This document shows, one piece after another, positions 1 through 64,000 of a DNA stretch of 64,000 nt (the first letter of the stretch is position 1; each line of letters begins with the position of its first letter). The stretch is from Fasciola hepatica (taxonomy: Eukaryota > Platyhelminthes > Trematoda > Plagiorchiida > Fasciolidae), in assembly GCA_948099385.1 (NCBI GenBank), contig CANUEZ040000203.1, positions 1,550,001-1,614,000 on the forward strand, read 5' to 3'. Both the position numbers and the translations under genes were made by a program. Under the pieces are notes generated by a model. It was given only the letters and a program-made list of their open reading frames with translations. It was not told the DNA's origin and did not search any database.

Positions 1-354
1 GCAGTGCACATCGACCGAGCCCACACGGGCACTCCAACAACCGGTGAACCATTGTGAATCGAACAACGTAACAAAACAAGGCTATCCGGGATGGCTCTCA
101 ACGCTTTGTTCAACATCTACACTACATCATATAGCACCCTTCCCAAACTCGCTTTAAATTTGAATGGTAGGAACCAGCTTCGCGCACATCGATCGACTCC
201 TATGATGGATGACTTCTCTGTAGGGGCCTAAGTACAACCAACGCATTCACAAATGAACAACCTACACAGCTTCCTTACTATGCATGCAATTGATTAGTAG
301 TACGAGATTAGATTAGATCAGATTAGATTTGTATGATAAGATTGATCATGCAGC
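1..354. repeat. Partial satellite monomer at left edge
   Basis: The window opens inside a monomer at about monomer position 78, so it has the stem I 5' strand of the minus-strand hammerhead but lacks the core and cleavage site. It is of the CCCACACGGG type, with ACAAAAC, CATCATATAGC and GGTAGGAACC. Its end carries the unusual GTATGATAAG in place of GTATAATATG. The array clearly continues to the left. Confidence 0.97.
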
Positions 355-3300
355 TTGAAAGCTCAACTGAGCATTGAAATCCATGGAAGCACTGTACAGC
401 TGTTTCATCCTCTAAGGGACTCGACTCATCAGCAGTGCACATCGACCGAGCCCCCACGAGCACTCCAACAACCGGTGAACCATTGTGAATCGAACAACTT
501 AACAAAACAAGGCTATCCGGGATGGCTCTCAACGCTTTGTTCAACATCTACACTACATGATATAGCACCCTCCCCAAACTCGCTTTAAATTTGAATGGTA
601 AGAACCAGCTTCGCGCACACCGATCGACTCCTATGATGGATGACTTCTCTGTAGGGGCCTAAGTACAACCAACGCATTCCCAAATGAACAACCTACACAG
701 CTTCCTTACTATGCATGCAATTGTTCAGTAGTACGAGATTAGATCAGATTAGATTAGATTTGTATAATATGATTGATCATGCAGCTTGAACGCTCAACTG
801 AGCATTGAAATCCATGGAAGCACTGTACAGCTGTTTCATCCTCTAAGGGACTCAACTCATCAGCAGTGCACATCGACCGAGCCCCCACGGGCACTCCAAC
901 AACCGGTGAACCATTGTGAATCGAACAACTTTACAACACAAGGCTATCTGGGATGGCTCTCAACGCTTTGTTCAACATCTACACTACATGATATAGCACC
1001 CTTCCCAAACTCGCTTCAAATTTGAATGGTAAGAACCAGCTTCGCGCACACCGATCGACTCCTATGATGGATGACTTCTCTGTAGGGGCCTGAGTACAAC
1101 CAACGCATTCCCAAATGAACAACCTACACAGCTTCCTTACTATGCATGCAATTGATTAGTAGTACGAGATTAGATCAGATTAGATTAGATTTGTATAATA
1201 TGATTGATCATGCAGCTTGAACGCTCAACTGAGCATTGAAATCCATGGAAGCACTGTACAGCTGTTTCATCCTCTAAGGGACTCGACTCATCAGCATTGC
1301 ACATCGACCGAGCCCCCACGAGCACTCCAACAACCGGTGAACCATTGTGAATCGAACAACTTAACAACACAAGGCTATCCGGGATGGCTATCAACGCTTT
1401 GTTCAACATCTACACTACATCATATAGCACCGTTCCCAAACTCGCTTCAAATTTGAATGATAAGAACCAGCTTCGCGCACACCGATCGACTCCTATGATG
1501 GATGACTTCTCTGTAGTGGCCTAAGTACAACCAACGCATTCCCAAATGAACAACCTACACAGCTTCCTTACTATGCATGCAATTGATTAGTAGTACGAGA
1601 TTAGATCAGATTAGATTAGATTTGTATAATATGATTGATCATGCAGCTTGAACGCTCAACTGAGCGTTGAAATCCATCGAAGCACTGTACAGCGTTTTCA
1701 TCATTGTACGGACTCGACTCATCAGCAGTGCACATCGACCGAGCCCCCACGGGCACTCCAACAACTGGTGAACCATTGTGAATCGAACAACTTAACAAGA
1801 CAAGGCTATCCGGGATGGCTCTCAACGCTTTGTTCAACATCTACACTACATGATATAGCACCCTTCCCAAACTCGCTTTAAATTTGAATGGTAAGAACCA
1901 GCTTCGCGCACACCGATCGACTCCTATGATGGATGACTTCTCTGTAGGGGCCTAAGTACAACCAACGCATTCCCAAATGAACAACCTACACAGCTTCGTT
2001 ACTATGCATGCAATTGATTAGTAGTACGAGATTAGATCAGATTAGATTAGATTTGTATAATATGATTGATCATGCAGCTTGAACGCTCAACTGAGCATTG
2101 ACATCCATGGAAGCACTGTTCAGCTGTTTCATCCTCTAAGGCACTCGACTCATCAGCAGTGCACATCGACCGAGCCCCCACGGGCACTCCAACAACCGGT
2201 GAACCATTGTGAATCGAACAACTTTACAACACAAGGCTATCCGGGATGGCTCTCAACGCTTTGTTCAACATCTACACTACATGATATAGCACCGTTCCCA
2301 AACTCGCTTCAAATTTGAATGATGAGAACCAGCTTCGCGCACACCGATCGACTCCTATGATGGATGACTTCTCTGTAGGGGCCTAAGTACAACCAACGCA
2401 TTCCCAAATGAACAACCTACACAGCTTCCTTACTATGCATGCAATTGATTAGTAGTAGGAGATAAGTTCAGATTAGATTAGATTGGTATAATATGATTGA
2501 TCATGCAGCTTGAACGCTCAACTGAGCATTGAAATCCATGGAAGCACTGTACAGCTTTTTCATCATTGTACGTACTCGACTCATCAGCAGTGCACATCGA
2601 CCGAGCCCCCACGGGCACTCCAACAACTGGTGAACCATTGTGAATCGAACAACTTAACAAAACAAGGCTATCCGGGATGGCTCTCAACGCTTTGTTCAAC
2701 ATCTACACTACTTGATATAGCACCCTTCCCAAACTCGCTTCAAATTTGAATGGTAAGAACCAGCTTCGCGCACACCGATCGACTCCTATGATGGATGACT
2801 TCTCTGTAGGGGCCTAAGTACAACCAACGCATTCCCAAATGAACAACCTACACAGCTTCCTTACTATGCATGCAATTGATTAGTAGTATGAGATTAGATT
2901 AGATTAGATTAGATTTGTATAATATGATTGATCATGCAGCTTGAACGCTCAACTGAGCATTGACATCCATGGAAGCACTGTTCAGCTGTTTCATCCTCTA
3001 AGGCACTCGACTCATCAGCAGTGCACATCGACCGAGCAACCACGGGCACTCCAACAACCGGTGAACCATTGTGAATCGAACAACTTAACAACACAAGGCT
3101 ATCCGGGATGGCTCTCAACGTTTTGTTCAACATCTACACTACATGATATAGCACCCTTCCCAAACTCGCTTCCAATTTGAATGGTAACAACCAGCTTCGC
3201 GCACACCGATCGACTCCTATGATGGATGACTTCTCCGTAGGGGCCTGAGTACAACCAACGCATTCCCAAATGAACAACCTACACAGCTTGCTTACTATGC

Positions 3301-6300
3301 ATGCAATTGATAAGTAGTAGGAGATAAGTTCAGATTAGTTTAGATTTGTATGATATGATTGGTCATGCAGCTTGAACGCTCAACTGAGCATTGAAATCCA
3401 TGGAAGCACTGTCCAGCTGTTTCATCCTCTAAGGGACTCGACTCATCAGCAGTGCACATCGACCGAGCCCCCACGGGCACTCCAACAACCGGTGAACCAT
3501 TGTGAATCGAACAACTTAACAACACAAGGCTATCCGGGATGGCTCTCAACGTTTTGTTCAACATCTACACTACATGATATAGCACCCTTCCCAAACTCGC
3601 TTCAAATTTGAATGGTAGGAATCAGCTTCGCGCACACCGATCGACTCCTATGATGGATGACTTCTCTGTAGGGGCCTAAGTACAACCAACGCATTCACAA
3701 ATGAACAACCTACACAGCTTCCCTACTATGCATGCAATTGATTAGTAGTACGAGATTAGATTAGATTAGATTAGATTAGATTTGTATAATATGATTGATC
3801 ATGCAGCTTGAACGCTCAGCTGAGCATTGAAATCCATGGAAGCACTGTACAGCTGTTTCATCCTCTAAGGGACTCGACTCATCAGCAGTGCACATAGACC
3901 GAGCCCCCACGGGCACTCCAACAACCGGTGAACCATTGTGAATCGAACAACTTAACAACACAAGGCTATCCGGGATGGCTATCAACGCTTTGTTCAACAT
4001 CTACACTACATGATATAGCACCGTTCCCAAACTCGCTTCAAATTTGAATGGTAAGAATCAGCTTCGCGCACACCGATCGACTCCTATGATGGATGACTTC
4101 TCTGTAGGGGCCTAAGTACAACCAACGCATTCCCAAATGAACAACCTACACAGCTTCCTTACTATGCATGCAATTGATTAGTAGTACGCGATTAGATCAG
4201 ATTAGATTAGATTTGTATAATATGATTGATCATGCAGCTTGAACGCTCAACTGAGCATTGAAATCCATGGAAGCACTGTACAGCTGTTTCATCCTCTAAG
4301 GGACTCGACTCATCAGCAGTGCACATCGACCGAGCCCCCACGGGCATTCCAACAACCGGTGAACCATTGTGAATCGAACAACTTAACAAGACAAGGCTAT
4401 CCGGGATGACTCTCAACGCTTTGTTCAACATCTACACTACATGATATAGCACCCTTCCCAAACTCGCTTCAAATTTGAATGGTAAGAACCAGCTTCGCGC
4501 ACACCGATCGACTCCTATGATGGATGACTTCTCTGTAGGGGCCTAAGTACAACCAACGCATTCACAAATGAACAACCTACACAGCTTCCTTACTGTGCAT
4601 GCAATTGATTACTAGTACGAGATAAGATCAGATTAGATTAGATTAGATTTGTATAATATGATTGATCATGCAGCTTGAACGCTCAACTGAGCATTGAAAT
4701 CCATGGAAGCACTGTACAGCTGTTTCATCCTCTAAGGGACTCGACTCATCAGCAGTGCACATCGACCGAGCCCCCACGGGCACTCCAACAACCGGTGAAC
4801 CATTGTGAATCGAACAACTTAACAAAACAAGGCTATCCGGGATGGCTCTCAACGCTTTGTTCAACATCTACACTACTTGATATAGCACCCTTCCCAAACT
4901 CGCTTCAAATTTGAATGGTAGGAATCAGCTTCGCGCACACCGATCGACTCCTATGATGGATGACTTCTCTGTAGGGGCCTAAGTAAAACCAACGCATTCA
5001 CAAATGAACAACCTACACAGCTTCCTTACTATGCATGCAATTGATTAGTAGTACGAGATTAGATTAGATTAGATTAGATTAGATTTGTATAATATGATTG
5101 GTCATGCAGCTTGAACGCTCAACTGAGCATTGAAATCCATGGAAGCACTGTACAGCTGTTTCATCCTCTAAGTGACTCGACTCATCAGCAGTGCACATAG
5201 ACCGAGCCCCCACGGGCACTCCAACAACCGGTGAACCATTGTGAATCGAACAACTTAACAACACCGGGCTATCCGGGATGGCTATCAACGCTTTGTTCAA
5301 CATCTACACTACATGATATAGCACCCTTCCCAAACTCGCTTTAAATTTGAATGGTAACAACCAGCTTCGCGCAAACCGATCGACTCCTATGATGGATGGC
5401 TTCTCTGTAGGGGCCTAAGTACAACCAACGCATTCCCAAATGAACAACCTACACAGCTTCCTTACTATGCATGCAATTGATTAGTAGTACGCGATTAGAT
5501 CAGATTAGATTAGATTTGTATAATATGATTGATCATGCAGCTTGAACGCTCAACTGAGCATTGAAATCCATGGAAGCACTGTACAGCTGTTTCATCCTCT
5601 AAGGGACTCGACTCATCAGCAGTGCACATCGACCGAGCCCCCACGGGCATTCCAACAACCGGTGAACCATTGTGAATCGAACAACTTAACAAGACAAGGC
5701 TATCCGGGATGACTCTCAACGCTTTGTTCAACATCTACACTACATGATATAGCACCCTTCCCAAACTCGCTTCAAATTTGAATGGTAAGAACCAGCTTCG
5801 CGCACACCGATCGACTCCTATGATGGATGACTTCTCTGTAGGGGCCTAAGTACAACCAACGCATTCCCAAATGAACAACCTACACAGCTCCCCTACTATG
5901 CATGCAATTGATTAGTAGTACGAGATAAGTTCAGATTAGATTAGATTTGTATAATATGATTGATCATGCAGCTTGAACGCTCAACTGAGCATTGACATCC
6001 ATGGAAGCACTGTACAGCTGTTTCATCCTCTAAGGGACTCGACTCATCAGCAGTGCACATCGACCGAGCCCCCACGGGCACTCCAACAACCGGTGAACCA
6101 TTGTGAATCGAACAACTTAACAACACCGGGCTATCCGGGATGGCTATCAACGCTTTGTTCAACATCTACACTACATGATATAGCACCCTTCCCAAACTCG
6201 CTTCAAATTTGAATGGTAAGAACCAGCTTCGCGCACACCGATCGACTCGTATGATGGATGACTTCTCTGTAGGGGCCTAAGTACAACCAACGCATTCCCA

Positions 6301-9300
6301 AATGAACAACCTACACAGCTTCCCTACTATGCATGCAATTGATTAGTAGTACGAGATTAGTTCAGATTAGATTAGATTTGTATAATATGATTGATCATGC
6401 AGCTTGAACGCTCAACTGAGCATTGAAATCCATGGAAGCACTGTACAGCTGTTTCATCCTCTAAGGGACTCGACTCATCAGTAGTGCACATCGACCGAGC
6501 CCCCACGGGCACTCCAACAACCGGTGAACCATTGTGAATCGAACAACTTACCAAAACAAGGCTATCCGGGATGGCTCTCAACGCTTTGTTCAACATCTAC
6601 ACTACATGATATAGCACCCTTCCCAAACTCGCTTCAAATTTGAATGGTAAGAACCAGCTTCGCGCACACCGATCGACTCCTATGATGGATGACTTCTCTG
6701 TAGGGGCCTAAGTTCAACCAACGCATTCCCAAATGAACAACCTACACAGCTTCCTTACTATGCATGCAATTGATTAGTAGTACGATATAAATTCAGGTTA
6801 GATTAGATTTGTATAATATGATTGACCCTGCAGCTTGAACGCCCAACTGAGCATTGACATCCATGGAAGCACTGTACAGCTGTTTCATCCTCTAAGGCAC
6901 TCGACTCATCAGCAGTGCACATCGACCGAGCCCCCACGGGCACTCCAACAACCGGTGAACCATTGTGAATCGAACAACTTAACAAAACAAGGCTATCCGG
7001 GATGGCTCTCAACGCTTTGTTCAACAACTACACTACATCATATATAGCACCCTTCCCAAACTCGCTTCAAATTTGAATGGTAAGAACTAGCTTCGCGAAC
7101 ACCGATCCACTCCTATGATGGATGACTTCTCTGTAGGGGCCTGAGTTCAACCAACGCATTCACAAATGAACAACCTACACAGCTTCCTTACTATGCATGC
7201 AATTGATTAGTAGTACGAGATAAGTTCAGATTAGATTAGATTTGTATAATATGATTGATCATGCAGCGTGAACGCTCAACTGAGCATTGACATCCATGGA
7301 AGCACTGTACAGCTGTTTCATCCTCTAAGGGACTCGACTCATCAGCAGTGCACATCGACCGAGCCCACACGGGCACTCCAACAACCGGTGAACCATTGTG
7401 AATCGAACAACTTAACAACACAAGGCTATCCGGGATGGCTCTCAACGCTTTGTTCAACATCTACACTACATGATATAGCACCCTTCCCAAACTCGCTTCA
7501 AATTTGAATGGTAAGAACCAGCTTCGCGCACACCGATCGACTCCTATGATGGATGACTTCTCTGTAGGGGCCTAAGTACAACCAACGCATTCCCAAATGA
7601 ACAACCTACACAGCTTCCTTACTATGCATGCAATTGATTAGTAGTACGAGATTAGATTAGATTAGATAAGATTAGATTTGTATAATATGATTGATCATGC
7701 AGCTTGAACGCTCAACTGAGCATTGAAATCCATGGAAGCACTGTACAGATGTTTCATCCTCTAAGGGACTCGACTCATCAGCAGTGCACATCGACCGGCC
7801 CCCACGGGCACTCCAACAACCGGTGAACCATTGTGAATCGAACAACTCAACAACACAAGGCTATCCGGGATGGCTCTCAACGCTTTGTTCAACACCTACA
7901 CTACATGATATAGCACCGTTCCCAAACTCGCTTCAAATTTGAATGGTAGGAACCAGCTTCGCGCACACCGATCGACTCCTATGATGGATGACTTCTCTGT
8001 AGGGGCCTAAGTACAACCAACGCATTCCCAAATGAACAACCTACACAGCTTCCTTACTATGCATGCAATTGATTAGTAGTACGAGATTAGATCAGATTGG
8101 GTTAGATTTGTATAATATGATTGATCATGCAGCTTGAACGCTCAACTGAGCATTGAAATCCATGGAAGCACTGTACAGCTGTTTCATCCTCTAAGGGACT
8201 CGACTCATCAGCAGTGCACATCGACCGAGCCCCCACGGGCACTCCAACAACCGGTGAACCATTGCGAATCGAACAAACCAACAACACAAAGTTATCCGGG
8301 ATGGCTATCAACGCTTTGTTCAACATCTACACTACATCATATTACACCCTTCCCAAACTCGCTTCAAATTTGAATGGTAAGAACCAGCTTCGCGCACACC
8401 GATCGACTCGTATGATGGATGACTTCTCTGTAGGGGCCTAAGTACAACCAACGCATTCCCAAATGAACAACCTACACAGCTTCCTTACTATGCATGCAAT
8501 TGATTAGTAGTACGCGATTAGATCAGATTAGATTAGATTTGTATAATATGATTGATCATGCAGCTTGAACGCTCAACTGAGCATTGAAATCCATGGAAGC
8601 ACTGTACAGCTGTTTCATCCTCTAAGGGACTCGACTCATCAGCAGTGCACATCGACCGAGCCCCCACGGGCATTTCAACAACCGGTGAACCATTGTGAAT
8701 CGAACAACTTAACAAGACAAGGCTATCCGGGATGGCTATCAACGCTTTGTTCAACATCTACACTACATGATATAGCACCGTTCCCAAACTCGATTCAAAT
8801 TTGAATGGTAAGAATCAGCTTCGCGCACACCGATCGACTCCTACGATGGATGACTTCTCTGTAGGGGCCTAAGTACAACCAACGCATTCCCAAATGAACA
8901 ACCTACACAGCTTCCTTACTATGCATGCAATTGATTAGTAGTACGAGATTAGATTAGATTAGATTAGATTTGTATAATATGATTGATCATGCAGCTTGAA
9001 CGCTCAGCTGAGCATTGAAATCCATGGAAGCACTGTACAGCTGTTTCATCCTCTAAGGGACTCGACTCATCAGCAGTGCACATCGACCGAGCCCCCACGG
9101 GCACTCCAACAACCGGTGAACCATTGTGAATCGAACAACTCAACAACACAAGGCTATCCGGGATTGCTATCTAGGCTTTGTTCAACATCTACGCTACATG
9201 ATATTGTACCCTTCCCAAACTCGCTTTAAATTTGAATGGTAAGAACCAGCTTCGCGCACACCGATCCACTCCTATGATGGATGACTTCTCTGTAGGGGCC

Positions 9301-10283
9301 TAAGTTCAACCAACGCATTCACAAATGAACAACCTACACAGCTTCCTTACTATGCATGCAATTGATTAGTAGTACGAGATGAGTTCAGATTAGATTTGTA
9401 TAATATGATTGATCATGCAGCTTGAACGCTCAACTGAGCATTGAAATCCATGGAAGCACTGTACAGATGTTTCATCCTCTAAGGGATTCGACTCATCAGC
9501 ATTGCACATCGACCGAGCCCCCACGGGCACTCCAACAACCGGTGAACCATTGTGAATCGAACAACTCAACAACACAAGGCTATCCGGGATGGCTATCAAC
9601 GCTTTGTTCAACACCTACACTACATGATATAGCACCGTTCCCAAACTCGCTTCAAATTTGAATGGTTAGAATCAGCTTCGCGCACACCGATCGACTCCTA
9701 CGATGGATGACTTCTCTGTAGGGGCCTCAGTACAACCAACGCATTCCCAAATGAACAACCTACACAGCTTCCTTACTATGCATGCAATTGATTAGTAGTA
9801 CGAGATAAGTTCAGATTAGATTAGATTTGTATAATATGATTGATCATGCAGCTTGAACGCTCAACTGAGCATTGAAATCCATGGAAGCACTGTACAGCTG
9901 TTTCATCCTCTAAGGGACTCGACTCATCAGCAGTGCACATCGACCGAGCCCACACGGGCATTTCAACAACCGGTGAACCATTGTGAATCGAACAAATCAA
10001 CAACACAAGGCTATCCGGGATGGCTATCAACGCTTTGTTCAACATCTACACTACATGATATAGCACCCTTCCCAAACTCGCTTCAAATTTGAATGGTAAG
10101 AATCAGCTTCGCGCACACCGATCGACTCCTACGATGGATGACTTCTCTGTAGGGGCCTAAGTACAACCAACGCATTCCCAAATGAACAACCTACACAGCT
10201 TCCTTACTATGCATGCAATTGATTAGTAGTACGAGATTAGATCAGATTAGATTAGATTTGTATAATATGATTGATCATGCAGC
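355..10283. repeat. Satellite monomers 1-23
   Basis: Monomer starts: 355, 786, 1217, 1648, 2079, 2510, 2941, 3372, 3808, 4239, 4675, 5111, 5542, 5973, 6404, 6835, 7268, 7704, 8134, 8565, 8996, 9422, 9853. Most are of the GAGCCCCCACGG type. Ribozyme-damaging changes occur at 2079 and 2941 (CTGTTCAG for CTGTACAG, an 862 bp dimer spacing) and at 3372 (CTGTCCAG). Monomers 1648 and 2510 carry the variant loop II CATTGTACG. Monomer 7704 has lost bases in CGACCGGCCCC. The pentamer block before 9422 has lost one GATTA unit, giving the shortest spacing seen (426 bp). Confidence 0.96.
3372..5972. repeat. Tandem trimer duplication, offset 1303 bp
   Basis: Monomers 3372, 3808 and 4239 are copied as 4675, 5111 and 5542, each at an offset of 1303 bp. 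Shared rare marks are GGTAGGAATCAGC at the end of the first monomer, CACATAGACCGAG in the second, and GTACGCGATTAG before plus GGGATGACTCTC inside the third. The copies differ at scattered sites, for example CTGTCCAG only in 3372 and GCAAACCGATCG only in 5111, so this is an older duplication than that at 41.8-44.4 kb. Confidence 0.85.
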
Positions 10284-13200
10284 TTGAACGCTCAACTGAG
10301 CATTGAAATCCATGGAAGCACTGTACAGCTGTTTCATCCCCTAAGGGACTCGACTCATCAGCAGTGCACATCGACCGAGCAACCACGGGCACTCCAACAA
10401 CCGGTGAACCATTGTGAATCGAACAACTCAACAACACAAGGCTATCCGGGATGGCTATCAACGCTTTGTTCAACACCTACACTACATGATATAGCACTGT
10501 TCCCAAACTCGCTTCAAATTTGAATGGTAAGAACCAGCTTCGCGCACACCGATCGACTCCTATGATGGATGACTTCTCTGTAGGGGCCTAAGTACAACCA
10601 ACGCATTCCCAAATGAACAACCTACACAGCTTCCTTACTATGCATGCAATTTATTAGTAGTACGAGATTAGATCAGATTAGATTAGATTTGTATAATATG
10701 ATTGATCATGCAGCTTGAACGCTCAACTGAGCATTGAAATCCATGGAAGCACTGTACAGCTGTTTCATCCTCTAAGGGACTCGACTCATCAGCAGTGCAC
10801 ATCGACCGAGCAACCACGGGCACTCCAACAACCGGTGAACCATTGTGAATCGAACAAATCAACAACACAAGGCTATCCGGGATGGCTATCAACGCTTTGT
10901 TCAACATCTACACTACATGATATAGCACCCTTCCCAAACTCGCTTCAAATTTGAATGGTAAGAACCAGCTTCGCGCACACCGATCGACTCCTATGATGGA
11001 TGACTTCTCTGTAGGGGCCTAAGTACAACCAACGCATTCCCAAATGAACAACCTACACAGCTTCCTTACTATGCATGCAATTGATTAGTAGTACGCGATT
11101 AGATCAGATTAGATTAGATTTGTATAATATGATTGATCATGCAGCTTGAACGCTCAACTGAGCATTGAAATCCATGGAAGCACTGTACAGCTGTGTCATC
11201 CTCTAAGGGACTCTACTTATCAGCAGTGCACATCGACCGAGCAACCACGGGCACTCCAACAACCGGTGAACCATTGTGAATCGAACAACTTTACAACACA
11301 AGACTATCCGGGATGGCTCTCAACGCTTTGTTCAACATCTACACTACATCATATATAGCACCCTTCCCAAACTCGCTTCAAATTTGAATGGTAAGAACCA
11401 GCTTCGCGCACACCGATCGACTCGTATGATGGATGACTTCGCTGTAGGGGCTGAGTACAAACAACGCATTCCCAAATGAAAAACCTACACAGCTTCCTTA
11501 CTATGCATGCAATTTATTAGTAGTACGAGATAAGTTCAGATTAGATTAGATTTGTATAATATGATTGATCATGCAGCTTGAACGCTCAACTGAGCATTGA
11601 AATCCATGGAAGCACTGTACAGCTGTTTCATCCTCTAAGGGACTCGACTCATCAGCAGTGCACATCGACCGAGCCCCCACGGGCACTCCAACAACCGGTG
11701 AACCATTGTGAATCGAACAACCTAACAACACAAGGCTATCCGGGATGGCTCTCAACGCTTTGTTCAACATCTACACTACATGATATAGCACCCTTCCCAA
11801 ACTCGCTTCAAATTTGAATGGTAAGAACCAGCCTCGCGCACACTGATCGACTCCTATGATGGATGAATTCTCTGTAGGGGTCTGAGTACAACCAACGCAT
11901 TCCCAAATGAACAACCTACACAGCTTCCTTACTATGCATGCAATTGATTAGTAGTACGAGATTAGATCAGATTAGATTAGATTTGTATAATATGATTGAT
12001 CATGCAGCTTGAACGCTCAACTGAGCATTGAAATCCATGGAAGCACTGTACAGCTGTTTCATCCTCTAAGGGACTCGACTCATCAGCAGTGCACATCGAC
12101 CGAGCAACCACGGGCACTCCAACAACCGGTGAACCATTGCGAATCGAACAAATCAACAACACAAGGCTATCCGGGATGGCTCTCAACGCTTTGTTCAACA
12201 TCTACACTACATGATATAGCACCCTTCCCAAACTCGCTTCAAATTTGAATGGTAAGAACCAGCTTCGCGCACACCGATCGACTCGTATGATGGATGACTT
12301 CTCTGTAGGGGCCTAAGTACAACCAACGCATTCCCAAATGAACAACCTACACAGCTTCCTTACTATGCATGCAATTGATTAGTAGTACGAGATTAGATTA
12401 GATTAGATTAGAATAGATTTGTATAATATGATTGATCATGCAGCTTGAACGCTCAACTGAGCATTGAAATCCATGGAAGCACTGTACAGCTGTTTCATCC
12501 TCTAAGGGACTCGACTCATCAGCAGTGCACATCGACCGAGCAACCACGGGCACTCCAACAACCGGTGAACCATTGTGAATCGAACAACTTAACAACACAA
12601 GACTATCCGGGATGGCTATCAACGCTTTGTTCAACATCTACACTACATCATATATAGCACCCTTCCCAAACTCGCTTCAAATTTGAATGGTAAGAACCAG
12701 CTTCGCGCAGACCGATCGACTCCTATGATGGATGACTTCTCTGTAGGGGCCTCAGTACAACCAACGCATTCCCAAATGAACAACCTACACAGCTTCCTTA
12801 CTATGCATGCAATTGATTAGTAGTACGAGATTAGATCAGATTAGATTAGATTTGTATAATATGATTGATCATGCAGCTTGAACGCTCAACTGAGCATTGA
12901 AATCCATGGAAGCACTGTACAGCTGTTTCATCCTCTAAGGGACTCGACTCATCAGCAGTGCACATCGACCGAGCAACCACGGGCACTCCAACAACCGGTG
13001 AACCATTGCGAATCGAACAAATCAACAACACAAGGCTATCCGGGATGGCTATCAACGCTTTGTTCAACATCTACACTACATGATATAGCACCCTTCCCAA
13101 ACTCGCTTCAAATTTGAATGGTAAGAACCAGCTTCGCGCAGACCGATCGACTCCTATGATGGATGACTTCTCTGTAGGGGCCTAAGTACAACCAACGCAT

Positions 13201-16200
13201 TCCCAAATGAACAACCTACACAGCTTCCTTACTATGCATGCAATTGATTAGTAGTACGAGATTAGATTAGATTAGATTAGAATAGATTTGTATAATATGA
13301 TTGATCATGCAGCTTGAACGCTCAACTGAGCATTGAAATCCATGGAAGCACTGTACAGCTGTTTCATCCTCTAAGGGACTCGACTCATCAGCAGTGCACA
13401 TCGACCGAGCAACCACGGGCACTCCAACAACCGGTGAACCATTGTGAATCGAACAACTTAACAACACAAGACTATCCGGGATGGCTATCAACGCTTTGTT
13501 CAACATCTACACTACATCATATATAGCACCCTTCCCAAACTCGCTTCAAATTTGAATGGTAAGAACCAGCTTCGCGCACACCGATCGACTCCTATGATGG
13601 ATGACTTCTCTGTAGGGGCCTAAGTACAACCAACGCATTCCCAAATGAAAAACCTACACAGCTTCCTTACTATGCATGCAATTTATTAGTAGTACGAGAT
13701 AAGTTCAGATTAGATTAGATTTGTATAATATGATTGATCATGCAGCTTGAACGCTCAACTGAGCATTGAAATCCATGGAAGCACTGTACAGCTGTTTCAT
13801 CCTCTAAGGGACTCGACTCATCAGCAGTGCACATCGACCGAGCCCCCACGGGCATTCCAACAACCGGTGAACCATTGTGAATCGAACAACTTAACAAGAC
13901 AAGGCTATCCGGGATGGCTATCAACGCTTTGTTCAACATCTACACTACATGATATAGCACCCTTCCCAAACTCGCTTCAAATTTGAATGGTAAGAATCAG
14001 CTTCGCGCACACCGATCGACTCCTACGATGGATGACTTCTCTGTAGGGGCCTAAGTACAACCAACGCATTCACAAATGAACAACCTACACAGCTTCCTTA
14101 CTATGCATACAATTGATTAGTAGTACGAGATTAGATTAGATCAGATTAGATTTGTATAATATGATTGATCATGCAGCTTGAACGCTCAACTGAGCATTGA
14201 AATCCATGGAAGCACTGTACAGCTGTTTCATCCTCTAAGGGACTCGACTCATCAGCAGTGCACATCGACCGAGCAACCACGGGCACTCCAACAACCGGTG
14301 AACCATTGTGAATCGAACAACTTAACAACACCGGGCTATCCGGGATGGCTCTCAACGCTTTGTTCAACATCTACACTACATGACATAGCACCCTTCCCAA
14401 ACTCGCTTCAAATTTGAATGGTAAGAACCAGCTTCGCGCACACCGATCGACTCGTATGATGGATGACTTCTCTGTAGGGGCTGAGTACAAACAACGCATT
14501 CCCAAATGAACAACCTACACAGCTTCCTTACTATGCATGCAATTTATTAGTAGTACGAGATAAGTTCAGATTAGATTAGATTTGTATAATATGATTGATC
14601 ATGCAGCTTGAACGCTCAACTGAGCATTGAAATCCATGGAAGCACTGTACAGCTGTTTCATCCTCTAAGGGACTCGACTCATCAGCAGTGCACATCGACC
14701 GAGCCCCCACGGGCACTCCAACAACCGGTGAACCATTGTGAATCGAACAACTTAACAACACCGGGCTATCCGGGATGGCTCTCAACGCTTTGTTCAACAT
14801 CTACACTACATGATATAGCACCCTTCCCAAACTCGCTTCAAATTTGAATGGTAAGAATCAGCTTCGCGCACACCGATCGACTCCTATGATGGATGACTTC
14901 TCTGTAGGGGCCTAAGTACAACCAACGCATTCCCAAATGAACAACCTACACAGCTCCCCTACTATGCATGCAATTGATTAGTAGTACGAGATAAGTTCAG
15001 ATTAGATTAGATTTGTATAATATGATTGATCATGCAACTTGAACGCTCAACTGAGCATTGAAATCCATGGAAGCACTGTACAGCTGTTTCATCCTCTAAG
15101 GGACTCGACTCATCAGCAGTGCACATCGACCGAGCCCCGACGGGCATTTCAACAACCGGTGAACCATTGTGAATCGAACAACTCAACAACACATGGCTAT
15201 CCGGGATGGCTATCAACGCTTTGTTCAACATCTACACTACATCATATATAGCACCCTTCCCAAACTCGCTTCAAATTTGAATGGTAAGAACCAGCTTCGC
15301 GCACACCGATCGACTCCTATGATGGATGACATCTCTGTAGGGGCCTAAGTACAACCAACGCATTCACAAATGAACAACCTACACAGCTTCCTTACTATGC
15401 ATACAATTGATTAGTAGTACGAGATTAGATTAGATCAGATTAGATTTGTATAATATGATTGATCATGCAGCTTGAACGCTCAACTGAGCATTGAAATCCA
15501 TGGAAGCACTGTACAGCTGTTTCATCCTCTAAGGGACTCGACTCATCAGCAGTGCACATCGACCGAGCAACCACGGGCATTCCAACAACCGGTGAACCAT
15601 TGTGAATCGAACAACTTAACAACACAAGGCTACCCGGGATGGCTCTCAACGCTTTGTTCAACATCTACACTACATGACATAGCACCCTTCCCAAACTCGC
15701 TTCAAATTTGAATGGTAAGAACCAGCTTCGCGCACACCGATCGACTCCTATGATGGATGACTTCTCTGTAGGGGCCTCAGTACAACCAACGCATTCCCAA
15801 ATGAACAACCTACACAGCTTCCTTACTATGCATGCAATTGATTAGTAGTACGAGATTAGATCAGATTAGATTAGATTTGTATAATATGATTGATCATGCA
15901 GCTTGAACGCTCAACTGAGCATTGAAATCCATGGAAGCACTGTACAGCTGTTTCATCCTCTAAGGGACTCGACTCATCAGCAGTGCACATCGACCGAGCC
16001 CCCACGAGCACTCCAACAACCGGCGAACCATTGTGAATCGAACAACTTAACAACACAAGACTATCCGGGATGGCTATCAACGCTTTGTTCAACATCTACA
16101 CTACATGATATAGCACCCTTCCCAAACTCGCTTCAAATTTGAATGGTAAGAACTAGCTTCGCGCACACCGATCGACTCCTATGATGGATGACTTCTCTGT

Positions 16201-19200
16201 AGGGGCCTAAGTACAACCAACGCATTCCCAAATGAACAACCTACACAGCTTCCTTACTATGCATGCAATTGATTAGTAGTACGAGATAAATTCAGGTTAG
16301 ATTAGATTTGTATAATATGATTGATCATGCAGCTTGAACGCTCAACTGAGCATTGAAATCCATGGAAGCACTGTACAGCTGTTTCATCCTCTAAGGGACT
16401 CGACTCATCAGCAGTGCACATCGACCGAGCCCACACGGGCACTCCAACAACCGGTGAACCATTGTGAATCGAACAACTTAACAAGACAAGGCTATCCGGG
16501 ATGGCTATCAACGCTTTGTTCAACATCTACACTACATCATATAGCACCCTTCCCAAACTCGCTTCAAATTTGAATGGTAAGAATCAGCTTCGCGCACACC
16601 GATCGACTCCTATGATGGATGACTTCTCTGTAGGGGCCTAAGTACAACCAACGCATTCCCAAATGAACAACCTACACAGCTTCCTTACTATGCATGCAAT
16701 TGATTAGTAGTACGAGATAAGTTCAGATTAGATTAGATTTGTATAATATGATTGATCATGCAGCTTGAACGCTCAACTGAGCATTGAAATCCATGGAAGC
16801 ACTGTACAGCTGTTTCATCCTCTAAGGGACTCGACTCATCAGCAGTGCACATCGACCGAGCCCCCACGGGCATTCCAACAACCGGTGAACCATTGTGAAT
16901 CGAACAACTCAACGAAACCAGGCTATCCGGGATGGCTCTCAACGCTTTGTTCAACATCTACACTACATGATATAGCACCCTTCCCAAACTCGCTTCAAAT
17001 TTGAATGGTAAGAACCAGCTTCGCGCACACCGATCGACTCGTATGATGGATGACTTCTCTGTAGGGGCCTAAGTTCAACCAACGCATTCCCAAATGAACA
17101 ACCTACACAGCTTCCTTACTATGCATGCAATTGATTAGTAGTACGAGATTAGATTAGATTAGATTAGATTTGTATAATATGATTGATCATGCAGCTTGAA
17201 CGCTCAACTGAGCATTGAAATCCATCGAAGCACTGTACAGCTGTTTCATCCTCTAAGGGATTCGACTCATCAGCATTGCACATCGACCGAGCCCACACGG
17301 GCACTCCAACAACCGATGAACCATTGTGAATCGAACAACTCAACAACACAAGGCTATCCGGGATGGCTCTCAACGCTTTGTTCAACATCTACACTACATG
17401 ATATAGCACCCTTCCCAAACTCGCTTCAAATTTGAATGGTAAGAACCAGCTTCGCGCACACCGATCGACTCCTATGATGGATGACTTCTCTGTAGGGGCC
17501 TAAGTACAACCAACGCATTCCCAAATGAACAACCTACACAGCTTCCTTACTATGCATGCAATTGATTAGTAGTACGAGATTAGATTAGATTAGATTAGAT
17601 TTGTATAATATGATTGATCATGCAGCTTGAACGCTCAACTGAGCATTGAAATCCATGGAAGCACTGTACAGCTGTTTCATCCTCTAAGGGACTCGACTCA
17701 TCAGCAGTGCACATCGACCGAGCCCACACGGGCACTCCAACAACCGGTGAACCATTGTGAATCGAACAACTTAACAACACAAGGCTATCCGGGATGGCTA
17801 TCAACGCTTTGTTCAACATCTACACTACATGATATAGCACCCTTCCCAAACTCGCTTCAAATTTGAATGGTAAGAATCAGCTTCGCGCACACCGATCGAC
17901 TCCTATGATGGATGACTTCTCTGTAGGGGCCTAAGTACAACCAACGCATTCCCAAATGAACAACCTACACAGCTTCCTTACTATGCATGCAATTGATTAG
18001 TAGTACGAGATTAGATTAGATTAGATTAGATTTGTATAATATGATTGATCATGCAGCTTGAACGCTCAACTGAGCATTGAAATCCATGGAAGCACTGTAC
18101 AGCTGTTTCATCCTCTAAGGGACTCGACTCATCAGCAGTGCACATCGACCGAGCCCCCACGGGCATTCCAACAACCGGTGAACCATTGTGAATCGAACAA
18201 CTCAACGAAACAAGGCTATCCGGGATGGCTCTCATCGCTTTGTTCAACATCTACACTACATGATATAGCACCCTTCCCAAACTCGCTTCAAATTTGAATG
18301 GTAAGAACCAGCTTCGCGCACACCGATCGACTCCAATGATGGATGACTTCTCTGTAGGGGCCTAAGTTCAACCAACGCATTCCCAAATGAACAACCTACA
18401 CAGCTTCCTTACTATGCATGCAATTGATTAGTAGTACGAGATAAATTCAGGTTAGATTAGATTTGTATAATATGATTGATCATGCAGCTTGAACGCTCAA
18501 CTGAGCATTGAAATCCATGGAAGCACTGTACAGCTGTTTCATCCTCTAAGGGACTCGACTCATCAGCAGTGCACATCGACCGAGCCCACACGGGCACTCC
18601 AACAACCGGTGAACCATTGTGAATCGAACAACTCAACAACACAAGGCTATCCGGGATGGCTATCAACGCTTTGTTCAACATCTACACTACATGATATAGC
18701 ACCCTTCCCAAACTCGCTTCAAATTTGAATGGTAAGAACCAGCTCCGCGCACACCGATCGACTCCTATGATGGATGACTTCTCTGTAGGGGCCTAAGTAC
18801 AACCAACGCATTCCCAAATGAACAACCTACACAGCTTCCTTACTATGCATGCAATTGATTAGTAGTACGAGATTAGATTAGATTAGATAAGATTAGATTT
18901 GTATAATATGATTGATCATGCAGCTTGAACGCTCAACTGAGCATTGAAATCCATGGAAGCACTGTACAGCTGTTTCATCCTCTAAGGGACTCGACTCATC
19001 AGCAGTGCACATCGACCGAGCCCCCACGGGCACTCCAACAACCGGTGAACCATTGTGAATCGAACAACTTAACAACACAAGGCTATCCGGGATGGCTATC
19101 AACGCTTTGTTCAACATCTACACTACATGATATAGCACCCTTCCCAAACTCGCTTCAAATTTGAATGGTAAGAACCAGCTTCGCGCACACCGATCGACTC

Positions 19201-20217
19201 CAATGATGGATGACTTCACTGTAGGGGCCTAAGTTCAACCAACGCATTCACAAATGAACAACCTACACAGCTTCCTTACTATGCATGCAATTGATTAGTA
19301 GTACGAGATGAGATTAGATTAGATTAGATTTGTATAATATGATTGATCATGCAGCTTGAACGCTCAACTGAGCATTGAAATCCATGGAAGCACTGTACAG
19401 CTGTTTCATCCTCTAAGGGACTCGACTCATCAGCAGTGCACATCGACCGAGCCCACACGGGCACTCCAACAACCGGTGAACCATTGTGAATCGAACAACT
19501 TAACAACACAAGGCTATCCGGGATGGCTCTCAACGCTTTGTTCAACATCTACACTACATGATATAGCACCCTTCCCAAACTCGCTTCAAATTTGAATGGT
19601 AAGAACCAGCTTCGCGCACACCGATCGACTCGTATGATGGATGACTTCTCTGTAGGGGCCTAAGTACAACCAACGCATTCCCAAATGAACAACCTACACA
19701 GCTTCCTTACTATGCATGCAATTGATTAGTAGTAGGAGATAAGTTCAGATTAGATTAGATTTGTATAATATGATTGATCATGCAGCTTGAACGCTCAACT
19801 GAGCATTGAAATCCATGGAAGCACTGTACAGCTGTTTCATCCTCTAAGGGACTCGACTCATCAGCAGTGCACATCGACCGAGCAACCACAGGCACTCCAA
19901 CAACCGGTGAACCATTGTGAATCGAACAACTTAACAACACAAGGCTATCCGGGATGGCTATCAACGCTTTGTTCAACATCTACACTACATGACATAGCAC
20001 CCTTCCCAAACTCGCTTCAAATTTGAATGGTAAGAACCAGCTTCGCGCACACCGATCGACTCCTATGATGGATGACTTCTCTGTAGGGGCCTAAGTACAA
20101 CCAACGCATTCCCAAATGAACAACCTACACAGCTTCCTTACTATGCATGCAATTGATTAGTAGTACGAGATTAGATTAGATTAGATTAGATTTGTATAAT
20201 ATGATTGATCATGCAGC
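10284..20217. repeat. Satellite monomers 24-46
   Basis: Monomer starts: 10284, 10715, 11146, 11578, 12009, 12445, 12878, 13314, 13747, 14178, 14608, 15039, 15472, 15903, 16334, 16765, 17196, 17627, 18058, 18489, 18925, 19356, 19787. The GAGCAACCACGG and GAGCCCACACGG types alternate with GAGCCCCCACGG in no fixed order. Trimer-spaced marks occur: ATGCATACAATTG before and CATGACATAGC inside 14178 and 15472, and CTCAACGAAAC in 16765 and 18058. Monomer 11146 carries a double hit in the hammerhead core. Monomers 11146 and 14178 share GGGGCTGAGTACAAACAACG followed by AATTTATTAG, a seven-monomer spacing. Confidence 0.96.
12009..13746. repeat. Tandem dimer duplication, offset 869 bp
   Basis: Monomers 12009 and 12445 are repeated as 12878 and 13314. 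Both first members carry CCATTGCGAATCG and CAAATCAAC; both second members carry the pentamer variant TTAGAATAGATTTG and ACAAGACTATCC. The rare GCGCAGACCGATCG appears in 12445 and 12878, that is on either side of the duplication junction, indicating later exchange between neighbours. The hammerhead core is intact in all four. Confidence 0.88.
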
Positions 20218-23200
20218 TTGAACGCTCAACTGAGCATTGAAATCCATGGAAGCACTGTACAGCTTTTTCATCATTGTACGGACTCGACTCATCAGCAGTG
20301 CACATCGACCGAGCCCCCACGAGCACTCCAACAACCGGTGAACCATTGTGAATCGAACAACTTAACAACACAAGGCTATCCGGGATGGCTCTCAACGCTT
20401 TGTTCAACATCTACACTACATGATATAGCACCCTTCCCAAACTCGCTTCAAATTTGAATGGTAAGAACCAGCTTCGCGCACACCGATCGACTCCTATGAT
20501 GGATGACTTCACTGTAGGGGCCTGAGTTCAACCAACGCATTCACAAATGAACAACCTACACAGCTTCCTTACTATGCATGCAATTGATTAGTAGTACGAG
20601 ATTAGATTAGATTAGATTAGATTTGTATAATATGATTGATCATGCAGCTTGAACGCTCAACTGAGCATTGAAATCCATGGAAGCACTGTACAGCTGTTTC
20701 ATCCTCTAAGGGATTCGACTCATCAGCATTGCACATCGACCGAGCCCACACGGGCACTCCAACAGCCGATGAACCATTGTGAATCGAACAACTTAACAAC
20801 ACAAGGCTATCCGGGATGGCTCTCAACGATTTGTTCAACACCTACACTACATGATATAGCACCCTTCCCAAACTCGCTTTAAATTTGAATGGTAAGAACC
20901 AGCTTCGCGCACACCGATCGACTCCTATGATGGATGACTTCTGTGTAGGGGCCTCAGTACAACCACCGCATTCCCAAATGAACAACCTACACAGCTTCCT
21001 TACTATGCATGCAATTGATTAGTAGTACGAGATTAGATCAGATTAGATTAGATTTGTATAATATGATTGATCATGCAGCTTGAACGCTCAACTGAGCATT
21101 GAAATCAATGGAAGCACTGTACAGCTGTTTCATCCTCTAAGGGACTCGACTCATCAGCAGTGCACATCGACCGAGCAACCACGGGCACTCCAACAACCGG
21201 TGAACCATTGTGAATCGAACAACCTAACAACACAAGGCTATCCGGGATGGCTCTCAACGCTTTGTTCAACATCTACACTACATGATATAGCACCGTTCCC
21301 AATCTCGCTTCCAATTTGAATGGTTAGAACCAGCTTCGCGCACACCGATCGACTCGTATGATGGATGACTTCTCTGTAGGGGCCTAAGGACAACCAACGC
21401 ATTCCCAAATGAACAACCTACACAGCTTCCTTACTATGCATGCAATTGATTAGTAGTACGAGATTAGATTAGATTAGATTAGATTTGTATAATATGATTG
21501 ATCATGCAGCTTGAACGCTCAACTGAGCATTGAAATCCATGGAAGCACTGTACAGCTGTTTCATCCTCTAAGGGACTCGACTCATCAGCAGTGCACATCG
21601 ACCGAGCCCCCACGGGCACTCCAACAACCGGTGAACCATTGTGAATCGAACAACTTAACAAAACAAGGCTATCCGGGATGGCTATCAACGCTTTGTTCAA
21701 CATCTACACTACAACATATATAGCACCCTTCCCAAACTCGCTTCAAATTTGAATGGTAAGAACCAGCTTCGCGCACACCGATCCACTCCTATGATGGATG
21801 ACTTCTCTGTAGGGGCCTAAGTACAACCAACGCATTCCCAAATGAACAACCTACACAGCTTCCTTACTATGCATGCAATTGATTAGTAGTACGAGATTAG
21901 ATATGATTAGATTTGTATAATATGATTGATCATGCAACTTGAACGCTCAACTGAGCATTGAAATCCATGGAAGCACTGTACAGCTGTTTCATCCTCTAAG
22001 GGACTCGACTCATCAGCAGTGCACATCGACCGAGCCCCCACGGGCACTCCAACAACCGGTGAACCATTGTGAATCGAACAACTCAACAACACAAGGCTAT
22101 CCGGGATGGCCATCAACGCTTTGTTCAACATCTACACTACATGATATAGCACCCTTCCCAAACTCGCTTCAAATTTGAATGGTAAGAACCAGCTTCGCGC
22201 ACACCGATCGACTCCTATGATGGATGACTTCTCTGTAGGGGCCTAAGTACAACCAACGCATTCCCAAATGAACAACCTACACAGCTTCCTTACTATGCAT
22301 GCAATTGATTAGTAGTACGAGATAAATTCAGGTTAGATTAGATTTGTATAATATGATTGATCATGCAGCTTGAACGCTCAACTGAGCATTGAAATCCATG
22401 GAAGCACTGTACAGCTGTTTCATCCTCTAAGGGACTCGACTCATCAGCAGTGCACATCGACCGAGCCCACACGGGCACTCCAACAACCGGTGAACCATTG
22501 TGAATCGAACAACTTAACAACACAAGGCTATCCAGGATGGCTCTCAACGCTTTGTTCAACATCTACACTACATGATATAGCACCCTTCCCAAACTCGCTT
22601 CAGATTTGAATGGTAAGAACCAGCTTCGCGCACACCGATCGACTCCTATGATGGATGACTTCTCTGTAGGGGCCTAAGTACAACCAACGCATTCCCAAAT
22701 GAACAACCTACACAGCTTCCTTACTATGCATGCAATTGATTAGTAGTACGAGATAAATTCAGGTTGGATTAGATTTGTATAATATGATTGATCATGCAGC
22801 TTGAACGCTCAACTGAGCATTGAAATCCATGGAAGCACTGTACAGCTGTTTCATCCTCTAAGGGACTCGACTCATCAGCAGTGCACATCGACCGAGCCCC
22901 CACGGGCACTCCAACAACCGGTGAACCATTGTGAATCGAACAACTTAACAAAACAAGGCTATCCGGGATGGCTATCAACGCTTTGTTCAACATCTACACT
23001 ACATGATATAGCACCCTCCCCAAACTCGCTTCCAATTTGAATGGTTAGAACCAGCTTCGCGCACACCGATCGACTCCTATGATGGATGACTTCGCTGTAG
23101 GGACCTTAGTACAACCAACGCATTCACAAATGAACAACCTACACAGCTTCCTTACTATGCATGCAATTGATTAGTAGTACGAGATAAGTTCAGATTAGAT

Positions 23201-26200
23201 TAGATTTGTATAATATGATTGATCATGCAGCTTGAACGCTCAACTGAGCATTGAAATCCATGGAAGCACTGTACAGCTGTTTCATCCTCTAAGGGACTCG
23301 ACTCATCAGCAGTGCACATCGACCGAGCCCCCACGGGCACTCCAACAACCGGTGAACCATTGTGAATCGAACAACTTAACAACACAAGGCTATCCGGGAT
23401 GGCTATCAACGCTTTGTTCAATATCTACACTACATCATATATAGCAAAATTCCCAAACTCGCTTTAAATTTGGATGGTAAGAACCAGCTTCGCGCACACC
23501 GATCCACTCCTATGATGGATGACTTCTCTATAGGGGCCTAAGTACAACCAACGCATTCACAAATGAACAACCTACACAGCTTCCTTACTATGCATGCAAT
23601 TGATTAGTAGTACGAGATTAGATCAGATTAGATTAGATTTGTATAATATGATTGATCATGCAGCTTGAACGCTCAACTGAGCATTGAAATCCATGGAAGC
23701 ACTGTACAGCTGTTTCATCCTCTAAGGGACTCGACTCATCAGCACTGCACATCGACCGAGCCCCCACGGGCACTCCAACAACCGGTGAACCATTGTGAAT
23801 CGAACAACCTAACAACTCAAGCCTATCCTGGATGGCTCTCAACGCTTTGTTCAACATCTACACTACATGATATAGCACCCTTCCCAAACTCGCTTCAAAT
23901 TTGAATGGTAAGAACCAGCTTCGCGCACACCGATCCACTCCTATGATGGATGACTTCTCTGTAGGGGCCTAAGTACAACCAACGCATTCCCAAATGAACA
24001 ACCTACACAGCTTCCTTACTATGCATGCAATTGATTAGTAGTACGAGATAAGTTCAGATTAGATTAGATTTGTATAATATGATTGATCATGCAGCTTGAA
24101 CGCTCAACTGAGCATTGAAATCCATGGAAGCACTGTACAGCTGTTTCATCCTCTAAAGGACTCGACTCATCAGCAGTGCACATCGACCGAACAACCACGG
24201 GCACTCCAACAACCGGTGAACCATTGTGAATCGAACAACTTAACAAAACAAGGCTATCCGGGATGGCTATCAACGCTTTGTTCAACACCTACACTACATG
24301 ATATAGCACCCTTCCCAAACTCGCTTCAAATTTGAATGGTAAGAACCAGCTTCGCGCACACCGATCGACTAGTATGATGGATGATTTCTCTGTAGGGGCA
24401 TAAGTACAACCAACGCATTCCCCAATGAACAACCTACACAGCTTCCTTACTATGCATGCAATTGATTAGTAGTACGAGATTAGATCAGATTAGATTAGAT
24501 TTGTATAATATGATTGATCATGCAGCTTGAACGCTCATCTGAGCATTGAAATCCATGGAAGCACTGTACAGCTGTTTCATCCTCTAAGGGACTCGACTCA
24601 TCAGCAGTGCACATCGACCGAGCCCACACGGGCACTCCAACAACCGGTGAACCATTGTGAATCGAACAACTCAACAACACAAGGCTATCCGGGATGGCTA
24701 ACAACGCTTTGTTCAACATCTACACTACATGATATAGCACCCTTCCCAAACTCGCTTCAAATTTGAATGGTAAGAACCAGCTTCGCGCACACCGATCCAC
24801 TCCTATGATGGATGACTTCTCTGTAGGGGCCTAAGTACAACCAACGCATTCCCAAATGAACAACCTACACAGCTTCCTTACTATGCATGCAATTGATTAG
24901 TAGTAAGAGATTAGATTAGATTAGATTAGATTTGTATGATATGATTGATCATGCAGCTTGAACGCTCAACTGAGCATTGAAATCCATGGAAGCACTGTAC
25001 AGCTGTTTCATCCTCTAAGGGACTCGACTCATCAGCAGTGCACATCGACCGAGCCCCCACGGGCACTCCAACAACCGGTGAACCATTGTGAATCGAACAA
25101 CTTAACAACACAAGGCAATCCGGGATGGCTCTCAACGCTTTGTTCAACATCTACACTACATGATATAGCACCCTTCCCAAACTCGCTTCAAATTTGAATG
25201 GTAACAACCAGCTTCGCGCACACCGATCGACTCCTATGATGGATGACTTCTCTGTAGGGGCCTAAGTACAACCAACGCATTCCCAAATGAACAACCTACA
25301 CAGCTTCCTTACTATGCATGCAATTGATTAGTAGTACGAGATAAGTTCAGATTAGATTAGATTTGTATAATATGATTGATCATGCAGCTTGAACGCTCAA
25401 CTGAACATTGAAATCCATGGAAGCACTGTACAGCTGTTTCATCCTCTAAGGGACTCGACTCATCAGCAGTGCACATCGACCGAGCCCCCACGGGCACTCC
25501 AACAACCGGTGAACCATTGTGAATCGAACAACTTAACAACACAAGGCTATCCGGGATGGCTCTCAACGCTTTGTTCAACATCTACACTACATGATATAGC
25601 ACCCTTCCCAAACTCGCTTCAGATTTGAATGGTTAGAACCAGCTTCGCGCACACCGATCGACTCCTATGATGGATGACTTCTCTGTAGGGGCGTAAGGAC
25701 AACCAACGCATTCACAAATGAACAACCTACACAGCTTCCCAACTATGCATGCAATTGATTAGTAGTAGGAGATAAGTTCAGATTAGATTAGATTTGTATA
25801 ATATGATTGATCATGCAGCTTGAACGCTCAACTGAGCATTGAAATCCATGGAAGCACTGTACAGCTGTTTCATCCTCCAAGGGACTCGACTCATCAGCAG
25901 TGCACATCGACCGAGCCCACACGGGCACTCCAACAACCGGTGAACCATTGTGAATCGAACAACTCAACAACACAAGGCTATCCGGGATGGCTCTCAACGC
26001 TTTGTTCAACATCTACTTTACATGATATAGCGCCGTTCCCAAACTCGCTTTAAATTTGAATGGTAAGAACCTGCTTCGCGCACACCGATCGACTCCTATG
26101 ATGGATGACTTCTCTGTAGGGGCCTAAGTACAACCAACGCATTCACAAATGAACAACCTACACAGCTTCCTTACTATGCATGCAATTGATTAGTAGTACG

Positions 26201-27568
26201 AGATAAGTTCAGATTAGATTAGATTTGTATAATATGATTGATCATGCAGCTTGAACGCTCAACTGAGCATTGAAATCCATGGAAGCACTGTACAGCTGTT
26301 TCATCCTCTAAGGGACTCGACTCATCCGTAGTGCACATCGACCGAGCCCCCACGGGCACTCCAACAACCGGTGAACCATTGTGAATCGAACCACCTAACA
26401 ACACAAGGCTATCCGGGATGGCTATCAACGCTTTGTTCAACATCTACACTACATCATATAGCACCCTTCCCAAACTCGCTTTAAATTTGAATGGTAAGAA
26501 CCAGTTTCGCGCACACCGATCCACTCCTATGATGGATGACTTCTCTGTAGGGGCCTAAGTACAACCAACGCATTCCCAAATGAACAACCTACACAGCTTC
26601 CTTACTATGCATGCAATTGATTAGTAGTACGAGATAAGTTCAGATTAGATTAGATTTGTATAATATGATTGATCATGCAGCTTGAACGCTCAACTGAGCA
26701 TTGAAATCCATGGAAGCACTGTACAGCTGTTTCATCCTCTAAGGGACTCGACTCATCAGCAGTGCACATCGACCGAGCCCCCACGGGCACTCCAACAACC
26801 GGTGAACCATTGTGAATCGAACAACTTAACAAAACAAGGCTATCCGGGATGGCTCTCAACGCTTTGTTCAACATCTACACTACATCATATATAGCACCCT
26901 TCCCAAACTCGCTTCAAATTTGAATGGTAAGAACCAGCTTCGCGCACACCGATCGACTCCTATGATGGATGACTTCTCTGTAGGGGCCTAAGTACAACCA
27001 ACGCATTCCCAAATGAACAACCTACACAGCTTCCCAACTATGCATGCAATTGATTAGTAGTACGAGATTAGATAAGTTCAGATTATATTTGTACAATATG
27101 ATTGATCATGCAGCTTGAACGCTCAACTGAGCATTGAAATCCATGGAAGCACTGTACAGCTGTCTCATCCTTGTTCGGACTCGACTCATCAGCAGTGCAC
27201 ATCAACCGCGCAACCACGGGCACTCCAACAACCGGTGAACCATTGTGAATCGAACAACTTAACAAAACAAGGCTATCCGGGATGGCTCTCAACGCTTTGT
27301 TCAACATCTACACTACATGATATAGCACCGTTCCCAAACTCGCTTTAAATTTGAATGGTAAGAACCAGCTTCGCGCACACCGATCGACTCCTATGATGGA
27401 TGACTTCTCTGTAGGGGCCTAAGTACAACCAACGCATTCACAAATGAACAACCTACACAGCTTCCTTACTATGCATGCAATTGATTAGTAGTACGAGATA
27501 AGTTCAGATTAGATTAGATTTGTATAATATGATTGATCATGCAGCTTGAACGCTCAACTGAGCATTGA

Positions 27569-27638
27569 AATCCATGGAAGCACTGTACAGCTGTTTCATC
27601 CTCTAAGGGACTCGACTCATCAGCAGTGCACATCGACC
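27569..27638 (-). ncRNA. Hammerhead ribozyme, prototype copy
   Basis: This consensus copy shows the parts in minus-strand order. Stem I strand GCACTG is at 27629-27624; core C3-A9 CTGATGA at 27623-27617; stem-loop II at 27616-27598; core G12-A14 GAA at 27597-27595; stem III ACAGCTGT at 27594-27587; H17 is A at 27586; predicted cleavage lies between 27586 and 27585; stem I strand CAGTGC is at 27585-27580. The six inner stem I pairs are perfect. An outer helix GGTCGAT with ATGGATT (one G-G mismatch) can close after a GU/UUCC internal loop, the position where natural type I hammerheads carry the loop that contacts loop II. The cleavage triplet is GUA, which hammerheads accept. Stem III within one molecule is only A-U and C-G closed by an AGCU loop. 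Stem II is either GUC with GAU around a 13-nt loop, or GUCC with GGAU after a 5-nt insertion. Cleavage has not been tested. Confidence 0.88.
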
Positions 27639-27676
27639 GAGCCCCCACGGGCACTCCAACAACCGGTGAACCATTG

Positions 27677-27687
27677 TGAATCGAACA
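27677..27687 (-). promoter_or_regulatory. RNA polymerase III B-box-like motif (prototype)
   Basis: The minus strand reads TGTTCGATTCA. Its inner nine bases GTTCGATTC match the tRNA B box GGTTCGANTCC exactly; the two outer bases differ. It lies at s+131 to s+141, 38 nt before the 5' end of the extended hammerhead on the same strand. It is conserved in nearly all monomers; 42250, 43553 and 44415 carry GAATTGAAC and 62146 carries GAATCAAAC on the plus strand, each changing the central CG. Schistosome satellites with hammerheads are described as SINE-like with an internal Pol III promoter, which makes this arrangement plausible. Promoter activity is inferred. Confidence 0.5.
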
Positions 27688-27735
27688 ACTTAACAACACA
27701 AGGCTATCCGGGATGGCTCTCAACGCTTTGTTCAA

Positions 27736-27746
27736 CATCTACACTA
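27736..27746 (-). promoter_or_regulatory. RNA polymerase III A-box-like motif (prototype)
   Basis: The minus strand reads TAGTGTAGATG, which fits the degenerate type 2 promoter A box TRGYNNARNNG. It sits at s+190 to s+200 of the monomer, 48 nt upstream of the B-box-like motif and on the ribozyme strand. Most monomers keep it. Copies reading CTACAATAC on the plus strand (for example monomers 28408, 57828, 62146, 62579, 63012) lose the conserved G at position 3. The motif is degenerate and could be chance by itself; its order and strand relative to the B box and hammerhead raise its credibility. Confidence 0.42.
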
Positions 27747-30133
27747 CATGATATAGCACCCTTCCCAAACTCGCTTCAAATTTGAATGGTAACAACCAGC
27801 TTCGCGCACACCGATCGACTCCTATGATGGATGACTTCTCTGTAGGGGCCTAAGTACAACCAACGCATTCCCAAATGAACAACCTACACAGCTTCCTTAC
27901 TATGCATGCAATTGATTAGTAGTACGAGATAAGTTCAGATTAGATTAGATTTGTATAATATGATTGATCATGCAGCTTGAACGCTCAACTGAGCATTGAA
28001 ATCCATGGAAGCACTGTACAGCTGTTTCATCCTCTACGGGACTCGACTCATCAGCAGTGCACATCGACCGAGCCCACACGGGCACTCCAACAACCGGTGA
28101 ACCATTGTGAATCGAACAACTTAACAACACAAGGCTATCCGGGATGGCTCTCAACGCTTTGTTCAACATCTACACTACATGATATAGCACCGTTCCCAAT
28201 CTCGCTTCAAATTTGAATGGTAAGAACCAGCTTCGCGCACACCGATCGACTCCTATGATGGATGACTTCTCTGTAGGGGCCTAAGTACAACCAACGCATT
28301 CCCAAATGAACAACCTACACAGTTTCCCAACTATGTATGCAATTGATTAGTAGTACGAGATTAGATAAGTTCAGATTATATTTGTACAACATGATTGATC
28401 ATGCAGCTTGAACGCTCAACTGAGCATTGAAATCCATGGAAGCACTGTACAGCTGTCTCATCCTTGTTCGGACTCGACTCATCAGCAGTGCACATCGACC
28501 GAGCAACCACGGGCACTCCAACAACCGGTGAACCATTGTGAATCGAACAACTTAACAAGACAAGGCTATCCGGGATGGCTCTCAACGCTTTGTTCAACAT
28601 CTACAATACATCATATATAGCACCCTTCCCAAACTCGCTTCAAATTTGAATGGTAAGAACCAGCTTCGCGCACACCGATCCACTCCTATGATGGATGACT
28701 TCTCTGTAGGGGCCTAAGTACAACCAACGCATTCACAAATGAACAACCTACACAGCTTCCTTACTATGCATGCAATTGATTAGTAGTACGAGATAAGTTC
28801 AGATTAGATTAGATTTGTATAATATGATTGATCATGCAGCTTGAACGCTCAACTGAGCATTGAAATCCATGGAAGCACTGTACAGCTGTTTCATCCTCTA
28901 AGGGACTCGACTCATCAGCAGTGCACATCGACCGAGCAACCACGGGCACTGCAACAACCGGTGAACCATTGTGAATCGAACAACCTAACAACACAAGGCT
29001 ATCCGGGATGGCTCTCAACGCTTTGTTCAACATCTACACTACATGATATAGCACCGTTCCCAAACTCGCTTCAAATTTGAATGGTAAGAACCAGCTTCGC
29101 GCACACCGATCGACTCCTATGATGGATGACTTCTCTGTAGGGGCCTAAGTACAACCAACGCATTCCCAAATGAACAACCTACACAGCTTCCCAACTATGC
29201 ATGCAATTGATTAGTAGTACGAGATTAGATAAGTTCAGATTATATTTGTACAATATGATTGATCATGCAGCTTGAACGCTCAACTGAGCATTGAAATCCA
29301 TGGAAGCACTGTACAGCTGTCTCATCCTTGTTCGGACACGACTCATCAGCAGTGCACATCGACCGAGCAACCACGGGCACTCCAACAACCGGTGAACCAT
29401 TGTGAATCGAACAACTTAACAACACAAGGCTATCCGGGATGGCTCTCAACGCTTTGTTCAACATCTACACTACATGATATAGCACCCTTCCCAAACTCGC
29501 TTTAAATTTGAATGGTAAGAACCAGTTTCGATCACACCGATCCACTCCTATGATGGATGACTTCTCTTTAGGGGCCTAAGTACAACCAACGCATTCCCAA
29601 ATGAACAACCTACACAGCTTCCCTACTATGCATGCAATTGATTAGTAGTACGAGATAAGTTCAGATTAGATTAGATTTGTATAATATGATTGATCATGCA
29701 GCTTGAACGCTCAACTGAGCATTGAAATCCATGGAAGCACTGTACAGCTGTTTCATCCTCTAAGGGACTCGACTCATCAGCAGTGCACATCGACCGAGCC
29801 CCCACGGGCACTCCAACAACCGGTGAACCATTGTGAATCGAACAACTTAACAACACAAGGCTATCCGGGATGGCTCTCAACGCTTTGTTCAACACCTACA
29901 CTACATGATATAGCACCGTTCCCAAACTCGCTTCAAATTTGAATGGTAAGAACCAGCTTCGCGCACACCGATCGACTCCTATGATGGATGACTTCTCTGT
30001 AGGGGCCTTAGTACAACCAACGCATTCACAAATGAACAACCTACACAGCTTCCTTACTATGCATGCAATTGATTAGTAGTACGAGATAAGTTCAGATTAG
30101 ATTAGATTTGTATAATATGATTGATCATGCAAC

Positions 30134-33100
30134 TTGAACGCTCAACTGAGCATTGAAATCCATGGAAGCACTGTACAGCTGTTTCATCCTCTAAGGGACT
30201 CGACTCATCAGCAGTGCACATCGACCGAGCCCACACGGGCACTCCAACAACCGGTGAACCATTGTGAATCGAACAACTTAACAAAACAAGGCTATCCGGG
30301 ATGGCTCTCAACGCTTTGTTCAACATCTACACTACATGATATAGCACTCTTCCTAAACTCGCTTCAAATTTGAATGGTAAGAACCAGCTTCGCGCACACC
30401 GATCCACTCCTATGATGGATGGCTTCTCTGTAGGGGCCTAAGTACAACCAACGCATTCCCAAATGAACAACCTACACAGCTTCCTTACTATGCATGCAAT
30501 TGATTAGTAGTACGAGATTAGATCAGATTAGATTAGATTTGTATAATATGATTGATCATACAGCTTGAGCGCTCAACTGAGCATTGAAATCCATGGAAGC
30601 ACTGTACAGCTGTTTCATCCTCTAAGGGACTCGACTCATCCGTAGTGCACATCGACCGAGCCCCCACGGACACTCCAACAACCGGTGAACCATTGTGAAT
30701 CGAACAACTTAACAACACAAGGCTATCCGGGATGGCTATCAACGCTTTGTTCAACATCTACACTACATGATATAGCACCCTTCCCAAACTCGCTTTAAAT
30801 TTGAATGGTAAGAACCAGCTTCGCGCACACCGATCCACTCCTATGATGGATGACTTCTCTGTAGGGGCCTAAGTACAACCAACGCATTCACAAATGAACA
30901 ACCTACACAGCTTCCTTACTATGCATGCAATTGATTAGTAGTACGAGATAAGTTCAGATTAGATTAGATTTGTATAATATGATTGATCATGCAGCTTGAA
31001 CGCTCAACTGAGCATTGAAATCCATGGAAGCACTGTACAGCTGTTTCATCCTCTAAGGGACTCTACTCATCAGCAGTGCACATCGACCGAGCAACCACGG
31101 GCACTCCAACAACCGGTGAACCATTGTGAATCGAACAACTTAACAACACAAGGCTATCCGGGATGGCTCTCAACGCTTTGTTCAACATCTACACTACATG
31201 ATATAGCACCCTTCCCAAACTCGCTTCAAATTTGAATGGTAAGAACCAGCTTCGCGCACACCGATCCACTCCTATGATGGATGACTTCTCTGTAGGGGCC
31301 TAAGTACAACCAACGCATTCCCAAATGAACAACCTACACAGCTTCCTTACTATGCATGCAATTGATTAGTAGTACGAGATTAGATTAGATTAGATTAGAT
31401 TTGTATAATATGATTGATCATGCAGCTTGAACGCTCAACTGAGCATTGACATCCATGGAAGCACTGTACAGCTGTTTCATCCTCTAAGGGACTCGACTCA
31501 TCAGCAGTGCACATCGACCGAGCCCCCACGGGCACTCCAACAACCGGTGAACCATTGTGAATCGAACAACTTAACAACACAAGGCTATCCGGGATGGCTC
31601 TCAACGCTTTGTTCAACATCTACACTACATGATATAGCACCCTTCCCAAACTCGCTTCAAATTTGAATGGTAACAACCAGCTTCGCGCACACCGATCGAC
31701 TCCTATGATGGATGACTTCTCTGTAGGGGCCTAAGTACAACCAACGCATTCCCAAATGAACAACCTACACAGCTTCTCAACTATGCATGCAATTGATTAG
31801 TAGTACGAGATAAGATCAGATTAGATTAGATTAGATTTGTATAATATGATTGATCATGCAGCTTGAGCGCTCAACTGAGCATTGAAATCCATGGAAGCAC
31901 TGTACAGCTGTTTCATCCTCTAAGGGACTCGACTCATCAGCACTGCACATCGACCGAGCCCCCACGGACACTCCAACAACCGGTGAACCATTGTGAATCG
32001 AACAACTTAACAACACAAGGCTATCCGGGATGGCTCTCAACGCTTTGTTCAACATCTACACTACATCATATATAGCACCCTTCCCAAACTCGCTTCAAAT
32101 TTGAATGGTAAGAACCAGCTTCGCGCACACCGATCCACTCCTATGATGGATGACTTCTCTGTAGGGGCCTAAGTACAACCAACGCATTCCCAAATGAACA
32201 ACCTACACAGCTTCCTTACTATGCATGCAATTGATTAGTAGTACGAGATAAGTTCAGATTAGATTAGATTTGTATAATATGATTGATCATGCAGCTTGAA
32301 CGCTCAACTGAGCATTGAAATCCATGGAAGCACTGTACAGCTGTTTCATCCTCTAAAGGACTCGACTCATCAGCAGTGCACATCGACCGAGCAACCACGG
32401 GCACTCCAACAACCGGTGAACCATTGTGAATCGAACAACTTAACAACACAAGGCTATCCGGGATGGCTCTCAACGCTTTGTTCAACATCTACACTACATC
32501 ATATATAGCACCCTTCCCAAACTCGCTTCAAATTTGAATGGTAAGAACCAGCTTCGCGCACACCGATCGACTCCTATGATGGATGACTTCTCTTTAGGGG
32601 CCTAAGTACAACCAACGCATTCACAAATGAACAACCTACACAGCTTCCTTACTATGCATGCAATTGATTAGTAGTACGAGATAAGTTCAGATTAGATTAG
32701 ATTTGTATAATATGATTGATCATGCAGCTTGAACGCTCAACTGAGCATTGAAATCCATGGAAGCACTGTACAGCTGTTTCATCCTCTAAGGGACTCGACT
32801 CATCAGCAGTGCACATCGACCGAGCCCCCACGGGCACTCCAACAACCGGTGAACCATTGTGAATCGAACAACTTAACAACACAAGGCTATCCGGTATGGC
32901 TCTCAACGCTTTGTTCAACATCTACACTACATGATATAGCACCCTTCCCAAACTCGCTTCAAATTTGAATGGTAAGAACCAGCTTCGCGCACACCGATCG
33001 ACTCCTATGATGGATGACTTCTCTGTAGGGGCCTAAGTACAACCAACGCATTCCCAAATGAACAACCTACACAGCTTCCTTACTATGCATGCAATTGATT

Positions 33101-36100
33101 AGTAGTACGAGATAAGTTCAGATTAGATTAGATTTGTATAATATGATTGATCATGCAGCTTGAACGCTCAACTGAGCATTGAAATCCATGGAAGCACTGT
33201 ACAGCTGTTTCATCCTCTAAGGGACTCGACTCATCAGCAGTGCACATCGACCGAGCAACCACGGGCACTCCAACAACCGGTGAACCATTGTGAATCGAAC
33301 AACTTAACAACACAAGGCTATCCGGGATGGCTCTCAACGCTTTGTTCAACATCTACACTACATCATATATAGCACCCTTCCCAAACTCGCTTCAAATTTG
33401 AATGGTAAGAACCAGCTTCGCGCACACCGATCCACTCCTATGATGGATGACTTCTCTGTAGGGGCCTACATACAACCAACGCATTCACAAATGAACAACC
33501 TACACAGCTTCCTTACTATGCATGCAATTGATTAGTAGTACGAGATAAGTTCAGATTAGATTAGATTTGTATAATATGATTGATCATGCAGCTTGAACGC
33601 TCAACTGAGCATTGAAATCCATGGAAGCACTGTACAGCTGTTTCATCCTCTAAGGGACTCGACTCATCAGCAGTGCACATCGACCGAGCCCACACGGGCA
33701 CTCCAACAACCGGTGAACCATTGTGAATCGAACAACTTAACAACACAAGGCTATCCGGGATGGCTATCAACGCTTTGTTCAACATCTACACTACATCATA
33801 TAGCACCCTTCCCAAACTCGCTTCAAATTTGAATGGTAAGAACCAGCTTCGCGCACACCGATCGACTCCTATGATGGATGACTTCTCTGTAGGGGCCTAA
33901 GTACAACCAACGCATTCACAAATGAACAACCTACACAGCTTCCTTACTATGCATGCAATTGATTAGTAGTACGAGATAAGTTCAGATTAGATTAGATTTG
34001 TATAATATGATTGATCATGCAACTTGAACGCTCAACTGAGCATTGAAATCCATGGAAGCACTGTACAGCTGTTTCATCCTCTAAGGGACTCGACTCATCA
34101 GCAGTGCACATCGACCGAGCAACCACGGGCACTCCAACAACCGGTGAACCATTGTGAATCGAACAACTTAACAACACAAGGCTATCCGGGATGGCTCTCA
34201 ACGCTTTGTTCAACATCTACACTACATCATATATAGCACCCTTCCCAAACTCGCTTCAAATTTGAATGGTAAGAACCAGCTTCGCGCACACCGATCGACT
34301 CCTATGATGGATGACTTCTCTGTAGGGGCCTAAGTACAACCAACGCATTCACAAATGAACAACCTACACAGCTTCCTTACTATGCATGCAATTGATTAGT
34401 AGTACGAGATAAGTTCAGATTAGATTAGATTTGTATAATATGATTGATCATGCAGCTTGAACGCTCAACTGAGCATTGAAATCCATGGAAGCACTGTACA
34501 GCTGTTTCATCCTCTAAGGGACTCGACTCATCAGCAGTGCACATCGACCGAGCCCACACGGGCACTCCAACAACCGGTGAACCATTGTGAATCGAACAAC
34601 TTAACAACACAAGGCTATCCGGGATGGCTCTCAACGCTTTGTTCAACATCTACACTACATCATATATAGCACCCTTCCCAAACTCGCTTCAAATTTGAAT
34701 GGTAAGAACCAGCTTCGCGCACACCGATCCACTCCTATGATGGATGACTTCTCTGTAGGGGCCTACATACAACCAACGCATTCACAAATGAACAACCTAC
34801 ACAGCTTCCTTACTATGCATGCAATTGATTAGTAGTACGAGATTAGATTAGATTAGATTAGATTTGTATAATATGATTGATCATGCAGCTTGAACGCTCA
34901 ACTGAGCATTGAAATCCATGGAAGCACTGTACAGCTGTTTCATCCTCTAAGGGACTCGACTCATCAGCAGTGCACATCGACCGAGCCCACACGGGCACTC
35001 CAACAACCGGTGAACCATTGTGAATCGAACAACTTAACAACACAAGGCTATCCGGGATGGCTATCAACGCTTTGTTCAACATCTACACTACATCATATAG
35101 CACCCTTCCCAAACTCGCTTCAAATTTGAATGGTAAGAACCAGCTTCGCGCACACCGATCGACTCCTATGATGGATGACTTCTCTGTAGGGGCCTAAGTA
35201 CAACCAACGCATTCACAAATGAACAACCTACACAGCTTCCTTACTATGCATGCAATTGATTAGTAGTACGAGATAAGTTCAGATTAGATTAGATTTGTAT
35301 AATATGATTGATCATGCAACTTGAACGCTCAACTGAGCATTGAAATCCATGGAAGCACTGTACAGCTGTTTCATCCTCTAAGGGACTCGACTCATCAGCA
35401 GTGCACATCGACCGAGCAACCACGGGCACTCCAACAACCGGTGAACCATTGTGAATCGAACAACTTAACAACACAAGGCTATCCGGGATGGCTCTCAACG
35501 CTTTGTTCAACATCTACACTACATGATATAGCACCCTTCCCAAACTCGCTTCAAATTTGAATGGTAAGAACCAGCTTCGCGCACACCGATCCACTCCTAT
35601 GATGGATGACTTCTCTGTAGGGGCCTAAGTACAACCAACGCATTCCCAAATGAACAACCTACACAGCTTCTCAACTATGCATGCAATTGATTAGTAGTAC
35701 GAGATAAGATCAGATTAGATTAGATTAGATTTGTATAATATGATTGATCATGCAGCTTGAGCGCTCAACTGAGCATTGAAATCCATGGAAGCACTGTACA
35801 GCTGTTTCATCCTCTAAGGGACTCGACTCATCAGCAGTGCACATCGACCGAGCCCCCACGGGCACTCCAACAACCGGTGAACCATTGTGAATCGAACAAC
35901 TTAACAACACAAGGCTATCCGGGATGGCTCTCAACGCTTTGTTCAACATCTACACTACATCATATATAGCACCCTTCCCAAACTCGCTTCAAATTTGAAT
36001 GGTAAGAACCAGCTTCGCGCACACCGATCCACTCCTATGATGGATGACTTCTCTGTAGGGGCCTAAGTACAACCAACGCATTCCCAAATGAACAACCTAC

Positions 36101-39100
36101 ACAGCTTCCTTACTATGCATGCAATTGATTAGTAGTACGAGATAAGTTCAGATTAGATTAGATTTGTATAATATGATTGATCATGCAGCTTGAACGCTCA
36201 ACTGAGCATTGAAATCCATGGAAGCACTGTACAGCTGTTTCATCCTCTAAGGGACTCGACTCATCAGCAGTGCACATCGACCGAGCAACCACGGGCACTC
36301 CAACAACCGGTGAACCATTGTGAATCGAACAACTTAACAACACAAGGCTATCCGGGATGGCTCTCAACGCTTTGTTCAACATCTACACTACATCATATAT
36401 AGCACCCTTCCCAAACTCGCTTCAAATTTGAATGGTAAGAACCAGCTTCGCGCACACCGATCGACTCCTATGATGGATGACTTCTCTGTAGGGGCCTAAG
36501 TACAACCAACGCATTCCCAAATGAACAACCTACACAGCTTCCTTACTATGCATGCAATTGATTAGTAGTACGAGATAAGATCAGATTAGATTAGATTAGA
36601 TTTGTATAATATGATTGATCATGCAACTTGAACGCTCAACTGAGCATTGAAATCCATGGAAGCACTGTACAGCTGTTTCATCCTCTAAGGGACTCGACTC
36701 ATCAGCAGTGCACATCGACCGAGCCCACACGGGCACTCCAACAACCGGTGAACCATTGTGAATCGAACAACTTAACAAAACAAGGCTATCCGGGATGGCT
36801 CTCAACGCTTTGTTCAACATCTACACTACATGATATAGCACCCTTCCCAAACTCGCTTCAAATTTGAATGGTAAGAACCAGCTTCGCGCACACCGATCGA
36901 CTCCTATGATGGATGACTTCTCTGTAGGGGCCTAAGTACAACCAACGCATTCCCAAATGAACAACCTACACAGCTTCCCTACTATGCATGCAATTGATTA
37001 GTAGTACGAGATTAGATCAGATTAGATTAGATTTGTATAATATGATTGATCATACAGCTTGAGCGCTCAACTGAGCACTGAAATCCATGGAAGCACTGTA
37101 CAGCTGTTTCATCCTCTAAGGGACTCGACTCATCAGCAGTGCACATCGACCGAGCAACCACGGGCACTCCAACAACCGGTGAACCATTGTGAATCGAACA
37201 ACTTAACAAAACAAGGCTATCCGGGATGGCTATCAACGCTTTGTTCAACAACTACACTACATGATATAGCACCCTTCCCAAACTCGCTTTAAATTTGAAT
37301 GGTAAGAACCAGCTTCGCGCACACCGATCGACTCCTATGAAGGATGACTTCTCTGTAGGGGCCTAAGTACAACCAACGCATTCACAAATGAACAACCTAC
37401 ACAGCTTCCCTACTATGCATGCAATTGATTAGTAGTACGAGATAAGTTCAGATTAGATTAGATTTGTATAATATGATTGATCATGCAGCTTGAACGCTCA
37501 ACTGAGCATTGAAATCCATGGAAGCACTGTACAGCTGTTTCATCCTCTAAGGGACTCGACTCATCAGCAGTGCACATCGACCGAGCAACCACGGGCACTC
37601 CAACAACCGGTGAACCATTGTGAATCGAACAACTTAACAACACAAGGCTATCCGGGATGGCTCTCAACGCTTTGTTCAACATCTACACTACATGATATAG
37701 CACCCTTCCCAAACTCGCTTCAAATTTGAATGGTAAGAACCAGCTTCGCGCACACCGATCGACTCCTATGATGGATGACTTCTCTGTAGGGGCCTAAGTA
37801 CAACCAACGCATTCACAAATGAACAACCTACACAGCTTCCTTACTATGCATGCAATTGATTAGTAGTACAAGATAAGTTCAGATTAGATTAGATTTGTAT
37901 AATATGATTGATCATGCAGCTTGAACGCTCAACTGAGCATTGAAATCCATGGAAGCACTGTACAGCTGTTTCATCCTCTAAGGGACTCGACTCATCAGCA
38001 GTGCACATCGACCGAGCCCACACGGGCACTCCAACAACCGGTGAACCATTGTGAATCGAACAACTTAACAACACAAGGCTATCCGGGATGGCTCTCAACG
38101 CTTTGTTCAACATCTACACTACATGATATAGCACCCTTCCCAAACTCGCTTCAAATTTGAATGGTAAGAACCAGCTTCGCGCACACCGATCGACTCCTAT
38201 GATGGATGACTTCTCTGTAGGGGCCTAAGTACAACCAACGCATTCACAAATGAACAACCTACACAGCTTCCTTACTATGCATGCAATTGATTAGTAGTAC
38301 GAGATAAGTTCAGATTAGATTAGATTTGTATAATATGATTGATCATGCAGCTTGAACGCTCAACTGAGCATTGAAATCCATGGAAGCACTGTACAGCTGT
38401 TTCATCCTCTAAGGGACTCGACTCATCAGCAGTGCACATCGACCGAGCAACCACGGGCACTCCAACAACCGGTGAACCATTGTGAATCGAACAACTTAAC
38501 AACACAAGGCTATCCGGTATGGCTCTCAACGCTTTGTTCAACATCTACACTACATGATATAGCACCGTTCCCAAACTCGCTTCAAATTTGAATGGTAAGA
38601 ACCAGCTTCGCGCACACCGATCCACTCCTATGATGGATGACTTCTCTGTAGGGGCCTAAGTACAACCAACGCATTCACAAATGAACAACCTACACAGCTT
38701 CCTGACTATGCATGCAATTGATTAGTAGTACGAGATAAGTTCAGATTAGATTAGATTTGTATAATATGATTGATCATGCAGCTTGAACGCCCAACTGAGC
38801 ATTGAAATCCATGGAAGCACTGTACAGCTGTTTCATCCTCTAAGGGACTGGACTCATCAGCAGTGCACATCGACCGAGCCCCCACGGGCACTCCAACAAC
38901 CGGTGAACCATTGTGAATCGAACAACTTAACAACACAAGGCTATCCGGTATGGCTCTCAACGCTTTGTTCAACATCTACACTACATGATATAGCACCGTT
39001 CCCAAACTCGCTTCAAATGTGAATGGTAAGAACCAGCTTTGCGCACACCGATCCACTCCTATGACGGATGACTTCTCTGTAGGGGCCTAAGTACAACCAA

Positions 39101-40075
39101 CGCATTCCCAAATGAACAACCTACACAGCTTCCTTACTATGCATGCAATTGATTAGTAGTACGAGATTAGATTAGATTAGATTAGATTTGTATAATATGA
39201 TTGATCATGCAGCTTGAACGCTCAACTGAGCATTGAAATCCATGGAAGCACTGTACAGCTGTTTCATCCTCTAAGGGACTCGACTCATCAGCAGTGCACA
39301 TCGACCGAGCAACCACGGGCACTCCAACAACCGGTGAACCATTGTGAATCGAACAACTTAACAAAACAAGGCTATCCGGGATGGCTATCAACGCTTTGTT
39401 CAACATCTACACTACATGAAATAGCACCGTTCCCAAACTCGCTTCAAATTTGAATGGTAAGAACCAGCTTCGCGCACACCGATCCACTCCTATGATGGAT
39501 GACTTCTCTGTAGGGGCCTAAGTACAACCAACGCATTCCCAAATGAACAACCTACACAGCTTCCTTACTATGCATGCAATTGATTAGTAGTACGAGATTA
39601 GATTAGATTAGATTAGATTTGTATAATATGATTGATCATGCAGCTTGAGCGCTCAACTGAGCATTGAAATCCATGGAAGCACTGTACAGCTGTTTCATCC
39701 TCTAAGGGACTCGACTCATCAGCAGTGCACATCGACCGAGCAACCACGGGCACTCCAACAACCGGTGAACCATTGTGAATCGAACAACTTAACAAAACAA
39801 GGCTATCCGGGATGGCTCTCAACGCTTTGTTCAACATCTACACTACATGATATAGCACCCTTCCCAAACTCGCTTCAAATTTGAATGGTAAGAACCAGCT
39901 TCGCGCACACCGATCGACTCCTATGATGGATGACTTCTCTGTAGGGGCCTAAGTACAACCAACGCATTCACAAATGAACAACCTACACAGCTTCTCAACT
40001 ATGCATGCAATTGATTAGTAGTACGAGATAAGTTCAGATTAGATTAGATTTGTATAATATGATTGATCATGCAGC
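30134..40075. repeat. Satellite monomers 70-92
   Basis: Monomer starts: 30134, 30565, 30996, 31427, 31863, 32296, 32729, 33160, 33593, 34024, 34457, 34890, 35321, 35757, 36190, 36628, 37059, 37490, 37921, 38352, 38783, 39214, 39645. This is the most uniform stretch, and nearly every hammerhead core is intact; 30565 (CATCCGTAGTGC) is the exception and 31863 has a stem I mismatch. The GAGCGCTC mark occurs in 30565, 31863, 35757, 37059 and 39645. Monomers 31863 and 35757 also share the preceding CTTCTCAACTATG and a +5 pentamer block, nine monomers (3894 bp) apart. Confidence 0.96.
33160..35756. repeat. Tandem trimer duplication, offset 1297 bp
   Basis: Monomers 33160, 33593 and 34024 correspond to 34457, 34890 and 35321. 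The mark GGGCCTACATACAACC was seen only in 33160 and 34457. Both second members combine GAGCCCACACGG, GGCTATCAACG and CATCATATAGC. Both third members are preceded by CATGCAACTTG in place of CATGCAGCTTG. The first members differ (GAGCAACC versus GAGCCCAC), and the 3' half of 35321 has been replaced by another type. Confidence 0.85.
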
Positions 40076-41803
40076 TTGAACGCTCAACTGAGCATTGAAA
40101 TCCATGGAAGCACTGTACAGCTGTTTCATCCTCTAAGGGACTCGACTCATCAGCACTGCACATCGACCGAGCAACCACGGGCACTCCAACAACCGGTGAA
40201 CCATTGTGAATCGAACAACTTAACAAAACAAGGCTATCCGGTATGGCTCTCAACGCTTTGTTCAACATCTACACTACATGATATAGCACCCTTCCCAAAC
40301 TCGCTTCAAATTTGAATGGTAACAACCAGCTTCGCGCACACCGATCGACTCCTATGATGGATGACTTCTCTGTAGGGGCCTAAGTACAACCAACGCATTC
40401 CCAAATGAACAACCTACACAGCTTCCCAACTATGCATGCAATTGATTAGTAGTACGAGATTAGATCAGATCAGATTAGATTTGTATAATATGATTGATCA
40501 TGCAGCTTGAACGCTCAACTGAGCATTGAAATCCATGGAAGCACTGTACAGCTGTTTCATCCTCTAAGGGACTCGACTCATCAGCAGTGCACATCGACCG
40601 AGCAACCACGGGCACTCCAACAACCGGTGAACCATTGTGAATCGAACAACTTAACAAAACAAGGCTATCCGGGATGGCTCTCAACGCTTTGTTCAACATC
40701 TACACTACATCATATATAGCACCCTTCCCAAACTCGCTTCAAATTTGAATGGTAAGAACCAGCTTCGCGCACACCGATCCACTCCTATGATGGATGACTT
40801 CTCTGTAGGGGCCTAAGTACAACCAACGCATTCACAAATGAACAACCTACACAGCTTCCTTACTATGCATGCAATTGATTAGTAGTACGAGATTAGATTT
40901 GATTAGATTAGATTTGTATAATATGATTGATCATGCAGCTTGATTGCTCAACTGAGCATTGAAATCCATGGAAGCACTGTACAGCTGTTTCATCCTCTAA
41001 GGGACTCGACTCATCAGCAGTGCACATCGACCGAGCCCCCACGGGCACTCCAACAACCGGTGAACCATTGTGAATCGAACAACTTAACAACACAAGGCTA
41101 TGCGGGATGGCTCTCAACGCTTTGTTCAACATCTACACTACATGATATAGCACCCTTCCCAAACTCGCTTCAAATTTGAATGGTAAGAACCAGCTTCGCG
41201 CACACCGATCCACTCCTATGATGGATGACTCCTCTGTAGGGGCCTAAGTACAACCAACGCATTCCCAAATGAACAACCTACACAGCTTCCTTACTATGCA
41301 TGCAATTGATTAGTAGTACGAGATTAGATTAGATTAGATTAGATTTGTATAATATGATTGATCATGCAGCTTGAACGCTCAACTGAGCACTGAAATCCAT
41401 GGAAGCACTGTACAGCTGTTTCATCCTCTAAGGGACTCGACTCATCAGCAGTGCACATCGACCGAGCCCCCACGGGCACTCCAACAACCGGTGAACCATT
41501 GTGAATCGAACAACCTAACAACACAAGGCTATCCGGGATGGCTCTCAACGCTTTGTTCAACATCTACACTACATCATATATAGCAAAATTCCCAAACTCG
41601 CTTTAAATTTGAATGGTAAGAACCAGCTTCGCGCACACCGATCGACTCCTATGATGGATGACTCCTCCGTAGGGGCCTCAGTACAACCAACGCATTCCCA
41701 AATGAACAACCTACACAGCTTCCTTACTATGCATGCAATTGATTAGTAGTACGAGATTAGATTAGATTAGATTAGATTTGTATAATATGATTGATCATGC
41801 AGC

Positions 41804-44414
41804 TTGAACGCTCAACTGAGCACTGAAATCCATGGAAGCACTGTACAGCTGTTTCATCCTCTAAGGGACTCGACTCATCAGCAGTGCACATCGACCGAGC
41901 CCCCACGGGCACTCCAACAACCGGTGAACCATTGTGAATCGAACAACCTAACAACACAAGGCTATCCGGGATGGCTCTCAACGCTTTGTTCAACATCTAC
42001 ACTACATGATATAGCACCCTTCCCAAACTCGCTTCAAATTTGAATGGTAAGAACCAGCTTCGCGCACACCGATCGACTCCTATGATGGATGACTTCTCTG
42101 TAGGGGCCTGAGTACAACCAACGCATTCCCAAATGAACAACCTACACAGCTTCCTTACTATGCATGCAATTGATTAGTAGTACGAGATTAGATTAGATTA
42201 GATTAGATTAGATTAGATTAGATTTGTATAATATGATTGATCATGCAGCTTGAACGCTCAACTGAGCACTGAAATCCATGGAAGCACTGTACAGCTGTTT
42301 CATCCTCTAAGGGACTCGACTCATCAGCAGTGCACATCGACCGAGCCCCCACGGGCACTCCAACAACCGGTGAACCATTGTGAATTGAACAACTTAACAA
42401 AACAAGGCTATCCGGTATGGCTCTCAACGCTTTGTTCAACATCTACACTACATGATATAGCACCCTTCCCAAACTCGCCTCAAATTTGAATGGTAAGAAC
42501 CAGCTTCGCGCACACCGATCGACTCCTATGATGGATGACTTCTCTGTAGGGGCCTAAGTACAACCAACGCATTCACAAATGAACAACCTACACAGCTTCT
42601 CAACTATGCATGCAATTGATTAGTAGTACGAGATAAGTTCAGATTAGATTAGATTTGTATAATATGATTGATCATGCAGCTTGAACGCTCAACTGAGCAT
42701 TGAAATCCATGGAAGCACTGTACAGCTGTTTCATCCTCTAAGGGACTCGACTCATCAGCAGTGCACATCGACCGAGCAACCACGGGCACTCCAACAACCG
42801 GTGAACCATTTTGAATCGAACAACTTAACAACACAAGGCTATCCGGGATGGCTCTCAACGCTTTGTTCAACATCTACACTACATCATATAGCACCCTTCC
42901 CAAACTCGCTTCAAATTTGAATGGTAAGAACCAGCTTCGCGCACACCGATCGACTCCTATGATGGATGACTTCTCTGTAGGGGCCTAAGTACAACCAACG
43001 CATTCCCAAATGAACAACCTACACAGCTTCCTTACTATGCATGCAATTGATTAGTAGTACAAGATAAGTTCAGATTAGATTAGATTTGTATAATATGATT
43101 GATCATGCAGCTTGAACGCTCAACTGAGCACTGAAATCCATGGAAGCACTGTACAGCTGTTTCATCCTCTAAGGGACTCGACTCATCAGCAGTGCACATC
43201 GACCGAGCCCCCACGGGCACTCCAACAACCGGTGAACCATTGTGAATCGAACAACCTAACAACACAAGGCTATCCGGGATGGCTCTCAACGCTTTGTTCA
43301 ACATCTACACTACATGATATAGCACCCTTCCCAAACTCGCTTCAAATTTGAATGGTAAGAACCAGCTTCGCGCACACCGATCGACTCCTATGATGGATGA
43401 CTTCTCTGTAGGGGCCTGAGTACAACCAACGCATTCCCAAATGAACAACCTACACAGCTTCCTTACTATGCATGCAATTGATTAGTAGTACGAGATTAGA
43501 TTAGATTAGATTAGATTAGATTAGATTTGTATAATATGATTGATCATGCAGCTTGAACGCTCAACTGAGCACTGAAATCCATGGAAGCACTGTACAGCTG
43601 TTTCATCCTCTAAGGGACTCGACTCATCAGCAGTGCACATCGACCGAGCCCCCACGGGCACTCCAACAACCGGTGAACCATTGTGAATTGAACAACTTAA
43701 CAAAACAAGGCTATCCGGTATGGCTCTCAACGCTTTGTTCAACATCTACACTACATGATATAGCACCCTTCCCAAACTCGCCTCAAATTTGAATGGTAAG
43801 AACCAGCTTCGCGCACACCGATCGACTCCTATGATGGATGACTTCTCTGTAGGGGCCTAAGTACAACCAACGCATTCACAAATGAACAACCTACACAGCT
43901 TCTCAACTATGCATGCAATTGATTAGTAGTACGAGATAAGTTCAGATTAGATTAGATTTGTATAATATGATTGATCATGCAGCTTGAACGCTCAACTGAG
44001 CATTGAAATCCATGGAAGCACTGTACAGCTGTTTCATCCTCTAAGGGACTCGACTCATCAGCAGTGCACATCGACCGAGCAACCACGGGCACTCCAACAA
44101 CCGGTGAACCATTTTGAATCGAACAACTTAACAACACAAGGCTATCCGGGATGGCTCTCAACGCTTTGTTCAATATCTACACTACATCATATAGCACCCT
44201 TCCCAAACTCGCTTCAAATTTGAATGGTAAGAACCAGCTTCGCGCACACCGATCGACTCCTATGATGGATGACTTCTCTGTAGGGGCCTAAGTACAACCA
44301 ACGCATTCCCAAATGAACAACCTACACAGCTTCCTTACTATGCATGCAATTGATTAGTAGTACAAGATAAGTTCAGATTAGATTAGATTTGTATAATATG
44401 ATTGATCATGCAGC
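41804..44414. repeat. Near-identical trimer duplication
   Basis: Monomers 41804, 42250 and 42681 are repeated as 43112, 43553 and 43984. Reading both copies side by side I find two differences in about 1.3 kb: seven versus six GATTA units at the end of the first monomer, and CAACATC versus CAATATC in the third. Shared rare marks are GAATTGAAC, CCGGTATGG and CTCGCCTCAAA in the second monomer and GAACCATTTTGAATCG plus TACAAGATAAG in and after the third. Monomer 44415 continues with the 5' half of the second type, but its 3' half (CAAATGTGAATGG, CTTTGCGC) matches 38783, so it is a chimera. Confidence 0.93.
42186..42220 (+). repeat. Longest GATTA pentamer block, 7 copies
   Basis: Each monomer contains a short GATTA microsatellite between GTAGTACGA and TTTGTATAATATG. 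The common form has four perfect units or degenerate forms of equal length (AGATAAGTTCAGATTA, AGATTAGATCAGATTA, AGATAAATTCAGGTTA). This copy has seven perfect units and gives the longest spacing in the window (446 bp). Six-unit blocks precede monomers 43553, 49612 and 50483. Steps of 5 bp point to replication slippage. Confidence 0.95.
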
Positions 44415-47005
44415 TTGAACGCTCAACTGAGCACTGAAATCCATGGAAGCACTGTACAGCTGTTTCATCCTCTAAGGGACTCGACTCATCAGCAGTGCAC
44501 ATCGACCGAGCCCCCACGGGCACTGCAACAACCGGTGAACCATTGTGAATTGAACAACTTAACAAAACAAGGCTATCCGGTATGGCTCTCAACGCTTTGT
44601 TCAACATCTACACTACATGATATAGCACCCTTCCCAAACTCGCTTCAAATGTGAATGGTAAGAACCAGCTTTGCGCACACCGATCCACTCCTATGATGGA
44701 TGATTTCTCTGTAGGGGCCTAAGTACAACCAACGCATTCCCAAATGAACAACCTACACAGCTTCCTTACTATGCATGCAATTGATTAGTAGTACGAGATA
44801 AGTTCAGATTAGATTAGATTTGTATAATATGATTGATCATGCAGCTTAAACGCTCAACTGAGCATTGGAATCCATGGAAGCACTGTACAGCTGTTTCATC
44901 CTCTAAGGGACTCGACTCATCAGCACTGCACATCGACCGAGCACCCACGGGCACTCCAACAACCGGTGAACCATTGTGAATCGAACAACTTAACAAAACA
45001 AGGCTATCCGGGATGGCTCTCAACGCTTTGTTCAACATCTACACTACATGATATAGCACCCTTCCCAAACTCGCTTCAAATTTGAATGGTAAGAACCAGC
45101 TTCGCGCACACCGATCGACTCCTATGATGGATGACTTCTCTGTAGGGGCCTAAGTACAACCAACGCATTCCCAAATGAACAACCTACACAGCTTCCTTAC
45201 TATGCATGCAATTGATTAGTAGTACGAGATTAGATCATATCAGATTAGATTTGTATAATATGATTGATCATGCAGCTTGAACGCTCAACTGAGCATTGAA
45301 ATCCATGGAAGCACTGTACAGCTGTTTCATCCTCTAAGGGACTCGACTCATCAGCAGTGCACATCGACCGAGCCCCCACGGGCACTCCAACAACCGGTGA
45401 ACCATTGTGAATCGAACAACTTAACAACACAAGGCTATCCGGGATGGCTATCAACGCTTTGTTCAACATCTACACTACATGATATAGCACCCTTCCCAAA
45501 CTCGCTTCAAATTTGAATGGTTAGAACCAGCTTCGCGCACACCGATCGACTCGTATGATGGATGACTTCTCTGTAGGGGCCTAAGTACAACCAACGCATT
45601 CCCAAATGAACAACCTACACAGCTTCCTTACTATGCATGCAATTGATTAGTAGTACGAGATAAGATTAGATTAGATTAGATTAGATTTGTATAATATGAT
45701 TGATCATGCAGCTTGAACGCTCAACTGAGCACTGAAATCCATGGACGCACTGTAAAGCTGTTTCATCCTCTAAGGGACTCGACTCATCAGCAGTGCACAT
45801 CGACCGAGCCCCCACGGGCACTGCAACAACCGGTGAACCATTGTGAATCGAACAACTTAACAACACAAGACTATCCGGGATGGCTCTCAACGCTTTGTTC
45901 AACATCTACACTACATGATATAGCACCCTTCCCAAACTCGCTTCAAATTTGAATGGTAAGAACCAGCTTCGCGCACACCGATCCACTCCTATGATGGATG
46001 ACTTCTCTGTAGGGGCCTAAGTACAACCAACGCATTCCCAAATGAACAACCTACACAGCTTCCTTACTATGCATGCAATTGATTAGTAGTACGAGATTAG
46101 ATTAGATTAGATTAGATTTGTATAATATGATTGATCATGCAGCTTAAACGCTCAACTGAGCATTGAAATCCATGGAAGCACTGTACAGCTGTTTCATCTT
46201 CTAAGGGACTCGATTCATCAGCAGTGCACATCGACCGAGCCCCCACGAGCACTCCAACAACCGGTGAACCATTGTGAATCGAACAACTTAACAACACAAG
46301 GCTATCCGGGATGGCTCTCAACGCTTTGTTCAACATCTACACTACATGATATAGCACACTTCCCAAACTCGCTTCCAATTTGAATGGTAAGAACCAGCTT
46401 CGCGCACACCGATCGACTCCTATGATGGATGACTTCTCTGTAGGGGCCTAAGTACAACCAACGCATTCCCAAATGAACAACCTACACAGCTTCCTTACTA
46501 TGCATGCAATTGATTAGTAGTACGAGATAAGTTCAGATTAGATTAGATTTGTATAATATGATTGATCATGCAGCTTGAACGCTCAACTGAGCATTGAAAT
46601 CCATGGACGCACTGTAAAGCTGTTTCATCCTCTAAGGGACTCGACTCATCAGCAGTGCACATCGACCGAGCCCCCACGGGCACTCCAACAACCGGTGAAC
46701 CATTGTGAATCGAACAACTTAACAACACAAGGCTATCCGGGATGGCTCTCAACGCTTTGTTCAACATCTACACTACATGATATAGCACCCTTCCCAAACT
46801 CGCTTCAAATTTGAATGGTAAGAACCAGCTTCGCGCACACCGATCGACTCCTATGATGGATGACTTCTCTGTAGGGGCCTAAGTACAACCAACGCATTCC
46901 CAAATGAACAACCTACACAGCTTCCTTACTATGCATGCAATTGATTAGTAGTACGAGATTAGATCAGATTAGATTAGATTTGTATAATATGATTGATCAT
47001 GCAGC

Positions 47006-49611
47006 TTGAACGCTCAACTGAGCATTGAAATCCATGCAAGCACTGTACAGCTGTTTGATCATTGTTGGGATTCGACTCATTAGAAGTGCACAGCGACCGA
47101 GCAAACACGGGCACTTCAACAACCGGTGAACCATTGTGAATCGAACAACTTAACAACACAAGACTATCCGGGATGGCTATCAACGCTTTGTTCAACATCT
47201 ACACTACATGATATAGCACCCTTCCCAAACTCGCTTCAAATTTGAATGGTTAGAACCAGCTTCGCGCACACCGATCGACTCGTATGATGGATGACTTCTC
47301 TGTAGGGGCCTAAGTACAACCAACGCATTCCCAAATGAACAACCTACACAGCTTCCTTACTATGCATGCAATTGATTAGTAGTACGAGATTAGATCAGAT
47401 TAGATTAGATTTGTATAATATGATTGATCATGCAGCTTGAACGCTCAACTGAGCACTGAAATCCATGGAAGCACTGTACAGCTGTTTCATCCTCTAAGGG
47501 ACTCGACTCATCAGCAGTGCACATCGACCGAGCCCCCACGAGCACTCCAACAACCGGTGAACCATTGTGAATCGAACAACTTAACAACACAAGGCTATCC
47601 GGGATGGCTCTCAACGCTTTGTTCAACATCTACACTACATCATATATAGCACCCTTCCCAAACTCGCTTCAAATGTGAATGGTAAGAACCAGCTTCACGC
47701 ACACAGATCGACTCGTATGATGGATGACTTCTCTGTAGGGGCCTAAGTACAACCAACGCATTCCCAAATGAACAACCTACACAGCTTCTCAACTATGCAT
47801 GCAATTGATTAGTAGTACGAGATTAGATTAGATTAGATTAGATTTGTATAATATGATTGATCATGCAGCTTGAACGCTCAACTGAGCATTGAAATCCATG
47901 CAAGCACTGTACAGCTGTTTGATCATTGTTGGGATTCGACTCATTAGAAGTGCACAGCGACCGAGCAAACACGGGCACTTCAACAACCGGTGAACCATTG
48001 TGAATCGAACAACTTAACAACACAAGGCTATCCGGGATGGCTCTCAACGCTTTGTTCAACATCTACAATAAATCATGATATAGCACCCTTCCCAAACTCG
48101 CTTCAAATGTGAATGGTAAGAACCAGCTTCACGCACACAGATCGACTCGTATGATGGATGACTTCTCTGTAGGGGCCTAAGTACAACCAACGCATTCCCA
48201 AATGAACAACCTACACAGCTTCCTTACTATGCATGCAATTGATTAGTAGTACGAGATTAGATCAGATTAGATTAGATTTGTATAATATGATTGATCATGC
48301 AGCTTGAACGCTCAACTGAGCATTGAAATCCATGGAAGCACTGTCCAGCTGTTTCATCTTCTAAGGGACTCGACTCATCAGCATTGTACATCGATCGAGC
48401 CCCCACGGGCACTCCAACAACCGGTGAACCATTGTGAATCGAACAACTTAACAACACAAGGCTATCCGGGATGGCTATCAACGCTTTGTTCAACATCTAC
48501 ACTACATGATATAGCACCCTTCCCAAACTCGCTTCAAATTTGAATGGTTAGAACCAGCTTCGCGCACACCGATCGACTCGTATGATGGATGACTTCTCTG
48601 TAGGGGCCTAAGTACAACCAACGCATTCCCAAATGAACAACCTACACAGCTTCCTTACTATGCATGCAATTGATTAGTAGTACGAGATTAGATTAGATTA
48701 GATTAGATTTGTATAATATGATTGATCATGCAGCTTGAACGCTCAACTGATCACTGAAATCCATGGAAGCACTGTACAGCTGTTTCATCCTCTAAGGGAC
48801 TCGACTCATCAGCAGTGCACATCGACCGAGCCCCCACGGGCACTCCAACAACCGGTGAACCATTGTGAATCGAACAACTTAACAACACAAGGCTATCCGG
48901 GATGGCTCTCAACGCTTTGTTCAACATCTACAATAAATCATGATATAGCACCCTTCCCAAACTCGCTTCAAATGTGAATGGTAAGAACCAGCTTCACGCA
49001 CACAGATCGACTCGTATGATGGATGACTTCTCTGTAGGGGCCTAAGTACAACCAACGCATTCCCAAATGAACAACCTACACAGCTTCCTTACTATGCATG
49101 CAATTGATTAGTAGTACGAGATTAGATCAGATTAGATTAGATTTGTATAATATGATTGATCATGCAGCTTGAACGCTCAACTGAGCATTGAAATCCATGG
49201 AAGCACTGTACAGCTGTTTCATCTTCTAAGGGACTCGACTCATCAGCATTGTACATCGATCGAGCCCCCACGGGCACTCCAACAACTGGTGAACCATTGT
49301 GAATCGAACAACTTAACAACACAAGACTATCCGGAATGGCTCTCAACGCTTTGTTCAACATCTACACTACATCATATATAGCAAAATTCCCAAACTCGCT
49401 TCAAATTTGAATGGTAAGAACCAGCTTCGCTCACACCGATCGACTCCTATGATGGATGACTTCTCTGTAGGGGCCTAAGTACAACCAACGCATTCCCAAA
49501 TGAACAACCTACACAGCTTCCTTACTATGCATGCAATTGATTAGTAGTACGAGATTAGATTAGATTAGATTAGATTAGATTAGATTTGTATAATATGATT
49601 GATCATGCAGC
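47006..49611. repeat. Mosaic dimer zone with highly divergent patches
   Basis: Monomers 47006 and 47870 (864 bp apart) share a divergent patch, at 47037-47117 and 47900-47982, with about a dozen clustered differences, including GATCATTGTTGGGATTCG and TCATTAGAAGTGCACAGCG. Monomers 48304 and 49169 share CATCTTCTAAGG and AGCATTGTACATCGATCG. Monomers 47437, 47870 and 48735 share a 3' half with CAAATGTGAATGG, CTTCACGCACACAGATCG and ATCGACTCGTATG; 47870 and 48735 also share ACAATAAATCATGATATAGC (+3 bp). Combining different 5' and 3' halves implies repeated conversion or unequal exchange. The divergent patch destroys the ribozyme core. Confidence 0.88.
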
Positions 49612-51340
49612 TTGAACGCTCAACTGAGCACTGAAATCCATGGAAGCACTGTACAGCTGTTTCATCCTCTAAGGGACTCGACTCATCAGCAGTGCACATC
49701 GACCGAGCAACCACGGGCACTCCACCAACCGGTGAACCATTGTGAATCGAACAACCTAACAACACAAGGCTATCCGGGATGGCTCTCAACGCTTTGTTCA
49801 ACATCTACACTACATGATATAGCACCCTTCCCAAACTCGCTTCAAATTTGAATGGTAAGAACCAGCTTCGCGCACACCGATCGACTCCTATGATGGATGA
49901 CTTCTCTGTAGGGGCCTCAGTACAACCAACGCATTCCCAAATGAACAACCTACACAGCTTCCTTACTATGCATGCAATTGATTAGTAGTACGAGATTAGA
50001 TTAGATTAGATTAGATTTGTATAATATGATTGATCATGCAGCTTGAACGCTCAACTGAGCATTGAAATCCATGGAAGCACTGTACAGCTGTTTCATCCTC
50101 TAAGGGACTGGACTCATCAGTAGTGCTCATCGACCGAGCCCCCACGGGCACTCCAACAACCGTGAACCATTGTGAATCGAACAACTGAACAACACAAGGC
50201 TATCCGGGATGGCTCTCAACGCTTTGTTCAACATCTACACTACATGATATAGCACCGTTCCCAAACTCGCTTTAAATTTGAATGGTCAGAACGAGCTTCG
50301 CGCACACCGATCGACTCCTATGAATGATGACTTCTCTGTAGGGGCCTAAGTAAAACCAACGCATTCCCAAATGAACAACCTACACAGCTTCCTTACTATG
50401 CATGCAATTGATTAGTAGTACGAGATTAGATTAGATTAGATTAGATTAGATTAGATTTGTATAATATGGTTGATCATGCAGCTTGAACGCTCAACTGAGC
50501 ATTGAAATCCATGGAAGCACTGTACAGCTGTTTCATCCACTAAGGGACTCGACTCATCAGCAGTGCACATCGACCGAGCAACCACGGGCACTCCAACAAC
50601 CGGTGAACCATTGTGAATCGAACAACTTAACAACACAAGGCTATCCGGGATGGCTCTCAACGCTTTGTTCAACATCTACACTACATCATATATAGCACCC
50701 TTCCCAAACTCGCTTCAAATTTGAATGGTAACAACCAGCTTCGCGCACACCGATCCACTCCTATGATGGATGACTTCTCTGTAGGGGCCTAAGTACAACC
50801 AACGCATTCCCAAATGAACAACCTACACAGCTTCCTTACTATGCATGCAATTGATTAGTAGTACGAGATTAGATTAGATTAGATTTGTATAATATGATTG
50901 GTCATGCAGCTTGAACGCTCAACTGAGCATTGAAATCCATGGAAGCACTGTACAGCTGTTTCATCCTCTAAGGGACTGGACTCATCAGTAGTGCTCATCG
51001 ACCGAGCCCCCACGGGCACTCCAACAACCGGTGAACCATTGTGAATCGAACAACTTAACAACACAAGGCTATCCGGGATGGCTATCAACGCTTTGTTCAA
51101 CATCTACACTACATGATATAGCACCCTTCCCAAACTCGCTTTAAATTTGAATGGTCAGAACCAGCTTCGCGCACACCGATCGACTCCTATGATGGATGAC
51201 TTCTCTGTAGGGGCCTAAGTACAACCAACGCATTCCCAAATGAACAACCTACACAGCTTCCTTACTATGCATGCAATTGATTAGTATACGAGATAAGTTC
51301 AGATTAGATTAGATTTGTATAATATGATTGATCATGCAGC

Positions 51341-53934
51341 TTGAACGCTCAACTGAGCATTGAAATCCATGGAAGCACTGTACAGCTGTTTCATCCACTA
51401 AGGGACTCGACTCATCTGCAGTGCACATCGACCGAGCCCCCACGGACACTTCAACAACCGGTGAACCATTGTGAATCGAACAACTTAACAACACAAGGCT
51501 ATCCGGGATGGCTATCAACGCTTTGTTCAACATCTACACTTCATGATATAGCACCCTTCCCAAACTCGCTTCAAATTTGAATGGTAAGAACCAGCTTCGC
51601 GCACACCGATCGACTCCTATGATGGATGACTTCTCTGTAGGGGCCTAAGTACAACCAACGCATTCCCAAATGAATAACCTACACAGCTTCCTTACTATGC
51701 ATGCAAATGATTAGTAGTACGAGATTAGATTAGATTAGATTAGATTAGATTTGTATAATATGATTGATCATGCAGCTTGAACGCTCAACTGAGCATTGAA
51801 ATCCATGGAAGCACTGTACAGCTGTTTCATCCTCTAAGGGACTCGACTCATCAGCAGTGCACATCGACCGAGCCCCCACGGGCACTCCAACAACCGGTGA
51901 ACCATTGTGAATCGAACAACTTAACAACACAAGGCTATCCGGGATGGCTCTCAACGCTTTGTTCAACATCTACACTACATGATATAGCACCCTTCCCAAA
52001 CTCGCTTCAAATTTGAATGGTAAGAACCAGCTTCGCGCACACCGATCGACTCCTATGATGGATGACTTCTCTGTAGGGGCCTAAGTACAACCAACGCATT
52101 CCCAAATGAACAACCTACACAGCTTCCTTACTATGCATGCAATTGATTAGTAGTACGAGATTAGATTAGATTAGATTGGATTTGTATAATATGATTGGTC
52201 ATGCAGCTTGAACGCTCAACTGAGCATTGAAATCCATGGAAGCACTGTACAGCTGTTTCATCCTCTAAGGGACTCGACTCATCAGTAGTGCACATCGACC
52301 GAGCCCCCACGGGCACTCCAACAACCGGTGAACCATTGTGAATCGAACAACTTAACAACACAAGGCTATCCGGGATGGCTCTCAACGCTTTGTTCAACAT
52401 CTTCACTACATGATATAGCACCCTTCCCAAACTCGCTTCAAATTTGAATGGTAAGAACCAGCTTCGCGCACACCGATCCACTCCTATGATGGATGACTTC
52501 TCTGTAGGGGCCTAAGTACAACCAACGCATTCCCAAATGAACAACCTACACAGCTTCCTTACTATGCATGCAATTGATTAGTAGTACGAGATTAGATCAG
52601 ATTAGATTTGTATAATATGATTGATCATGCAGCTTGAACGCTCAACTGAGCATTGAAATCCATGGAAGCACTGTACAGCTGTTTCATCCTCTAAGGGACT
52701 CGACTCATCTGCAGTGCACATCGACCGAGCCCCCACGGGCACTCCAACAACCGGTGAACCATTGTGAATCGAACAACTTAACAACACATGGCTATCCGGG
52801 ATGGCTATCAACGCTTTGTTCAACATCTCCACTACATCATATATAGCAAAATTCCCAAACTCGCTTCAAATTTGAATGGTAAGAACCAGCTTCGCGCACA
52901 CCGATCCACTCCTATGATGGATGACTTCTCTGTAGGGGCCTGAGTACAACCAACGCATTCCCAAATGAACAACCTACACAGCTTCCTTACTATGCATGCA
53001 ATTGATTAGTAGTACGAGATTAGATTAGATTAGATTAGATTTGTATAATATGATTGATCATGCAGCTTGAACGCTCAACTGAGCATTGAAATCCATGGAA
53101 GCACTGTACAGCTGTTTCATCCTCTAAGGGACTCGACTCATCTGCAGTGCACATCGACCGAGCCCCCACGGGCACTCCAACAACCGGTGAACCATTGTGA
53201 ATCGAACAACTTAACAAGACAAGGCTATCCGGGATGGCTATCAACGCTTTGTTCAACATCTACACTACATGATATAGCACCGTTCCCAAACTCGCTTTAA
53301 ATTTGAATGGTAACAACCAGCTTCGCGCACACCGATCGACTCCTATGATGGATGACTTCTCTGTAGGGGCCTAAGTACAACCAACGCATTCACAAATGAA
53401 CAACCTACACAGCTTCCTTACTATGCATGCAATTGATTAGTAGTACGAGATTAGATTAGATTAGATTGGATTTGTATGATATGATTGGTCATGCAGCTTG
53501 AACGCTCAACTGAGCATTGAAATCCATGGAAGCACTGTACAGCTGTTTTATCCTCTAGGGGACTTACTCATCAGTAGTGCACATCGACCGAGCCCCCACG
53601 GGCACTCCAACAACCGGTGAACCATTGTGAATCGAACAACTTAACAACACAAGGCTATCCGGGATGGCTCTCAACGCTTTGTTCAACATCTACACTACAT
53701 CCTATATAGCAAAATTCCCAAACTCGCTTTAAATTTGAATGGTAAGAACCAGCTTCGCGCACACCGATCGACTCCTATGATGGATGACTTCTCTGTAAGG
53801 GCCTAAGTACAACCAACGCATTCCCAAATGAACAACCTACACAGCTTCCTTACTATGCATGCAATTGATTAGTAGTACGAGATAAGATTAGATTAGATTA
53901 GATTAGATTTGTATAATATGATTGATCATGCAGC
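51341..53934 (-). ncRNA. Cluster of inactivated hammerhead copies
   Basis: Monomers 51341, 52634 and 53067 read CATCTGCAGTGC on the plus strand, so the ribozyme core becomes CAGATGA (U4 to A). Monomer 53498 reads GTTTTATCC, changing G12 to A, and has also lost a base in the stem II region. Monomers 50911 and 52208 read CATCAGTAGTGC, which unpairs position 2.1 from 1.1. Only 51777 in this stretch keeps a fully consensus ribozyme. These are copies of the ncRNA expected not to cleave. Confidence 0.8.
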
Positions 53935-54124
53935 TTGAACGCTCAACTGAGCATTGAAATCCATGGAAGCACTGTACAGCTGTTTCATCCTCTAAGGGAC
54001 TCGACTCATCAGCAGTGCACATCGACCGAGCAACCACGGGCACTCCAACAACCGGTGAACCATTGTGAATCGAACAAATCAACAACACAAGGCTATCCGG
54101 GATGGCTCTCAACGCTTTGTTCAA

Positions 54125-54135
54125 CATCTGCGCTA
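54125..54135 (-). promoter_or_regulatory. Canonical-looking A box variant in monomer 53935
   Basis: The minus strand reads TAGCGCAGATG, fitting the stricter A box TRGCNNAGNNG, where the array consensus has only TAGTGTAGATG. It lies in a divergent patch (CTGCGCTAAACC followed by AAAATTCCCC) shared with the monomer two places on. It could preserve an older promoter or a different subfamily. Confidence 0.4.
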
Positions 54136-54988
54136 AACCAAATATATAGAAAATTCCCCAAATCGCTTAAATTTGAATGGTAAGAACCAGCTTCGCGCAC
54201 ACCGATCGACTCCTATGATGGATGACTTCTCTGTAGGGGCCTAAGTACAACCAACGCATTCCCAAATGAACAACCTACACAGCTTCCTTACTATGCATGC
54301 AATTGATTAGTAGTACGAGATAAATTCAGATTAGATTAGATTTGTATAATATGATTGATCATGCAGCTTGAACGCTCAACTGAGCATTGAAATCCATGGA
54401 AGCACTGTACAGCTGTTTCATCCTCTAAGGGACTCGACTCATCAGCAGTGCACATCGACCGAGCCCCCACGGGCACTCCAACAACCGGTGAACCATTGTG
54501 AATCGAACAACTTAACAACACAAGGCTATCCGGGATGGCTCTCAACGCTTTGTTCAACATCTACACTACATGATATAGCACCCTTCCCAAACTCGTTTCA
54601 AATTTGAATGGTAAGAATCAGCTTCGCGCACACCGATCGACTCCTATGATGGATGACTTCTCTGTAGGGGCCTCAGTACAACCAACGCATTCCCAAATGA
54701 ACAACCTACACAGCTTCCTTACTATGCATGCAATTGATTAGTAGTACGAGATTAGATTAGATTAGATTAGATTTGTATAATATGATTGATCATGCAGCTT
54801 GAACGCTCAACTGAGCATTGAAATCCATGGAAGCACTGTACAGCTGTTTCATCCTCTAAGGGACTCGACTCATCAGCAGTGCACATCGACCGAGCAACCA
54901 CGGGCACTCCAACAACCGGTGAACCATTGTGAATCGAACAACTTAACAAGACAAGGCTATCCGGGATGGCGCTCAACGCTTTGTTCAA

Positions 54989-54999
54989 CATCTGCGCTA
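54989..54999 (-). promoter_or_regulatory. Canonical-looking A box variant in monomer 54799
   Basis: Same TAGCGCAGATG variant as in monomer 53935, 864 bp away, again with CTGCGCTAAACC and a following AAAATTCCCC. The intervening monomer 54368 has the ordinary sequence, so the variant moved as part of a dimer or by conversion. Confidence 0.4.
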
Positions 55000-55667
55000 A
55001 ACCATATATAGCAAAATTCCCCAACTCGCTTCAAATTTGAATGGTAAGTACCAGCTTCGCGCACACCGATCGACTCCTATGATGGATGACTTCTCTGTAG
55101 GGGCCTGAGTACAACCAACGCATTCCCAAATGAACAACCTACACAGCTTCCTTACTATGCATGCAATTGATTAGTAGTACGAGATTAGATTAGATTAGAT
55201 TAGATTAGATTTGTATAATATGATTGATCATGCAGCTTGAACGCTCAACTGAGCATTGAAATCCATGGAAGCACTGTACAGCTGTTTCATCCTCTAAGGG
55301 ACTCGACTCATCAGCAGTGCACATCGACCGAGCCCCCACGAGCACTCCAACAACCGGTGAACCATTGTGAATCGAACAACTTAACAACACAAGGCTATCC
55401 GGGATGGCTCTCAACGCTTTGTTCAACATCTACACTACATGATATAGCACCCTTCCCAAACTCGCTTCAAATTTGAATGGTAAGAACCAGCTTCGCGCAC
55501 ACCGATCGACTCCTATGATGGATGACTTCTCTGTAGGGGCCTAAGTACAACCAACGCATTCCCAAATGAACAACCTACACAGCTTCCTTACTATGCATGC
55601 AATTGATTAGTAGTACGAGATAAGTTCAGATTAGATTAGGTTTGTATAATATGATTGATCATGCAGC

Positions 55668-57394
55668 TTGAACGCTCAACTGAGCACTGAAATCCATGGA
55701 AGCACTGTACAGCTGTTTCATCCTCTAAGGGACTCGACTCATCAGCAGTGCACATCGACCGAGCAACCACGAGCACTCCAACAACCGTGAACCATTGTGA
55801 ATCGAACAACTTAACAACACAAGGCTATCCGGGATGGCTATCAACGCTTTGTTCAACATCTACACTACATCATATATAGCACCCTTCCCAAACTCGCTTC
55901 AAATGTGAATGGTCAGAACCAGCTTCACGCACACCGATCGACTCCTATGATGGATGACTTCTCTGTAGGGGCCTAAGTACAACCAACGCATTCCCAAATG
56001 AACAACCTACACAGCTTCCTTACTATGCATGCAATTGATTAGTATACGAGATAAGTTCAGATTAGATTAGATTTGTATAATATGATTGATCATGCAGCTT
56101 GAACGCTCAACTGAGCACTGAAATCCATGGAAGCACTGTACAGCTGTTTCATCCTCTAAGGGACTCGACTCATCAGCAGTGCACATCGACCGAGCAACCA
56201 CGGGCACTCCAACAACCGGTGAACCATTGTGAATCGAACATCTTAACAAGACAAGGCTATCCGGGATGGCTCTCAACGCTTTGTTCAACATCTACACTAC
56301 ATCATATATAGCACCCTTCCCAAACTCGCTTCAAATGTGAATGGTCAGAACCAGCTTCACGCACACCGATCGACTCCTATGATGGATGACTTCTCTGTAG
56401 GGGCCTAAGTACAACCAACGCATTCCCAAATGAACAACCTACACAGCTTCCTTACTATGCATGCAATTGATTAGTAGTACGAGATAAGTTCAGATTAGAT
56501 TAGGTTTGTATAATATGATTGATCATGCAGCTTGAACGCTCAACTGAGCACTGAAATCCATGGAAGCACTGTACAGCTGTTTCATCCTCTAAGGGACTCG
56601 ACTCATCAGCAGTGCACATCGACCGAGCAACCACGAGCACTCCAACAACCGTGAACCATTGTGAATCGAACAACTTAACAACACAAGGCTATCCGGGATG
56701 GCTATCAACGCTTTGTTCAACATCTACACTACATCATATATAGCACCCTTCCCAAACTCGCTTCAAATGTGAATGGTCAGAACCAGCTTCACGCACACCG
56801 ATCGACTCCTATGATGGATGACTTCTCTGTAGGGGCCTAAGTACAACCAACGCATTCCCAAATGAACAACCTACACAGCTTCCTTACTATGCATGCAATT
56901 GATTAGTATACGAGATAAGTTCAGATTAGATTAGGTTTGTATAATATGATTGATCATGCAGCTTGAACGCTCAACTGAGCATTGAAATCCATGGAAGCAC
57001 TGTACAGCTGTTTCATCCTCTAAGGGACTCGACTCATCAGCAGTGCACATCGACCGAGCAACCACGGGCACTCCAACAACCGGTGAACCATTGTGAATCG
57101 AACATCTTAACAAGACAAGGCTATCCGGGATGGCTCTCAACGCTTTGTTCAACATCTACACTACATCATATATAGCACCCTTCCCAAACTCGCTTCAAAT
57201 GTGAATGGTCAGAACCAGCTTCACGCACACCGATCGACTCCTATGATGGATGACTTCTCTGTAGGGGCCTCAGTACAACCAACGCATTCCCAAATGAACA
57301 ACCTACACAGCTTCCTTACTATGCATGCAATTGATTAGTATACGAGATAAGTTCAGATTAGATTAGGTTTGTATAATATGATTGATCATGCAGC
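55668..57394. repeat. Dimer repeat, offset 864 bp
   Basis: Monomers 55668 and 56099 are repeated as 56532 and 56963. First members share GAGCAACCACGAGC with CCGTGAACC; second members share GAACATCTTAACAAGAC and the preceding AGTATACG. All four share CAAATGTGAATGGTCAG and CTTCACGC. Differences seen: 56099 has GAGCACTG and GATTAGATTTG where 56963 has GAGCATTG and GATTAGGTTTG. The ribozyme is intact in all four. Confidence 0.88.
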
Positions 57395-60300
57395 TTGAAC
57401 GCTCAACTGAGCACTGAAATCCATGGAAGCACTGTACAGCTGTTTCATCCTCTAAGGGACTCGACTCATCAGCAGTGCACATCGACCGAGCAACCACGAG
57501 CACTCCAACAACCGGTGAACCATTGTGAATCGAACAACTTAACAACACAAGGCTATCCGGGATGGCTATCAACGCTTTGTTCAACATCTACACTACATCA
57601 TATATAGAACCCTTCCCAAACTCGCTTCAAATTTGAATGGTAAGAACCAGCTTCGCGCACACCGATCGACTCCTATGATGGATGACTTCTCTGTAGGGGC
57701 CTAAGTACAACCAACGCATTCCCAAATGAACAACCTACACAGCTTCCTTACTATGCATGCAATTGATTAGTAGTACGAGATTAGATTAGATTAGATTAGA
57801 TTTGTATAATATGATTGATCATGCAGCTTGAACGCTCAACTGAGCACTGAAATCCATGGAAGCACTGTACAGCTGTTTCATCTTCTAAGGGACTCGACTC
57901 ATCAGCAGTGCACATCGACCGAGCCCCCACGGGCACTCCAACAACCGGTGAACCATTGTGAATCGAACAACTTAACAACACAAGGCTATCCGATATGGCT
58001 ATCAACGCTTTGTTCAACATCTACAATACATCATATATAGCACCCTTCCCAAACTCGCTTCAAATTTGAATGGTAACAACCAGCTTCGCGCACACCGATC
58101 CACTCCTATGATGGATGACTTCTCTGTAGGGGCCTAAGTACAACCAACGCATTCCCAAATGAACAACCTACACAGCTTCCTTACTATGCATGCAATTGAT
58201 TAGTAGTACGAGATTAGATTAGATTAGATTAGATTTGTATAATATGATTGATCATGCAGCTTGAACGCTCAACTGAGCATTGAAATCCATGGAAGCACTG
58301 TACAGCTGTTTCATCCTCTAAGGGACTCGACTCATCAGCAGTGCACATCGACCGAGCAACCACGGGCACTCCAACAACCGGTGAACCATTGTGAATCGAA
58401 CAACTTAACAACACAAGGCTATCCGGGATGGCTATCAACGCTTTGTTCAACATCTACACTTCATGATATAGCACCCTTCCCAAACTCGCTTCAAATTTGA
58501 ATGGTAAGAACCAGCTTCGCGCACACCGATCGACTCCTATGATGGATGACTTCTCTGTAGGGGCCTCAGTACAACCAACGCATTCACAAATGAACAACCT
58601 ACACAGCTTCCTTACTATGCATGCAATTGATTAGTAGTACGAGATTAGATTAGATTAGATTAGATTTGTATAATATGATTGATCATGCAGCTTGAACGCT
58701 CAACTGAGCATTGAAATCCATGGAAGCACTGTACAGCTGTTTCATCCTCTAAGGGACTCGACTCATCAGCAGTGCACATCGACCGAGCAACCACGGGCAC
58801 TCCAACAACCGTGAACCATTGTGAATCGAACAACTTAACAACACAAGGCTATCCGGGATGGCTATCAACGCTTTGTTCAACATCTACACTACATCATATA
58901 TAGCACCCTTCCCAAACTCGCTTCAAATGTGAATGGTCAGAACCAGCTTCACGCACACCGATCGACTCCTATGATGGATGACTTCTCTGTAGGGGCCAGG
59001 TACAACCAACGCATTCCCAAATGAACAACCTACACAGCTTCCTTACTATGCATGCAATTGATTAGTATACGAGATAAGTTCAGATTAGATTAGGTTTGTA
59101 TAATATGATTGATCATGCAGCTTGAACGCTCAACTGAGCACTGAAATCCATGGAAGCACTGTACAGCTGTTTCATCCTCTAAGGGACTCGACTCATCAGC
59201 AGTGCACATCGACCGAGCAACCACGAGCACTCCAACAACCGGTGAACCATTGTGAATCGAACAACTTAACAACACAAGGCTATCCGGGATGGCTATCAAC
59301 GCTTTGTTCAACATCTACACTACATCATATATAGCACCCTTCCCAAACTCGCTTCAAATTTGAATGGTAAGAACCAGCTTCGCGCACACCGATCGACTCC
59401 TATGATGGATGACTTCTCTGTAGGGGCCTAAGTACAACCAACGCATTCCCAAATGAACAACCTACACAGCTTCCTTACTATGCATGCAATTGATTAGTAG
59501 TACGAGATTAGATTAGATTAGATTAGATTTGTATAATATGATTGATCATGCAGCTTGAACGCTCAACTGAGCACTGAAATCCATGGAAGCACTGTACAGC
59601 TGTTTCATCTTCTAAGGGACTCGACTCATCAGCAGTGCACATCGACCGAGCCCCCACGGGCACTCCAACAACCGGTGAACCATTGTGAATCGAACAACTT
59701 AACAACACAAGGCTATCCGGGATGGCTATCAACGCTTTGTTCAACATCTACACTACATGAAATAGCACCGTTCCCAAACTCGCTTCAAATTTGAATGGTA
59801 AGAACCAGCTTCGCGCACACCGATCCACTCCTATGATGGATGACTTCTCTGTAGGGGCCTAAGTACAACCAACGCATTCCCAAATGAACAACCTACACAG
59901 CTTCCTTACTATGCATGCAATTGATTAGTAGTACGAGATTAGATTAGATTAGATTAGATTTGTATAATATGATTGATCATGCAGCTTGAACGCTCAACTG
60001 AGCATTGAAATCCATGGAAGCACTGTACAGCTGTTTCATCCTCTAAGGGACTCGACTCATCAGCAGTGCACATCGACCGAGCAACCACGGGCACTCCAAC
60101 AACCGGTGAACCATTGTGAATCGAACAACTTAACAACACAAGGCTATCCGGGATGGCTATCAACGCTTTGTTCAACATCTACACTTCATGATATAGCACC
60201 CTTCCCAAACTCGCTTCAAATTTGAATGGTAAGAACCAGCTTCGCGCACACCGATCCACTCCTATGATGGATGACTTCTCTGTAGGGGCCTCAGTACAAC

Positions 60301-60847
60301 CAACGCATTCACAAATGAACAACCTACACAGCTTCCTTACTATGCATGCAATTGATTAGTAGTACGAGATTAGATTAGATTAGATTAGATTTGTATAATA
60401 TGATTGATCATGCAGCTTGAACGCTCAACTGAGCATTGAAATCCATGGAAGCACTGTACAGCTGTTTCATCCTCTAAGGGACTCGACTCATCAGCAGTGC
60501 ACATCGACCGAGCAACCACGGGCACTCCAACAACCGGTGAACCATTGTGAATCGAACAACTTAACAAGACAAGGCTATCCGGGATGGCTCTCAACGCTTT
60601 GTTCAACATCTACACTACATGATATAGCACCCTTCCCAAACTGGATTTAAATTTGAATGGTAAGAACCAGCTTCGCGCACACCGATCCACTCCTATGATG
60701 GATGACTTCTCTGTAGGGGCCTAAGTACAACCAACGCATTCCCAAATGAACAACCTACACAGCTTCCTTACTATGCATGCAATTGATTAGTAGTACGAGA
60801 TTAGATTAGATTAGATTAGATTTGTATAATATGATTGATCATGCAGC
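57395..60847. repeat. Tetramer-spaced repeat, offset about 1727 bp
   Basis: Monomers 57395, 57828 and 58261 correspond to 59122, 59555 and 59986. Marks are ATTAGGTTTG before and CCACGAGCAC in the first members, CATCTTCTAAGG in the second, and CACTTCATGATATAGC with GGGCCTCAG in the third. The fourth members (58692 and 60417) differ: 58692 has CCGTGAACC and CTTCACGC, 60417 has ACTGGATTT. The 3' half of 59555 (CATGAAATAGCACCG) resembles 39214 rather than 57828, another mosaic junction. Confidence 0.78.
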
Positions 60848-63800
60848 TTGAACGCTCAACTGAGCACTGAAATCCATGGAAGCACTGTACAGCTGTTTCA
60901 TCCTCTAAGGGACTCGACTCATCAGCACTGCACATCGACCGAGCCCCCACGGACACTCCAACAACCGGTGAACCATTGTGAATCGAACAACTTAACAACA
61001 CAAGGCTATCCGGGATGGCTCTCAACGCTTTGTTCAACATCTACACTACATGATATAGCACCCTTCCCAAACTCGCTTCAAATTTGAATGGTAAGAACCA
61101 GCTTCGCGCACACCGATCGACTCCTATGATGGATGACTTCTCTGTAGGGGCCTCAGTACAACCAACGCATTCCCAAATGAACAACCTACACAGCTTCCTT
61201 ACTATGCATGCAATTGATTAGTAGTACGAGATTAGATTAGATTAGATTAGATTTGTATAATATGATTGATCATGCAGCTTGAACGCTCAACTGAGCATTG
61301 AAATCCATGGAAGCACTGTACAGCTGTTTCATCCTCTAAGGGACTCGACTCATCAGCAGTGCACATCGACCGAGCAACCACGGGCACTCCAACAACCGGT
61401 GAACCATTGTGAATCGAACAACTTAACAAGACAAGGCTATCCGGGATGGCTCTCAACGCTTTGTTCAACATCTACACTACATGATATAGCACCCTTCCCA
61501 AACTGGCTTTAAATTTGAATGGTAAGAACCAGCTTCGCGCACACCGATCCACTCCTATGATGGATGACTTCTCTGTAGGGGCCTAAGTACAACCAACGCA
61601 TTCCCAAATGAACAACCTACACAGCTTCCTTACTATGCATGCAATTGATTAGTAGTACGAGATTAGATTAGATCAGATTAGATTAGATTTGTATAATATG
61701 ATTGATCATGCAGCTTGAACGCTCAACTGAGCATTGAAATCCATGGAAGCACTGTACAGATGTTTCGTCCTCTAAGGGACTCGACTCATCAGCAGTGCAC
61801 ATCGACCGAGCCCCCACGGACACTCCAACAACCGGTGAACCATTGTGAATCGAACAAGTTAACAACACAAGGCTATCCGGGATGGCTATCAACGCTTTGT
61901 TCAACATCTACACTTCATGATATAGCACCCTTCCCAAACTCGCTTCAAATTTGAATGGTAAGAACCAGCTTCGCGCACACCGATCGACTCCTATGATGGA
62001 TGACTCCTCTGTAGGGGCCTGAGTACAACCAACGCATTCCCAAATGAACAACCTACACAGCTTCCTTACTATGCATGCAATTGATTAGTAGTACGAGATT
62101 AGATTAGATTAGATTAGATTTGTATAATATGATTGATCATGCAGCTTGAACGCTCAACTGAGCACTGAAATCCATGGAAGCACTGTACAGCTGTTTCATC
62201 TTCTAAGGGACTCGACTCATCAGCAGTGCACATCGATCGAGCCCCCACGGGCACTCCAACAACCGGTGAACCATTGTGAATCAAACAACTTAACAACACA
62301 AGGCTATCCGGGATGGCTATCAACGCTTTGTTCAACATCTACAATACATCATATATAGCACCCTTCCCAAACTCGCTTCAAATTTGAATGGTAAGAAACA
62401 GCTTCGCGCACACCGATCGACTCCTATGATGGATGACTTCTCTGTAGGGGCCTAAGTACAACCAACGCAATCACAAATGAACAACCTACACAGCTTCCTT
62501 ACTATGCATGCAATTGATTAGTAGTACGAGATTAGATTAGATTAGATTAGATTTGTATAATATGATTGATCATGCAGCTTGAACGCTCAACTGAGCATTG
62601 AAATCCATGGAAGCACTGTACAGCTGTTTCATCCTCTAAGGGACTCGACTCATCAGCAGTGCACATCGACCGAGCCCCCACGGACACTCAACCAACCGGT
62701 GAACCATTGTGAATCGAACAACTTAACAACACAGGGCTATCCGGGATGGCTATCAACGCTTTGTTCAACATCTACAATACATCATATATAGCACCCTTCC
62801 CAAACTCGCTTTAAATTTGAATGGTAAGAACCAGCTTTGCGCACACCGATCCACTCCTATGATGGATGACTTCTCTGTAGGGGCCTAAGTACAACCAACG
62901 CATTCCCAAATGAACAACCTACACAGCTTCCTTACTATGCATGCAATTGATTAGTAGTACGAGATTAGATTAGATTAGATTAGATTTGTATAATATGATT
63001 GATCATGCAGCTTGAACGCTCAACTGAGCACTGAAATCCATGGAAGCACTGTACAGCTGTTTCATCTTCTAAGGGACTCGACTCATCAGCAGTGCACATC
63101 GACCGAGCCCCCACGGGCACTCCAACAACCGGTGAACCATTGTGAATCGAACAACTTAACAACACAAGGCTATCCGATATGGCTATCAACGCTTTGTTCA
63201 ACATCTACAATACATCATATATAGCACCCTTCCCAAACTCGCTTCAAATTTGAATGGTAACAACCAGCTTCGCGCACACCGATCCATTCCTATGATGGAT
63301 GACTTCTCTGTAGGGGCCTAAGTACAACCAACGCAATCACAAATGAACAACCTACACAGCTTCCTTACTATGCATGCAATTGATTAGTAGTACGAGATTA
63401 GATTAGATTAGATTAGATTTGTATAATATGATTGATCATGCAGCTTGAACGCTCAACTGAGCATTGAAATCCATGGAAGCACTGTACAGCTGTTTCATCC
63501 TCTAAGGGACTCGACTCATCAGCAGTGCACATCGACCGAGCCCCCACGGGCACTCCAACAACCGGTGAACCATTGTGAATCGAACAACCTAACAACACAA
63601 GGCTATCCGGGATGGCTCTCAACGCTTTGTTCAACATCTACACTACATGATATAGCACCCTTCCCAAACTCGCTTCAAATTTGAATGGTAAGAACCAGCT
63701 TCGCGCACACCGATCGACTCCTATGATGGATGACTTCTCTGTAGGGGCCTAAGTACAACCAACGCATTCCCAAATGAACAACCTACACAGCTTCCTTACT

Positions 63801-63898
63801 ATGCATGCAATTGATTAGTAGTACGAGATTAGATCAGATTAGATTAGATTTGTATAATATGATTGATCATGCAGCTTGAATGCTCAACTGAGCACTGA

Positions 63899-63968
63899 AA
63901 TCCATGGAAGCACTGTACAGCTGTTTCATCTTCTAAGGGACTCGACTCATCAGCAGTGCACATCGACC
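63899..63968 (-). ncRNA. Last complete hammerhead copy
   Basis: The final, edge-truncated monomer still holds the whole fold: plus-strand GCACTGTACAGCTGTTTC at 63910-63927 and TCATCAGCAGTGC at 63947-63959, the complements of the stem I, stem III, GAA and CTGATGA elements. Its stem II region reads CATCTTCTAAGG, so only GUC with GAU can pair. Landmark bases read TTGAATGC, a CpG to TpG type change. Confidence 0.85.
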
Positions 63969-64000
63969 GAGCCCCCACGGGCACTCCAACAACCGGTGAA

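Follow-up and report, generated by a model that had tools for sequence, protein, structure and literature searches.

The locus raises two questions: whether the tandem repeat that fills it encodes a working self-cleaving ribozyme, and from what kind of element the repeat descends. The window (the whole stretch analysed, 64,000 nt) was reported by Tandem Repeats Finder as one array (1..64000) with a period of 431, 148.1 copies and 96% matches, in agreement with the original prediction of a 64 kb satellite of 431 bp. Segmentation gave 148 units, all of subfamily A, which was also found on other contigs; leftward, the array runs at least 10 kb further (locus L040, fully covered). No account of a 431 bp satellite DNA was found in the literature, unrelated phage work aside. 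The RNA of the unit was 66% paired, with a z of about 0 against 100 shuffles, that is, no unusual structure, and falls short of the self-pairing above 70% given for metazoan retrozyme RNA in the accessible part of PMC4918200. Folding of the circular unit gave no signal of stability, and the probability of hammerhead helix I in it was 0.003.

A hammerhead type I signature recurs about every 431 bp along the window and is described here for one unit (389..438, minus strand). The minus-strand order is GCACTG / CTGATGA / spacer / GAAA / CAGCTG / TA / CAGTGC. Its parts, all on that strand, are the helix I 5′ strand GCACTG (433..438), the core strand CTGATGA (426..432, placed by sequence and Rfam alignment), the helix II and loop region (407..425), the core GAA with the palindromic helix III ACAGCTGT (396..406), and the A of the GUA triplet with the helix I 3′ strand CAGTGC (389..395). 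A 5-nt tandem duplication, GAGTC GAGTC (418..427, minus strand), breaks the register of helix II. From this arrangement, cleavage is predicted between 395 and 394. The defining elements of the type, CUGANGA ... GAAA in the core and UH at the cleavage site, can be recognised in the window units. The exact motif with TA before the cleavage site was found 111 times on the minus strand and 0 times on the plus strand, as the predicted strand required, and CUGAUGA with GAAAC is kept in 133 of the 148 segmented units; the motif is thus carried by most units, not by every monomer as had been claimed.

When a 96-base piece was compared with 4227 Rfam families, Hammerhead_1 (RF00163) matched 389–438 of the minus strand with 24.5 bits (E 2.3e-4), so that the covariance check suggested at the outset did return a type I match, one lying under the gathering score of 34 bits. 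The whole window gave no match to Rfam at gathering scores, and the hammerhead was not recovered from 9 kb of the window at lax settings because the speed filters lose it. An outer helix I, also predicted, was present in the lowest-energy fold of a 72-nt piece and absent from that of an 89-nt piece. A scan of viral contigs with the hammerhead pattern gave 0 matches.

In the host genome (1.5 Gb), at least 61 RF00163 matches were listed, at least 37 of them over 34 bits; since 74 of 288,504 first-look candidates were scored, both figures are minima, and nothing follows from the satellite contigs being missing from the list. Of the 30 hammerhead loci fetched, 28 were relatives of the satellite unit, all without the 5-nt duplication; the other family, represented by L010 and L033, was excluded ahead of the counts. 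The broken motif of the window is explained by these relatives. The predicted type I hammerhead ancestry, on the minus strand and with a GUA triplet, is upheld. The probability of helix II was 0.99 in the form exemplified by L026, as against 0.08 in the window unit. Folded as a single copy, the canonical form too missed the native fold as minimum, by a gap of 5.3 kcal/mol. The commonest relative in the body search, whose helix II has U.U at its base, scored 27–30 bits, under the cutoff. Among array copies, 121 of 123 retained the whole core, as did 17 of 25 dispersed copies; these counts were drawn from overlapping loci, so that some copies were counted more than once. The relatives occur as short inserts and as arrays of about 400-bp units, the latter (about 400–402 bp) on six contigs, which places the hammerhead within the ~150–450 bp tandem repeats typical of metazoan retrozymes. 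Mobile inserts of one lineage, its short arrays and its very large satellite all lie in this genome; the ribozyme is damaged in the satellite and mostly retained in the arrays and inserts sampled.

A tRNA-like head with A and B boxes sits 10 nt before the ribozyme in the relatives. The Rfam tRNA score reached 36.6 bits (cutoff 29): in sets of 7 and 4 relatives, L037, L066, L074 and L084 were over the cutoff, and L030 and L071 under it. A tRNA-Val(cac) was called in five loci. In the window, alignment to the relatives located a remnant of this head with a degenerate B box (449..522, minus strand), and no tRNA was called in positions 1–3000. Where the retrozyme tail AAATCTAATCT would be, period-5 repeat rows and the alignment placed an AGATT-type microsatellite of variable length (304..330). 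In a midpoint-rooted tree, whose bootstrap had not settled, satellites (52 rows) and inserts (30 rows) formed separate clades with support of 100/98 each. The commonest satellite subfamily, form B (13 of 18 satellite samples, taken from contigs already known to hold matches and not at random across the genome), carries C in place of core G5 and lacks the G of G12.

The architecture of the inserts was examined in 40 cases, the count omitting those that run off the locus, are under about 120 bp or have a repeated flank (L016 and L029 among them). The arms are head to head in 24 inserts, and 16 have a single arm; L086, with two arms and a 161-bp gap, enters as two single inserts among the 40 and as one in the duplication scan. 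The outer (3′) ends fall in two narrow zones 25 nt apart, near unit positions 380 and 405, in 53 of 64 instances. A tail, defined as unit position 400 or more, is present on exactly one arm in 21 of the 24 inverted inserts and never on both. Arms reach up to 1.6 laps of the unit; since some are longer than one lap, the template was circular or concatemeric. The inserts show 5′ truncation, and differ from one another in arm length, inner junction and duplication length. Target duplications of 8–14 bp were found in 18 of 39 inserts, with 0.8 expected, in a scan bounded at the insert limits and run with a control; 21 of 39 lacked a target duplication of 8 bp. L079, one of the 18 positives, is a simple repeat. 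The two arms were mutual best matches in 6 of 22 testable inserts and no closer than average in 8; the tree made sisters of the two arms in L026, L037 and L011, and did not do so in L017 and L027. No reading frame was seen in the inserts.

This footprint resembles insertions of Penelope-like elements (PLEs), as judged from the insert sequences. According to the accessible portions of PMC3846280 and PMC11167929, PLE insertions and the inserts have in common the head-to-head arrangement with an optional tail on one repeat, short target duplications and two adjacent start sites, the top and bottom strands of a PLE insertion starting at the same sites. The PLE tail is 30–40 bp, as compared with about 25 nt here, and the purified PLE enzyme is described without a strand difference in start site, unlike the one-arm tail in 21/24 inserts. 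Hammerhead mutants of a PLE still insert according to the same sources, a result at odds with the need for cleavage in the mechanism proposed below. In the text available to us, PMC7229834 and PMC7761336 call PLEs strong or likely candidate movers of animal retrozymes. Among 90 GIY-YIG matches in the host genome, open frames reach 869 aa, and many of the matches form tandem or inverted pairs, a PLE-like arrangement; the one PLE family compared with the inserts, over 1.7 kb, had no sequence in common with them. Copies without the helix II disruption were probably spread by Penelope-type retrotransposons, and the PLE-type footprint makes the mover of animal retrozymes directly testable.

The 431-base repeat probably goes back to a retrozyme, a small, non-autonomous mobile retroelement, with a tRNA-like head and a hammerhead that is predicted. 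We give a probability of about 0.7 to the reading that the satellite arose from such a tRNA-headed hammerhead retrozyme, that PLEs moved its relatives, and that its own promoter and ribozyme have decayed. The tRNA-like promoter of the mobile relatives would direct an RNA polymerase III transcript across tandem units, and unit-length pieces would be cut from it by a dimeric hammerhead and circularised by a host ligase. Both nicked target strands would then serve as primers for a Penelope-type reverse transcriptase/GIY-YIG endonuclease, which would start at two neighbouring sites of the unit and copy the circle or concatemer, at times for more than one lap. The resulting inserts would be head to head, with a single tail, and would be accompanied by a target duplication of 8–14 bp. 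Arms beyond one lap are the trace expected of a reverse-transcribed, ribozyme-made circle or concatemer. A single tandem copy would have grown to megabases by amplification as DNA, with decay of its promoter and its ribozyme. The broader proposal, that PLEs move animal retrozymes by starting at two sites round a circle or concatemer and that one tandem lost its ribozyme and became a multi-megabase satellite, seems to us evenly balanced between right and wrong.

As compared with metazoan non-LTR retrozymes (Cervera and de la Peña 2020, PMC7229834, as far as its accessible text describes them), the relatives differ by the tRNA-like head, the inserts are mostly inverted and one-tailed, and a large satellite with a disrupted ribozyme is present; target duplications above 4 bp, typical of such retrozymes, are shared (18/39 at 8 bp or more). 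Retrozyme inserts that are inverted and tailed were not met in the literature covered, which comprised listings and passages of some papers, mostly outside the subscription journals. The accessible text on schistosome Sm-alpha / Sj-alpha (PMC2770079, PMC4918200, PMC8490949) describes, as in the relatives, a short tRNA-derived element with a type I hammerhead; its head is tRNA-Gln rather than tRNA-Val-like, and no counterpart of the inverted multi-lap arms was met there.

Sm-alpha has been described in those sources as SINE-like with a hammerhead, and the relatives could in the same way be ordinary tRNA-derived SINEs moved by LINEs, twin priming giving the inverted copies. The tRNA head over the Rfam cutoff, the target duplications of 8–14 bp and the 5′ truncation all suit such an origin, which we nevertheless hold to be doubtful: twin priming on one linear RNA should not produce two arms that span one and the same portion of the unit or that exceed one lap, and it should not lead to a pair of fixed start sites combined with a tail on a single arm.

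The proposed PLE-borne retrozyme origin leaves the satellite ribozyme itself to be considered. All fixed hammerhead parts had been claimed, and their order stands; the 19-nt stem-loop is a poor helix II. In proper register it comprises G.U, U-A and C-G alone, with the probability of 0.08 given above (more than 0.5 in 14 of 133 window units), and is not seated directly on the core, whereas GUCC/GGAU pairs five bases out of register with a probability of 0.77–0.90; by base-pair probabilities the region thus holds 3 bp in proper register or 4 bp slipped. The slipped pairing also appears in the lowest-energy fold of the 72-nt piece. In a monomer, helix III consists of 2 bp capped by the palindromic AGCU tetraloop; a dimer would therefore be required. 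Such a satellite ribozyme might be active as it is, with the core CUGA-[UGAGUC]-GA, an enlarged position 7 and the 4-bp slipped helix II, neighbouring units pairing as a dimer via the palindromic helix III. The probability of the slipped helix, the energy of paired window-unit hammerheads (−32.1 versus −23.0 kcal/mol) and the 111 exact motif copies speak for it. We know of no hammerhead with position 7 enlarged in this way, which counts against activity. Changes at core and helix sites were not significantly depleted in the window as compared with shifted control masks (P 0.21–0.44 by tree steps, 0.12–0.36 by frequency), and therefore no footprint of function was found; in helix I, columns 25 and 27 of the unit are changed in 11 and 9 of the 148 units, uncompensated, and form B lacks G5 and G12.

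Activity of the satellite as it stands is accordingly judged unlikely, and the claim of a working self-cleaving ribozyme in every monomer, faced with the helix II duplication, the lack of significant conservation and the core losses of form B, was not sustained. With helix II disrupted, cleavage by the window ribozyme is likely to be poor or absent, and the ribozyme is predicted to be weak or inactive. The window satellite is, as had been stated, of the kind known from newts, schistosomes and cave crickets: in the accessible text on Dolichopoda pDo500 and the newt (PMC2837043; PMC6155905) each satellite unit likewise carries a hammerhead, the newt one acting in a dimeric mode (PMC6155905). Conservation in pDo500 is higher in the hammerhead than elsewhere, and 146 of 198 fold as active (PMC2837043, in the part available), neither of which applies to the window satellite. 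A hammerhead signature in a satellite should not be called active on the signature alone.

The inverted relatives could also be fold-back or MITE-like DNA transposons that acquired a hammerhead, as their inverted arms would suggest. L022 and L023 share an inner junction, and are therefore not independent, and have different target duplications, so that the inverted form may have moved whole. The single-armed inserts (16/40), the variable arm lengths, inner junctions and duplication lengths, and the arms extending past one lap of the unit disfavour this origin, which is very improbable. A chance likeness to the hammerhead, compatible with a score under the Rfam cutoff, is refuted by the homologous copies elsewhere in the genome that score over it and has next to no probability, in agreement with the prediction. 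Dinucleotide shuffling of the unit, repeated 40,000 times, produced a motif of this kind 3 times with a helix I of 6 perfect bp, 72 times with one of 4 bp and 199 times with one of 3 bp.

The window was occupied throughout by one array (64,000 bases; 148.1 copies of a 431-bp period, matching at 96%), from which 148 units, 146 of them distinct, were segmented; mean identity between unit pairs was 0.959, and no clear higher-order period was found up to 24 units. The minus strand of the units carries GCACTG and CTGATGA, then 19 nt leading to GAAA, a helix III of palindromic sequence, and finally the GTA triplet followed by CAGTGC; 111 exact copies of this motif were counted on the minus strand and none on the plus strand. 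The original prediction of a hammerhead in every monomer was thus confirmed as to motif and strand but not as to universality, CUGAUGA and GAAAC both being retained in 133 of 148 units. Rfam at gathering scores gave no match in the entire window, and lax settings gave no hammerhead in 9 kb of it. From a 96-base piece, Hammerhead_1 (RF00163) was matched at 389–438, minus strand (E 2.3e-4), but with 24.5 bits, under the cutoff of 34. Among 40,000 dinucleotide shuffles, 3 reproduced a motif of this kind with helix I at 6 bp. The hammerhead ancestry of the motif is not in doubt; its quality is doubtful.

The helix II strand of the window unit (GUCGAGUCC ... GGAU) contains a 5-nt tandem duplication, GAGTC GAGTC, because of which the helix slips: GUCC/GGAU pairing, five bases off register, has a probability of 0.77–0.90 versus 0.08 for the three pairs in proper register, so that the 19-nt stem-loop of the original prediction makes a poor helix II. 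The proper helix is still favoured in 14 of 133 window units. Since helix III consists of 2 bp and an AGCU tetraloop, a dimer would be required for any activity, a predicted likeness to the newt and axolotl hammerheads, for which this need is described in the excerpted text of PMC7229834. Core and helix sites vary slightly below average across the window units, but the deficit was not significant when the core/helix mask was compared with copies of it moved to other places in the unit, either by tree steps (P 0.21–0.44) or by frequency (P 0.12–0.36). Helix I columns 25 and 27 were changed in 11 and 9 window units with their pairing partners invariant. The array shows no footprint of function, in contrast to the Dolichopoda satellite, whose hammerhead is conserved above the remaining sequence according to the portion of PMC2837043 consulted. 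Taken alone, the window is a satellite of the usual kind whose hammerhead is damaged; it is the relatives of its unit that are of interest.

In the host genome (1.5 Gb, 656 contigs, the window being on C203) Hammerhead_1 gave at least 61 matches, at least 37 of them above cutoff, both lower bounds from 74 scored of 288,504 candidates. Among 30 fetched loci (L numbers), 28 were relatives of the window unit, representing 26 distinct ones since L025/L026 and L017/L031 are each one locus. Their flanks are mostly unique and their helix II lacks the duplication, GUCC-CAACAA-GGAU being commonest among the 28. In the L026 form the native helix II has a probability of 0.99; the minimum-energy fold of a single copy is non-native, with a gap of 5.3 kcal/mol. 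The other two loci belong to a separate hammerhead family, type I with a GUC triplet (L010:1501-1545 and L033:1501-1545; 39.5 and 35.6 bits, above cutoff). With part of the body of L030 as query, 30 loci were found, 16 of which lie in head-to-tail arrays of ~400–402 bp units on contigs C13, C143, C60, C159, C192 and C186. The array ribozymes are mostly UUCC-CAACAA-GGAU with U.U at the helix base, as in axolotl HHR_Amex2, and this form scores 27–30 bits, below the Hammerhead_1 cutoff. Both CTGANGA and GAAA were preserved in 121/123 array copies and 17/25 dispersed copies, counted with repeats over overlapping loci.

A tRNA-like sequence immediately precedes the ribozyme in the relatives, ending 10 nt upstream of helix I in L037. 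Against the Rfam tRNA cutoff of 29, one of seven relatives of a first set scored above (L037, 30.8) and three of four of a second (L074 up to 36.6, L084 33.1, L066 29.7); L030 and L071 scored below. ARAGORN called a tRNA in 1/28 of its first set (L029, Val cac) and 5/8 of its second (L065, L074, L084 and L090, Val cac; L089, Met cat), and none in two satellite pieces. In the window unit, aligned to the relatives, the B box is degenerate, and no tRNA was called in window positions 1–3000. Schistosome Sm-alpha, SINE-like and tRNA-Gln-derived in the passages seen of PMC2770079 and PMC4918200, is a known precedent.

Twenty one-kb samples were taken from six contigs already known to hold matches. 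Satellite covered at least 0.90 of 18, and none was found in L053 and L057; three of the 18 were of form A (that of the window), two of an intermediate A' and 13 of form B, a 423-bp unit with ~76–78% identity to form A. The hammerhead core residues G5 and G12 are both essential. Among the form B ribozymes printed, G5 was replaced by C in 31/31, and G12 by C in 30/31 and by A in one; the ribozyme damage differs between satellite forms. In a midpoint-rooted tree whose bootstrap was not fully settled, 52 satellite rows and 30 insert rows formed separate clades (support 100/98 each). Between the window consensus and the array unit L066:956-1364, 23 of 48 differences were C-to-G or G-to-C, a clear bias in that such exchanges made up 2/33 between two insert-type units and 181/1311 of variant letters inside the window.

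Forty distinct inserts were mapped onto one real unit, L026. Twenty-four are inverted, two opposite arms lying head to head, and 16 have a single arm. The outer 3' ends fall at unit positions 376–388 (27/64) or at 401 or more (26/64), and the inner or 5' ends are spread over positions 1 to 365. With a tail defined as reaching position 400 or more, exactly one arm was tailed in 21 of the 24 inverted inserts, neither in three (L009, L021, L085) and both in none. Several arms exceed one lap of the unit (L025 1.16, L037 1.30, L068 1.25, L069 1.12, L070 1.11, L080 1.37 and 1.09, L085 1.60 and 1.28, L086 1.22 and, by a smaller margin, L083 and L087), which implies a circular or concatemeric template. 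Exact target duplications of at least 8 bp bounded 18/39 inserts, where exchanging the flanks gave an expectation of 0.8. L022 and L023 share an inner junction and differ in target duplications; an inverted form therefore appears to have been mobilised in one piece. In 22 testable inserts the arms were mutually the best match in six and no nearer than the average other arm in eight; a single template for both arms is likely for some inserts and unproven for others.

The mobile ancestor of the satellite was likely a tRNA-headed retrozyme, with transcription, enzyme and direction of descent all inferred. Its RNA would have been cut as a dimer and copied from a putative circle or a concatemer; one tandem copy would then have been amplified as DNA and have decayed into the satellite.

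The insert architecture resembles that of Penelope-like elements (PLEs), which, in the part of PMC3846280 available, adjoin an inverted repeat, carry an optional 31-bp tail on one inverted repeat, and show short duplications and chiefly head-to-head order. The purified Penelope-type enzyme of PMC11167929 is described, in the sections at hand, as cutting and extending both strands from two adjacent internal start sites, to which the PLE tail is ascribed. Two points misfit: start sites there are equal between strands, whereas the inserts are tailed on one arm, and hammerhead mutants equalled the wild type in insertion. The latter would favour uncut concatemers over circles as template. PLEs are strong or likely candidate movers of retrozymes in what was seen of PMC7229834 and PMC7761336. 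The genome holds at least 90 GIY-YIG matches, many in open frames of up to 869 aa and many ~2752 bp apart or in inverted pairs. The 3' end and junction of the one PLE family examined had no sequence in common with the retrozyme, so the proposed link is drawn from insert architecture.

Several side observations were made. A tandem Penelope-like element of ~2752-bp period lies at C72:4551200-4552100 and 4554100-4554900 (L094, L095); its intergenic part contains CCGAAACGTC, and the CTGANGA strand was absent from these pieces. Target duplications ending in ATT, the motif most often cut by the purified PLE enzyme in the same excerpts of PMC11167929, occur in the flanks of L020, L022, L069, L080 and L086. 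Another hammerhead family adjoins a retrozyme copy in L018, with two Hammerhead_HH9-like matches 300 bp apart (1073-1144 and 1373-1445; 38.7 and 29.7 bits, cutoff 52). A long near-perfect hairpin at L012:1840-1961, which may be a fold-back element, scored as MIR7127 with 53.2 bits, under the cutoff of 100.
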